A stretch of DNA of 64,000 nucleotides from Crambe crambe (Eukaryota; Porifera; Demospongiae; Poecilosclerida; Crambeidae), in contig OZ004593.1 in assembly GCA_963924555.1 (NCBI GenBank), positions 5,762,480-5,826,479 on the forward strand, in the 5' to 3' direction. The notes beneath the pieces were generated by a model. The model saw nothing but the letters and a program-made list of their open reading frames with translations, was not told the DNA's origin and did not search any database. This document shows, one piece after another, positions 1 through 64,000 of the stretch (position 1 is the first letter of the stretch; each line of letters opens with the position of its first letter). The translations under genes and the position numbers were made by a program.

Positions 1-441
1 CACCGTGACCTCGCCACACGTAATTGCCTCGTTGGTGAACATTTCCATGTCAAGATTTCAGATTTTGGGATGAGTCGTAGCCTCTATGAATCTCATTACT
101 ACATCATCCAACGAGAGCATGCCATTCTGCCTATTCGCTGGATGGCCACAGAGTGTTTCTATGGAAAGTTTTCAGCCAAAACGGATGTTTGGGCTTTTGG
201 TGCCACCATGTGGGAGATCTTCAACCTCTCCAAGTATAAACCATACTACGAAATGAGAGACATGGAGTTGGTTCGAGATGCGTGCAAGGGCTACACCCGC
301 AAGCTGTTGACTCGTCCAAAAGACTGTCCTCCTGAGGTGTACACTATCATGACCACATGTTGGGCCTACAAACCTTCTGATCGAGCAACATTTGAACAGC
401 TCTATGAAGGACTGTCCTACCTAGATAAAATTTTTTTATAG
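1..441 (+). CDS. Receptor tyrosine kinase, C-terminal part of kinase domain (DDR-like), 5' partial
   Basis: The reading frame is open from base 1, so the window starts inside the gene; 146 residues and a TAG stop are present. It opens at the catalytic loop HRDLATRN (Tyr-kinase type), followed by the DFG motif (residues 21-23), an activation loop with a YxxxYY arrangement (LYESHYY), then LPIRWMA, DVWAFG and the C-lobe CW...RATF segment. The HRDLATRN loop, YxxxYY and LPIRWMA together are most like discoidin domain receptors; Trk and insulin-receptor kinases share parts. The protein ends just after the kinase domain with no tail. The catalytic Asp, Asn and DFG Asp are all present, so this part looks functional. 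The N-terminal half, membrane segment and ectodomain lie outside the window. DDR-like is a similarity call, not proven orthology. Confidence 0.9.
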
Positions 442-603
442 CTGATTTTTACTGAGTGATAAATTTTGCACTGTAGAGAGTGGGGCTGAGAAAGAGATTT
501 ATGATGAGAGAGGGGTGGGGCTCGAGAGTTAGCTATAGCGCCGCCATGGTACAAGTGACACCATAGATATATAGACTACGTAACCTATATATATCTATGG
601 TGC

Positions 604-715
604 TGGTGTCATAAAGTTTTGGGGACCCCGCAGTTTTAGGTACCCCCGTCCCCAAATCTACTGTAGATATGGGGACTCCCACATACGTAGATATAGGGAC
701 CCCATTCCAAATGTA
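604..715. repeat. GGGGACCCC-rich repeat, inverted relative to 16474-16636
   Basis: Begins GTGTCATAAAGTTTTGGGGA and continues with alternating GGGGAC/GTCCCC and ATCTAC/GTAGAT palindromic words. The reverse complement of 16474-16636 starts with the same 20 bases. This is probably a dispersed palindromic MITE end; the two copies need not belong to one element. Confidence 0.65.
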
Positions 716-840
716 TGCTTATAGAAGATATCTCATCACAAATCTACATAGACATCAGTAATAGTTAAATCCACACCTTTTATGTTAGATCTTGGCCTTA
801 GGATGGCTGCTCAAAGTGAGGTAGCTGAGTCTGACTTATC

Positions 841-862
841 AGAGAGCGCGGTAGCGCTCTCT
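841..862. repeat. Perfect 9-bp hairpin
   Basis: AGAGAGCGC, loop GGTA, GCGCTCTCT. It lies about 16 bp outside the left long inverted repeat of the Helitron-like element. GC-rich hairpins near ends are typical of Helitron-type elements, but its position at the 5' side does not fit the classical 3' hairpin. Confidence 0.7.
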
Positions 863-877
863 ATGTAGGGATGACCT

Positions 878-1035
878 ATGACCCTCCATAGGACTAATAC
901 AAAATGAAGTTGGATTTTCTCAGAAAACAGTAAGTTGTAGCTGCTATAACTGCTCACCCTGTCTCTTATGCACATTCTTATCATGCAGGAGAATTTTGGA
1001 GGCTGAAATACTCAACACGGAGAAACAGTAGTAGC
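878..1035 (+). repeat. Left long inverted repeat of the Helitron-like element
   Basis: Starts ATGACCCTCCATAGGACTAA and matches the reverse complement of 9480-9630 over about 150 bp with scattered mismatches and small indels. Shared words include TTGGATTTTCTCAG, AACAGTAAG, GTAGCTGCTAT and AATTTTGGAG. Confidence 0.8.
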
Positions 1036-1753
1036 GCACTTTTTCATGATTTCTTATTCTTCAGGTTCTTAATCATCATCATATTCTTCATAATGGCACG
1101 ATCTGGAGTAAAATTGGGCCGCGCTTTGGCCATCTTCTATATATGAATTTGTACCATTTTACTCGGACCAGGTCCACATCCCATCAGTTTAGCCTCTAGT
1201 TCACTCAGAAAAAAAAGCCGCTTCCTTAGTACAGTTATACAGCTAATCAGCCATTAAACTTAAATAGATTGCGCATGCGTACGTACAGTTACCATGACTA
1301 AAATCTACCGTCCGGATCGATACCGTCTGAGCTAAACTAGCTACTTGCTATTCTTCAAAGTCCTCGAGATAAGTTGTTATTCTTTTATTAGCTATTGTTA
1401 TAGCTATTTTTGCTAGCTAACTAACTAGCTAGCTAAATACCTAGGTAAATCTTACCAAAATTCAAGTTGGTTAAAAGTCAACTTTATACTGAGCTAGCCA
1501 ACTACTTAGTGTTAACCAGCTACCTTTGTAGCTCTTATCACTTAGCTGAATAGTTAGCTACAGCAAATTGCTAGCTCTGTAAACTTGTATTTAATGCTAG
1601 CTGTAGTGTAATACTCAGCTACAGTATACAGCATATTATTATTATTAATTATTATTTTATTGGCATATTAATTTTATCTACTACTCTATATATATTGGAT
1701 AAATAACATAATAGAAAAAAAAACCTATACATCTGTCTACACTAATAATTACT
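1036..1753. other. Leader region of the Helitron-like element, no gene seen
   Basis: AT-rich, with dense AGCT/TAGC words (about 1380-1620) and an ATT-rich stretch near 1637-1665. No convincing reading frame. It probably holds the promoter of the downstream polyprotein, but no specific site could be assigned. Confidence 0.5.
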
Positions 1754-2983
1754 ATGGCTTCAGCAAAAAAAAAGAGGGCACAGCGAAAAAAGAGGTATGA
1801 AATGAATAAAGCTGCAGAAAAGTCCACAATGAAACAGTACCATGATAAACACAGGGATACCATGAAATCAAAATCTAAACACAATTATGAAAAGAACAAA
1901 GATGCCATAAAATCTAAGTCTAAACAAAATTATGAAAAGAACAAAGATGCTGCAAAATCTAGATCTAAGCAAAATTATGAAAAAAACAAAGACGCCATGA
2001 AATCTAAATTTAAACTACATTATGAAAAGAACAAAGATGCTAGGAAATCTGAATTCAACAAATATTATGAAAAGAACAAAGATGACATCAAATTAAAATC
2101 TAAACAGTATGATGAAAAGAATCAGGATGCCCTCAAATATAAAATCAAAGAATACAACCAAAAGCATGAAATTTCCATTAAATCTAAACTGAATGCTCAT
2201 TATCAAAAAAATAAAGACCGTCTCTGCTCTCTGAAGAGAAAAAGATACCAACAAAACAGTGACAAAATCAAAGCAGCTAATCATGCCTACTATAGATCCA
2301 ACTCTGAATCAAGGAAAGTTGCTGCTCAAGCTGGATATTCAAAGAAGGCAAAAGCTGTTATTAAAAGAGCAAGGCAATACTATGCTAAGAACAGGGGCTA
2401 CATTTGTGCTAATGAGAGACGGAAGTATGAATTAGCAGAACCAAAGCCACTGACTAAACTCTTTTATGTGCACAAGATAAAGAAAAATCTGATGCGCAAT
2501 ACTGGATTGTTGTCTAACCTAATAGACACTTTTGAAAAGGAGCATACCTGTGCATGCAATAAGATTTCAAAAGGCAATCGCAAGACTGCAATTTCTAATC
2601 TGGCAGCGCAGAGAGTAGTATGCAAAGCTATACAGATACGCAAGCAATATGTTGGTGCCTTGCTCAAAGCTGTCAGATATATAAATGGACTTAAGATCAA
2701 AGGAAGGGCAGACTTTGGTGAGGGTTTGCACTCGGCTCACAGTGAGCCCTACTTCTATGATTCTGCATACCTCTTTGCGAAAAGACCTGATATTTTGACT
2801 ATAGACCAAAGTGGGATATGTAGGCAAGAAGAGAATGTTTCTGAGAGTAAGGTTAGTAGTGATATCCCACATGCACATACATGGAAATGTAGTTCAAAGT
2901 GCAAACCTCTCACTGAGTCAGAAGTGAGCAGTATACTTGATCTTAAGTCAGAGTTTGAGAACCCGATTCATGAACTGTCATGA
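1754..2983 (+). CDS. Helitron-like protein, N-terminal part (Lys-rich repeats), ends at in-frame TGA
   Basis: 409 residues from ATG 1754 to TGA 2981-2983. Residues ~1-200 are very basic and contain about ten degenerate repeats of 13-15 residues built on KSKSKQNYEKNKDA; such Y/N/K-spaced arrays occur at the N-terminus of many animal Helitron proteins and probably bind nucleic acid. Residues ~230-409 look like ordinary domain sequence with Cys and His pairs (HTCACNK, HAHTWKCSSKC). The next reading frame (2987-8908) is in the same frame and continues directly after the stop, so this is most simply the front of one polyprotein of about 2380 residues interrupted by one nonsense codon. Confidence 0.8.
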   Translation: MASAKKKRAQRKKRYEMNKAAEKSTMKQYHDKHRDTMKSKSKHNYEKNKDAIKSKSKQNYEKNKDAAKSRSKQNYEKNKDAMKSKFKLHYEKNKDARKSEFNKYYEKNKDDIKLKSKQYDEKNQDALKYKIKEYNQKHEISIKSKLNAHYQKNKDRLCSLKRKRYQQNSDKIKAANHAYYRSNSESRKVAAQAGYSKKAKAVIKRARQYYAKNRGYICANERRKYELAEPKPLTKLFYVHKIKKNLMRNTGLLSNLIDTFEKEHTCACNKISKGNRKTAISNLAAQRVVCKAIQIRKQYVGALLKAVRYINGLKIKGRADFGEGLHSAHSEPYFYDSAYLFAKRPDILTIDQSGICRQEENVSESKVSSDIPHAHTWKCSSKCKPLTESEVSSILDLKSEFENPIHELS

Positions 2984-2986
2984 GTT

Positions 2987-5900
2987 TTGGACAATATTGA
3001 TGGTAGTTGTCCAAACTACCATTATAGTAAGGCTGTAAGTGGTCAATCTAGAGAACTTAAAGGGCACAGCTTGCTTTGTTACATGGGTACAGAATGCAAA
3101 AGCAGACTTAGGATTTTGAGATCAGCTGCCACCCATTATCCTATTTTGCGTTCTTTAATACGTGCTGTGTATGTAGCTATTAATAGCCTGCGCAGCGTAT
3201 CTAAGCTTGATGAAGCACTCAAGTCTGGTGACTTTGCCTTTCTAATGAACAATTTAGATGGTGATTTTGACTCTCTTTTGAGTAATGACGTGGAAACAAC
3301 TCATGAGCTTACTGAAACAGCACACTCAGTCCTGAGAAGGAGAGATCTAGAATTGCATCTTCAGATCACTCATGCTGGGCTAATAGCTGAGTATCAAAAG
3401 GCAGTTGAGGACTATCCTCAAAATCCATGCTGTAGTTGTCAGCAGCTACATCAGCGCAGAAATGTAACCAAAATTAATTTCTCAAATAGATTGGGAGACA
3501 CTGTGTGGCCTGCGCTGAAACAGTTCATGCTAAGAGACAACAAACAAGCTGCAGATGAGACACATTTCATGTGCAACTACTGTAAATCTAGTATGAAACA
3601 TGATAAAATGCCACCACGCTGTGTGCTCAATGGTTTAGAGGTGATTCCCATTCCAGAAGAGCTGAAAAATTTGGATTGCTTGAGTAAGCAGTTCATTCAA
3701 CGTGCCAAAAGTTATCAAACTGTTGTTAGGTTAGGCACTTACACAAATAAAGTACCCACATATAACTCATTACAGGCATGCAAGGGTACAATGTTCTTCC
3801 TTCCTTTGCCTCTGGGAAAGACCCTAGAGACTTTAGATCAGGTTAACCATCCAGTTACATCTCTAGCCAGTCCTGAACTCTATATCATAGTCAATGGTAA
3901 GCCTACCACCAACAAAATGGTGTGGCGCAGCCTTGTGAATGTCAAAGATATCAAGGGAGCTGTAGAGAAGCTCAGACAAATCAACTGGCTTTACAAAGAC
4001 GTAGATGACAGTTCTCTAGACACAACACTCAAGGAAGTCGTAGAAGTAGTAAGTAACGCTTCTAGCACTATGCTTGAGAAAGCTTCAGATAATGACATAT
4101 CTGGATTGCAATGTTACACGATAAGAAATTTGAACAACAAGCTGAATACTGATTCTGACATAGAACAGTATAAGCTTTTGCACGTTGAGGAGGAACCTTT
4201 AGACAATCGTCAAAAGTTCCTTGATGTTATGTGTTTTCCAACACTTTTCCCAGATGGAAAGTTTGGAAAGTATCACCCTCGCAGTGTGAAAATTTCCCAC
4301 AGCGAATATATAAAGTCCCGCCTCTTTAATAAAGACCCTCGATTCAGAAAGGAGCCTCGCTACATATTTTACTTGCTTTGGCAGAAAGAAATGAGGGAAA
4401 TTTCAGCAGGTGTTTACAACATACTGAAATCTTCAAAATCACACTCAATGACCGTTGGCAACTTATTGGACAAGGTGGGAGCAAATGACGAACACCTGGA
4501 ATCCAATTTATCCACTATGCTTCAGTCAGTCCGTGGCACAAAGCAGTATTGGTATGTGCGGCAGAGTGATCTGAGGTGTATGGTACGCGAATACGGTTCA
4601 CCAACTCTCTTCCTCACATTCAGCTGTGCCGAGTATGAATCTTATGACATTGTAAGCTATCTCAGGTCTTTGAATGATGTGTCTGATAGTTACAATATAG
4701 GAAAGCTATGCACAGAGGACCCTGTTTCTGTCTCTAGGCAGTTTTCGCACAAATTTCATGCTTTCTTCCAAAAAGTGTTGATCAAAGGTGAGGTTTTGGG
4801 CTGTGTAGACCATTACTTTTGGAAAAAAGAGTACCAAGCACGTGGTGCTCCCCATTTCCACGTACTTTTGTGGATACGTGATGCACCTGTGATTGGTAAG
4901 GACGATCCAGACAAAATCCTGGCCTGGATTCAGGAAAGAATTACTTGCCACATCCCAGAAAAGGAAAGTAATCCTGAACTGAATTCACTGGTCACGAGAT
5001 ACCAAATGCACAAGTGCAGTGCTTATTGCAGACGACGAGTCAAGCGTGGTTCTATCTATACAACCACTTGCAAATTCAATTTTCCTCGTGAGCCCTGTGA
5101 AAATGCAGTGCTACATTGTGTGGAAGAAAAGCTCAAAAAGCACCAAAAAATTTATCAGCTCCCACGGACAGAGTCCGAGACAAGGGTGAATGATTATAAT
5201 CCCCTTCTTTTGTTGCTGTGGAAGGCTAACATTGACATACAGTTTGTGGCCGAGTCCTCCTTGGCTCTCAGCTATTATGTCACTGCCTATGTTACCAAAG
5301 CTGAAAGAAGCACCTTGCAGGAAGTATGGAATGAGGTAAGTGATAACAAGAGTGTCTACAGTCGTTTGTGGAGCTTTGGTGTGAGAGCCCTCCGCTCTCG
5401 AGAATGTGGCTTATATGAAGCCAGCGATTTATTAATAGGTGATCACCTATGTGAAAAATCGACCACTGTGAAGTGGATCTGTGTCAAGATGCCTCACAAG
5501 AGAAGTCGCAGGTTGAAAAACCATAGTGTGTTGCAGGAAATTGCAGACGAGAATCCAGAGAGTGAGGACATCTTTGAGGATGACCTCTTCAATACCCACT
5601 ATCCCAAAAGACCAGCTGATCTGGAGGACGTCTGCCTGCATGACTTTGTAGCCAATTATGATTGGTACAGCAAGGATCGTAATGGCGATAGGATTTACAG
5701 GAGGCTGACAAAACCTAGACTTGTGAATCACAAGCTCTATGATCCAAACAAAGAAGAGGAGAGGGAAGACTTCTATTATTCCCTCGTACTTCTTTTCGTT
5801 CCCTTTAGAAATGAGGCTTCCTTGCTCCAGGAGAATGAAAAACCAGAGGAAGCATTCAACCGCCTCTTACCTTCCAATGAGAGCTGCTCAGAGTATCACT

Positions 5901-8900
5901 CTAGATTGCAGAAGATATTGAAAGCACGGGAGGCTCTGAAGAAAATCAATGATGCAAGAGAGGCAAATAATGATAATGAGGGAACCAACAAGGAAGATCA
6001 TGACGAACCAGAGTTGCTAGGTCAGGCAAAGTCAGCAATGCTGGATGCATTGCACATGAACGCCAAAAAGCCTGATAAACTCACCTTACAAGAAAGAGTC
6101 ATGATGTTGAATTCTGATCAGAGGAGGATCTTTGAACGTGTAAAGGACCACCTCCTTCATCAAGTACAGCATGAAGCTGACGAATGTAATTGTGAATTTG
6201 AACCACTTTGCATGTTCATAAGTGGTGTCGGAGGAACTGGCAAATCGTTTCTCATTGAAGCTCTGAAACAGCTCATAGATGGCATTTGGACGTCTGATGA
6301 TTTGACGTGTGCAGTTGCTGCACCTACTGGTTTGGCTGCCTTCAATGTTGGTGGAGTAACCATCCATAGGCTCTTTCAATTGCCTATAGAACATGAAGGC
6401 AAAGAGGCTGGTTACTGGTCTCTTTCAAAAGCCTCACAGAAAATAATGAAGACCGTGCTTCGTGGTCTCAAAATGATTATTGTAGATGAAGTGTCCATGG
6501 TTTCCAGTCTCAACCTTGCATACATGCACCTGAGACTTGAGGAACTATTTGGTGGACACAGTTGGTTCGGTGGGAAAAATGTTATATTTGTAGGTGATTT
6601 GCTTCAGTTGCAGCCTGTTAACGGTAGTCCTGTGTTTGAAATGATATCCAAAAAATCACTATGTCACAAACTTGGCTGTACAACATCAGTGAACATATGG
6701 AAAAGTTCCATCAAATACGATGAGCTCACCATCAATGAGAGACAAAAGAAAGACAGGGAGTTCTCACAAATGCTGGACAGCGTGAGGCGAGGTTCTCCAA
6801 CTGAGGAAACACTATGCACACTCCAAGAACGTGTTACTGACCGTTCTGTACCTGAACTCTTTCGTGATCTTAAGAACTCAGACATGAATCCTGTCTGTCT
6901 TTTCCCCACCAGAGAGCAGTGCGACCAAGTCAACAATGAAATGCTTGGAAGCCTGGACTCAGAAATATATAAAATATCGTGCACTGACGAAGTTGATGAA
7001 ACAAAGAGCAAAAGCAAGTGGAACAAGAAAGCAGCTGAGAAGCTAGAGAAACTAAACAAAGACTGCAATAATACTGCAGGATTAGAAGCAGTGCTGAAAC
7101 TAGCTGTTGGTGCACGTGTCATGCTGAGACGTAACATTGATATAGAAACAGGTTTGGTCAATGGAGCCATTGGCACAGTTATAGCAATCTCAGCAAGATG
7201 TATCTCTGTTCAATTTGACCACATCAATGATCCATGTGATATTGAAAAGGTAAAAACAAAGTTCATGGTGATGAAAAATTACTTTGTCTACCGTGAGCAA
7301 TTTCCCCTTATCCTTGCCTATGCAGTTACAATTCACAAATGCCAAGGTTTATCCTTGGATTGTGCTATCATAGACTTATCAAGCAAGGTATTTGCTGATG
7401 GCATGGCTTACGTAGCACTCTCAAGGGTGAAATCGCTTCTTGGGTTGCACCTAATTTCTCTGGACAAAGACTCAATCAGGGTCAATAGGAAAAGCATCAT
7501 GGAAATCAATAGACTGAGGGAAATGTATAGAAAAGACCTTCCTCTGTATGATGTGCCAGCACCAAGAACTCGCTCCAAGCGCAAGCTTACTGGTACTTCT
7601 GAACAAATTGAGCCCAATGCTAAGAAGAGAAGGGTTGACAACCCTATCAAAGCCAATCCTATCAACTCTCAGCTGGAACAAAGGGTATGGCCTTTCAAAT
7701 TTCATTCAGTCGATGAGCAATGGCAGCGCAATGCTTGTGCCTCCCTTGGTCTCCAGTTTGAGAGAAGCAATGGAGCGAGTCCAGGTAGTGGCAGTTTGCC
7801 TCTCACTTGTCCAGACAAGAATAAAATTAAGACAATAGTTGGAGACGGAAATTGCATGTTTCGATCTCTGTCTTATATTATCACGGGTTCACAAGCCCAA
7901 CATGGGAGGCTACGTACAAAAATTATTCAGCACATGCATGATATCGCTCCCCTTATTATAGGACATATCAGGGGCCGTTCTCAAGATAGATACACCACTG
8001 TTGGGGAATACATACAGGGCAGTGGAATGGACAAAACTGGTGTGTGGGGCACTGATATAGAATTACTAACCCTTGCCCACTTACTAAAAACATGCATATT
8101 CTCTTATGACACACAAAGGGACACCTGGGATAGGTTCAAACCTAGCAGCATAGACAAGACAGTGAAAACAGACTTAGCATCAAGTTCCCTGTATCTAAGA
8201 CACCCACAAGCTCATTATGAGGTTGTTCTTGCTGTTGAACCTTTGATAAATTCAAACCCACCTCAATCCAATGAACCAGATGAAAAGAAAGCAGACCATA
8301 GCAGTGGTAACAGCATTCCCACAAGCAATCACATAGATGGAAACATAATATTACAGGAAGAGTGGCCAGAGTGTAGATTCCATTCAGTGGACGAAGAGTG
8401 GCAAAAAGTTGCATGTGGTGTACTAAATATTCCATATCATTGCAAAAATGGATTAAGTCGGGGTGGTGCCAATGTAATTCTGACACGTCCAGATAAGATG
8501 CAAAAAATTATAGCAGATGGCAATTGTCTGTTTCGGTGTCTTTCCCACATAGTAACGGGAACTCAAAGACATCATGTAGCTGTACGTTTGGCCATAATAG
8601 AACACTTGCAAAGAATTCCTGGGTTCTTGGGCACCTATGGCTATAAAAGTGTTAATGACTACTTGAATAGAACCAATATGGACAAAATAAACACTTGGGG
8701 TACTGATATCGAAATGTTTGCTTTTGCACATTTGCTAAATACTCCAATATATTCATTTGTTAAAAATTTAAATGATTGGCATAAATATCCCCCCTCCCGG
8801 ATAAATCTAACCATGTATGATGATGTCACATGTGATGATGTCACACAAAAGGCAATGTACATAAGATTTCATTCTGAACACTTTGAAGTCGTATGCTCAG

Positions 8901-8908
8901 TCTTATAA
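2987..8908 (+). CDS. Helitron-like Rep/PIF1-helicase polyprotein with tandem OTU domains
   Basis: 1973 codons open from just after the TGA; there is no ATG at the front (residue 1 is TTG), so it is probably the continuation of 1754-2983. Order: a Cys-rich N-terminal segment (CCSC...CNYC, ~145-205) typical of Helitron proteins; a Helitron_like_N/Rep region with the HUH motif HFH at residues 623-625 and paired tyrosines Y764/Y768 (YYVTAYVTK); a PIF1-type helicase with Walker A GVGGTGKS (1080-1087), Walker B VDE (D1167, E1168), GDLLQLQPV, a TIHKCQG motif and ALSRVKS. Two OTU-type Cys-protease domains follow, with DGNC at 1620-1623 and 1844-1847 and C-terminal His in HYEVV and HFEVV. No endonuclease domain was recognised. 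Function (known for the family): rolling-circle-type transposition. All catalytic motifs are intact. Confidence 0.93.
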   Translation: MDNIDGSCPNYHYSKAVSGQSRELKGHSLLCYMGTECKSRLRILRSAATHYPILRSLIRAVYVAINSLRSVSKLDEALKSGDFAFLMNNLDGDFDSLLSNDVETTHELTETAHSVLRRRDLELHLQITHAGLIAEYQKAVEDYPQNPCCSCQQLHQRRNVTKINFSNRLGDTVWPALKQFMLRDNKQAADETHFMCNYCKSSMKHDKMPPRCVLNGLEVIPIPEELKNLDCLSKQFIQRAKSYQTVVRLGTYTNKVPTYNSLQACKGTMFFLPLPLGKTLETLDQVNHPVTSLASPELYIIVNGKPTTNKMVWRSLVNVKDIKGAVEKLRQINWLYKDVDDSSLDTTLKEVVEVVSNASSTMLEKASDNDISGLQCYTIRNLNNKLNTDSDIEQYKLLHVEEEPLDNRQKFLDVMCFPTLFPDGKFGKYHPRSVKISHSEYIKSRLFNKDPRFRKEPRYIFYLLWQKEMREISAGVYNILKSSKSHSMTVGNLLDKVGANDEHLESNLSTMLQSVRGTKQYWYVRQSDLRCMVREYGSPTLFLTFSCAEYESYDIVSYLRSLNDVSDSYNIGKLCTEDPVSVSRQFSHKFHAFFQKVLIKGEVLGCVDHYFWKKEYQARGAPHFHVLLWIRDAPVIGKDDPDKILAWIQERITCHIPEKESNPELNSLVTRYQMHKCSAYCRRRVKRGSIYTTTCKFNFPREPCENAVLHCVEEKLKKHQKIYQLPRTESETRVNDYNPLLLLLWKANIDIQFVAESSLALSYYVTAYVTKAERSTLQEVWNEVSDNKSVYSRLWSFGVRALRSRECGLYEASDLLIGDHLCEKSTTVKWICVKMPHKRSRRLKNHSVLQEIADENPESEDIFEDDLFNTHYPKRPADLEDVCLHDFVANYDWYSKDRNGDRIYRRLTKPRLVNHKLYDPNKEEEREDFYYSLVLLFVPFRNEASLLQENEKPEEAFNRLLPSNESCSEYHSRLQKILKAREALKKINDAREANNDNEGTNKEDHDEPELLGQAKSAMLDALHMNAKKPDKLTLQERVMMLNSDQRRIFERVKDHLLHQVQHEADECNCEFEPLCMFISGVGGTGKSFLIEALKQLIDGIWTSDDLTCAVAAPTGLAAFNVGGVTIHRLFQLPIEHEGKEAGYWSLSKASQKIMKTVLRGLKMIIVDEVSMVSSLNLAYMHLRLEELFGGHSWFGGKNVIFVGDLLQLQPVNGSPVFEMISKKSLCHKLGCTTSVNIWKSSIKYDELTINERQKKDREFSQMLDSVRRGSPTEETLCTLQERVTDRSVPELFRDLKNSDMNPVCLFPTREQCDQVNNEMLGSLDSEIYKISCTDEVDETKSKSKWNKKAAEKLEKLNKDCNNTAGLEAVLKLAVGARVMLRRNIDIETGLVNGAIGTVIAISARCISVQFDHINDPCDIEKVKTKFMVMKNYFVYREQFPLILAYAVTIHKCQGLSLDCAIIDLSSKVFADGMAYVALSRVKSLLGLHLISLDKDSIRVNRKSIMEINRLREMYRKDLPLYDVPAPRTRSKRKLTGTSEQIEPNAKKRRVDNPIKANPINSQLEQRVWPFKFHSVDEQWQRNACASLGLQFERSNGASPGSGSLPLTCPDKNKIKTIVGDGNCMFRSLSYIITGSQAQHGRLRTKIIQHMHDIAPLIIGHIRGRSQDRYTTVGEYIQGSGMDKTGVWGTDIELLTLAHLLKTCIFSYDTQRDTWDRFKPSSIDKTVKTDLASSSLYLRHPQAHYEVVLAVEPLINSNPPQSNEPDEKKADHSSGNSIPTSNHIDGNIILQEEWPECRFHSVDEEWQKVACGVLNIPYHCKNGLSRGGANVILTRPDKMQKIIADGNCLFRCLSHIVTGTQRHHVAVRLAIIEHLQRIPGFLGTYGYKSVNDYLNRTNMDKINTWGTDIEMFAFAHLLNTPIYSFVKNLNDWHKYPPSRINLTMYDDVTCDDVTQKAMYIRFHSEHFEVVCSVL

Positions 8909-9479
8909 TTACTTGAATACCTTCACTATGATGATTGTGTCAGTGCTACTTATTGCACATCACAAAGTATACTTGGCAATTATGCCAGTTGTTATACAGC
9001 ATCATCATGTATAGCCTGCTGTGTATAAGCACCAGGAGCAACACCACAATGGCACTTCCCAGCTTATTTATATGATTGAAGGAAGAAGTACTGTAGAGAA
9101 GGATAATGATTACAACAGTGCAGGGGGGTGCCACTTGAAACGTTGGGACACAGCTGGAAGTAAAAAGGTGGTGTTGCATAAAGAATGGCATCATTATAGT
9201 GTACTGGCGCACATTAACACATAGGCCAGATGTCATTCACTTCCAGTTTAACTGTATATGTATGGATATGGATATATGTAAAAGTCCCAACGAGCACTGA
9301 TCCTTTCTCTGTATAGGCAACAGTACTTAACACAGACTCACAGGCTAAAAAACTTGGTGCCACTGTATGGTAACATACAGTACAAGTTAAAATCAAACCA
9401 TTCGTGCAAAATTTATTTCGCATTTAACGTTTGTGCTCATGCACATCAAGTAACTCGGGTTTACAGCTATAGCTAATGC
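8909..9479. other. 3' region of the Helitron-like element, no gene seen
   Basis: AT-rich tail after the polyprotein stop. Several short frames on both strands have no recognisable protein. No clear CTRR-terminated hairpin was found here. Confidence 0.45.
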
Positions 9480-9630
9480 ATTTTTACTGTTCTTCAGTGT
9501 TTAATCTTTCAGGCTCCAAAATTATATTTTATAAGAATACGGGGTAAGCAGTCATAGCAGCTACATCTTACTGTTTCCTGAGAAAATCCAACTACTTCAT
9601 TTTATAGCTATTAGTCCTATGGAGGGTCAT
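9480..9630 (-). repeat. Right long inverted repeat of the Helitron-like element
   Basis: Reverse complement partner of 878-1035, ending GGAGGGTCAT at 9621-9630. Weak similarity may continue outward (GAATCTGACATAA versus GAGTCTGACTTAT), so the true element end could be further out. Confidence 0.8.
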
Positions 9631-10167
9631 GCATGTCAAGGTTTGCAGCTGGCTATTCATGCAAAAATGCAAGGCATTATTATGTCAGATTCAGTTATTC
9701 TATCAAAAATGAAATTTAATTGTGCGAACATTTTGATTTTAACTTGTACATATGAATTAAAGCAGAGGGCAGAGAACTTGACTGCTCTGACAGTGATTAG
9801 AAGAGTACTGAGACAATTTTATAAACCTGAATGTGTTCTATGTACTTGGTTGCACCATGCTGAAGAGCTCCAAATAGAGCGAAACAGTCGAATTGCCACT
9901 TTCCTCTTTAACAGAGGGGCAATCAATCACACCATGCTTATAATGCATGCTGTGTGGTCGATTGTCCATGGTTACCAAGTACAAAATTTATATTTCATAC
10001 CCCACATGAGCTGCATGTGGGGAAGGAGCAATTTGTCATAATAATAGCTATGTCTCCTCAAAGTTTCATGATCTTATATATGTAGCTAGTCCACCCTTTG
10101 ACATGTAGCTACCAAGGACTTAAGCAGGGGAGCTAATGCTAAAAATTTAATTTAAAAAAAGAGAGAA
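9631..10167. other. Intergenic, no gene recognised
   Basis: A frame of 140 codons (9619-10041) starts inside the right inverted repeat and resembles nothing known; it is not supported as a gene. The sequence TTGCAC...GCTCC with imperfect internal inverted words suggests repeat-derived DNA. Confidence 0.4.
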
Positions 10168-10936
10168 AACAAGTAAGGGAAAAAACATTTTTAAAAAATG
10201 AAAGGTGATGTAGGGATGACAAAAAACAGTGTACAAAAAAATAAAGGAACAAGGGAAGAAATTGTGGAAAGAAAAAGGCTTGACTTATTATCATCCCTAC
10301 ATCAAGCCTATGAATGGAATTATTGTAGCTAGCTAGCTAGCTACTTTGACTATTCAAGCTATAATTATACTCTTCCCCTACCTTGTACTCTTCCTCCACC
10401 TTCTCTTCCTGTACAATAATGTCCTATCTATACTCTGATTACATGGAGTATATGTACAGTCATCACACCTTCCCATCAATTCATTCAATTTTTTCCACTA
10501 AATTGATTTCATTACCAAAAAGGCTGCATAACTATGGACAATTGCATAATTCATGATTCATTTAACTCACTGGTACAATTGAATGTACACACTCATTTCA
10601 CTGCATGTACTTGGTGCTCACAATTCAACCTCTGATAAAGGTACTGAAAGGACAGTCTCAACAACCTGAAACGTGGAGTGACTGCTAATAGATTTTCACC
10701 TCTGAAAGAGGAGAGCCTCTATTAGGAGGTTTCAATATTATAGTCAGATGCCAGTAGCTATTATGGTAGATGTCAATTAGCTACAATAATTCCATTCATA
10801 GGCTTGATGTAGGGATGATAATAAGTCAAGCCTTTTTCTTTCCACAATTTCTTCCCTTGTTCCTTTATTTTTTTGTACACTGTTTTTTGTCATCCCTACA
10901 TCACCTTTCATTTTTTAAAAATGTTTTTTCCCTTAC

Positions 10937-10941
<5 letters not shown>
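10168..10941. mobile_element. Fold-back/MITE element with identical 163-bp inverted arms
   Basis: Arms 10168-10330 and 10779-10941 are exact reverse complements by eye, with no mismatch or gap, around a spacer of about 448 bp. The arm starts AACAAGTAAGGG and contains a nested inverted pair (GATGTAGGGATGA / TCATCCCTACATC). No transposase is encoded, so it is non-autonomous. A related, diverged end occurs at 43394-43480. Identical arms imply recent insertion or arm homogenisation. Confidence 0.9.

Positions 10942-10990
<49 letters not shown>
10941..10990 (+). repeat. (TTA)n microsatellite, about 16-17 units
   Basis: Uninterrupted TTA/ATT repeat directly abutting the right arm of the fold-back element, possibly its preferred target or a slippage product of its end. 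Poly-Tyr and poly-Ile frames here are artefacts. Confidence 0.95.
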
Positions 10991-10991
<1 letters not shown>

Positions 10992-11371
10992 ATTAGCTAA
11001 AATTCACTACTATGACAGAAACTGTCACCTGATTGGTCAATTGGTGATCAATATGAAGCCATGAGGCAGCCCATAACTGCATCATGTTCACTGCACATAA
11101 CAACTGAGGTATTAGGGAGGCAAGCCAATAACTACCAAGGATTTCCATAAGTACTGAAGAATCGCACTCTTTGATATAAAAGCTGCAAGAGCTGGGGGTG
11201 TAGTGCTGGGTCAGGCCCAGGTCAGGCATTTGCCTGATCAATAGCTACAAGCCAACATCCTGATGGCCTTGCTTCAGGGAGAGTCCAGCTACAATAATAT
11301 TATTAATGCAGTTTGCATAACTTCAATAATTTGGATAGCTAGTTCGACTACCGACACTTCCCAGATTCTTC
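10991..11371. other. Intergenic, no gene recognised
   Basis: Mixed sequence between the TTA repeat and the outer inverted repeat of the nested transposon cluster. Short antisense frames only. Confidence 0.4.
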
Positions 11372-11393
11372 ATTAGTCTAGTGTTGCCAGCCC

Positions 11394-11432
<39 letters not shown>

Positions 11433-11492
11433 GGGGGACGGGGAAGAAAAGTGGTCTGGGAGCTCTAGCATCAACTACTTGTGACGCCCGCG
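11372..11492 (+). repeat. Outer inverted repeat, left copy, interrupted by poly-T
   Basis: Contains ATTAGTCTAGTG, TTGCCAGCCCAGC, a run of about 33 T (11397-11430), then GGGGGGACGGGGAAGAAAAG and GTGACGCCCGCG. The reverse complement of 16277-16376 has the same order. Together they bracket 11.37-16.38 kb. Confidence 0.8.
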
Positions 11493-11568
11493 CGATCTCT
11501 CAAAAATTAATTTAAATTGCAATATACATGCGTGTTGGATAATCGCCCTTGATACAACCATAGATATA

Positions 11569-13284
11569 CCATAGATACTATAAACTACGTGTACGGTACG
11601 GGATTGGAAACGGCACATTAACCCGTTGAATCCGTGTCCGAGGGCGTGGCCTTGCTTAACTCTTTATCCGTGAGCAACGTAACGCGGGAGATTGCCGCTG
11701 CATCGAGCTAAGCTAGCTACTGATCTCTGTGATCCTCTGAGTTACCTATGGCCACTTGCATTCCACAAGTTAAAGGTTAGCTGACAACTTATTATTGTAT
11801 AAAAAAGGGAGAGAGAAAAATGAAAAATAGGTAGCTAGGTGATATTTAAGTTAGCTAGAGGCTACTTGTGTGGAAGCTATAAAAGCTGCTTGCCATAATA
11901 TGAGCATGGATGCAGATTATGATACCTCCGTGGATAATTGTAAGATTTTAATTGACATGGCTACTAAGTTATATGAGCTATACCAGCAACCCAATTCCAT
12001 TATTACTGAGTTCAGTAAATGGCTTCTAGATTTTATCTCAAAAATCATTACAAAAGGTATAGAAATTTTCAAGTATTAAGGAAAAATTATGGATTGAATT
12101 TCACTCACTCCGGAGTTCATCTTCATTTATTGAGAAGTGGGTGAAATTCCTCACTGATTGTGGCATAACCATTGAGCCCCTATTTTATCAGCAACTTACT
12201 CTGAATTTATTCATCTCACTGATAGAAAAAGCATTACCTGTGACAGTTGATGATATGTACACACCAATATAAAGGAGCTAATATACGAAGGACAGTGTGC
12301 AATTAGGTATATTGGAGGCTACATAGTCAGATCCATTCACAAAGACTGCACAGTCAAAGAAATTTTACTTGGACTTGACGACTTACAACAGTGACGATAA
12401 CATGGAACCATCTAAATCGGAGGAATGGATGTGGTGTGCCATCGATAGGGGAGGTTTAATCCACAGCTTTTATTATACTCTATGTGCCATAGAATATAGT
12501 ACACGGTGCCGTTTTAATATAACAGGAATAGATACTCTTCCATGCACATTAACAAGATGTTCTGAATGATTATCTCCCCTAATTCTGCCTCTTTTACATC
12601 TCTGCAGATTCGACCCAATCACCACTAGCACTGTGAGACTGTTGCTGTCTTTTAGCATTGGAATACATACATTTCTTTGACTCATAGCTATAATTCAATT
12701 TTAATAATAGTCATTTTCAAAAAAATGTAACAAATTAACTGTTTTCTCTAGCATCAAAAGCTTATTACAGGTACATATGGTAAGCATTGCTCTACCACTT
12801 TCAGTAGAGTGGTAGGCATTTTAGCTAATAGTAATGTAGGAAGTGTTACTACAGTTGAACTGGTTTTTTTCATCCAAACTGTTCACTCTGCTGAATGTAA
12901 TAGTATTACATGACTTAAAATATGGTTAAGTACATGTAAGAAACTATTCTCCAACTAATTTTCATTGTCATTACTGTTCACTGTGAGTTCTAGGCAAGTT
13001 AATGTTACTAACATGCAAAAAAGTAGCCATTTTCACGGTAACTAGAGTTTATGAACTATTTCTGCAACTCTTTCATGTAAAAGCTTTGCATAGTTACCTT
13101 GCTAATCCACCGCAGGAACTATTTCTCCTTTGGAGATGAACTTGGGATGCGTACAACACGCGAAATTCGCCAAAACAGGAAACTAACTTGTCTAGGAAAC
13201 CTCGGACAAGGATGAATTACATTGCCATATACGGATGCGGGGGCGGGTTTCCAATCCCGTACACGTAGTTTATAGTATCTATGG
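11569..13284. mobile_element. TIR element A with decayed transposase
   Basis: Left terminus CCATAGATACTATAAACTAC through GGGATTGGAAA (11569-11610); right terminus is its inverse at 13248-13284, differing mainly by an extra GTAC-containing block on the left. The interior holds a transposase-like remnant at 12100-12560. This is the first of three adjacent elements sharing the GGATTGGAAA terminal word. Confidence 0.75.
12100..12560 (+). pseudogene. Decayed transposase fragment inside element A
   Basis: Three short frames read in order: a helical segment (SSSFIEKWVKFLTDCGITIE), then AIRYIGGYIVRSIHKDCT, then after a frame change SEEWMWCAIDRGGLIHSFY. The YIGGY-V-R and WxxxxDRGGL words are of a kind seen toward the C-terminus of cut-and-paste transposases in animals. 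At least one frameshift and stops separate them, so it is inactive. The superfamily is not assigned. Confidence 0.5.
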
Positions 13285-14397
13285 ATATACTAGACTACGT
13301 ACACAGGATTGGAAACAGGGCATGCGCGCGTAGAATTTATAGACCATCCGTGTAGGTACCTGGCGAACAGAGAAATCTTACACAAAATAAGAAAGAGGGT
13401 GAAAGGCAAGGTATTTAGCGCAGCAATAATTATGATTATAAGTGAAAAGGCTCAATGACCTATAGCTGTAGTAGTTTATCGTGTCAGTTTAGTCTATTTA
13501 CTGTTGCTATGGAAGAAGAACGTGGAAACAGGTGACTGAAAAGTTTTGTGGCACTCCTACTACTAAAATAGAAGTCTAGCTGCCTTACTTTTGGTATAAA
13601 ATGAAAGATACTAGTTGACTATATGTACTCAAGTAGTTTTAATTTTGTGCAGGGCTGGAGATGGCATGCCATTTGCCATTGATGGTTTAAGAAGCCATTT
13701 CACTATGTTGTTGTTCTTATATGAGGAGATGAGATACCTCCTTGTATCAGGGGCAGGAAAGGATACACTGGGGCAGCTTTACTCTTCATCTTGATCCCTC
13801 AAAACAAGTATATCACAACAAATCTCTCGATGAATTGGATGTTCAGCAGTGCACTATCAGTACTTGTTATTATCATTTTTTTATTATAACATGAAAGGAA
13901 ATATGTGTAAAGTGACAGTATTAGTTGCTACATTATAGTATCCTTCTTTACTATAGCTTTTCTTGACAGCCAGCCATGGGTAATCTGAAGAAACAGTAAC
14001 ATCGACATGATTTTTTTACAGGCACCTTTAAAAAGTACATATGTACATATAAATGATCACTACCTAACAGATTAGTGGGGAAAAAGAAACTATACTTTTA
14101 ACATCCAAGCTCCAGAGGTCCACAAAGTCGAACTATCATTGTTACTCGCAATTATACCCTCTAACGCTTGAGAAACCAGCCTTTTTAAGAACTATGCTTG
14201 TTTAGCACTATACTAGCCCACTCTTTGCATTCTTTGAACTTACCAATTGGCAATAGTTTAGCAGAAATTTGGCACACTACTTCTTCTCCCCTGTTTGTTT
14301 GGGGCAATTTAGGACGAACAGCTGCCTACACGGATTGTCAGTATTGTCGTTATGGGCGCACGTGACCTGTTTCCAATCCTGTGTACGTATATCTATG
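13284..14397. mobile_element. TIR element B, non-autonomous
   Basis: Left end GACTACGTACACAGGATTGG at 13294-13313 plus AAACAGGGC; inverse at 14366-14397 (CCTGTTTCCAATCCTGTGTA). It directly abuts element A. No coding sequence was recognised inside. Confidence 0.65.
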
Positions 14398-14404
14398 ATA
14401 CAAC

Positions 14405-15491
14405 CATAGATATAAGATGTTTACGGGATTGGAAATGGATTACGTGCTCTCGTTAGCAACTAACAACCGAGGCGCGTTGACAGCTGAATGACATAGCACT
14501 TTTGTCAAAGTTGCTGTTCTGACAAGATCCGTGAGGTAAGACTTATGCCAATGATACTATAATACACTAGGGCATAGATTTACTGTATGAAATAAATTTC
14601 AGCTCAGATTTTCAAGTTTTATTCCTACAAATACTACTGTAGTGGTTAATGGGACTGTAATCCCTCTCACGCTTGATGGAATCAATTGCTGTTGCCCATT
14701 TTCTGATCAAAAGGCATGTAAACTTTAGCTACATGGAATAGTAATGTTGGTTTTTGTATTAGCTGACATATATTGTCTCTAGCATTTGCAAGTGGTGTTA
14801 AAACTGTAATCCCTCTCCCAAGAAATAGATTAACAATATTGAAACTGTATTAGTTATTTCAGGGAAAGGATAGAACAGTAAATGGAATTGGTGCATTCGT
14901 TTTCTATACAATAGTCATCCTATGGAGATGGCAAGCTTACTATATTTCCCCCCTAATATCCATAGGGTCCACAGGACAGCTGACTGAGCCGAATTCTTGA
15001 GGTGGATGGTGTCAAAAGCTGGAAGTATTGCAATAATGTTGATGAGGGAGAACTGAGCAGAACTGGCGGATAACTTTGGGGCAAAATTATCTAGCTATAA
15101 TAATAATGAATTTATGTCTAACTTTAATACCAAAAGTCATTCTGGCCTTTCTTTCAAATCAATCACATAAAATTAATGTATAATGAGCAATGATAGGTAC
15201 TCATAGTTATAATTACAAGGAAAAAAGTTATGAATAATTAATAACTTCCTTCCTCAGACTCTCCAACTTCAACTCTCTGACTCTTCACTTCTTCAATACC
15301 TTCCCCTTAGCTTACTTGTACTATTCTGTGAGCTGTAGGGGCAGAATATCACTTTAACTGCCAGTGAATATTGATCTCTTTTCACAACGATTAATATAAT
15401 TAATGCTGCATGCGCATGCGCATCTGTCAACGCGCCACGGTTGTGCAGTTCATTGGGCGTTCCCAATCCCGTAAAACCTCTTATATCTATG
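14405..15491. mobile_element. TIR element C, non-autonomous
   Basis: Left end CATAGATATAAGATGTTTAC plus GGGATTGGAAA (14405-14434); inverse at 15460-15491 (TTCCCAATCCCGTAAAACCT then CTTATATCTATG). Separated from B by a few bases. No coding sequence was recognised inside. Confidence 0.65.
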
Positions 15492-15533
15492 ATACAACTT
15501 CCAACCGTTCAGGCTTCAGGCCAGGTATTCCTA

Positions 15534-15968
15534 GCTCTTCGTTACTTCTCCATAGTACTGTTCTTGCGTCTGGGACCCTACTAACGTCACCAGTGTGACC
15601 AAGTTAGAGAAGGTACAGGAATTTGCTGCTAAAATGGCCTCCAGTAAATGGAAGGAGACTGGAGCTGTTCTAGTCTCAGAATTAGGCTGGCCACTGCTAT
15701 CCCAAAGACTTATATTTCAAAAGCTCTGTCTGTGCAGGAAAATCCTTGAAGAGGGTTCAATCATTCCATCAAGCATCTTCAAACCTGCACCCAGTACGAG
15801 TGTCCATCACCAAAACAGTGTGCAGACCATTCGTGAGAACGAAACATCATCAGAGCTCCTTTTTCATCAGTGTTACCACCCTCTGGAACTCCCTACCAGA
15901 CCATGTCATCTCACCTCCAAACTACAAGACTTTCAAGCGCACCCTGAAAATCTACTTAGTAGTTTAGT
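15534..15968 (+). pseudogene. Non-LTR retrotransposon (LINE) 3' fragment
   Basis: Translations resemble the extreme C-terminal part of LINE reverse transcriptase polyproteins: TKLEKVQEFAAKMASS and SELGWPLLSQRLIFQKLCLC, then in another frame FFISVTTLWNSLPDHV and KTFKRTLKIYLV. This matches the usual order: a LEKVQRRAAR-like word, LGWPSLE, R..SF.P RTIPEWNSLP, FK..L. Frameshifts and stops make it dead; only about 140 codons remain. The clade is not assigned. Confidence 0.7.
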
Positions 15969-16276
15969 TTTGTTCTTGTCTTTGTTTTAGTCTTACCTTT
16001 GTTTTGTATTTTTTTCTTTCTTTTCTTTTCTTTTCCTTTTGTCCTTCATGTCTCTCTTCTTACCTCCTTACTCTCATTCCTACATCTACTCTCTTCAAGG
16101 GGGCCTTAATAATAGCTTATCATAGCTAGTTGGCCCACCTCATTGCTTGCAATGAAATTTATTAGAGAGAAAAAAGAAAAAAAGAAAAAAAAAAGCACTA
16201 GCTCTGCCAACCTGGAATAAATTGTGGGTGTGTCTCGCCAACATTAATACTACTCCACGTGACTGAATAGAGCAGG

Positions 16277-16376
16277 ACGCGGGCGACACAAGTACTTGAT
16301 GCTAGGGCTACCAGACCACTTTTCTTCCCCGTCCCCCAAAAAAGAAGAAAAGCTGGGCTGGCGACGCCAGACTAAT
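16277..16376 (-). repeat. Outer inverted repeat, right copy
   Basis: Partner of 11372-11492, lacking the long homopolymer (CCAAAAAAGAAGAAAAGC instead of poly-T). Reads CGCGGGCGAC, GTACTTGATGCTAG, CCAGACCACTTTTCTTCCCC, GCTGGGCTGGC. Confidence 0.8.
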
Positions 16377-16473
16377 TCTTCATACCACTCAGGCTACAGT
16401 TAATGGGGAGAGCCTAGCTGATCAGTGAGAGTATTTGCACAAAACACTGCTAGTTACACCTCTGCTAGTCTGG

Positions 16474-16636
16474 GTTCCCCATATCTACGTAGGGGTCCCA
16501 AAATCTACTGTAGATATGGGGACGGGGGTCCCTATAGATCTATCTACGTAGATTTAGGGATGGGGATCCCCATATCTACAAAAATTTGGGGACTGGGGGT
16601 CCCTAAAGTATGGGGTCCCCAAAACTTTATGACACC
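16474..16636 (-). repeat. GGGGACCCC-rich repeat, partner of 604-715
   Basis: Array of GTAGATATGGGG/CCCCATATCTAC and GGGGGTCCCT words ending TTTATGACAC; reverse complement similar to 604-715. Confidence 0.65.
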
Positions 16637-16686
16637 GGTGACACGCACGACGACCTGCAATTACGTACGTTCCTAGGCCTTCCCCC

Positions 16687-16804
16687 CTCCACCTCGCAAA
16701 ATTAAACGCACGAAAGAAAAACGAGAAAATAATTTTTCTCGTTTTTCTTTCGCGCGTTTAATTTTTCTCGTTTTTCTTTCGCGCGTTTAATTTTGCGAGG
16801 TGGA
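16687..16804. repeat. Long hairpin with one arm partly duplicated
   Basis: Left arm CTCCACCTCGCAAAATTAAA plus CGCACGAAAGAAAAACGAGA (16687-16726). The right arm is its complement, but the TTTTCTCGTTTTTCTTTCGC plus GCGTTTAA block occurs twice in tandem before TTTTGCGAGGTGGAG. It would form a strong stem and may be the end of a small element. Confidence 0.85.
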
Positions 16805-16950
16805 GAGGAGGTGTATAAGACGGAATAAGTCAATTAATGGATACAGATTATATTGCTATGTTTGTAGCTAGCTGGATGGGGTGGCCACGCCCCGTTTCAA
16901 ACTGTTAATGAGATGGCTATGTTCGCTAATCTGCACCTAATGAGTTAGTC

Positions 16951-18251
16951 GTGGACATTTCTGTTACCCCTGGAAGCGAAGCTTACCAAGAAAGCACCAG
17001 GATTTACAATCCAGCCTTTACTCGAGAACATCCTTCTTTTGTGTCCCTACCAAACTGTGTAGAAGACGTTCAGAGATGTTTGCAAGTTGCCTCTTATTAC
17101 CAAGTCCCATTAACTGTCAAATCAAGAGGCCACTGTTTTGGTGGTTATTGAACTATTGACAGCCGTGGATTCATTGTTTCATTAAGCAACATGAAAGCTA
17201 TTGAGTGGTCTGATACTTCAGTTAAGACCCAGGCAGGTGCCAGTTAAATGGATGACAGTGTTCTTGTAGTTTGTGGCTGTTGCCCTTCAGTTGGAATAGG
17301 AGGGTATGTTCTGGGGGGTGGCTATGGTCTGTTGTCACGGTGGTTTGGTCTTGCTTCAGACAATGCTATCAGCATGACCATGGTGACTGCTGATGGAGAG
17401 GATGTTGTGAAGGCAAGCCCAGATATGAATTCTGACATGTTTTGGGGCCTTTGTGGGGGTGGGGAGGGGGAAATTTCGGGGTCCTAGTCGATGTGACATT
17501 CAAGGTTCGTCCTGCTCCTGCAAGTTTTACGTGGAGTTCCTTCAGCTTCCACACCTCAGAGGAATCGGAGCAAGCACTGAAGTTAATTGCACAGTTCTCG
17601 CAGGAGATGCCAGATGGGCTGAATGTTGATATGCTTATTCACAAGCTCACTGGTTACAACCAGTTGGTAGTAGATGCGGTCTACTCCGATGAAGAGATTG
17701 AACAATTTCCACTCCTCGAAGGCCTGAAGAAAATTGTAGGTCGACACTATCACAATTCCCAGACCTATACTCTGTACAAGGATCTTTCAACGCAGTATGC
17801 TACTCGACATGGCTATGTTCGATTTGAGAACGAACCAGTCTACATGAAGGGGTCTTTTGTAAATGACTTTGCTCCTCAATTGGCTGAGGAGTTAGTTGAG
17901 CTCGTTCTACCACAGGATCCTCTAGGGATTATTGAGTTTGTTAATGTCGGTGGACAGATAGCTAGCAAAGAACCCTCCTATTCTGCTTATCCTCATCGAT
18001 TGGCCCAGTACAACTGCTACACATATGGTCAATTCCACAACAAGTCTGAGTGGGAGACAGTTTTTGGCTTTGCCACTAAAGTCCATTCTTTGTTGGCTGC
18101 AGGAGGCTATGCTAAAGGATCATATGTAAACTACATGGATTGTTTACTCTGTGATTGGCAAGAGAAATACTATGCCGCTAACTATGTGAAGCTTTGTGAA
18201 CTAAAGAAGTGGAACACAGTTGATGATGGAGGTCCATTACATTTTTTATAA
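16951..18251 (+). pseudogene. FAD-linked oxidoreductase (berberine bridge enzyme-like), broken
   Basis: Pieces in order match a BBE-type flavoprotein: an N-terminal PCMH/FAD_binding_4 part with a VKSRGHCFGGY motif (the His of this motif normally links FAD), PSVGIGGYVLGGGYG, DMFWGLCGGG, then a C-terminal BBE-like end with CDWQEKYYAANYVKL. It is broken by TGA at 17150-17152, a TAA near 17247 with a short deletion in the FAD domain, and a frameshift in a G-run near 17456-17470. No ATG is present: an in-frame TAA precedes at 16927. The last 269 codons are otherwise open. Family role: oxidation of alcohols or sugars with covalent FAD. An alternative is a spliced gene, but the breaks fall inside conserved motifs, so pseudogene is favoured. 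Confidence 0.85.
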
Positions 18252-18720
18252 GAAATTGGGTCGTCCTATGAGCCTGTGATCAAAGAGCCTCCGACACTGA
18301 AAAATAGCTGACTCCGTAGCTAGGTTAGCTGGACTATTTTTATTAGTTTGTATCATTTTCTTATACTCTTCCTCTGGTGATTTATTATGGTGGCTGAGGG
18401 TTGGGCTAGAGGGGCTGGAGCCCCCAGAGTTCAACCATGAACCTGGCACATCCTGTGGGTAACCAAAGTTGTTTCCTGTGGGTGAATTATATATTGCCAA
18501 TTGAAATGGGTGGACTACTGACTCTTTTCAGGCTGTGTAAACCTGGGTTCTTTCCATCCAGTTGGGGTGTTCTATAATTATTAATTGATCAACCCAAGAG
18601 TGCAATATTAGCTATGCTTGTTGACATCTCTTGGTGGTACCCTTTGCTTAAAAATCTTCACACTTGTGTGGGAGGTAGGGCCACCACCACCTCCTGACTT
18701 TCAAAATTCCTGGGTACGGG
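18252..18720. other. Intergenic, no gene recognised
   Basis: Between the oxidase pseudogene and the kinase scrap. Short frames only, no repeat structure identified. Confidence 0.4.
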
Positions 18721-18825
18721 CCTGCTGAGGTATATGATATCATGACCATGTGCTGGGCCCATGAACCTGCTGATCGAGCAACATTCGAACAGCTCTATCA
18801 AGGACTGTCCTACCTAGATAGATAG
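18721..18825 (+). pseudogene. Tyrosine kinase C-terminus, isolated fragment
   Basis: 34 codons plus TAG, starting PAEVYDIMTMCWAHEPADRA and continuing with TFEQLYQGLSYL. It is collinear with the last residues of the kinase at 1-441 ([20 protein letters not shown]) and the following DNA (ACTGAGTGATAA, GGATGGGGCTG) also matches that gene's 3' flank. The upstream kinase subdomains are absent from the bases before it. It is therefore a truncated duplicate of the kinase gene's 3' end, or conceivably a small last exon. Confidence 0.8.
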
Positions 18826-20924
18826 ACATTAATGAGATAGACTTTACTGAGTGATAACTTTTCGACTTCTTTTTGTAAGAATTATTTGATTTGGAATGGA
18901 TGGGGCTGGAGAATAAAGAGGGATGCAGTGGGGTTCCATGATTCAGGTTTGTGAATTAGCTGGATAGAGGAGAGAGAGATGCTGGGCAACCTTATACAGT
19001 GTGAAGTGAACTATTTGCAGCGGCAGATCCAGGATTTCGACAGGAGCGGGTTAGCTATATCCACATGCTTGTGTGCAGACATGACCATGCCTGGTCACCA
19101 CCCACTTATTGAGCACTTGATCTACATACCCATTAAGTGTCACACCTTTTTTTAATGCCAAAGGCCCCCCTCCCGGATCCCCAGATCTGCCTTTCAGTAC
19201 ACAGGAGGGAGTATATTCAGCAATAAGTGCTGCAGGAGTACTGGAATTTCACCATTGGAAGTGAAGGTGCACACTAGTTGCCCCCATAATTAGTCTGCAT
19301 AACCCTCCTTTGTGTACACCTTTGTACTTGTACAGAAAATGCAAGTGACGACCATTACCGGTATATAATTAGTTAGCTTGCGCGCGCGCACTAAATACAG
19401 CTGACGACCTTTACCTTTATTGCCTTTAGTAAGTGACGACCTTTTACCAGTAAGTACAAGTGACACAAGTGATGTCCCTTTACCAAAATTCAATCCTAAT
19501 AGAGGAGACTGCAGATCCAATGTAGTAACTAAGGGACTGCTACATTAATATCATTATTAACGGGTACTAAATTAAGCCAATTTTAGCTAGTTCAATTTAG
19601 CTAATTCAAAGTCCAATCTGATATCGTTCCTGCTTAAAATATAATTATAACTCATAAATACCTAGAATGGTGAAGGCATGGACCTAGTATCAATGTAGCT
19701 GCTAAATCAATACCTTAAAAAATGCTAATTTTTGTACCCGTAAATAATATGTAGCTAGTTACCTTAATTATAGTAGTGGCACAACACATACAGCTGCAAT
19801 GCATAATCAGGTTATTGCAACTAATGTAGTTAGCATTGTGATTTGTCAGTGTGTATGAGGTTCATGTTGTATTATAATAACTGTAGGTGGAAGTGAGGCA
19901 AATATCAAAGTGGACTTGCTGGGGTTGTAAGCAGATAGTAACTTGACACTGCACATGTTATACATACAACACATGATTATGAGATAATCTGTGAGCTAAT
20001 TATGGAGAGCCATGGCTAAGCTTGAGGACATTCTGTTCTATTGTGCTATTATGCTTTCTGGTCTTTCTTTTGAAATATCCCTTGTGTTATTTTTTGGGTA
20101 TTTTTTTTTTGCTTGTTACCATGGTGATACTTGTACCCAAACCTATATCCACAGCCACTGGAACTAACTTTCTGGATGAACTCAGTCCCATTAGCTGTAA
20201 GGACTCCTCTCCAATCAGGATACTTTCCTGGCCCCAAAAGTAGTGAGGTCCTACTAGAGTAAATGAGGAATATAATCATGTATGTAGTATTGTGACTAGC
20301 TACATACAATACAGAGCTCTTTTTTTTTTTTTTTTTTTTTTTGCCATTATATTGTATTTACTACATACACAGCACAGGGTCTTGTTTATCAGACTATCCA
20401 TAGTTTTGTTTACTTTGATGGTAAACATGTACCCTTAACTAAACATGCTGAAAGCATAATTATGGATTATGTTTATGTTTGAAGCCTAAAAGGATGGTGG
20501 AGGTGGTAGCGTTAGGGATACAATAATGTTTACGACAGATGTGCTGTGTAAACAGTAAACATCAATAACCAATAGCTATAACATATACATTAAAACTGAA
20601 AGTTCATTAAAGTAAATAGAGTGGGCAATTTAATGGATGGTTTAATGGCTACTAAAGCTTCACTAACAATTGACTTCATACATGTACACTTATGTGTATA
20701 GAAGAATAGTAGCTTCAGTTGATAGCCCACCAAGACTGACTCCATTCAGTGGAGGTTAGGGTACTTACATTCATCACAGACAGATGATGTCCACTTTAAA
20801 GTTGACTCCCTGAAATGGAAAAAATAAAAAAATAAAAATCTTGTTAGTAATCAGTAATAACTACTCTAGAAGATGTAGACTCATCTCAATACTGTAAGGG
20901 TGGCAGAACACTTGAAAGTGGTGG
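18826..20924. other. Intergenic, repeat-poor, no gene recognised
   Basis: Contains a GTGACGACC...TTTACC direct-repeat patch (about 19345-19485) with a (CG)n-like GCGCGCGCGC, and a T homopolymer at 20321-20342. No supported reading frame. Confidence 0.4.
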
Positions 20925-22455
20925 TCACAGATGAATGGTGTTACTACACTATAAATTTCCAGCATAATATATAGACTTTCAATGGGATTATAGAAAATGT
21001 GTTGTATTCTAATGGGCCTTAGACAATAATACCACAGAGGCTCTAGTGGCTAAGAACCATAGGGCTATGAAAACATTTTATTGTTCCCCAGCCACAAATA
21101 CTTCAAGCTGAGCATGACAACTGTTCTACAAACTACTGTCACTGTGGTTCCAACTTAGTTCCATTTACTGTAGATTTCAGGTTGGTTGTCAGAAAGGTTA
21201 GGGGAATAGGTGGATACAGTTTGTCCTATGGTTTACACAACTGCATGGATTGAATAGGACATAAAAGGATTGGGTTTCTTAGGTCCTTGTAAGCCACTAC
21301 CTATTTCTCATTCCTTATGGACAACCATCCTGAAATCTACAGTAGAGACTTGTGGTTGTCATAAGACTATACACAGTTTATACAGTAGTTTGCAGAATGG
21401 CTGTCAAGCAGAAGGCAGAGATGGGCAGCAGCTCTGGAGTAGCTAGTGGCTAAGAAAAATAGGGCTATGAAAACATTTTATTGTCCCCCAGCCACAAATA
21501 CTTCAAGGCCGCCACCTATCCCTGCCTGATCCATGACTGTTCTGCAAACTATTGTCTAGGTCAGCTAGATCACTCTTGGGTGACTACTTTGTTTACAATA
21601 GACACCTCATAACATATCACCATATCAATTTGCAGGGCTCATTTATTAGGTGTGGAGCCCATAAGTCAAAATATTACAATCACTTAAATTAACCTTTCCA
21701 TGTCAATTATCCTATGAAACAGAAAAGGAAATTGAAGGCAAGCCTAAACACCTGGCATTTCAGTTCATTACAAAAATTGCTTTATATTTGCAGAACTTGA
21801 ACAATTAAAAATTAATTATACAGAATAATATACATGCACCTTGCGATCATTACCTGCTCAAAGGGGCAGGGTCATTTGGTGGCATCTGCTACAGATCAGC
21901 AGCTCTCATGACTGCTCATACACCTGCACAGGGGTGCAGCCACTCGATAGCATCTCACTGCAGAAACTCACCCCCCTCCCTCAAGCAAGACGTACACCAT
22001 CTCAATAATCGTTTGAGTGATTCCAATCAAAATTAGCGCACTTTAAAGTGTTCACTCCTTTCAGTACTCCATTCCATTACATCCTTCAAGGTGGTCCTAC
22101 TCTCCCCCGAAATACTATAATAACATAATATAATGTGATGATTAAATTTGGAGCATTACCTTCCATTTCATAACCACAAAGAAAGTGAGTGCAAAAAGTT
22201 CTTCTAAATGTGAAGCATATGACCCCACCCATCACCAATATTACCAAACTATGAGCTAACCATTCCTACTTCACTCCCAAGATGGAAGTGTATATTTATA
22301 TAGCTGGCAACCTCATTATGAGAATAACCTCATAGTTAATATACATGTAGTTGCATATAAAAATGGGCCCAGCGACACATTTCCTATAATCCCATTGAAA
22401 GTCTATATATTATGCTGGAAATTTATGGTGTAGTAGCTAACACCATTCATGTTCA
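20925..22455. mobile_element. TIR element of about 1.5 kb with internal direct repeats
   Basis: About 80 bp at 20925-21002 (ATGAATGGTGTTA, TAAATTTCCAGCATAATATA, GACTTTCAATGGGATTATAG) is the inverse of 22376-22455. Inside, a block of about 66 bp beginning GTGGCTAAGAA and ending CACAAATACTTCAAG occurs at 21039-21106 and again at 21443-21508. No transposase. The right end of this element recurs at 28188-28270 upstream of the second receptor gene. Confidence 0.75.
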
Positions 22456-23139
22456 CACTGAGCAGATATATTGCATACAAGCCAATACAAAGCTACATAT
22501 ATGATGTTCATTATAAGTGAATATGGTACAGCTGTACTGTTGTGTATAACTGAAAGCCAGAATGTACATAAAAATTATGTTATCAGAGGTCGACAAACAG
22601 CAGCTGGTCATGATACTTTCAGATTGATGCAAATTGTGGAGAAGAAAATATAACCATGCCTAGCTGTTTCATACCACTTTATAGCCAGCCATGTAGCTAT
22701 GCCCATCTCTCTAAATTTAATATGACTTCAGCCATCATGTAACTGCATGGAGTGTGACAGTCTGTGTATCTCTTATCTAGTTGGCTAAATAGCTATCAGC
22801 ATGGGTGTAGGCTTTAGCTATTACATTTGGCAGACTACACCATGGAATATGACATATGCATGATCATGACAGGTGCTATCACAGTTAGTAGTTGCACTGT
22901 GTTACATAAAGTGTGATTTTGAAAGTACAAGCAGTGCCAGACAGATAATAATATTATGTTGCTTATACTGTTTATGTTTCTATTCACACCATGTACCATA
23001 TTCTTAGATATTTGAATGTAGTGGTAAAGTTATAGTAACCACATTGGCTCCTAGCATTCTACATTACACTACATACATAGAAGTTAGCCCACAATTTAAA
23101 ATTTCATTTGGTGCCACTCATATGATTATTAATTCTTAA

Positions 23140-23174
<35 letters not shown>

Positions 23175-24169
23175 CCCTGGCTAAAAGTTCTACACTAAAA
23201 AATATTGGATCACTCATTAACCGTAATGTGTATTGGCATGAAATTAAGTATGCTACTTCGATGATAGTTGGAGTATTTATAAACCAAAAAATGGGTGTGG
23301 CTTAAGAATTGAGGACCCAAAATATTGTGTTCAACCAAAAATAAAGACCACTGTTAGGGGCAGAAATACGTAACTCAGAAAATATCATCACTTTACACGT
23401 AAAAGGACTACAAAATGTGGCTTTCCTTTTTCCATAGCAACACACACAAGATTTTTTAATCATCTTTTAAGTGATTCACTAATGTTTTAATGTACCTTTC
23501 AGTACTTTAGGTCATCTAACGTGGATTACAGTGTCTATAGTTGGAAATAGAGAGCCACATTCTGTAGAGCTTCTAAAGAAGATCCAAATGATATCTTAAT
23601 TATAAAAGTTTTATGAAGTTATCATTGTCCCAAGAAGCAAATTTTTAAGGTATACAGCTACTTCATAGCGCGGTCGTTGAAAAAGTATCAATTAAAAATA
23701 GTGATAGAGGCTTCAAATTAGCTATAGGATGAAATTAAACAATGAATTTTTGATCTGGGTTATACGGACATTGGTCATAGGATGGAAGAAGGGAAAGGCT
23801 AAACCGGAAGTAAAAAGTGGGTGGAGTTACGTTAATACATTTGTAAAGTGAGCAAGTTTTGGAACCAGGGAACACCTCTTAAAGAGCCACACCCTTTTTA
23901 TACAATGTCAAGTAATCTGGGACAAGCCACACCCACCATTACAAATATGCAACTGTGTATGAATAGGAAATCACATGCAATTACCATTAAAGGAGGATAT
24001 AGAAACTTAATTACCTCATCATACAGTAGATATGCTGGCACAGCAAATAAAATGATGTGACGTTTTCAGCATTTTTATGATGGTGATGGCAGTTCTAGAA
24101 GTAGTTAGCTAGTCAGGACTATTATCATCATTAGCTAATAATTAATTGTAAATCCATGGTAGCCACACC
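22456..24169. other. Upstream region of receptor gene 1
   Basis: Largely collinear with 28270-29028 upstream of receptor gene 2 (shared GCCAGACAGATA, TTGCTTATACTGTTTATGTT, GCCACACCCACCATTACAA and more), except for about 700 bp around 23140-23860 present only here. It presumably contains the promoter of gene 1. No separate gene. Confidence 0.55.
23140..23172 (+). repeat. Poly-G tract, 33 bases
   Basis: Uninterrupted run of G. Capable of G-quadruplex formation and also a classic place for assembly or sequencing error. Confidence 0.95.
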
Positions 24170-26281
24170 ATGTTTGAGGTAAGATTATGGGCTTATTTAG
24201 GAAAATGGTAGTTGGCTTATTGGTCTTTGACTGTGTTCTTATCTCCCTTTGTCATGTGGGTGATCTAAACTCCTGGTATATATAAAACATGAAAGCAAAG
24301 GCAGCTAGATGGTTTATATCTTCAACTCTGTATTCTTATCTCTGTTTGTGGATAATCTAAACACCTGGATTAAGATAGTTTGTACATACATAGCTATAGC
24401 TATGTAGATAAATGATAGATGGTTCAGTTGCTTTCTGGTTTGATAATTCTGATAGTAAAATTACCCGGCTATAATGATTAGAAAAGCTCTGCAAAGTACA
24501 GTGTTATAATTATCATCATACAACATAATTTTTAAGTGCTTTTATTATTGTTGTAGGGGTACAAGTTTGGAGCAGCACTCATTCTGAGTACCTTTCTTCC
24601 ATTTATTTCATCTCAAGGTACGAGTTAGATAGCTATCAGTAGCTATAGTTGTAAGTTTTATTGCACATTTCCATCAATGTAGTTACAGAACTGACTATAA
24701 TATCCCTAATTCCACACAGTCTATCCTGAACGCTACACATTCATCAATCATATGTTAGTGAATGGATCATCTCCTACTGGAAACTGTTCTAATGTTAGTA
24801 TGGATGACACAATGACAACCTGTCTGCAACCAACCTCCAGTGTTCTGTTTGATGGGCGTGTCCCCACACTCACTGGACTAGATGGTGACATGTGGACAAG
24901 TCAACTACTCACATTAATAGGAACAATACGATCCATGACTACTCACACCTTAACTGCTACTATCACCTTTGATTTCACTGATACACCAGGCTATGACAGA
25001 GTAGAGAGAGTTGAGGTGGTGATGTTCAACTGTCCACAGTGGGGGATGGCATCTACTACCATCCACCTCATAGCAGCCACTGCTAGAGGTGGACACTTCA
25101 ATATTTTTAATTCAACCTCTATTAGTTCCCTCACCTCCTGTGAGTCTCTTGTGAGAGTGTGTTTGTCAACCTTCATATCTCGGCCACTAATTGGTCTACA
25201 ATTCATCCTTTACCAGGACTCTGACTGGGTGCACCTTGCTGAGGTGACCTTCTATGCCAGAGGTTCCACTTGTCCACCAAATGTTATTCACAATCAACCT
25301 ACAACACCACCACCAGATACAACGCCACAAGCTACTGTATCACCAACTATGCCACCGACTACACCTACATCACGATTGGGTGCAATATCATCAGATACAT
25401 CAGAAGAATCATCACAGGGTACAGAAACCACCACCATCATAGCAGCAGTGGTCCCTCTCTCCATTGTCCTCATTATTGTTATCATTGTAGTTGTCCTGAT
25501 CCTCTGCATAGTCTGTACCACTAAACACAAGCACCAACTCAGAGCCAAGGAGGACCACACAACCACCCACAGACAAACATACAGCCATCAACCTCCACAA
25601 GACAGAGGACACATCAACCTGTGTGAGGAGACAGGACAAGCATACTACTCCTCACTACATGACATTCAAGGAGAAGATATCCCAGCAGATCAAGCCTACA
25701 ACCGCCTTGGACGAGACACAGGTCCAGTGAGGGGAGGGGCCAAGTCTTCCCAGGGGGCAATTGTGGACAAAAATGAGGCAGAGGTGGGAGCATATTCTAC
25801 TGTGTCCTACAGCAAACAACCTCAAGCCTCCAAGGAAGCTGGTGTGGAAGGCATGGAAGATCCACTCTCACAGCTGTATGCTCAAGTCGATGAGGATGTA
25901 AAGAAACCAAAAAAGAAAAATAAAGATGTCTTTGCTACTGACCAACAAGAAGAGGCTTCTGCTTCTGCATTATATGCTCAAGTGGATGAGAAGAGAAATA
26001 AGACGAAGAAGAAGAAAGAAGAAGATACTCCACCCCACGAGCCAGACCAGCTGTATGCACAAGTGGACAAGAAGAAGAGTAAGAAGAAAAAGGAAGACAG
26101 TCCACCCCCTGAACTAGACCAGCTGTATGCTCAGGTGGACAAGAAGAAGAGGAAGAAAAAAGAAAAAAAGAAGACTGAGGAGGTGTCTCAGGAGTCAGGG
26201 GATGTGTACTCTGTAGTTAATAAACCTAGTGCTCCTCCAGTACCTCTCAAGTCAGACCTCCTCATGGAAGAACTCCAGTAA
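24170..26281 (+). CDS. Tandem receptor 1: kinase-less type I membrane protein with repeated Tyr motifs
   Basis: Predicted coding exons 24170-24178, 24557-24617, 24720-26281 (GT-AG, phases 0 and 1), 543 aa. ATG 24170 is chosen because the upstream ATG 24156 leads to a stop after splicing. Signal peptide ~1-23 (MFEGYKFGAALILSTFLPFI...), ectodomain ~44-208 with CPQWG, SCESLVRVC and DSDWVHLAEVTFYARGSTC, a Thr/Pro-rich stalk ~209-262, TM ~263-289, basic stop-transfer. Tail tyrosines: Y332/Y333 (YYSSL), Y350 (YNRL), Y382 (YSTV), Y387, four YAQV at 410, 442, 469, 493, Y520 (YSVV), then PPVPLK, a class II SH3-type ligand. Lys/Glu linkers separate the YAQV modules. The ectodomain resembles a discoidin/galactose-binding fold only by pattern. 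Probable role: surface receptor signalling through SH2 proteins (inference). Confidence 0.88.
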
Positions 26282-27356
26282 ATGCATAGCCACAGCGACA
26301 TAGTGTGTCAATATCTTCATCACATAGATACAGTATTGCTAGTATTAATAGATATTTGAATACTTGAGTTAAACTACATGTAACAATGTTATATGGTCAG
26401 GACCATGCACATACAAGCCTTAGTCACGCAGAGTTTATTTACCTACATTTTATTTGTTGTTGTTTTGTTATTGTTTTTTATTGCAGCCATGTTAATGTCC
26501 TTTGACCCTGAATGTGAGTACAAAAGTCATGATCTGATTGGTGACCTTAATATTATCACAGCATCACAGTATAGTGCAAGCAACTGGTAGTTGTGGAAGA
26601 ATTTGGTTAATGAGATCACTATACATAATTACTCCATGTGTACAGTTTCTTAGTTATAGCATTTTTAGCATGTACTCAATTGCTCTTTTAAGGCTAAAGG
26701 TTAAAGGAGTACCCGATGTATTTACAAAGCAATATACTTACTTAATGTACCTGTATTTTCATTCAAACATTATTGTATAGGCCTGCCTGAGTAAGAGAGA
26801 CAGGTGAGTGGGTAGGGAAAACTATTAACCATGGTCAGGTACCATAACATGACACAGAGGTCAGTAATCACTTGAGGGAGTGGTAGCTGGTGGAATTTTT
26901 TCTCTTCTAATTAATACACACATTAATTTTGAGGGCTCTAAAAATCTTAATAATGATTATTATCTCTAATTCTCCATAGCTTGCAGCAAGCTGGAGAAAG
27001 AAGTAGAGTTCAGATGATCTACGTACAAACTGACATCACCAACTAGCTTATTTCACTATTCAATTGAGCCATACAAAGTTCCACCAGCCATGTTAGGCCA
27101 GGAGTTACTAGCTATAATATCTTGATCATCTTATCTGACAAATCTAGTTTTTCAATATGATCAGATTATCTTTCTTTCTGTTCAATAAGCTAGGCCATCA
27201 CCCAATCAAAAAGGATGCTATGGATCGATCTACTAGTATTCCTTGGCTGAATGATAAAAGTGAAGTTTGATCTAGTCTATTAAGTACTAATAGCTACAGC
27301 ATCATTATGTCATATGACCCCAAAATCCAGCTGCATTATGACTGCGGCATAGCTAC
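26282..27356. other. 3' flank of receptor 1, no gene
   Basis: Begins with the array-wide post-stop block AATGCATAGCCAC and the GGTCAGGACCATGCAC word also found after receptor 2. Collinear with 30926-31880 (TGACATCACCAACTAGCT, TCTTGATCATCTTA). No supported gene. Confidence 0.5.
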
Positions 27357-27697
27357 ACATAGGCGTAGGAAGCATGGGGGCCATGGGGGCCATGGCCCCC
27401 ATGCTCTTTTATTCATGGGGGCCTGGCCCCCATGCCCTCTGAGCTACCAACTATACTCATTCTGACTGCAGGTATAGGCTACTCCCTTACCACAGGTTGT
27501 TACAAAGGGGAGTATTAAGCATTTTTGGCTTTGCAGGAGGGGGCACATCTCCCTACCGCACCCTCCCCCGGCTCGCTGTTGGCCTATGGCCACGTGATCG
27601 GTGAGCTTCCCCCCAAGGTGAAATTCCTAGATGAAACCCTCTTATTACATGTGATTGGTGCCCCCATGCTCTAAATCATCTTCCTACGCCTATGCTA
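27357..27697. mobile_element. MITE with CATAGGCGTAGGAAG termini
   Basis: Left end CATAGGCGTAGGAAGCATGG, right end CATCTTCCTACGCCTATG; the interior near both ends carries CCATGGGGGCCATGG-type and GCCCCCATGC words. About 340 bp, non-coding, present only in this interval of the array. Confidence 0.75.
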
Positions 27698-27700
27698 CAA

Positions 27701-27895
27701 TATGTACTATGACTGCAAGAGAGTTACGTAACCCCTTACCCATCACCAATATTACCAAACTATGAGCTAACCATTCTGACAGGCCAAGATGAGATATAAA
27801 GGGAGTGATTCTGAAGTAGGAATGGTTAGCTTGTAGTTTGGTAATATTGGTGATGGATAAGGGGTTACTTAACTCTCTTGCAGTCATAGTACATA
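27701..27895. mobile_element. Palindromic MITE, arms about 76 bp
   Basis: Arms 27701-27777 and 27820-27895 pair along their length with few mismatches (TATGTACTATGACTGCAAGA on one side, TCTTGCAGTCATAGTACATA on the other), around a spacer of about 42 bp. It lies 3 bp from the preceding MITE. A diverged half occurs at 22222-22270 upstream of gene 1. Confidence 0.8.
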
Positions 27896-29028
27896 TTGCA
27901 GCTAGATTTTGATGCTGCAGTCATAATGCAGCTGGATTTTGGGGTCATATAGCTTGGTTTGATAATGATGCTATATCTATTAAATTTTGGGGCCATCCCT
28001 ACTTCGCATTTCTATTTAGAAGAAATTTTTTGCACTCATAGCTATACATATACCTGCTATGAGATTAAGGGAACAGTTAACTTTTATAACTGTCAACCTC
28101 ATAATATGAGAAGTAAAATATAAATAAGCTTAATCTCATAGTTAATATACATGTAGTTGCATACACAAAATTGGCCCAGTACACATTTCCTATAATCCCA
28201 TTGAAAGTCTATATATAATCTGGAAATTTATGGTGTAGTAGCTAACACCATTCATGTTCACACTGAGCATACAAGCTGCATATAATTAAAAGTGAATGTA
28301 CGTAGTACAGTGCATAACTGAGAGCCACAATGTACATAAAAAATTTATAATATGTAATCGGAGGTTGACAAACAGCAGCTGGTGTCATGATACTTTCAGA
28401 TATGCAAATTGTGGCTTTATTACATTTGCCAGACTACACCATGGAAATAGAGTGACATATGCATGGTCATGACAGGTGTTATCACAGTTAGTAGTTGCAC
28501 TGTGTTAGATTTTGCAGTGCCAGACAGATATGTTGCTTATACTGTTTATGTTTCTATCCATGCCATGTACCACGATGTATAGTGGTTAAGGTTGTAATAA
28601 CCATATTGGCTTCTAGCATTCTACATTACACTACATAGAAGTTAGCCCACAATTTAAAACTTCTAATTCAATTACCACTCTTGTAATTATTAATTCTTAA
28701 AATGCCACACCCTTTTGCGTACAACTTCAAGTACAGTACAGCAGAGTTGCCAACTTTCCAAAATCTGGGACAAGCCACACCCACCATTACAAGCAACTGT
28801 GTATGAATAGGAAATCACATGCAATCACCATTATAAGGAGGATATAGAAACTTAATTAACAAGATTATACAGTAGATATGCTGGCAGAGCAAATAAAATG
28901 CTCAGTTTTATGATGGTGATATAGCATGCAGTTCTAGATGAAAGCAGAAATAGCTAGTTAGCTATAATTATTAGTTAGCACTATTATCATCATTAGCTAA
29001 TTAATTGCAAATCCATGGTAGCCACACC
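27896..29028. other. Upstream region of receptor gene 2
   Basis: Collinear with the region upstream of gene 1 from about 28090 onward, including one end of the 20925-22455 TIR element (28188-28270). It probably carries the gene 2 promoter. No other gene. Confidence 0.55.
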
Positions 29029-30925
29029 ATGTTTGAAGTAAGATTATGGGCTTTTTTCTTTTTTTTTTTGGAAAACGGTAGTTGGCTTATTGGTCTTTGA
29101 CTGTGTTCTTATCTCTTATCTTCTTGTGATCTAAACACATGGAATAATTATATAATAGCATGTGAAAGCAAAGATAGCTAGATGCTTTCTGGTTAATAGT
29201 AAAATCATTTGGCTATAGAAAAGGCAAAGCAAATAATTAAATTCTTGGTCTACTGATTAACTTTTTATTATTGTTGTATAGGGGTACGAGTTTGGAACAG
29301 CACTCTTTCTGAGTACCTTTCTTCCACTTATCTCATCTCAAGGTATAGCTATTCCATATTTTTAATCCTACTGGCAACTATGGCTTTCATCTCTTTATTG
29401 TGGTAATTTTTTGATGTAGCTGTACATACTGAGTTTACTATTATATGCCTAATGTCATGCAGTCTATCCTGAACACTACACATTTGTCACTGGTACATCA
29501 GTGAATGGATCATCTCCTACTGGAAACTGTTCTAGATTGCAGAATGATAACACAATGACAACCTGTTTTCAACTGCCAAACTCTGGTGTTCTGTTTGATG
29601 GGCATGTCCCCACACTCACTGGACTAGATGGTGACATGTGGGCAAGTCAACTACTCACTATAAACACAATGGAATCCTTGACTAATATCATGTTTGACTT
29701 CACTGATACACCAGGCTATGACAGAATAGAAAGAGTTGAGGTGGTGATGTTCAACTGTCCACAGTGGGGGATAGCATCTACTGATATTGTCCTCACAGCA
29801 GCCACTACTAGAGGTCAGCCCTTCAACACTTTTGCTTCAACCTCTGTTCGTTCCCTCACCTCCTGTGAGTCTCTTGTGAGAGTGTGTTTATCAGCCGATG
29901 TTTCTCAATCATTAATTCGTCTACAATTCACCCTTGACAAGAACTCTGACTGGGTGCACCTTGCTAAGGTGACCTTCTATCCCAGGAATTCCACCTGTTC
30001 ACCAAAATTCATCATCTTCACAAAACCACCACAAAAAAGTACTACTACTCCACTATCATCATCAGATACATACACTCCATCGAATACAATTTCAGCATCA
30101 TCAGAAGAATCATCACAGGGGGCATCTGAAATAACCACCACTGTCGTAGCAGCAGTGGTCCCTCTCTCCATTGTCCTCATTATTGTTATCATTGTAGTTG
30201 TCCTGATCCTCTGCATAGTCTGTACCACTAAACACGAGCACCAACTCAGAGCCAAGGAGGACCACACAACCGCCCACAGACAAACACACAACCATCAACC
30301 TTCACAAGACAGAGGACACATCAACCTGTGTGAGGAGACAGGACAAGCATACTACTCCTCACTACACGACATTCAAGAAGAAGACGTCCCAGTAGATCAA
30401 GTCTACAACTGCCTTGAACGAGATACAGTTCCAGTGAGGGGAGGGGCCAAATCTTCTTGGGGGGCTACTGTGGACCAAAACGAGGCAGAGGTGGGAGCAT
30501 ACTCTACTGTGTCCTACAGCAAACAACCTCAAGCCTCCAAGGAACCTGGTGTGGAGGGTATGGAAGATCCACTCTCACAGCTGTATGCTCAAGTCGATGA
30601 GGACGTAATGAAGACAAAAAAGAAAAGTGAAGATGTATTTGCTACTGACCAACAAGAAGAGGTTTCTGCTTCTGCATTATATGCTCAAGTAAATGAGAAG
30701 AGAAAGAAGAAGAAGAAGAAGAAAGAGGTACACACTCCACCCCATGAGCCAGACCAACTGTATGCTCAGGTGGATAAGAAGAAGAGGAAGAAGAGAGAGA
30801 AAGAGAAAGAGGAGACTGAGGAGGTACCTCCACAGGAGTCAGGGGATGTGTACTCTGTAGTTAATAAACCTAGTGCTCCTCCAGTACCTCTCAAGTCAGA
30901 CCTCCTCATGGAAGAACTCCAGTAA
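29029..30925 (+). CDS. Tandem receptor 2: kinase-less type I membrane protein with repeated Tyr motifs
   Basis: Predicted exons 29029-29037, 29282-29342, 29463-30925, 510 aa. Same first exon type as gene 1 (MFE, donor GAA|GTAAGA). Signal peptide MFEGYEFGTALFLSTFLPLI..., then VYPEHYTF. Ectodomain with CPQWGIAST, SCESLVRVC, DWVHLAKVTFYPRNSTC; the usual AEVTFYAR is AKVTFYPR here. The stalk is Ser/Thr-rich and shorter in Pro than gene 1; TM ~251-277. Three YAQV modules (first DEDVMKTKKK, second NEKRKKKK), plus YYSSL, YNCL in place of YNRL, YSTV, YSVV and the PPVPLK end. The ASSEESSQG segment before the TM is shared with gene 1 (TSEESSQG), marking these two as nearest relatives. Direct orientation, 4.86 kb from gene 1 start. 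Confidence 0.88.
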
Positions 30926-31960
30926 ATGCATAGCTGACAGCATAGTGTGTCAATAACTCCATCACATAGACACAGTAAGGTAGTATTAATAGATACTTGA
31001 ATGCTCGAGTTAAACTAACAGTGTCATTATGGTCAGGACCATGCACGTACAAACCTTTTTCCACACAGAGTTTACTTACATTTTTATTTTTGTTGTTGTT
31101 GTTGTTGTTGTTGTTTATGTTATTGCAGCCATGCTAAAAGAACAATTAGAAATAAATTAAATGTTGTAACTAAGAAACTGTAGACATGGAGTAATTATAG
31201 TGATCTCATAAATATTCTTCCACAACTACCAGTTGCTTGCACTACACTGAGATAATATCATGACTTTTGTACTCACATCCAGGGTCAAAGGACATTAATT
31301 TATGAAGGGTAAAGGAGTACCCTATGTATGTTACAAAGGGAATATTCAATATTACTTTCTTAATGTATTTTCATTCAAGCATTATTGTATAGGTACTAGT
31401 CCCCTACCTGAGAAGAGAGACAGGTGAGTGGCTAGGGAAAACTATTAGCCATGGTCTGGTACCACTACATGATACAGGCCTTCATGAGACAAACTCAGGT
31501 CAGTCGGATCCTAGGTCAGTCATCCCAGCCAACATGTAATCACTTGGGGGAGTGTTCCTTGTTAATTATAGCTTCTCTTCTAATTAATACACAATTTTAA
31601 TTTTTTGGGCTCTAAAAACCTTTTTACAACAATGATAATTATCAATAATTCTCCATAGCTTAGAGAAAGGGGTAAAGTTCAGATGAACTACAAACTGACA
31701 TCACCAACTAGCTATTCAAGCCAATACCCACCAGCCATGTTAGGCCAAGAGTTACTTTATATCTTGATCATCTTACCTGACCAATCTACAGGTTTTCAAT
31801 TGATCAGATTATCTTTCTTTCTGTTCAATAAAAAGGAGTTCTACCAGTATTCCTTGGCTGAATAATAAGAGTGAAGTTTGATTTAGTCTATCAGTAAAGG
31901 CACAATTAGCTGCATTATTACATCATAAGCACCCCCATACCACACAACATGCATTGATCT
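30926..31960. other. 3' flank of receptor 2, no gene
   Basis: Collinear with the flank of receptor 1; contains a (TTG)n microsatellite at 31091-31114 and an AATAAA at 31151-31156, about 230 nt after the stop, a possible polyadenylation signal. Confidence 0.5.
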
Positions 31961-32235
31961 TAAAAACTTGAATACTATGGTCATCTTCCTTAGCTATAGC
32001 CTATTCCCATACCTGTTATATGTATCAACCATCCATGGAGATGAAATCTTGTTGAAATTGAATGTACACCACCATGGACACATGAAGAAGGTAACAATTG
32101 CATGAGCATGATGGCTGGAATTAAACTCATGAAAGGAACCACTGCACTTGCTATTAGTCATAAAGGAAACTGGAAGTAATCATAATTGTGACATACCAAT
32201 CATATTAATATTCCATGGTATATGATTAACAGGGC
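31960..32235 (+). promoter_or_regulatory. Degenerate promoter-like block of the array, joined to pseudogene tail
   Basis: Matches the conserved upstream block of genes 3-8 (GGAGATGAAATC, GACACATGAAGAAGGTAAC, CATAAAGGAAACTGGAAGT, ATTCCATG) but stops before the AATAAAAG box and first exon. Immediately after it, tail-coding sequence begins. Confidence 0.65.
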
Positions 32236-32265
32236 TGGCTCATCTGATTCAATATTGGGTGGGCC

Positions 32266-32719
32266 ACATACTCTACTGTGTCCTACAGCAAACAACCTCA
32301 AACCTCCAAGGAAGCTGGTGTGCTCACAACTGTATGCTCAAGTCAATGATGACATAAAGAAATCAAAAAAGAAAAGTGAAGACGTCTTTGCACAAGAAGA
32401 GGCTTCTGCTTCTGCATTATGCTCAAGTGGATGAGAAGAGAAAGAAGAAGAAGGAGGAGGAGGAGGAAGACACTCCACCCCACAAGCCAGACCAGCTCTA
32501 TACACAAGTGGACAAGAAGAAGAGTAAGAAGAAAAAGGAAGACTGTCCACCCCCTGAGCTAGACCAGCTGTACGCTCAGGTGGACAAGAAGAAGAGGAGA
32601 AAGAAGAGACTGAGGAGGTGTCTCCACAGGAGTCAGGTGATGTGTACTCTGCAGTTAATAAACCTAGTGCTCCTCCAGTATCTCTCAAGTCAGACCTCCT
32701 CACGGAAGAACTCCAGTAA
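32266..32719 (+). pseudogene. Receptor fragment: cytoplasmic tail only, internal deletion and frameshifts
   Basis: Reads YSTVSYSKQPQTSKEAG, then a deletion, SQLYAQVNDD, EEASASAL, a 2-nt loss inside the second YAQV module, then two more YAQ/YTQV modules, another frame change and the usual ...LLTEELQ stop at 32717-32719. Signal peptide, ectodomain, stalk and TM are missing. With the promoter-like block directly upstream, it is best explained as a gene copy that lost about 1.5-2 kb internally and then decayed. It has four module remnants, so its parent was a four-module type. Confidence 0.85.
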
Positions 32720-33632
32720 ATGTATAGCCACATGTAGCACATACATTATGGTCAGGCACATACAAATTTTTTTCCTCAATGTAGTCACACAGAGTTTATT
32801 AATCTACATTTAGTTGTTGTTTTGTTTTGTTTCTTTTGTTGTTATTGGAATGTTATTGCAGCCACAATATGTGAAATAAAATTAATGTTGTAGCTACTGT
32901 GCATGTGGAGTAATAATAGCTAAAGTGATAATAGCTACCAGTTGCTTGCACTATACTGATGGGAAAACTATTAACCATGGTCAGGTACCATTACATGACA
33001 CAGGCCTTCATGGGACAAACTCAGGTCTGTCATCAAGCCAGGGATCCAGCCAACATGTAATCACTTGGTGGAGTGGTACTTGTAAATTATAGCTGGTGGA
33101 ATTTTTCTCATCTAATTAATACATGATTTTTTTATTTCGAGGGTTCTAAAAATCTTATTAGTAGCTACAACAATGACTATTATCACTGTAAGCAATAATT
33201 TTCCATAGCTTGTAGCGAGCTGGAGAAAGAGGTAGAGTTCAGATGATCTATAAGCTGACATCACCAACTAGCTTATTTCACTAAGTTATGTTAGGCCAGG
33301 AGTTACTATATATCTTGATCATCTTATCTGACCAATCTACAGGTTTTCAACATGATCATTCTGTTCGATAAACTCAATCAAAAAGGATCGATCGATCTTC
33401 CATTGCCTTTATACCATGAAAATTTAAGGTTAATATTTTATGCCTGCCCTTGCATGTACTTCTCCTTGACTGAACATACTGATTTGCTTAGCTATTACAT
33501 ATTGACCAAAGTTCTCTGGCTACTGAGAATGACAGTTAGCTAGTTACATCATTATAAGCATAACTAGCTAGGCCATGCAACATGATTACTTAAATCTCTA
33601 CCCTCCATAGCTACAGCTATTCTCAGCTACAG
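32720..33632. other. Flank between the tail pseudogene and receptor 3
   Basis: Repeats the receptor 1/2 3' flank (AACTATTAACCATGGTCAGG, TGACATCACCAACTAGCTTA), then the region typical upstream of genes 3-8. No gene. Confidence 0.5.
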
Positions 33633-33962
33633 CTATTCTCATACCTTTTGCAACCTTTGGATGGCAACTCTAGATATAACACTTTGGACACATGAACGTA
33701 ACTGCATGAAAAACGATGACTGAAATTAGATTCATGGAAGAAACCACTGCACCTACGTACCATTAGCCATAAAGGAAACTGGAAGTGATCATAGAGTCAT
33801 AATTACGTCATATAAACATTCCATGTATTACTTATTATTGCCAACAGAATCTAATAAAAGTCATGTCTGTTCTATCAGCAAGTCAGATTTAAGAGCAGTG
33901 AAGTATCAGTTTCCTGAAGTCTGTAGCAGTTAAACTCTATACAGTGTGAAACTACATACACT
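33633..33962 (+). promoter_or_regulatory. Promoter-like block of receptor 3
   Basis: About 330 bp conserved before genes 3-8. Contains an AATAAAAG box at 33853-33860, 110 nt before the ATG, a plausible TATA-type element (inference), followed by TCTATCAGCAAGTCAG and GAAACTACATACACT before the start codon. Confidence 0.55.
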
Positions 33963-36064
33963 ATGTTAAAGGTAAGACTGAGACTGTAATTATTGCAGGT
34001 CACAAGTAAAGGCTGTGTAGACTCCTTTCAAATGATACCTAGCTAGATGTGTGTGTATATGCACATTCTTGGGGAGTAAATCACCAACACATTACAATTT
34101 CCCAGTTAATGTGATTATTGTAGTAGGCCACACTACGTACTTCACTACTTGTGAGGAAAAATCATTCTAAAAATTTAATTAATGTCCTCCAACACTATAG
34201 CTAGTTATGCTGGCAGAGCATGTCATCACTTTGAGCTGCATTTTTGATGACAGATGATTTTTCTGTAATTTTATATGCACACACACAAAAAAACAACTAA
34301 AACACAGATTGTGGTCAGATAATTCTATTACGTTACTCAACTTGTGAATTAAAGAGCTGAGCAATTAGCTACTTCATAATATTTCATCCAAAATTTAATT
34401 CTCTGTACCATTAAATTTACTTATTGTATAGGGGTATGAGTTTGGAATAGCATTCTTTCTGGGTATTTTTCTTCCAATTATCTCATCTCAAGGTAACTAT
34501 TCAACTTTCAATCACATCTATAACTATGACTTATTATATCAACCTTTGATTTAGCTACAGAGCTGTCTATAATAATTATCCCTAATTCCTCACAGTCTAT
34601 CCTGAACACTACACATTTATCACTGGTACATCAGTGAATAGATCATCTCCTACTGGAAACTGTTCTAATGTTAGTATGGATGACACAATGACAACCTGTC
34701 TGCAGCCAACTTCCAGTGTTCTGTTTGATGGGCATGTCCCCACACTCACTGGACTAGATGGTGACATGTGGGCAAGTCAACTACTCACAATACAAAAAAC
34801 GCAGCCCTTGACTAGTGTCACCTTTGATTTCACTGATACACCAGGCTATGACAGAATAGAAAGAGTTGAGGTGGTAATGTTCAACTGTCCACAGTGGGGG
34901 ATAGCATCTACTACCATCCAACTTGATGGGGCCAATGCTACAGGTCAGCCCTTCAACACTTTTAATTTATCTTCTGTTAGTTCCATCACCTCCTGTGAGT
35001 CTCTTGTGAGAGTGTGTTTGTCAGCCTTCGTTTCTCGAAAACTAATTCGTCTACAATTCGCCCACCAGGACTCTGACTGGGTGCACCTTGCTGAGGTGAC
35101 CTTCTATTCCAGAAATTCCACATGTCCACCAAATATCATCCTAACACCATCAGATACAACACCACCAGATGCAATGCCATCTGATGCAAATATTGCTACT
35201 ATATCAGCAATGAATATTTCTACTTCTGTAACTACAACCAGATCACAGGGGACATCTGTTCAAGACAAAACAACAATTACCATCATACCAGCAGTGGTCC
35301 CTCTCTGCATTATCCTCATTATTATTATCATTGTAGTTGTCCTGATCCTCTGCATAGTCTGTACCACTAAAGACAAGCACCAACTTAGAGCCAAGGAGGA
35401 CCACACAACCACCCACAGACAAACACACAACCATCAACCTCCACAAGACAGAGGACACATCAACCTGTGTGAGGAGACAGGACAAGCATACTACTCCTCA
35501 CTACACGACATTCAAGGAGAAGATGTCCCAGCAGATCAAGTCTACAACCGCCTTGAACGAAACACAGGTCCAGTAAGGGGAGGGGCCAAGTCTTCCCGGG
35601 GGGCTACTGTGGACCAAAACGAGGCAGAAATGGGAGCATACTCTACTGTGTCTTACAGCAAACAACCACAAGCCTCCAAGGAAGCTGGTGTGGAGGGGAT
35701 GGAAGATCCACTCTCACATCTGTATGCTCAAGTCGATGAGGATGTAAAGAAACTAAAAAAGAAAAATGAAGATGTCTTTGCTACTGACCAACATAAAGAG
35801 GCTTCTGCTTCTGCATTATATGCCCAAGTGGATGAGAAGAGAAAGAAGAAGAAGAAGAAGAAGAAAAAAGAAGAAGACACTCCACCCCATGAGCCAGACC
35901 AGCTGTATGCACAAGTGGACAAGAAGAAGAGGAAGAAGAGAGAGAAAGAAGAGATTGAGGAGGTATCTCCACAGGAGTCAGGGGATGTGTACTCTGTAGT
36001 TAATAAACCTAGTGCTCCTCCAGTGCCTCTCAAGTCACACCTCCTCATGGAAGAACTCCAGTAA
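33963..36064 (+). CDS. Tandem receptor 3: kinase-less type I membrane protein with repeated Tyr motifs
   Basis: Predicted exons 33963-33971, 34432-34492, 34596-36064, 512 aa. First exon is MLK (ATGTTAAAG, donor GTAAGA), the type shared by genes 3-8. Signal peptide MLKGYEFGIAFFLGIFLPII... An early NGSS glycosylation-type site is changed to NRSS, still N-x-S. Ectodomain with CPQWGIASTT, SCESLVRVC, DWVHLAEVTFYSRNSTC; the stretch before DSDWV is one or two residues shorter than in paralogues. TM reads IIPAVVPLCIILIIIIIVVV, with a Pro and Cys not seen in most copies. Three YAQV modules (HLYAQV, ALYAQV, QLYAQV) with a nine-Lys run between the last two, YYSSL, YNRL, YSTV, YSVV, PPVPLK. Confidence 0.88.
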
Positions 36065-38540
36065 ATGCATAGCCACATAACTAATGAATATTTGAGTTAA
36101 AACAAACAATGCATGCCATCATGGTCAGGATTACGTATAATAATACAGGCACATTTTCATCACTAGTTCACATTTTACCTTTTTGTTATTGTAGCCAATG
36201 TTGAACTAAGAATAATTATGTGATTCATTATGAAATTGAATACGTCTAACTAAATGATCTCATAGTATGAAATATACCCGTTCTGTTTACATTGAAACAT
36301 GCACATGGCCAGAGCTAGCTATTTTCAAGTGGTTCGGCTGAATATTAGGAGTGTGTTAGCATTCGAATATGTAGGGATGGCAGGTCAAAGACTATACCTA
36401 AGACTGTATAAACAAAAAAACTTCTCTTGTGACACAGGTCGTCAAAAGAACTACAGTGAATATCAGAAAGAAAACCTCAAAGAATTCAAATACATTACAT
36501 AAGAGAAAGAAAACAATAAAAGATTTGTTTGTTCATTAATTACTTAGAAATTGAATAACCAATTATTTCTAGCTATGTAGCTATAATGTCTGTCTAGACA
36601 AAATTATTAATCTTGACAATGATCTTTTCCTAATTTGAGTTCAGTTGCTGCTATAGCAATTGCAAAAGGTGGTATGGCCATGGCTGTACTGGTCGTATAG
36701 ATAGCTCCGGCTCATTATTTTTTTCAAAATGAAGGTTTCAATAGAATACCCACTCTAACCAACTACATTAATGTAGTTATGGATAGCTAGTTAGTTTTGT
36801 ACTGAATGTTATGAAGGGAAAAATGAGTTCAGCCGTTACATGAAGATGTTATCATGAAATTGTACTGGGTTGGAGGGAGGGTAGATTAGGACAGTGAGGA
36901 ATGATCCTCAAGAGTTAAAATTATCCATGGAGGGCCCCCTAAATTTTTCTCCACTAACAGAATCGGCAAGCAAAATAGCACAACAATATTTGTGATGCTG
37001 GGCCCCCTAAGATTATCATCCTATGCCAATGTTATCCATAGGAGGTTTAACATGCCTGTTCAGATGGAGTGGTTATTCCTTACCAGATAGTGCTATAATT
37101 GCAACATGTAGTGCTTCCTCTGAATACCATGGCCTCTAACATGGTTTTATCTTCAGGTAGCTATTAATTTCTACGATAGTCCTTACAAGACCAGAATCGA
37201 TAGAGACAATGAGTTTCTAAAAGGAAATGTGTGGCTAGTTATTTATAACTATGTGACGTTATAGTAACATAAGCTAGCAGTTGGGTAGGCCATAATGGTT
37301 ACTACTACATACAAAAGCCAGACAAGCTGGTGGTCAAAGTGGTGTGAATAGGAAGAAATCCATCATGTATCTTTTGGTATATATTTTTACAACGTATCAC
37401 AGTGCAACTATTCAGGTCAAAAAATTTTAGTGGTCAGGCCAGGATGTAGGTGTGGTCAAATGAAATGGGTGTTGCTACACAGTGTGTCACTTATTATACT
37501 CATCAATAAATTATGCTGGCATGATTTATTTTAGGTGTGCTGGAGCATTTTGAATAGAATTAGCTAGGTATGTATGCTGAAGCATTATAGGTAGAACATG
37601 ATGAATATTATAGCACAGTCTTTTGAGAAAGTCCTGCTCCATCAGACCTCGAGAAAGAGGAAATTCAGGCATTATAGGTAGCTCGATATCAAAGGTAGAT
37701 ATCAAAGCATTATGGGCAGTGTGCTTGAGAATTGAGGATAGCATTATAGGGAGAAATTAGACATGAATGTGTTACGTCAAAGGTTAACTTAGCTCCTAAA
37801 AGTGGTCAGGCCATGGCCTGACTGGCCTGACCGCCTGCTACTAACTATTTTAATAAATAATTAGCTATAACCAGGCATGTGTCACATAACACTTTCAAAA
37901 TGGACTCTGTAAATGGTAGATATAGGAAATTAGGATCCGAAATCAACCTTAATTTCTTCATTTCAATCATTATTTCTCAAGCCTGAATGGGCCTCTCTAC
38001 TTTTAAACTCCTTCCACCACCAATGCAAATGACTTATTGTGAGTACTGAATCGCTATATTATAATTATTATAAAAATTTAAAATGTCACCGATGATTTCA
38101 TGCACAAAAGTTATACTGAGGTTCTAAAGCTTTCATATTTGCTGAAAAATGTACCAGTTGCTGCAGATGTGGATCAAACCGACTTTATTAATTAACCAAC
38201 TTGTGTGAAGTTCTCTAAGTCATGTAATATGCCTCAATATTCTGCCTATTATGTATTACCTTGCACATAAGGTTGATTATCTGGTCTGACCAATCAATAG
38301 GCAATCACCCAACTAAAAATAGTTTATGGACTGACATTACTATTTTTATAGCCTCACATGTAACTACATCTCCTTGACTGATTTGCTCAGTTATAGTATA
38401 AAACTAGAGTGCATTTTAGCTAGTCCATTGATCAAATTTCTCTGGCTACTGACAGTTAGTTAGTCACATCATTATAAGCACCCCTAGCTAGGCCATGCAA
38501 CGTGATCCATATTCTTAATCTCTTGAGTCCTTAGCTATAG
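36065..38540. other. Intergenic between receptors 3 and 4
   Basis: Starts with the array 3' block. 36305-36530 is a segment otherwise found only after receptor 8 (63684-63920). 37520-37745 holds a diverged copy of the TIR repeat seen complete at 42501-42704. From about 38100 the sequence is the common upstream part of the repeat unit (ACCAGTTGCTGCAGATGTGG). No gene. Confidence 0.5.
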
Positions 38541-38875
38541 CTATTCTCATACCTTTCATGTATCAGCAATGGAGATGAAATCCTGTTGAAGATGGATGGC
38601 ATTTCTACAGAAGGTAACTGCATGAAAAATGATGACTGAAATTAAACTCATGAAAGAAACCACTGCACCTACGTACCGTTAGCCATAAAGGAAACTGATG
38701 AATTCATAATTACGACATAATAAACATTCCATATGCCATTAACTATACACTTTTTATATTGTCAACAGAATCTAATAAAAGTTGTGCTGTTATGCCTGTT
38801 CTATCAGCAAGTCAGATTAAAGAGCAGTGAGTTTTTCTGAAGTCTGTAGCTTAAACTCGTGAAACTACATACACA
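38541..38875 (+). promoter_or_regulatory. Promoter-like block of receptor 4
   Basis: Conserved upstream block; AATAAAAG at 38774-38781, 102 nt before the ATG. Confidence 0.55.
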
Positions 38876-41178
38876 ATGCTAAAGGTATAGGACTAATACT
38901 GCATGTCACCCCTTAGTCAGTAAAGGTTGTGTAGACTCCTATATTTTGCTATGCGCGTACATATTTGGGAGAGCTCTACTTTGAAAATGTGACCGCCAAA
39001 GCATTATTATTTCAATTCCCACCTATAGGGAGAATAATTCTTCAATAATAGTTTCATACAACAGATAATTATGCTGGCAGAGCATGTTAGATATCAGTTT
39101 GAACTGATGGTGATTACAGAGCAAAATAGAAATAAGTTAGATAGGTATGTAGCTATTGTACGTACTTGTGAATGGTAAAGTCACACCATATACCTGTTTG
39201 AGAAAAATGGTACGTAGCTAGCTAACATGTTTAAGTGTTCTTATCTTTCTTTATGGATGACCTGAACACCTGGAATATAATTTCCAGTTCTGTTATAATA
39301 GTTGTACATAATAGACACATGAAAATTGTTCAGTTGCTTTCTTATCTGACAATTCTGATAGTAAAGTAAAACCTAATCAGCTAGTGACTGTAGATTAGAT
39401 GATTTAGCAAGAGCAAAGGAAATAGCTACTCCATTTATATGGTAGTAATTAAGCTTAGTGCACTGATGATTAACTCCATACCATTTACTATTGTATAGGG
39501 GTACAAGTTTGGAATAGCACTCTTTCTGAGTACCTTATTTCTTCCACTTATCTCATCTCAAGGTAGACTTTCAATCACATCTCTATCTACTATGATTAGA
39601 AGATTTTGCACATCTTACCTGCATACATCATATCCCTAATTTCATGCAGTCTATCCTGAACGTTACATTTTTCATACTGGTACGTCAGTGAATGGATCAT
39701 CTCCTACTGGACACTGTTCTAGACAAGAGAACACAACTACAATGACAACCTGTCTGCAACCAAACTCCAGTGTTCTGTTTGATGGGCATGTCCCAAAACT
39801 CTCTGGACTAGATGGTGACATGTGGGCAAGTCAACTACTCACTATAAACAGAACACGATCCTTGACTAATGTCATCTTTGACTTCACTGATACACCAGGC
39901 TATGACAGAGTAGAGAGAGTTGATGTGGTGATGTTCAACTGTCCACAGTGGGGGATAGCATCTACTAACATAAAAACATCAGGGGGCAATAATCTGGACG
40001 TCTTCAATATTTTTGATTTAACCTCTGTTGAATCTCTCACCTCCTGTGACTCTCTTGTGAGAGTCCACGTGTGTTTATCAGTCAACATTTCTCAACCTAA
40101 AGTTCGTCTACAATTCACCCTTGACCAGGATTCTGACTGGGTGCACCTTGCTGAGGTGACCTTCTATGCCAGAGGTTCCACCTGTCCACCAAATGTCATC
40201 CTCAATCCACCTACAACATCACCACCAGATACAACATCACCAGATGCAACATCACCTTCAATATCAGTGGAATTAGATACGACTTCAGAAAAATCTTCAC
40301 AGGTTACAATGGGCTCCATTGGGACATCTACTCAAGATAAAACGATCACCACCATCATAGCAGCAGTGGTCCCTCTCTCCATTGTCCTCATTATTGTTAT
40401 CATTGTAGTTATCCTGATCCTCTGCATAGTCTGTACCACTAAACACAAGCACCAACTCAGAGCCAAGGAGGACCTCACAACCACCCACAGACTAACACAT
40501 AACCATCAACCTCCACAAGACAGAGGACATGTCAACCTGTGTGAGGAGACAGGACAAGCATACTACTCCTCACTACACGACATTCAAAGAGAAGATGTCC
40601 CAGCAGATCAAGTCTACAACCACCTTGAACGAGACACAGGTCCAGTGAGGGGAGGGGCCAAGTCTTCCCAGGGGGATACTGTGGACCAAAACAAGGCAGA
40701 GGTGGGAGCATACTCTACTGTGTCCTACAGCAAACAACCTCAAACCTCCACGGAAGCTGGTGTGGAGGGTATAGAAGATCCACTCTCACAGCTGTATGCT
40801 CAAGTTGATGAGGATGTAAAGAAAAAGAAAAGTGAAGATGTCTTTGCTATTGACCAACAAGAAGAGGCTTCTGCTTCTGCATTATATGCTCAAGTGGATG
40901 AGAAGAGAAAGAAGAAGAAGAAGAAGAAGAAAGAAGAAGACAGTCCACCCCCTGAGCTAGACCAGCTGTATGCACAAGTGGACAAGAAGAAGAAGAGTAA
41001 GAAGAAGAAGGAAGACACTCCACCCCACGAGTCAGACCAGCTGTATGCACAAGTGGACAAGAAGAAGAGGAAGAAGAGAGAGAAAGAAGAGATTGAGGAG
41101 GTGTCTGCACAGGAGTCAGGGGACATGTTCTCTCCAGTACCTCTCAAGTCAGACCTCCTCATGGAAGAACTCCAGTAA
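38876..41178 (+). CDS. Tandem receptor 4: kinase-less type I membrane protein, C-terminal Tyr motif deleted
   Basis: Predicted exons 38876-38884 (ATGCTAAAG), 39499-39562, 39650-41178, 533 aa. The signal exon is 64 nt, one Leu codon longer than in paralogues, phase kept. The ectodomain carries extra residues (SGGNNLDVFNIFD; LVRVHVCLSV has an added HV) and is among the most diverged, though DSDWVHLAEVTFYARGSTC is intact. TM typical with VVILILCIVC. Four YAQV modules. The end differs: after EESGDM-like sequence it reads SGDMFSPVPLKS, so the YSVV tyrosine and the NKPSAP half of the proline motif are lost in an in-frame deletion of about 30 nt, while PVPLK remains. Confidence 0.87.
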
Positions 41179-44100
41179 ATGCATAGCCACATAACTAATA
41201 AATGTTTGAGTTAAACGAACAATTCAATTATGATCAGGATTTACATAAATTATGATACAAGCACATTTCCCCCTTATGCTGTCACACAGAGTGAATGAAT
41301 ATATTCATTAGCCAACTAGTTCACATTTAATCTTTTTGTTATCGTAGCAAATGTTGAACTATGTGTGTGTCATAAATTCAAGCTGTGATTACTATGAAAT
41401 TGAATATGTTTAACTAAGTGATACCTGTTCTGTATATATTTAAACATGCACTGGAAATGGATGTAGCTAACTTCCAAGATCATCAATCAGTTCATAACTA
41501 AGCTACCCACATTCAGGGTCAAGGGATATTTTCAAAAATGCAGGTTTCAATAGAATACCCACTCTAACCAACTACATTATTGTAGCTATGGAGATTTCAG
41601 GATGGTTAGTTTTGTACTGAATTGTTGAAGGGAAAACTACTTAACTACATGATTCATAAAGTTCAGCCATCACTTCAGAATGTACACACATGCATGAATA
41701 CATTTACCATGAAATCGTACTGAGGGTAGATTAGGAGAGCGAGGAATGATCCTCAGTTAGAATTATCCACAGGGCCCCCAATAACTTTGTCTTCAGGTAT
41801 TAATTTCCATGCTAGTGTATGTATACTTAGCCTTATAAGAGTAGAATCAATAGAGACAATTAATGAGCTTCTAAAAGGAAATGTGTGGCTAGTTATTTAT
41901 AACTATGTGACGTTATAGTAACATAGGCTTGTCGATAGGTGGTGGAACCATAACAGCAGCTGGGTAGGCCATGGCCTCTCCACTTTCTACTTACAAATAA
42001 TAATAACACATGTACTACGTAGTAAAGGATCAACATGCACATTTTTGACAATGCCCACTTTGCAAGCTATTTAAATTTTTTTGACAACTTGTTTTTCTAC
42101 TTTTTAGCTATAGCGCACTCAGGAGCCATTATGGTTACTACTACATACAAAAGCCAGACAGGCTGGCATCTGAGACTGGTGTGAATAGGAAAGAAATCCA
42201 CCATTTTTTGTTTACACATCCATCTTTTGGTTGTATTTTAAAATCACACTTTACGTAACACAGTAGCAACTACTCAGGCCAAAATTTTAGTGATCAGGCC
42301 AGGATGTGGGTGTGGTCAAATGAAATGGGTGTGGCTACATGGTGTGTCACTTATTATACTCATCAATAAATAATTATTATGCTGGCATTTATTTTAGGTG
42401 TGCTGGAGCATTTAAGCATTTTAGGTAGAATTTTGAGAATTATTATGCTGAAGCATTTTCAGCATTAGCTATAGGTAGAATTTTAGTGGTTGGCAACTTG
42501 CTGATTCCCTTTTGACATGCATGACATGATGAATAGCAACATCTAGGTCAGCATTTTTAGCACACTGCCAATAATGCTTTGATATCTAAGGTTGATATCT
42601 ACCTATAATGCCTGAATTTCTTCTTTCTTGAGGTCTGATGGAGCAGGACTTTTTCGAAAGATTGTGCTAAATGTTCATCATGTCATTCATGTCAATGGAA
42701 TCAGCAAATCACTTAAACATTCAGGCATCTTTTCTTTCAGTACCAATATGCTTGAGAATTTGAGAATAGCATTATAGGGAGAAATTTGGCATGAATATGT
42801 TAGGTCAAAGGTTAACTTATGGTCAGACCATGGCCTGACTGGCCTGACCAGTTGCTACAGGCCTACTACTAACTATAACCAGGCATGTGTCACATAAACA
42901 CTTTCAAAATGGATTATTAAACTAGCTGTGAGTGGTAGATATAGGAAATTAGGATTTGAAATCAACCTTAATTTCATTTTAATTAATCAGCACTTCTAAT
43001 AGGATCTCAAGCCTGAATGGCACTTTTAAACTCCTTCCACCACCAATGAAAATGATTTCATTAATTAATTGTGGGTAGCTAAGTTGAATAATAATACCCA
43101 CAATTTAAAATGTCCTCAAGATTCTTTTCAACTGTACCTGCATAAGTTATATTGAGGTTTCTAAAGCCTTCAAATTTGCTGAAAAATGTACCAGTTGCTG
43201 CAGATGTGGATCAAACTGACTTTACTAAAACTTCTCTAAGTCATGTACGTAATTTGCCCCAATATTCTGCCTAGGTATTAGCTACCTTGTATGCATATAA
43301 GGTTGATTATCTGATTATCTGGTCTGACCAATCAATAGGCAATCACCCAACTAAAAATAAGTTTATGGACTGGCATCACATTATTATTTTTACAAGTAAG
43401 GGAAAAAGCATTTTGTGAAATGAAAAAAAGATGTAGGGATGACCACTGCTCAAAAAAGTAAGGAAACAAGAAGAATGGAAATGGTCGGGTAGCTGTAATG
43501 TACATTGTAGTAACATTACATATGCTTGGTCCATTTGGTAACTGCAGACATATTGCAGCTTTGGGATATGCTTTAGAGGAGTACAGTCAAATTAGGACTT
43601 TACGAACCCCTACTGCATGAGCCAAGGAAAAGGAAATTAGATTCGTTACCTGCTACTGATATCAAGTTCGTCTAAATGGAGCATGGGAAGACTAAGTCTC
43701 AACAACTTGTTCACAGTCATAAGATCCTCGCCCATCACATTTACAATCAAATTCAATCTTAGCTAGAGAGATGCTATCAAATGGACAAAGACCTGCTGGT
43801 TCCATGTTTTACGACATAAACTAACTCTGATAGTGTACATGAATTTTTTTCATTTCTGGTAAGCATGTAGCCTTAATAATAAAACTCTCTTGATAAGTGC
43901 ATGCGAATATAGATTGTAGCTATGTGACCATCACGAAATAAAGGATATGCTCTCTGACTGATATTTTTAAAATCATTTACTGTTTTTTTTATCACTTAGT
44001 GCTGTCATATTTGTCATAGTGAATTGAGGTGATGTGTGTACTTCATTGATAGACAGTAATTTGATTGTAGCCCATGGAATCATCTGTTATTGTAATTAAC

Positions 44101-45483
44101 AAGTTTGTGGTCATACAAGACAGACCCCGCCTTTGCAGTTAAAAACAAGGAAGTGGTCAACTAATTTCACTCATGCGTAGTTGCCTAGTTAGTATTGCGT
44201 AGTTCTTTGCAACTTGGGCCCTCAGTGGTGATTGAGTAAGGAGTTACATTGCTCTCAACTCTAGTGCGGGGATAAAAGGAAGATTAGTTGTTAGTAGGCT
44301 CATTTTCCATTCCTAAAACTATCTATAGTTACTAGCTATATAAAATACCCCTGGCTTACTTTCGTATGTACGTAGGTAGCTGGAACTGATGACATGAACT
44401 TTCTAAATAGGATAGCAGCTGTGTTTTTTTTATTTGTTTTTGTGTTATTTTAAGAAAAAATTAAACTTGTGCAGCATACACTGTGACCCAAGGCGGCCTC
44501 AGGACATATGGTGTGCGTTATTTAAAATCTAGACTTATGAATACGGTCCATTCAGTAATGAAGTGCTAGACATATCCCCTCACCCAAGTTCACCCATACT
44601 TCTATTAGATTCCCCAACCACACACCCCCCTCAAATGATACGCCCACTTATCCACGGCCATACAAGCTTGATGCTGATGGTTTATCTTCAGACAGTTCTG
44701 ATGAGGGAATTCTGTAAATAACTATCTAGTTAGTTAGGTCTACCATGCACACTGCCCATAATGCTTTGATATCTACCTATTACTTTTGATATCTAGCTAG
44801 CTACCTAGCTCTCTTTCTCGAGGTTTGATGGAATAGGACTTTCTCAAAGGACTATATGCTATTCATCATGTCATGCATGAAATTGAATCATCAAATCACT
44901 CGAACATTCAGGCATCTTTACTTTCAGCATCAATAATGCTTAAAATGCTGACCAAGATGTTGCCAAGTCAATGCTGACTGGCTGCAGCAGCTGTGTGCAT
45001 GCTATATCAAAAGGGAATCAGACAATTAAAATTCTTCCTAGCTTGTGCCAGTTGCTGCAGATGTGGATCAAACTGACTTCACTAATAAACTTGTGTGAAG
45101 TTTTATAAGGCATGAAATTTGCCTTAATATTCTGTGTCTAGAACTTAAGGTAGTTAGCTATCTGGTCTGACTAATTTCAAACAATCCAATCAATAGGCCA
45201 TCACTCAGCTAAAAAAAGGTTTATGGACTGATCAAAAGTTCATAACTTGCTAATAATTGGCTGAACTCATGCATGCAGGCATCACATTATTGCTGTTTTT
45301 TTTGTTCCAGTAATTTGTATAGCCTTGCTGTAGCCCATCTCCTTGGATGAACATATTGATTTGCTCATATAAAACTTGAGTGCATTTTAGTCCATTGACC
45401 CTGGTTACTGACAGTTAACTAGTTACATTGTTATAAGTACCCCTAGCTAGGCCATGCAACTGAACTTGAGTCCTTAGCTAGAG
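41179..45483. other. Longest intergenic gap in the array, with insertions
   Basis: About 2 kb longer than the usual spacer. 41179-43390 is the common unit. 43393-44740 is foreign to the other units and begins with a diverged end of the 10168 fold-back element (ACAAGTAAGGGAAAAAGC). After it the common unit resumes with a partly repeated segment (44745-45300). Only a 48-codon frame at 44571-44717 looks at all protein-like. Confidence 0.5.
42501..42704. mobile_element. Small MITE with GACATG(C/A)ATGACATGATGAA termini
   Basis: Left end CTGATTCCCTTTTGACATGC plus ATGACATGATGAA; right end TTCATCATGTCATTCATGTC plus AATGGAATCAG. About 200 bp, non-coding. Diverged or partial copies sit near 37600, 44850 and 54790-54960. 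Confidence 0.65.
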
Positions 45484-45838
45484 CTATTCTCATACCTTTC
45501 ATGTATCAGCAATGGAGATAAAATCCTGTTGAAGATGGATGGCATTTCTAATCTCAACACTTTAAACACTTGAAGAAGGTAACTTCATGAAAAATAATGA
45601 GACTCATGGAAGAAACCACTGCACTTGCATACCATTGGCCATAAAGGAAACTGGAAGCAATCATAGATTCATAATTACGACACATAAACATTCCATGCAT
45701 TAACTATACAGTTTTTATATTGTCAACAGATCTAATAAAAGTTGTGCCTGTTCTATTAACCAGTCAGATTAGTGAAGTATCAGTTTTCTGAAGTCTGACT
45801 AGCAGTTAAACTCTATGCAGTGTGAAACTACATACACT
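45484..45838 (+). promoter_or_regulatory. Promoter-like block of receptor 5
   Basis: Conserved upstream block; AATAAAAG at 45734-45741, 105 nt before the ATG. Confidence 0.55.
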
Positions 45839-48259
45839 ATGTTAAAGGTAAGACTGATTCTGTAACTACGTATTGCAAGTAATCCCTCAGTCTGTGTGCA
45901 TATTTTGGGGGAGCTCTACGTACTTTGAAAATGTAACCACAAAAACCTCAACAGTAGTTTCATACAACAGATATGTAATTATGCTGGCAGAGCATTTTGT
46001 CAGTTTGAACTGTATCTTTTGATGATGGTAATTGCAGTTCTGAGAGAGTAAAATTAAAATTAGCACTATAATCGTAAGCAACTACTGTATTTGTGAATGG
46101 TATAGTCACACCATGTATGTTAATTATGGGCCTGTTTGGGATAGCAAACATACTTGGTCTCTGACTGTTATGGGAGCACCTGGAATATAATTTTTAGTTC
46201 TGTAAATAGTTGTACATAAGACACATAAATTTGTTCAGATGCTTTCTTGTCTGATAATTCTGATAGTAAAGCTAATCTGCTAGTGACTGTAAATTAGATG
46301 GTTTAGCAACATTAGCTATTATACCACATAGTATGCAATTCTTAGTGCACTATTAATTGTATAGGGATACAAGTTTGGAATAGCACTCTTTCTGAGTACC
46401 TTTCTTCCACTTATCTCATCTCAAGGTAACTATTTACTATTTTCAATTCTGACATTCACTCCCCTAAATCTCCGGGGCTTACGAAAAGGTGTTTGGACAG
46501 ACAGTCCACAGATGAGTGGATGTTCCCGGTCTAGGGGACAAATAGAGTGTAAAGGGCCCGTCAGTTGGCCTGGGATGGGTCAGGCATCCCACCCACATGA
46601 GGGGAGTGGCCCTTGTAATTTTCCAACCTTTTCTCCATCTCGACATGAGTTACGGAGACTAGTTAGTTAGTGCAAAACCCGCACAATGTTAAATTACATC
46701 TATAGCTACTTATAGCTATGATGTGCATATTCTTATTCATGGCTATACATAGCTGATAGTAATATCACTAATGTCATGCAGTCTATCCTGAAAGTTTCAC
46801 ATTTCTCACTGGTATGTCAGTGAATGGATCATCTTCTACTGGAAACTGTTGTAATGGCACAAATAGAACCTGTTCGAAACCAAACTCCAGTGTTCTGTTT
46901 GATGGGCATGTCCCCACACTCACTGGACTAGATGGTGATATGTGGGCAAGTCAACTACTCATATTACAAACAACAGAACGATTAACACTTAATCCTAATG
47001 CCTTGGTAGCTGATGTCATCTTTGACTTCAGTGTCACTGATACACCAGTTTATAGAGTTGAGGTGGTGATGCTTAACTGTCCACAGTGGGGGATAGGAAC
47101 TACTAGAATCAGCCTCGACGGGGGCCCTGCTGGAGGTCAGTCTTTCAACACTTTTGCTTTAACCTCTGTTAGTTCCCTCATCTCCTGTGAGTCTCTTGTG
47201 AGAGTGTGTTTATCAGGGAACCTCATATCTAAATCACTAATTCGTCTACAATTCACCCTTGACCAGGACTCTGACTGGGTGCACCTTGCTGAAGTGGCCT
47301 TCTATGCCAGAGGTTCCACCTGTCCATCAAATGTCATCCTAAAGCCACCACCTACAACACAACCAGATACAACACCACCTGCAGTAACATCAGATGCAGA
47401 TACAACTTCAGAAAAATCATCACAGGATACAATACCATTGGGTTCCGTTGGGACATCTACTCAAGATAAAATGACCACCACCATCATAGCAGCAGTGGTC
47501 CCTCTCTCCATTGTCCTCATTATTGTTATCATTGTAGTTGTCCTGATCCTCTGCATAGTCTGTACCACTAAACACAAGCACCAACTCAGAGCCAAGGAGG
47601 AACACACAACTACCCACAAACAAGCACACAGCCATCAACCTCCACAAGACAGAGGACACATCAACCTGTGTGAGGAGACAGGACAAGCATACTACTCCTC
47701 ACTATACGACATTCAAGGAGAAGACGTCCCAGCAGATCAAGTCTACAACCGCCTTGAACGAGACACAGGTCCAGTGAAGGGAGGGGGAAAGTCTCCCCGG
47801 GGGGCTACTGTGGACCAAAATGAGGTAGAGGTGGGAGCATACTCTACTGTGTCCTACAGAAAACAGCCTCAAGTCTCCAAGGAAGCTGGTGTGGAGGGTA
47901 TGGAAGATCCACTTTCACAGCTGTATGCTCAAGTTGATGAGGATGTAAAGAAACCAAAAAAGAAAAGTGATGACGTCTTTGCTACTGACCAACAAAAAGA
48001 GGCTTCTGCTTCTGCATTATATGCTCAAGTGGATGAGAAGAGAAAGAAGAAGAAGAAGAAGAAAGAAGAAGACACTCCACCCCACGAGCCAGACCAGCTG
48101 TATGCACAAGTGGACAAGAAGAAGAGAAAGAAGAGAGAGAAAGAGGAGATTGAGGAGGTGCCTCCACAGGAGTCAGGAGATGTGTACTCTGTAGTTAATA
48201 AACCTAGTGCTCCTCCAGTACCTCTCAAGTCAGACCTCCTCATGGAGGAACTCCAGTAA
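45839..48259 (+). CDS. Tandem receptor 5: kinase-less type I membrane protein with diverged ectodomain
   Basis: Predicted exons 45839-45847, 46365-46425, 46782-48259, 515 aa. Mature start reads VYPESFTF. The ectodomain N-terminus lacks the VSMDDTM segment (NCCNGTNRTCSKPNSSV) and has an insertion of about ten residues (LTLNPNALVADV), and GYDR is replaced by PVYR; CPQWGIGTT and DSDWVHLAEVAFYARGSTC remain. The stalk carries TTSEKSSQ. TM standard. Three YAQV modules, YYSSL followed by YDIQ (an extra tyrosine where others have HDIQ), YNRL, YSTV, YSVV, PPVPLK. Intron 2 is 356 nt because of a GC-richer insertion (about 46445-46690) not seen in the paralogues. Confidence 0.87.
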
Positions 48260-49303
48260 ATGCATAGCCACATAACTTATGAATGTTTCAGTCAAACAAA
48301 CAATGCCATTATGGTCAGGATTACGTATAATGATACAGGCACATTTTATCACACAGAGTGAATGAATATGTTCATTAGCTAACTATCTTTTTGTTAATGT
48401 TATGTGTGTGTCATAAATTCAAAGCTTGCTGTGATAACTATGAAATTGAATACGTTAAGTGATACCTGTTTTGTATACATTGAAACATGCACTGGAAATG
48501 GGTGGTAGCTAACTTTCAAGACTATCAATCAGTTCATAACTTTGTAGTTACCCACATTCGGGGTCAAGGGATATTTTTTTTTAAATACAGGTTTCAATAC
48601 AATACCCACTCTAACCAACTACATTACTTTAGCAATATAGATATCAGGATGGTTAGTTTTGTACTGAATTGTTGAATGTTATGAAGAGAAAAATAGCAAC
48701 TTAGCTAAATGATTCATAAAGATGTAGCTAGCTATACACGTTACCATGAAATTGTACTGGGCTGGAGGGAGGGTAGATTAGGACAGTGAGGAATGATCCT
48801 AAGTTAGAATTATCCACTGGCATAGGAATGGGGATCACAGGGGTCAGGCCCCCCCCCCTCTAATTTTTTCCTCCCATAAAACTTTATGAATCTTCAATAT
48901 TATCCTAACATGCCTGTTAGCCATTCATTACCAGATAGTACTACAATATGTAAAATTGCAACTTTTGTGTAGATATAATTACCCAAAATAGGTGTAGTGC
49001 CTTTTAACATGGCCTCAGCTAGAAATAAGGGGATTTTCTTGAGTTAAATGAACAATGCATGCCATTATGGTCAGGATTACGTATAATGATACAGGCCACA
49101 TTTTCACCCTTATGTGTCACACAGAGTGAATGGATATGTTATTAGCTAGTTAGTTCACATTTTATCTTTTTGTTATTTTAGCCAATGTTAAACTAAGAAT
49201 AATTATGTTTGTGTCATGAATTCAAGCTGTGATAATTATGAAATTGAATACGTTTAACTAAATGATCTCATAGTACGTACTGAAATATACCTGTTCTGTA
49301 TAC
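48260..49303. other. 3' flank of receptor 5
   Basis: The common 3' flank, then from about 49030 a second copy of the same post-stop block (AACAATGCATGCCATTATGG) leading straight into the tail fragment. No gene. Confidence 0.5.
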
Positions 49304-49767
49304 GGGGGGCTACTCTCAGTCAAAATAGGCTGGATCAAAATGAGGCAGAGGTGGGAGCATACTCTACTGTATCCTACAGCAATCAACCTCAAGCCTCCAA
49401 GGAAGCTGGTGTGGAGGGTATGGAAGATCCACTCTCACAGCTGTATGCTCAAGTTGATGAGGAAGTAAAGAAATCAAAAAAGAAAAGCGAAGACATCTTT
49501 GCTACTCACCAACGAGAAGAGGTTTCTGCTTCTGCATTGGATGGGAAGAGAAAGAAGAGAAAGAAGAAGAAAGAGGAAGACACTTCACCCCATGAGCCAG
49601 ACCAGCTGTATGCGCAAGTGGACAAGAAGAAGAGGAAGAAGAAAGAGAAAGAGGAGATTGAAGAGGTGTCTCCACAGGAGTCAGGGGATGTGTACTCTGT
49701 AGTTAATAAACCTAGTGCTCCTCCAGTGCCTCTCAAGTCACACCTCCTCATGGAAGAACTCCAGTAA
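49304..49767 (+). pseudogene. Receptor fragment: cytoplasmic tail with intact 138-codon frame
   Basis: From about 49304 the sequence matches the tail exon from the GGGGGGCTACTGTGGACCAA region; a TAG follows shortly, then the frame is open from GGTGGGAGCATACTCTACTG to the normal stop at 49765-49767. It encodes YSTV, a first YAQV, a second module in which the ALYAQVDEK piece is deleted (ASALDGKRKK), a third YAQV, YSVV and the SH3-type end. No signal peptide, ectodomain or TM is near; it is preceded by a duplicated 3' flank, so it arose by a partial tandem duplication. It could only be expressed as a soluble tail, which is unlikely. Confidence 0.82.
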
Positions 49768-51087
49768 ATGCATAACCACATAACTAATGAATATTTGAGT
49801 TAAACAAACAATGCCATTATGGTCAGAATTACGTATAATGATACAGGTCACATTTCCCCCTTATGCTGCACATTTTATGTTTTTGTTATTGTAGCCAATG
49901 TTGATCTAAAAATAATCGTGTGTGTGTCATAAATTCAAGCTGTGATAACTATGAAATTGAATATGTTTAACTAAGTGATACCTGTTCTGTATACATTGAA
50001 ACATGCACTGGAAATGAGTGGTAGCTAACTTTCAAGATCATCAATCAGTTCATAACTTCGTAGCTACCATGCACATTTAGGGTCAAGGGATATTTTTTAA
50101 ATAGAATACCCACTCTAACCAACTACATTACTGTAGCTATGTAAATTTTAGGATAGTTAGTTTTGTACTGAATCATTGAATGTTATAGCTATGAAGGGAA
50201 ATAAAGTTCAGTCATTACTTCAGAATATACACATGAATACATGTTACCATGAAATTGTACTGGGCTGAAGGGAGGGTAGCTAGATTAGGACAGTGAGGAA
50301 TGATCCTCAGTTAGAATTATCCACTGGCATAGGAATGGGGGGGGGGGGGGGGGGGGGGGTATCACAGGAGCCCCCTAAATTTTTCTCCTATAACTTATTT
50401 TTACTGAATTGGCAGGCAAAATAGCACAATTATCCCCCTAAAATCTTCCTGTGCCAATGCAGGCCCGTTCAGATGGAGTGGCCATCCCTTACTAGCTAGA
50501 TAGCTAGTACCAAAATTTTTGACAACTTGTTTTTCTACTTTTTAGCTATAGAGGCTATACTTACTGAGAAATGAACTATGTAGGCTAACTAATGCACTAG
50601 TGCCACTACATACAAAAGCCACTACATACAAAAGCCAGATAGGCATCTGAGGAAGAAATCCACCATTTATGTTTACATTTTTAGCTGAAAATATACCAGT
50701 TGCTGCAAATGTGGATCAAACTGATTTATGTAACTATACTAATTATTTATTAACCAACTTGTGTGAAGTTCTCTAACCTCTATATTCTGCCTAGGTATTA
50801 CCTTGCACATGAGGTTGATTATCTGGTCTGACCAATCAATAGGCAATCACCCAACTATATGGACTGGCATCACATTATTATCTTCATAGCCTCACATGTA
50901 GCTACATCTCCTTGACTGAACATATTGATTTGCTCAGCTATAATATAAAACTTGAGTGCATTTTAGTCCATTGACCAAATTCCTCTGGATACTGACAGTT
51001 AGTTACATCATTATAAGCACCCCTAGCTAGGCAATGCAACATGATCCATATTACTTAATCTCTATGAACTTGAGTTCTTAGCTAAAT
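49768..51087. other. Intergenic upstream of receptor 6
   Basis: Common flank with a shortened middle part compared with other intervals; poly-G at 50337-50359. No gene. Confidence 0.5.
50337..50359 (+). repeat. Poly-G tract, 23 bases
   Basis: Lies at GGCATAGGAATG..., where other units have a short G run (54300-54306) or GGGGATCACAGG; expansion specific to this copy. Confidence 0.93.
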
Positions 51088-51419
51088 CTATTCTCATACC
51101 TTTCATGTATCAGCAATGAAGATGAAATCCTGTTAAGATGGATGCCATTTCTACAACACTTTAGACACATGAAGAAGGTAACTGCATGAAAAATGATGAC
51201 TGAAATTAAACTTATGAAAGAAACCACTGCACCTATGTACCATTAGCCATAAAGGAAACTGATGAATTCATAATTACGACATATAAACATTCCATACATT
51301 AACTATACACTTTTTATATTGCCAACAGAATCTAATAAAAGTTATGCCGTTTTATCAGCAAGTCAGATTAAAGAGCAGTGAGTTTTTCTGAAGTCTGTAG
51401 CTTAAACTCGTGAACTACT
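51088..51419 (+). promoter_or_regulatory. Promoter-like block of receptor 6
   Basis: Conserved upstream block; AATAAAAG at 51334-51341, 86 nt before the ATG, the shortest distance in the array. Confidence 0.55.
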
Positions 51420-53735
51420 ATGCTAAAGGTATAGGACTAATACTACATGCAGCATTGCCACCCCTCAGTCAGTAAAGGTTGTTTTGCTGTGTGTGTATGT
51501 GCATACGTACATATTTGGGAGAGCTCTACTTCGAAATGTGACCACCAAAGCATTGTTATTTCGATTCCCACTTAAAATATAAAGAGAATAATAATTAACA
51601 TCCTCTAACAATAGTTTCATACAACAGATAGCTAATTATGCTGGCAGAGCATGTTAGATATCAAGATGGTGATATTAAAATTAATTAGCACTATAATCAT
51701 AAGTACATAGCTACTGTATTTGTGAATGGTAAAGTCACACCATATACTGTTATGTAGCTAGCTAACATGTTTAAGTGTTCTTATCTTTCTTTATGGGTGA
51801 CCTAAACACCTGGAATATAATTTCCAGTTCTGTTACGGTAGTCTTACATAATAGACACATAAGAATTGTTCAGTTGCTTTCTTGTCTGACAATTCTGATG
51901 GTAAAGTAAAAGCTAATCAGCTAGTAACTATGTAGCAAGAGCAAAGATTAACTCTACACTATTTATTGTTGTAGGGGTACAAGTTTGGAATAGCACTCTT
52001 TCTGAGTACCTTTCTTCCACTTATCTCATCTCAAGGTAACTATATATTCTTACTACTTTCTATTGGTAGCTATGATGAGAAGATTTTGCACATTAGACCT
52101 GTATTCATTGCACATAATTATTCATGGCTACATAGTTGACAGTAATATCACTAATGTCATACAGTCTATCCTGAACACTACACATTTACCACTGGTATGC
52201 CAATGAATGGATCATCTCCTACTGGAAACTGTTGTAATGTTAGTATGGATGACACAATGACAACCTGTTCAAAACCTAACTCTAGTGTTCTGTTTGATGG
52301 GCATGTCCCCACACTCACTGGACTAGATGGTGACATGTGGGCAAGTCAATTACTCACAATACAAACAAAGAAAAGCCCGATTAATGTCATCTTTGACTTC
52401 AGTGATACACCAGGCTATGACAGAATAGAGAGGGTTGAGGTGGTGATGTTCAACTGTCCACAGTGGGGGATAGCATCTACTACCATCACCCTCACAGGGG
52501 CTACTGCTAGAGGTCAAACCTTCAATACTTTTGCTTCAACCTCTGTTAGTTCCCTCACCTCCTGTGGGTCTCTTGTGAGAGTGTGTTTATCAGCCTTCAT
52601 TCCTCGACAACTAATTGGTCTACAATTCGCCCTTGACCAGGACTATGAATGGGTGTACCTTGCTGAGGTGAACTTCTATGCCAGAGATACCACATGTCCA
52701 GCAAATGTCATCCTCGATCAACAAACAACACCACCACCAGATACAACACCACCACCACCTGCATGTACAACACCACCACTAACTACAACACCACCTGAAG
52801 AACAATCGAGTGCAGATACTACTTTATCACAAGTTACAATACTAACTTCCGTAGGGACATCTACTCAAGATAAAATAACCACCACCATCATAGCAGCAGT
52901 GGTCCCTCTCTCCATTGTCCTCATTATTGTTATCATTGTAGTTGTCCTGATCCTCTGCATAGTCTGTACCACTAAACACAAGCACCAACTCAGAGCCAAG
53001 GAGGACCACACAACCACCCACAGACAAACACACAACCATCAACCTCCACAAGACAGAGGACACATCAACCTGTGTGAGGAGACAGGACAAGCATACTACT
53101 CCTCACTACACGACATTCAAGGAGAAGATGTCCCAGCAGATCAAGTCTACAACCGCCTTGAACGAGACACTGGTCCAGTGAGGGGAGGGGCCAAGTCTTC
53201 CCGGGGGGGTACTGCGGACCAAAATGAGGCGGAAGTGGGAGCATACTCTACTGTGTCCTACAGTAAACAGCCTCAAGCCTCCAAGGAAGCTGGTGTGGAG
53301 GGTATGGAAGATCCACTCTCACAGCTGTATGCTCAAATCGATGAGGATGTAAAAAAATCAAAAAAGAAAAGTGAAGACGTCTTTGCTACTGACCAGCAAG
53401 AAGAAGCTTCTGCTTTTATATTACATGCTCAAGTGGATGAGAAGAGAAAGAAGAAGAAAAAGAAGAAAAAGGAAGACACTCCATCATACGAGCCAGACCA
53501 GCTGTATGCCCAAGTGGGCAAGAAGAAGAGTAAGAAGGAAAAGGAAGACAGTCCACCCCCTGAGCTAGACCAGCTGTATGCTCAGGTGGACAAGAAGAAG
53601 AAGAAGAAGGAGAAGAAAGAGAAGACTGAGGAGGTGTCTCTACAGGAGTCAAGGGATGTATACTCAGTAGTTAATAAACCTAGTGCTCCTCAAGTACCTC
53701 TCAAGTCAGACCTCCTCATGAAAGAACTCCAGTAA
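51420..53735 (+). CDS. Tandem receptor 6: kinase-less type I membrane protein, one YAQV tyrosine lost
   Basis: Predicted exons 51420-51428 (ATGCTAAAG, donor GTATAG), 51975-52035, 52165-53735, 546 aa, the longest copy. Ectodomain with CPQWGIASTT, SCGSLVRVC and DYEWVYLAEVNFYARDTTC, so the usually fixed DSDWVHL and GSTC are changed. The stalk is the most Pro/Thr-rich (runs of TTPPP, about 60 residues). Four module positions: YAQI, then HAQV (Tyr to His) in the second, YAQVGKKK, YAQVDKKK. YYSSL, YNRL, YSTV, YSVV are present; the proline end is PQVPLK, keeping PxxPxK out of register only in its first Pro. The final residues are LLMKELQ. Confidence 0.87.
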
Positions 53736-55901
53736 ATGCATAGCCACATAACTAATGAATGTTTGAGTTAAACAAACAATGCATACCAGATTACATACAA
53801 TGATACAGGCACATTTCCCCCCTTATGCTGTCACACAGAGTGAATGAATATGTTCATTAGCTAACTATCTTTTGTTAATGTTATGTGTGTGTCATAAACA
53901 TCAAAGCTTGCTGTGATAACTATGAAATTGAATACATTAAGTGATACCTGTTTTGTATACATTGAAACATGCACTGGAAATGGGTGGTAAATAATTTTCA
54001 AGATCATCAATCAGTTCATAACTTTGTAGCTACCCACATTCAGGGTCAAGGGATATTTTTTTAAAATACAGGTTTCAATAGAATACCCACTCTAACCAAC
54101 TATATTACTGTAGCAATGTAATTTTCAGGATGGTCAGTTTTGTACTGAATTGTTGAATGTTATGAAGGGAAAACTGGCTACTTAGCTACATGATTCATAA
54201 AGTCCAGCCATTACTTCAGAAATTGTACTGGGCTGGAGGAAGGGTAGATTAGGACTGAGGAATGATCCTCAGTTAGAATTATCCACTGGCATTGGAACAG
54301 GGGGGTGGGGATCACAGGGCCCCCCTAAATTTATCCTCCCATAAATTGTTTTTTACTTTATGAATCTTCTTCCTACGTATGCCTTCATAGGAGGTTTAAC
54401 ATGCCTGTTCAGATGGAGTGACCGTTTACCAGATAGTACTACAATATGCAAAATTGCAACTTTTGTGTAGATATAATTACCCAAAATAGATGTACTTCCT
54501 CCGAATACCATGGCCTCAGCCAACGAAGGATATATACTAATAGGGGATTCCTAACTTTGTCTTCAGGTATTAATTCCACGATAGTCTATTCTTAGCCTTA
54601 AAGAGCAGACACTTAATAGAGACAATGAGCTTCTAAAAGGAAATGTGTGGCTAGTTATTTATAACTATGTACGTAACAGGTGGTGGGTAGGCCATGGCCT
54701 CTCCACTTTCTGGTTACTAATTCTAATAACACATGGTCAAAGTGGTGTGAATAGGAAAGAAACACATCATTTATCTTTTGCTGATTCCCTTTTGACATGC
54801 ATGACATGAGATGAATAGCATGCACACAGCTGCTGCAGCCAGTCAGCATTGACTTACCAACATCTAGGCCAGCATTTATAGCATATCTGAATATTCAAGT
54901 CATTCCATTTGACATGCATGACATGATGAATAGGCTAGTCCTTTGAGAAAGTCATGCTCCATCAGACCTTGAGAAAGAGGAAATTCAGGCATTAGCTATA
55001 GGTGGATACCGAAGGTAGATAATGGGCGGTGTGCTTGAGAATTTGAGAGTAGCATTATAGGGAGAAATTTGACATGAATGTGTTAGGTCAAAGGTTAATT
55101 TAGCTCCTAAAAGTAGTCAGCCATGGCCTGACTGGCCTGACTGGTTGCTATAGGCCTGCAACTAACTAGTAGGTTTTCTTTTGAAATAATTATACCCAGG
55201 CATGTGTCACGTAAACACTTTCAAATGGACTGTTAAACTAGCTGTGAATGGTAGATATAGGAAATTAGGATCTGAAATCAACCTTAATTTCTTCATTTCA
55301 ATTAATCATCTAGCACTTTTAATAGGATCTCAAGCCTGAATGGGCCTCTCTACTTTAATTCCACCACCAATGCAAATGACTTCATTAATTAATTGTGGGT
55401 ACTGATTAAGTTAATAATAATAAAGTCCTATAGAGTATTTTTTTTTCAACTGTACCCTGCACAAAAGTTATACTGAGGTTTCTAAAGCCTTCATATTTGC
55501 TGAAAAATGTACCAGTTGCTGCAGATGTGGATCAAACTGACTTTACTAATTCTAACCAACTTGTGTGAAGTTTGTACATGTAGCTAAATCATGTAATTTG
55601 CCCCAATATTCTGCCTAGGTATTACCTTGCACATAAGGTTGATTATCTGGTCTGACCAATCAATAGGCAATCATCCAACAAAAAAGTTTATGGACTGACA
55701 TCACATTATTATTTTATAGCCTCACATGTAACTACATCTCCTTGACTGAACATATTGATTTGCTCAGCCATAATATAAAACTTGAGTGCATTTTAGTCCA
55801 TTGACCAAATTTCTCTGGTTAGTCACATCATTATAAGCACTCCTAGCTAGGCCATGCAACATGATTCATTAATCTCTATGAACTTGGGTCCTTAGCTATA
55901 A
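53736..55901. other. Intergenic between receptors 6 and 7
   Basis: Common repeat-unit flank throughout, including a partial copy of the 42501 MITE near 54790-54960. No gene. Confidence 0.5.
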
Positions 55902-56260
55902 CTATTCTCATACCTTTCATGTATCAGCAATGGAGATGAAATCCTGTTGAAGATGGATGGCAACACTTTGGACACATGAAGAAGGTAACTTCAATGACTG
56001 AAATTAGACTCATGGAAGAAACAACTGCACTTACATACCATTAACCATAAAGGAAACTGGAAGTGATCATAGATTCATAATTACGTACGACATTATAAAC
56101 ATTCCATGCATTAACTATAAAATACAGTTTTTATATTGTCAACAGAATCTAATAAAAGCTGTGCCTGTTTTATCAGCCAGTCAGATTTAAGAGCAGTGAA
56201 GTATCAGTTTCCTGAAGTCTGTAGCAGTTAAACTCTATACAGTGTGAAACTACATACACT
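55902..56260 (+). promoter_or_regulatory. Promoter-like block of receptor 7
   Basis: Conserved upstream block; AATAAAAG at 56151-56158, 110 nt before the ATG. A second, diverged piece of the block lies inside intron 1 at about 56745-56825. Confidence 0.55.
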
Positions 56261-58855
56261 ATGTTAAAGGTAAGACTGATACTGTAATATTGCAGCCTAT
56301 ATATACTTTTTGACACAGTAGCTACAGTATCATACTTTTCATGATGTGAAGGATAAATATTATATTCTTTTGGTAGGAAAATAATATGTATAGCTACATA
56401 AATGGTGGATTTTTTTATTCATCACCCAACAGAAAAAAAAGTTACACTTGCTAATAATTAGCTCATGCAGGCAACACATAAGCTACAATTATTGCTGCTC
56501 TCTATTCCATGAAACTATTCTATCAAAATTTTTATGGCTTGCATAGCTTCATCTCCGGCTGAACATGCTGATTTGCTTAGCTACATAATTAGCTATGTAT
56601 ATTATTACATATAAAATATTGACTCTGCTTACTGAGAATGACAGTTATTGCTAGTTACATCAACTTGCTAGGCCATGTAACATGATTACTCAAATCTCTA
56701 TGAACTTGAGTATTCATGGTCATCTCCGTAGCTACATGCAGCTATTCTCATACCTTTTGCATGCATCAGCATTAGAGATGAAATCCTGGATGGCACCTCT
56801 AAATACAACACTTTGGACACATGAAGGCTGGCAAAGCATGTAAACTGCAAAAACAAAATTTTAGGGTTATAACAATGATTAGTCTCACCTAACAGGTATA
56901 TTTATCAAAAATAACATTTGTTTTTGCAGTGAACTGCACTTTTTGAGTTAGCAAGTATAAGTATTGTAAGTATTGTATTTGTGAATGGTACCCACACCAT
57001 TGGCAATAGCTACTTGGTCCTTTCTATAACTTTCAGATGGTTTATATACACACATGAAACTAAAAAATGGATTGTTTAGTTAATTTCTGGTCAGACAATT
57101 CTAAGGTACTCAACTTGTGACTATAAATTAAAATTAAAGAGCAAAACTAAACAAATACTTCAAAAAATTAATTCTTATTAACCTCTTCTATTTACCTCTA
57201 TACCATTGAATTTTACTGTTGTACAGGGGTATGAGTTTGTGATAGCACTCTTTCTGAGTATTTTTCTTCCACTCATCTCGTCTCAAGGTAAATCTATTAT
57301 TATCTGAAAGCATTCCACTTTTGATATAGCTGCATTATAGTTGACTATAATATTCCACACAGTCTATCCTGAACACTACACATTTCCCACTGGTATATCA
57401 GAGAATGGATCATCTCCTACTGGAAACTGTTCTAATGTTAGTATAGCTGGCACAATGACAACCTGTCTACAACCAACCTCCAGTGTTCTGTTTGATGGGC
57501 ATGTCCCTACACTCACTGGACTAGATGATGACATGTGGGCAAGTCAACTACTCACTACACAATCCTCGACTAAGGTCATCTTTGACTTCACTGATACACC
57601 AGGCTATGACAGAATAGAAAGAATTGAGGTGGTGATGTTCAACTGTCCACAGTGGGGGACAGCATCTACTTTAATCAACATCGCAGGGGCCACTGCTAGA
57701 GATCAACTCTTCAAAGCTTTTGCTTTTACCTCTGTTAGTTCCCTCACCTCCTGTGAGTCTCTTGTGAGAGTGTGTTTGTTAACCAATGTTTCTCAACCAG
57801 TAATTAGTCTACAATTCATCCTTGACCAGGACTCTGATTGGGTGCACCTTGCTGAGGTGACCCTCTATGACAGAGGTTCCACCTGTCCACCAAATGTCAT
57901 CCTCAATCCACCTACAACACCACCAGATGCAACGCTATCAAATACAACATCACCAACTATACCCACAACACGATTGGATCCAATAACATCAGATAATATT
58001 TCGGCATCATCGAAAGAACCATCACAGAATATAACAACTTTGATGGGACTTGCTACTCAAGATAAAACAACCACCACCATCATAGCAGCAGTGTTCCCTC
58101 TCTCCATTGTCCTCATTATTGTTATCATTGTAGTTGTCCTGATCCTCTGCATAGTCTGTACCACTAAACGCAAGCACCAACTCAGAGCCAAGGAGGACCA
58201 CACAACCACCCACAGACAAGCACACAGCCATCAACCTCCACAAGATGGAGGACACATCAGCCTGTGTGAGGAGACAGGACAAGCATATTACTCCTCAATA
58301 CACGACATTCAAGGAGAAGACATCACAGCAGATCAAGTCTACAACCGCCTTGAACGAGATACAGGTCCAGTAAGGGGACGGGCCAAGTCTTCCTGGGGAC
58401 TTACTGTGGACCAAAATGAGGCAGAAGTGGGAGCTTACTCTACTGTGTCCTACAGCAAACAACCTCAAGCCTCCAAGGAAGCTGGTGTGGAGGGTATGGA
58501 AGATCCATTCTCACAGCTGTATGCTCAAGTCAATGAGGATGTAAAGAAACCGAAGAAAAGTGAAGACATCTTTGCAACTGACGAACAAGAAGAGGCTTCT
58601 GCTTCTGCATCATATGCTCAAGTGGAGGAGAAGAGAAAGAAAAAGAAGAAGAAGAAGAAAGAAAAAGACACTCCACCCCACGAGCCAGACCAGCTGTATG
58701 CGCAAGTGGACAAGAAGAAGAGGAAGAAGAGAGAGAAAGAGGAGATCGAGGAGGTGCTTCCACAGGAGTCAGGGGATGTGTACTCTGTAGTTAATAAACC
58801 TAGTGCTCCTCCAGTACCTCTCAAGTCACACCTCCTCATGGAAGAACTCCAGTAA
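56261..58855 (+). CDS. Tandem receptor 7: kinase-less type I membrane protein with repeated Tyr motifs
   Basis: Predicted exons 56261-56269, 57227-57287, 57363-58855, 520 aa. Intron 1 is the longest (957 nt) and contains sequence like that upstream of receptor 3. The frame runs open into intron 2 upstream of 57363, but the conserved CACAG acceptor sets the exon start. Signal peptide MLKGYEFVIALFLSIFLPLI... Ectodomain with a shortened LLTTQSSTKVIFDF segment, CPQWGTAST, SCESLVRVC, DSDWVHLAEVTLYDRGSTC. The stalk is long and Asn/Ser-rich. TM AAVFPLSIVLIIVIIVVV. Three module positions: YAQVNED, SYAQVEEK, YAQVDKKK. YYSSI in place of YYSSL, YNRL, YSTV, YSVV, PPVPLK. Confidence 0.88.
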
Positions 58856-60768
58856 ATGCATAGCCACATAACTAATGAATGTTTGAGTTAAATGAACAAT
58901 GCATGCCATTATGGTCAGGATTGCATATAATGATACAGGCACATTTTCCCCCTTATGCTGTCACACAGAGTGAATGGATATGTTCATTAGCTAACTAGTT
59001 CACATTTATCTTTTTGTTAATATTATGTGTGTCATAAATTCAAGCTGTGATAACTATGAAAATGAATATACATTTAACTAAGTGATTTCCATTCTGTATA
59101 CATTGAAACATGCACTGGAAATGGGTGGTAGCTAACTTTCAAGATCATCAATCAGTTCATTACTTTGTAGCTACCCACATTCAGGGTCAAGGGATATTTT
59201 TAAAAATACAGGTTTCAATATCTAACCAACTACATTACTGTAACTATGGAGATTTCAGGATAGTTAGTTTTGTACTGAATTGTTGAATGTTATGAAGGGA
59301 AAACTAGCTACTTAGCTACATGATTCATAAAGTTCAGCCATTACTTCAGAATGTATATACGCTACCATGAAATTGTACTGGGCTGGAGGGAGGGTAGATT
59401 AGGACAGTGAGGAATGATCCTCAGTTAGAATTATCCACTGGCAGAGGATGGGGATCACAGGGGTCAGGCCCCCCCCTCCCTAATTTTTTTCTCCCATAAA
59501 TTGCTTTTACTTTATGAATCTTCTTCCTATGCCAATATTATCCATAGGAGGTTTAACATGCCTGTTCAAATGGAGTGGCCCTTCCTTACTACAATACAAT
59601 TACCCCAAATAGGTGTAGCTATAGTGCCTTTTAACCTCTGAATACCATGGCCTCAGCTAGAAAAATAAGGGGATCTTTTATCTTCAGGTATTAATTTCCA
59701 TGACAGTTTATACTCAGCCTTACAAGAGCAGAATCAATAGAGACAATGAATGAGCTTCTAAAAGGAAATGTGTGGCTAGTTATTTATAACTATGTGATGG
59801 AACCACAACAGCTGGGTAGGCCATGGCCTCTCACTTTCTGGTTACAAATTCTAACTATAGAGTTCAGCAGAAAACATACCCCACACTAGTGATGATGGGT
59901 GTGGCCTTCCAGTAGTCACTCATGCATATTGAGTGCAGAAATTGCCACTGTTGAAAGAGTGAATGCAGAAGCGTCTTCCAGCGCTTCACAATGCGAGTCT
60001 ATCACTAAGGTAGCTACCATTCAGATTTTACCTTTGTAGCTACACATTATTAGCTACTATAGCTATACACAGACACCAAGCCTGATCACTTTACTCCTTG
60101 CTGCGCATGCGCACGCAGGGTAATAACACATGTACTAGTAAAGGATTGATAACATGTAAATTTTGGACCATGCCCACTTTGCCAAGCTATTAAAAAAATT
60201 TTTTGACAACTTAATTTTCTACTTTTTAGCTATAGAGGTTCTACTTATGGAACAATGAAGAGAAATGGACCATAATAGCTATGCAGGCTAACTAATGCAC
60301 TACAGTGCACTAGTCAGTAGTGCCACTACATACAAAAGCCACTACATACAAAGCCAGACAGGCTTCTGAGGAAGAAATCCACATACCAGTTGCTGCAGAT
60401 GTGGATCAAACTGATTTACTAATTATTAACCAACTTGTGTGAAGTCATGTAATATGCCTCAATATTCTGCCTAGGTATTACCTTGCACATAAGGTTGATT
60501 ATCTGGTCTGACCAGGCAATCATCCAACTAGAAAAAAGTTTATGGACTGACATTGTAGCCTTGCATGTAACTACATCTCCTTGGCTGAATATATTGATTT
60601 GCTCAGCTATAGTATGAAACTTGAATGCATTTTAGCTAGTTCATTAACCAAATTTCTCTTGCTACTGACAGTTAGTTAGTTACATCATTATAAGCACCCC
60701 TAGCTAGGCCATGCAACATGATGCATTAATCTCCATGAACTTGAGTCCTTAGCTATAGCTGTTCTCAT
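58856..60768. other. Intergenic between receptors 7 and 8
   Basis: Common flank, with a short insertion at about 59860-60120 (AAACATACCCCACACTAGTG to GCGCATGCGCACGCAGGG) not seen in other intervals. No gene. Confidence 0.5.
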
Positions 60769-61129
60769 ACCTTTCATGTATCAGCAATGGAGATGAAATC
60801 CTGTTGAAGATGGATGGCATTTCTACAACACTTTAGATTCATGAAGAAGGTAACTGCATGAAAATGATGACTGAAATTAGACTCATGGAAGAAACAACTG
60901 CACCTACGTACCATTAGCCATAAAGGAAACTGGAAGTGATTATAGATTCATAAATACGTCATATAAACAGTCCATGCATTAACTATACAGTTTTTATATT
61001 ATCAACAGAATCTAATAAAAGTTGTGTCTGTTCTATCAACCAGTCAGATTTAAGAGCAGTGAAGTATCAGTTTCCTGAAGTCTGACAAGCAGTTAAACTC
61101 TATACAGTGTGAACTATATACAGTACACT
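60769..61129 (+). promoter_or_regulatory. Promoter-like block of receptor 8
   Basis: Conserved upstream block; AATAAAAG at 61014-61021, 116 nt before the ATG. Confidence 0.55.
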
Positions 61130-63363
61130 ATGCTAAAGGTAAGACTGAGACTGTAACTATTGCAGGTCATCCCTCAGTCAGTAAAGGCTATGTACACCTT
61201 TTTCAAATAAACTAAATGATATCTTTTGTTTTGCTGTGTGTATGTGCAATCGCTGCATGGACTGCATTTGTCACTATGCTCCGCTAACTGTCATAAAATT
61301 GACATAAACCTTACATCGCTGCTGCCATAATGATATTATCCTTTTTTGGCTACACCTTGCAGCAATATAGGGTTTATGTCAATTTTATGACAGTTAGCGG
61401 AGCATAGTGACAAATGCAGTCCATGCAGCGATGTAGGGTTTATCAATTCTGTGACAGTTATTAGCAGAGAAAAATGCAGTACATAGCCAGCACCTTGTTT
61501 CTGTACTTGGTCTTTGAATCTGTATTCTTATCTCTTTTGTGGGTAATTTACGTAGCTATAAAAATACATGACAGATGGTTCAGTTGCTCTCTGGTCTGAT
61601 AATTCTGATAGTAAAATACTTGCCTATGATTAGAAAAGCACAATACTTTACTATTATATTGTGCATTGATTAGCTTTAGTTATTATTGTATAGGGATACA
61701 AATTTGGACCAGCACTTTTTCTGAGTGCCTTTTTCCCTCTCTTCTCATCTCAAGGTAGCTATTCTATGTATTTTATGTATTCACTACTACAGCTACTTGT
61801 AGCTATGACTTATTATCTGAGAGGATTTTCACATTTAACCTTTGATGTGACTATAATCCCACAGTCTATCCTGAACGCTACACATTTCTCACTAGTACAT
61901 CAGTGAATGGATCATCTCCTACTGGAAACTGTTCTGATGTTAGTATGGATGACACAATGACAACCTGTCTGCAACCAACCTCCAGTGTTCTGTTTGATGG
62001 GCGTGTCCCCACACTCACTGAACTAGATGGTGACATGTGGGCAAGTCAACTACTCACTATAAACACAATACAATCCTTGACTATTGTCATCTTTGACTTC
62101 ACTGACACACCAGGCTATGTTGGGATACGGAGAGTCGAGGTGGTGATGTTCAACTGTCCACAGCGGGGGATAGCATTTACTACCGTCAACCTCTTAGTAG
62201 CCACAGGTAGAGGTCAGCCCTTCAATCATCTTGGTCCCATCTCTGTCAGTTCCCTCACCTCCTGTAAGTATCTCGTGAGAGTGTGTTTGTCAATCACTGA
62301 TTCTCGACCAGTAATTGGTCTACAATTCAGCCTTGACCAGGACTCTGACTGGGTGCACCTGGCTGAGGTGACCTTCTATGCCAGAGGTTCCACATGTCCA
62401 CCAAATATCATCCTCAATCCACCTACAACACCACCACCAGATACAACACCACCAAATACAATGTCACCAACTACACCCACAACACGATTGGATGCAATAT
62501 CATCAGATAATATTTTGGCATCATCAGGAGAATCATCACAGAATACAACGACTTCAATGGAATTTTTTGGAATATCCACTCAAGATAAAATAACCACCAC
62601 CATCATAGCAGTAGTGGTCCCTCTCTCCATTGTCCCCATTATTATTATCATTGTAGTTGTCCTGATCCTCTGCATAGTCTGTACCACTAAACACAAGTAC
62701 CGACTCGGAACCAAGGAGGACCACACAACCACCCACAGACAAACACACAACCATCAACCTCCACAAGACAGAGGACATATCAACCTGTGTGAAGAGACAG
62801 GACAAGCATACTACTCCTCAATACACGACATTCAAGGAGAAGATGTCCCAGCAGATCAAGTCTACAACCGCCTTGAACGAGACACTGGTCCAGAGAGGGG
62901 AGGGGCCAAGTCTTCCCGGGGGGCTACTGTGGACCAAAACAAGGCAGAGATGGGAGCATACTCTACCGTGTCCTACATTAAACAACCTCAAGTCTCCAAG
63001 GAAGCTGGTATGAATGATCCACTCTCACAGCTCTATGCTCAAGTTGATGAGGATGTAAAGAAAAAGAAAAGTGAAGACATCTTTGCAACTGACCAACAAG
63101 AAGAGGCTTCTGCTTCTGCATTATATGCTCAAATGGATGAGAAGAGAAAGAAAAAGAAGAAGAAAATAGAGGAAGACACTCCACCCCATGAGCCAGACCA
63201 GCTGTATGCGCAAGTAGACAAGAAGAAGAGGAAGAAGAGAGAGAAGGAGGAGATTGAGGAGGTGTCTCCACAGGAGTCAGGGGATGTGTACTCTGTAGTT
63301 AATAAACCTAGTGCTCCTCCAGTACCTCTCAAGTCAGACCTCCTCATGGAAGAACTCCAGTAA
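61130..63363 (+). CDS. Tandem receptor 8: kinase-less type I membrane protein with diverged ectodomain core
   Basis: Predicted exons 61130-61138 (ATGCTAAAG), 61694-61754, 61865-63363, 522 aa. Signal peptide MLKGYKFGPALFLSAFFPLF... The ectodomain departs at otherwise fixed places: GYVGIRRVEVV for GYDRIERVEVV, CPQRGIAFTT (Trp to Arg in CPQWG), SCKYLVRVC for SCESLVRVC; DSDWVHLAEVTFYARGSTC is intact. Stalk similar to gene 7 (TTRLDAISSDNI versus TTRLDPITSDNI). TM IVPIIIIIVVV with an internal Pro. Tail lacks the VEG insert before the first module. Three modules: YAQVDED, YAQMDEK, YAQVDKKK. YYSSI, YNRL, YSTV, YSVV, PPVPLK are kept. A perfect hairpin element sits in intron 1. Confidence 0.88.
61251..61430. 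mobile_element. Hairpin MITE in intron 1 of receptor 8, perfect 60-bp arms
   Basis: Arms 61251-61310 (CGCTGCATGGACTGCATTTG...) and 61371-61430 are exact reverse complements around a 60-bp spacer. Right after it, 61431-61470 partly repeats the inner sequence (ATGTAGGGTTTAT, CTGTGACAGTTA). No other copy of the unit carries it, so it inserted after duplication. Confidence 0.88.
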
Positions 63364-64000
63364 ATGCATAGCCACATAACTAATGAATGTTTGAGTTAAA
63401 CGAATAATGCATGCCATTATGGTCAGGATTACGTCATTTCCCCCTTATGCTGTCACACAGAGTGAATGAATATGTTCATTAGCTAACTAGTTCACTTTTG
63501 TTATATTGTAGCCAATGTTGAACTTATGTGTGTGTCATGAATTCAAGCTGTGAAATTGAATACATTCAACTAAGTGATCTCATAGTACTGAAATATCAAA
63601 ACCCATACCTGTTCTGTATACATTGAAACATGCACTGGAAATGGGTGGTAGCTAACTTTCAAGATCATCAATCAGTTCATAACCTTGCATGGCCAGAGCT
63701 AAAGTGGTACGGCTGAATAGTAGGAGTGTGTTAGCACTCCTTATGTAGGGTTGGCAGGTCAAAGACTATACCTAAGACTGTATAAACCAAAAAACTTCTC
63801 TTGTGACACAGGTCGTCAAAAGAACTACAGTGAATATCAGCTCAAAGAATTCAAAACACATTTCATAAGAGAAAGAAAATGATTCATAAAAGATTTGTTT
63901 TGTCTGTTTATCGCTTAGAAATTGAATAAAGAATTATTTCTAGCTATGTAGTTATTATGTCCATCTAGACAAAATAATAATTACTTGACAATGATCTTTT
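63364..64000. other. 3' flank of receptor 8
   Basis: Common post-stop block, then 63684-63920 matching the segment after receptor 3 at 36305-36530. No gene; the array may continue beyond the window. Confidence 0.55.

Follow-up and report, generated by a model that had tools for sequence, protein, structure and literature searches.

A tandem array of eight predicted kinase-less receptor genes with tyrosine-rich tails and an ectodomain of no named family

The array and its gene models

We begin by considering the window, that is, the whole stretch of 64,000 nucleotides that was analysed and in whose positions all coordinates are given. Its plus strand carries eight direct copies of one gene (Table 1), each with an exon 3 that is a single long frame. 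The earlier note had described eight apparently intact copies with three-exon models, and the models predicted here bear this out: with the three exons joined, all eight are in frame, have conserved splice sites (GT donors and AG acceptors), encode 510 to 546 residues and contain no internal stop codon. The start-to-start spacings that it listed (4859, 4934, 4913, 6963, 5581, 4841 and 4869 nt) are reproduced exactly by the positions of exon 1. This exon is a nine-base first coding exon, reading ATG TTT GA[G/A] in copies 1 and 2 and ATG [T/C]TA AAG in copies 3 to 8. Exon 2, conserved and 61-64 nt long, codes for the signal peptide (GY[KE]FGIALFLSTFLPLISSQ and variants) in the array copies, and the stop codon of every tail falls within exon 3. 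The predicted layout is the same for all eight products: a signal peptide, a cysteine-containing ectodomain, a Thr/Pro-rich stalk, one transmembrane segment (TM) and a Tyr-rich tail.

Table 1. Features of the array in window positions; the first position of each copy is the ATG of its exon 1.
Feature	Position	Strand	Details
Copy 1	24170..26281	+	exon 1 24170-24178 (MFE), exon 2 24557-24617 (signal peptide), exon 3 24720-26281 (ectodomain, stalk, TM, tail); 543 aa
Copy 2	29029..30925	+	exon 1 29029-29037, exon 2 29282-29342, exon 3 29463-30925; 510 aa
Degenerate tail-only copy, between copies 2 and 3	32230..32716	+	found by tblastn; frame changes and stops
Copy 3	33963..36064	+	exon 1 33963-33971 (MLK type), exon 2 34432-34492, exon 3 34596-36064; 512 aa
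Copy 4	38876..41178	+	exon 1 38876-38884, exon 2 39499-39562, exon 3 39650-41178; 533 aa; tail end without PxxPxK and without the preceding YSVV
Copy 5	45839..48259	+	exon 1 45839-45847, exon 2 46365-46425, exon 3 46782-48259; 515 aa
5'-truncated tail-only copy, between copies 5 and 6	49300..49764	+	found by tblastn; open as far as the MEELQ end
Copy 6	51420..53735	+	exon 1 51420-51428, exon 2 51975-52035, exon 3 52165-53735; 546 aa
Ectodomain of copy 6 (reference)	52164..52706	+	from alignments: conserved C23, C35, C98, C134, C141 and C178, and N-glycosylation sequon (NGS)
Copy 7	56261..58855	+	exon 1 56261-56269, exon 2 57227-57287, exon 3 57363-58855; 520 aa
Copy 8	61130..63363	+	exon 1 61130-61138, exon 2 61694-61754, exon 3 61865-63363; 522 aa

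Apart from the features of Table 1, a tblastn search with the eight proteins (E 1e-3) finds no further ectodomain or tail copy in the window. The segments upstream of the copies align to one another, and the repeat unit is therefore larger than the gene. Just upstream of the array, at about 23140-23173, the plus strand has an unbroken run of more than 30 G.

Relatives of the array

Two protein searches, one of which scored 8000 candidates, found 123 (the search of 8000) and 126 proteins; the best 120 of each give 160 distinct relatives, to which 15 were added later. The ectodomain is present in 178 of 181 sequences (the 175 relatives and the eight window copies, less two database twins of copies 5 and 6). 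The genes are clustered, with 28 contigs that hold at least two members and largest groups of 14, 13 and 10, where contigs are told apart by size and most of the proteins are tabulated. One relative, P0015, comes from a contig that matches the window's in size and is absent among the window frames listed, so that the family continues outside the window. On the ectodomain tree the window copies interleave with P0002-P0014 from a contig of 270,639 bases, which may be either a second array or a divergent haplotype.

Four relatives (P0083, P0100, P0109 and P0118) have a signal peptide that ends in SQ and reads on before the ectodomain; their starts would fit the same exon-2/exon-3 junction as that of the window copies, and none of the relatives clearly shows a spliced junction of these two exons. 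No relative was confirmed in viral contigs, with exon 3 of copy 6, P0083 and profile A2 as queries, or in prokaryote genome contigs. In the open-access literature, judged by titles and the openings of abstracts, no description of the family was found.

The ectodomain

The ectodomain is about 180 residues long, with six conserved cysteines and an N-glycosylation sequon. Alignment A1 consists of 92 chosen sequences, fragments without part of the ectodomain being left out, and W59, L63, C98, C134 and E168 (copy 6 numbering) are invariant in all of them; among 24 diverse ectodomains, the invariant columns number 13.

The earlier note had recognised no named family here and had proposed a profile search of the ectodomain as a check. 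The search was run and agrees with the note: Pfam, searched at E up to 10 with filters that remove most hits weaker than about 0.1, has no family that matches any of the 24 diverse members, and their profile matches no chain among the PDB sequences at E up to 10. With NCBIfam, five families each match one of the 24 members, at a best E of 0.012. The one Ig-type signal is a weak match to a bacterial Ig-like family (PF05688, E 0.005), seen in one of 58 whole relatives, and the ectodomain may be called non-Ig only in the sense that sequence matches are absent. A single ectodomain searched against the PDB sequences gave three matches at E 1.1 (helicase), which are taken as chance.

One relative, P0098, has two ectodomains in tandem. 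In another, P0030, the ectodomain groups near that of window copy 7 on the tree, and a stretch of PVTTP repeats comes after it, with no clear TM; it is possibly a secreted form or a prediction artefact.

Tyrosine motifs and domain content

Each window tail has 9-11 tyrosines, and the number in Yxx[VLI] context is 8, 7, 7, 7, 7, 7, 7 and 6 in copies 1 to 8, where shuffles of the composition lead one to expect 1.2-1.5 per tail. In 5000 shuffles per tail, the observed count was never reached for copies 1-7 and was reached twice for copy 8. The YxxV/L context claimed in the earlier note thus stands, with its "seven to nine" corrected to six to eight Yxx[VLI] sites, and the PxxPxK tail end that it also described is present in seven of the eight copies, copy 4 being the exception.

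None of the eight window tails has a canonical ITIM ([S/I/V/L]xYxx[V/L/I]) or a strict ITAM (Yxx[L/I]x6-12Yxx[L/I]); all eight have a near-ITAM pair with a spacing of 13 residues (YSSL/YSSI...YNxL). Beyond the window, 141 of the 160 relatives have a TM (called by hydropathy above 2) and a tail longer than 120 residues, with medians of 11 tyrosines and 7 Yxx[VLI] sites. Within this long-tailed group, 59 carry at least one ITIM, 5 a strict ITAM and 66 a PxxPx[KR] motif, and the commonest contexts of the 1610 tyrosines are YAQV (329), YSVV (76) and YSSL (53). The longest tail is that of P0148, with 886 residues and 33 tyrosines. P0141, P0146, P0148, P0152 and P0154 form a subfamily of very long tails (724-886 residues, 24-33 tyrosines) with repeated YAQL/YAEL/YAQP.

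No kinase, Ig or TIR family is found among the Pfam matches listed for the eight exon-3 proteins at E up to 10 (for one protein, the best 25 of 26). Among the Pfam families listed for 173 relatives (the 175 fetched minus two that are window copies) at E up to 0.01 (best 25 of 30, 19 of 19 and 25 of 26), there is no kinase, SH2 or TIR; these relatives are frames predicted from contigs, where a kinase encoded by a separate exon would escape notice. In the eight copies, the matches to TMEM154, Mid2, SIT and similar Pfam families all fall below cut-off and were rejected as matches to stalk and TM. The gene models, the Pfam lists and the motif counts support the kinase-less single-pass receptor design with a phosphotyrosine-type tail that had been proposed for the locus, and by the features tested the family does not belong with ITIM, ITAM or RTK members.

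Constraint among the eight copies

We compare the 28 pairs of window copies by Nei-Gojobori counts. In the ectodomain, dN is 0.169 and dS is 0.179, a ratio of 0.94 (bootstrap 0.72-1.25), and dN exceeds dS in 12 of the 28 pairs. The distal tail has a dN of 0.057 and a dS of 0.213, with a ratio of 0.27 (bootstrap 0.18-0.40) and dN above dS in no pair; in none of 1000 bootstraps is the ectodomain ratio at or below that of the distal tail. The proximal tail, with a dN of 0.071, a dS of 0.124 and a ratio of 0.57 (interval 0.31-1.09), lies between the two. The distal tail alone is clearly constrained, and the ectodomain lacks such constraint among the copies. The contrast of ectodomain and distal tail does not come from gene conversion, because the dS values of both are similar. 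The variable part of the ectodomain, a sub-region picked after inspection, gives a ratio of 1.17 with an interval (0.85-1.61) that includes 1, and relaxed constraint on the ectodomain fits as well as positive selection does. The stalk is the most variable of all regions (dN 0.535, dS 0.557). The TM has very few changes (dN 0.047, dS 0.028, with dN above dS in 18 of 28 pairs), and the very low dS around it suggests local homogenisation.

Two alternatives can be weighed with these numbers. In the first, the array is a largely non-functional repeat that was spread by unequal crossing-over and is little expressed, for which the two broken tail copies within the array and the homogenised TM region can be cited; this is very improbable in view of the eight full models without internal stops and the purifying selection on the distal tail. 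In the second, the products are transmembrane adaptors of the LAT/SIT/PAG/LIME kind, whose function resides in the tail and whose ectodomain drifts because it can be dispensed with. The strong constraint on the distal tail would suit such adaptors, as would some weak Pfam hits: SIT, PAG and SCIMP in one or a few window copies, none of them reaching cut-off, and LIME1, HGAL and SIT in one or two relatives per scan. Against it, these matches are weak and concern few members, and an ectodomain with five residues invariant throughout A1 is not drifting freely; we hold the adaptor explanation to be quite improbable, if less so than that of a non-functional repeat.

A second tail type on related ectodomains

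A second, short type of tail (B) of 66-128 residues with 3-8 tyrosines is attached to related ectodomains, and YE[EQ][MV], TYMEV and NEAYA occur in most of its members. The TM of the tail-B proteins differs from the A type in 20 of 21, with an A-like TM in P0109. A charged residue in the TM is found in none of the 21 B proteins and in none of the 155 other segments examined. Six hybrids (P0018, P0047, P0090, P0092, P0108 and P0159) combine the TM and proximal tail of the A type with an end of the B type.

To place the two types on the ectodomain tree, 171 rows were used (7 of the 178 were shorter than 130 residues and were dropped), of which 153 are labelled (132 A, 21 B) and 18 unlabelled. 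Tail type needs 16 changes on this tree, compared with 17-21 (mean 20.0) in 200 shuffles of the labels, the tree being one quick tree with several weak branches and the labels having been given by pattern and by hand. The agreement of tail type with the ectodomain tree is only slightly better than chance. The nearest ectodomain of a B-tail protein has an A tail in 11 of the 21 cases (up to 89% identical) and a B tail in 10, and A and B tails occur together on five contigs, again told apart by size. Related ectodomains on different tails with linked genes, as in paired receptors, are present among the relatives; within the window itself, a six-frame search for four tail-B motifs found none. As for the "inhibitory/activating" character suggested in the earlier note, the second tail class on related ectodomains speaks indirectly for it, and the absence of a canonical ITIM or strict ITAM from all eight window tails speaks against it.

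Tail exchange also bears on a further alternative, in which the products are structural or adhesion proteins: the stalked ectodomain would bind cells together or fasten them to matrix, the tail would chiefly anchor SH3/SH2 scaffolds to the cortex, no variable ligand would be recognised, and copy number would serve dosage. The Thr/Pro-rich stalk as the most variable region, the sequon in the ectodomain and the PxxPxK tail end are all compatible with such proteins. An adhesion protein kept for dosage is not expected to have an ectodomain far less constrained than its distal tail, or to exchange tails on related ectodomains, and we regard this explanation as unlikely, though the least unlikely of the three alternatives.

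A model for the function of the family

The gene design, the contrast in constraint and the exchange of tails, considered together, point to possible recognition receptors with interchangeable signalling tails, like paired immunoreceptors. We favour, as rather probable, a non-named family of kinase-less recognition receptors, encoded in a tandem array, that would signal by phosphotyrosine and SH3 docking.

According to this model, the array products would be type I single-pass receptors at the cell surface. The recognition part would be the N-terminal domain on its Thr/Pro-rich stalk, weakly constrained between copies, and may bind self, non-self or microbes. Upon ligand binding or clustering, a separate tyrosine kinase, presumably of the Src-family type, would phosphorylate the repeated YxxV/L/I sites (YSSL, YNRL, YSTV, the repeated YAQV and YSVV). 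Several SH2 proteins could then bind along the tail, a flexible rod rich in Lys, with SH3 proteins docking at the terminal PxxPxK. Through the A and short B tails, one recognition domain would feed into different outputs, as paired receptors do. The kinase, the partners, the ligand and the direction of signalling in this scheme are all putative.

The introns, signal peptides and tyrosine motifs of these genes fit an animal, a sponge being the best guess. A wider proposal is more tentative, and we offer it as a possibility that is somewhat doubtful at present: the family may represent paired receptors that evolved independently in an early-branching animal, probably sponges, and that join an undescribed ectodomain to scaffold tails of multiple YxxV sites or to a short tail instead. 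Such receptors would recognise self/non-self or microbes, and would be candidates for the receptor side that is missing from sponge allorecognition.

Comparison with known receptors

Vertebrate paired receptors (KIR, LILR, SIRP) carry related ectodomains on alternative tails, with a charged TM residue in the short-tailed partner, and the motif of KIR/LILRB is VTYAQL. The YAQV of the window family resembles this motif, but the residue at -2 in the eight tails is not S, I, V or L. The ectodomain is unrelated by sequence to those of KIR, LILR and SIRP, and the short-tailed B form, unlike theirs, has its own tyrosines and no charged TM residue.

The FcoR and fester families of Botryllus (fuhc locus) share with the window family the clustering of receptor genes, and PMC12065747 describes FcoRs as having a TM and, on their long tail, possible ITIM, hemITAM and core Yxx[I/L/V] motifs. 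FcoRs have Ig and sushi domains together with canonical ITIM/hemITAM, whereas the window family has no Ig or sushi match and no canonical ITIM/ITAM in its eight tails. For Hydractinia, PMC11999971 and PMC12065747 describe an Alr gene complex with 41 members of the family, in which candidate genes bear ITAM/ITIM-type motifs; the Alr ectodomains are of the immunoglobulin superfamily, whereas that of the window family is without a Pfam match. Among sponges, PMC10855680 reports a tandem expansion of receptor genes in the SRCR superfamily, with 158 of 296 in arrays in Amphimedon. Tandem expansion is common to both, but SRCR is a known domain family and the present ectodomain is absent from Pfam.

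According to PMC12065747, sponges, cnidarians and ascidians do not share conserved candidate allorecognition proteins, and the candidates of ascidians and cnidarians bear ITIM/ITAM-type motifs. A large family that combines Yxx[VLI] tails with an ectodomain of no named kind would widen this convergence to include a different sort of receptor; it would also give concrete genes to test for allorecognition and name a domain that Pfam lacks.

The commonest Pfam match of the relatives is the TMEM154 profile (PF15102), found in 28 of 58, 20 of 60 and 17 of 55 at E up to 0.01. The matched region is confined to stalk and TM, and in none of the eight window copies does the match reach the curated cut-off.

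Other features of the window

Elsewhere in the window, a long open frame of Helitron type (2984-8908) has Helitron_like_N, a PIF1 helicase and two OTU stretches, and a Lys-rich frame (1715-2983) lies just upstream of it. A further frame (17436-18251) ends in a berberine-bridge (BBE) match, like the C-terminal part of an FAD-linked oxidase.
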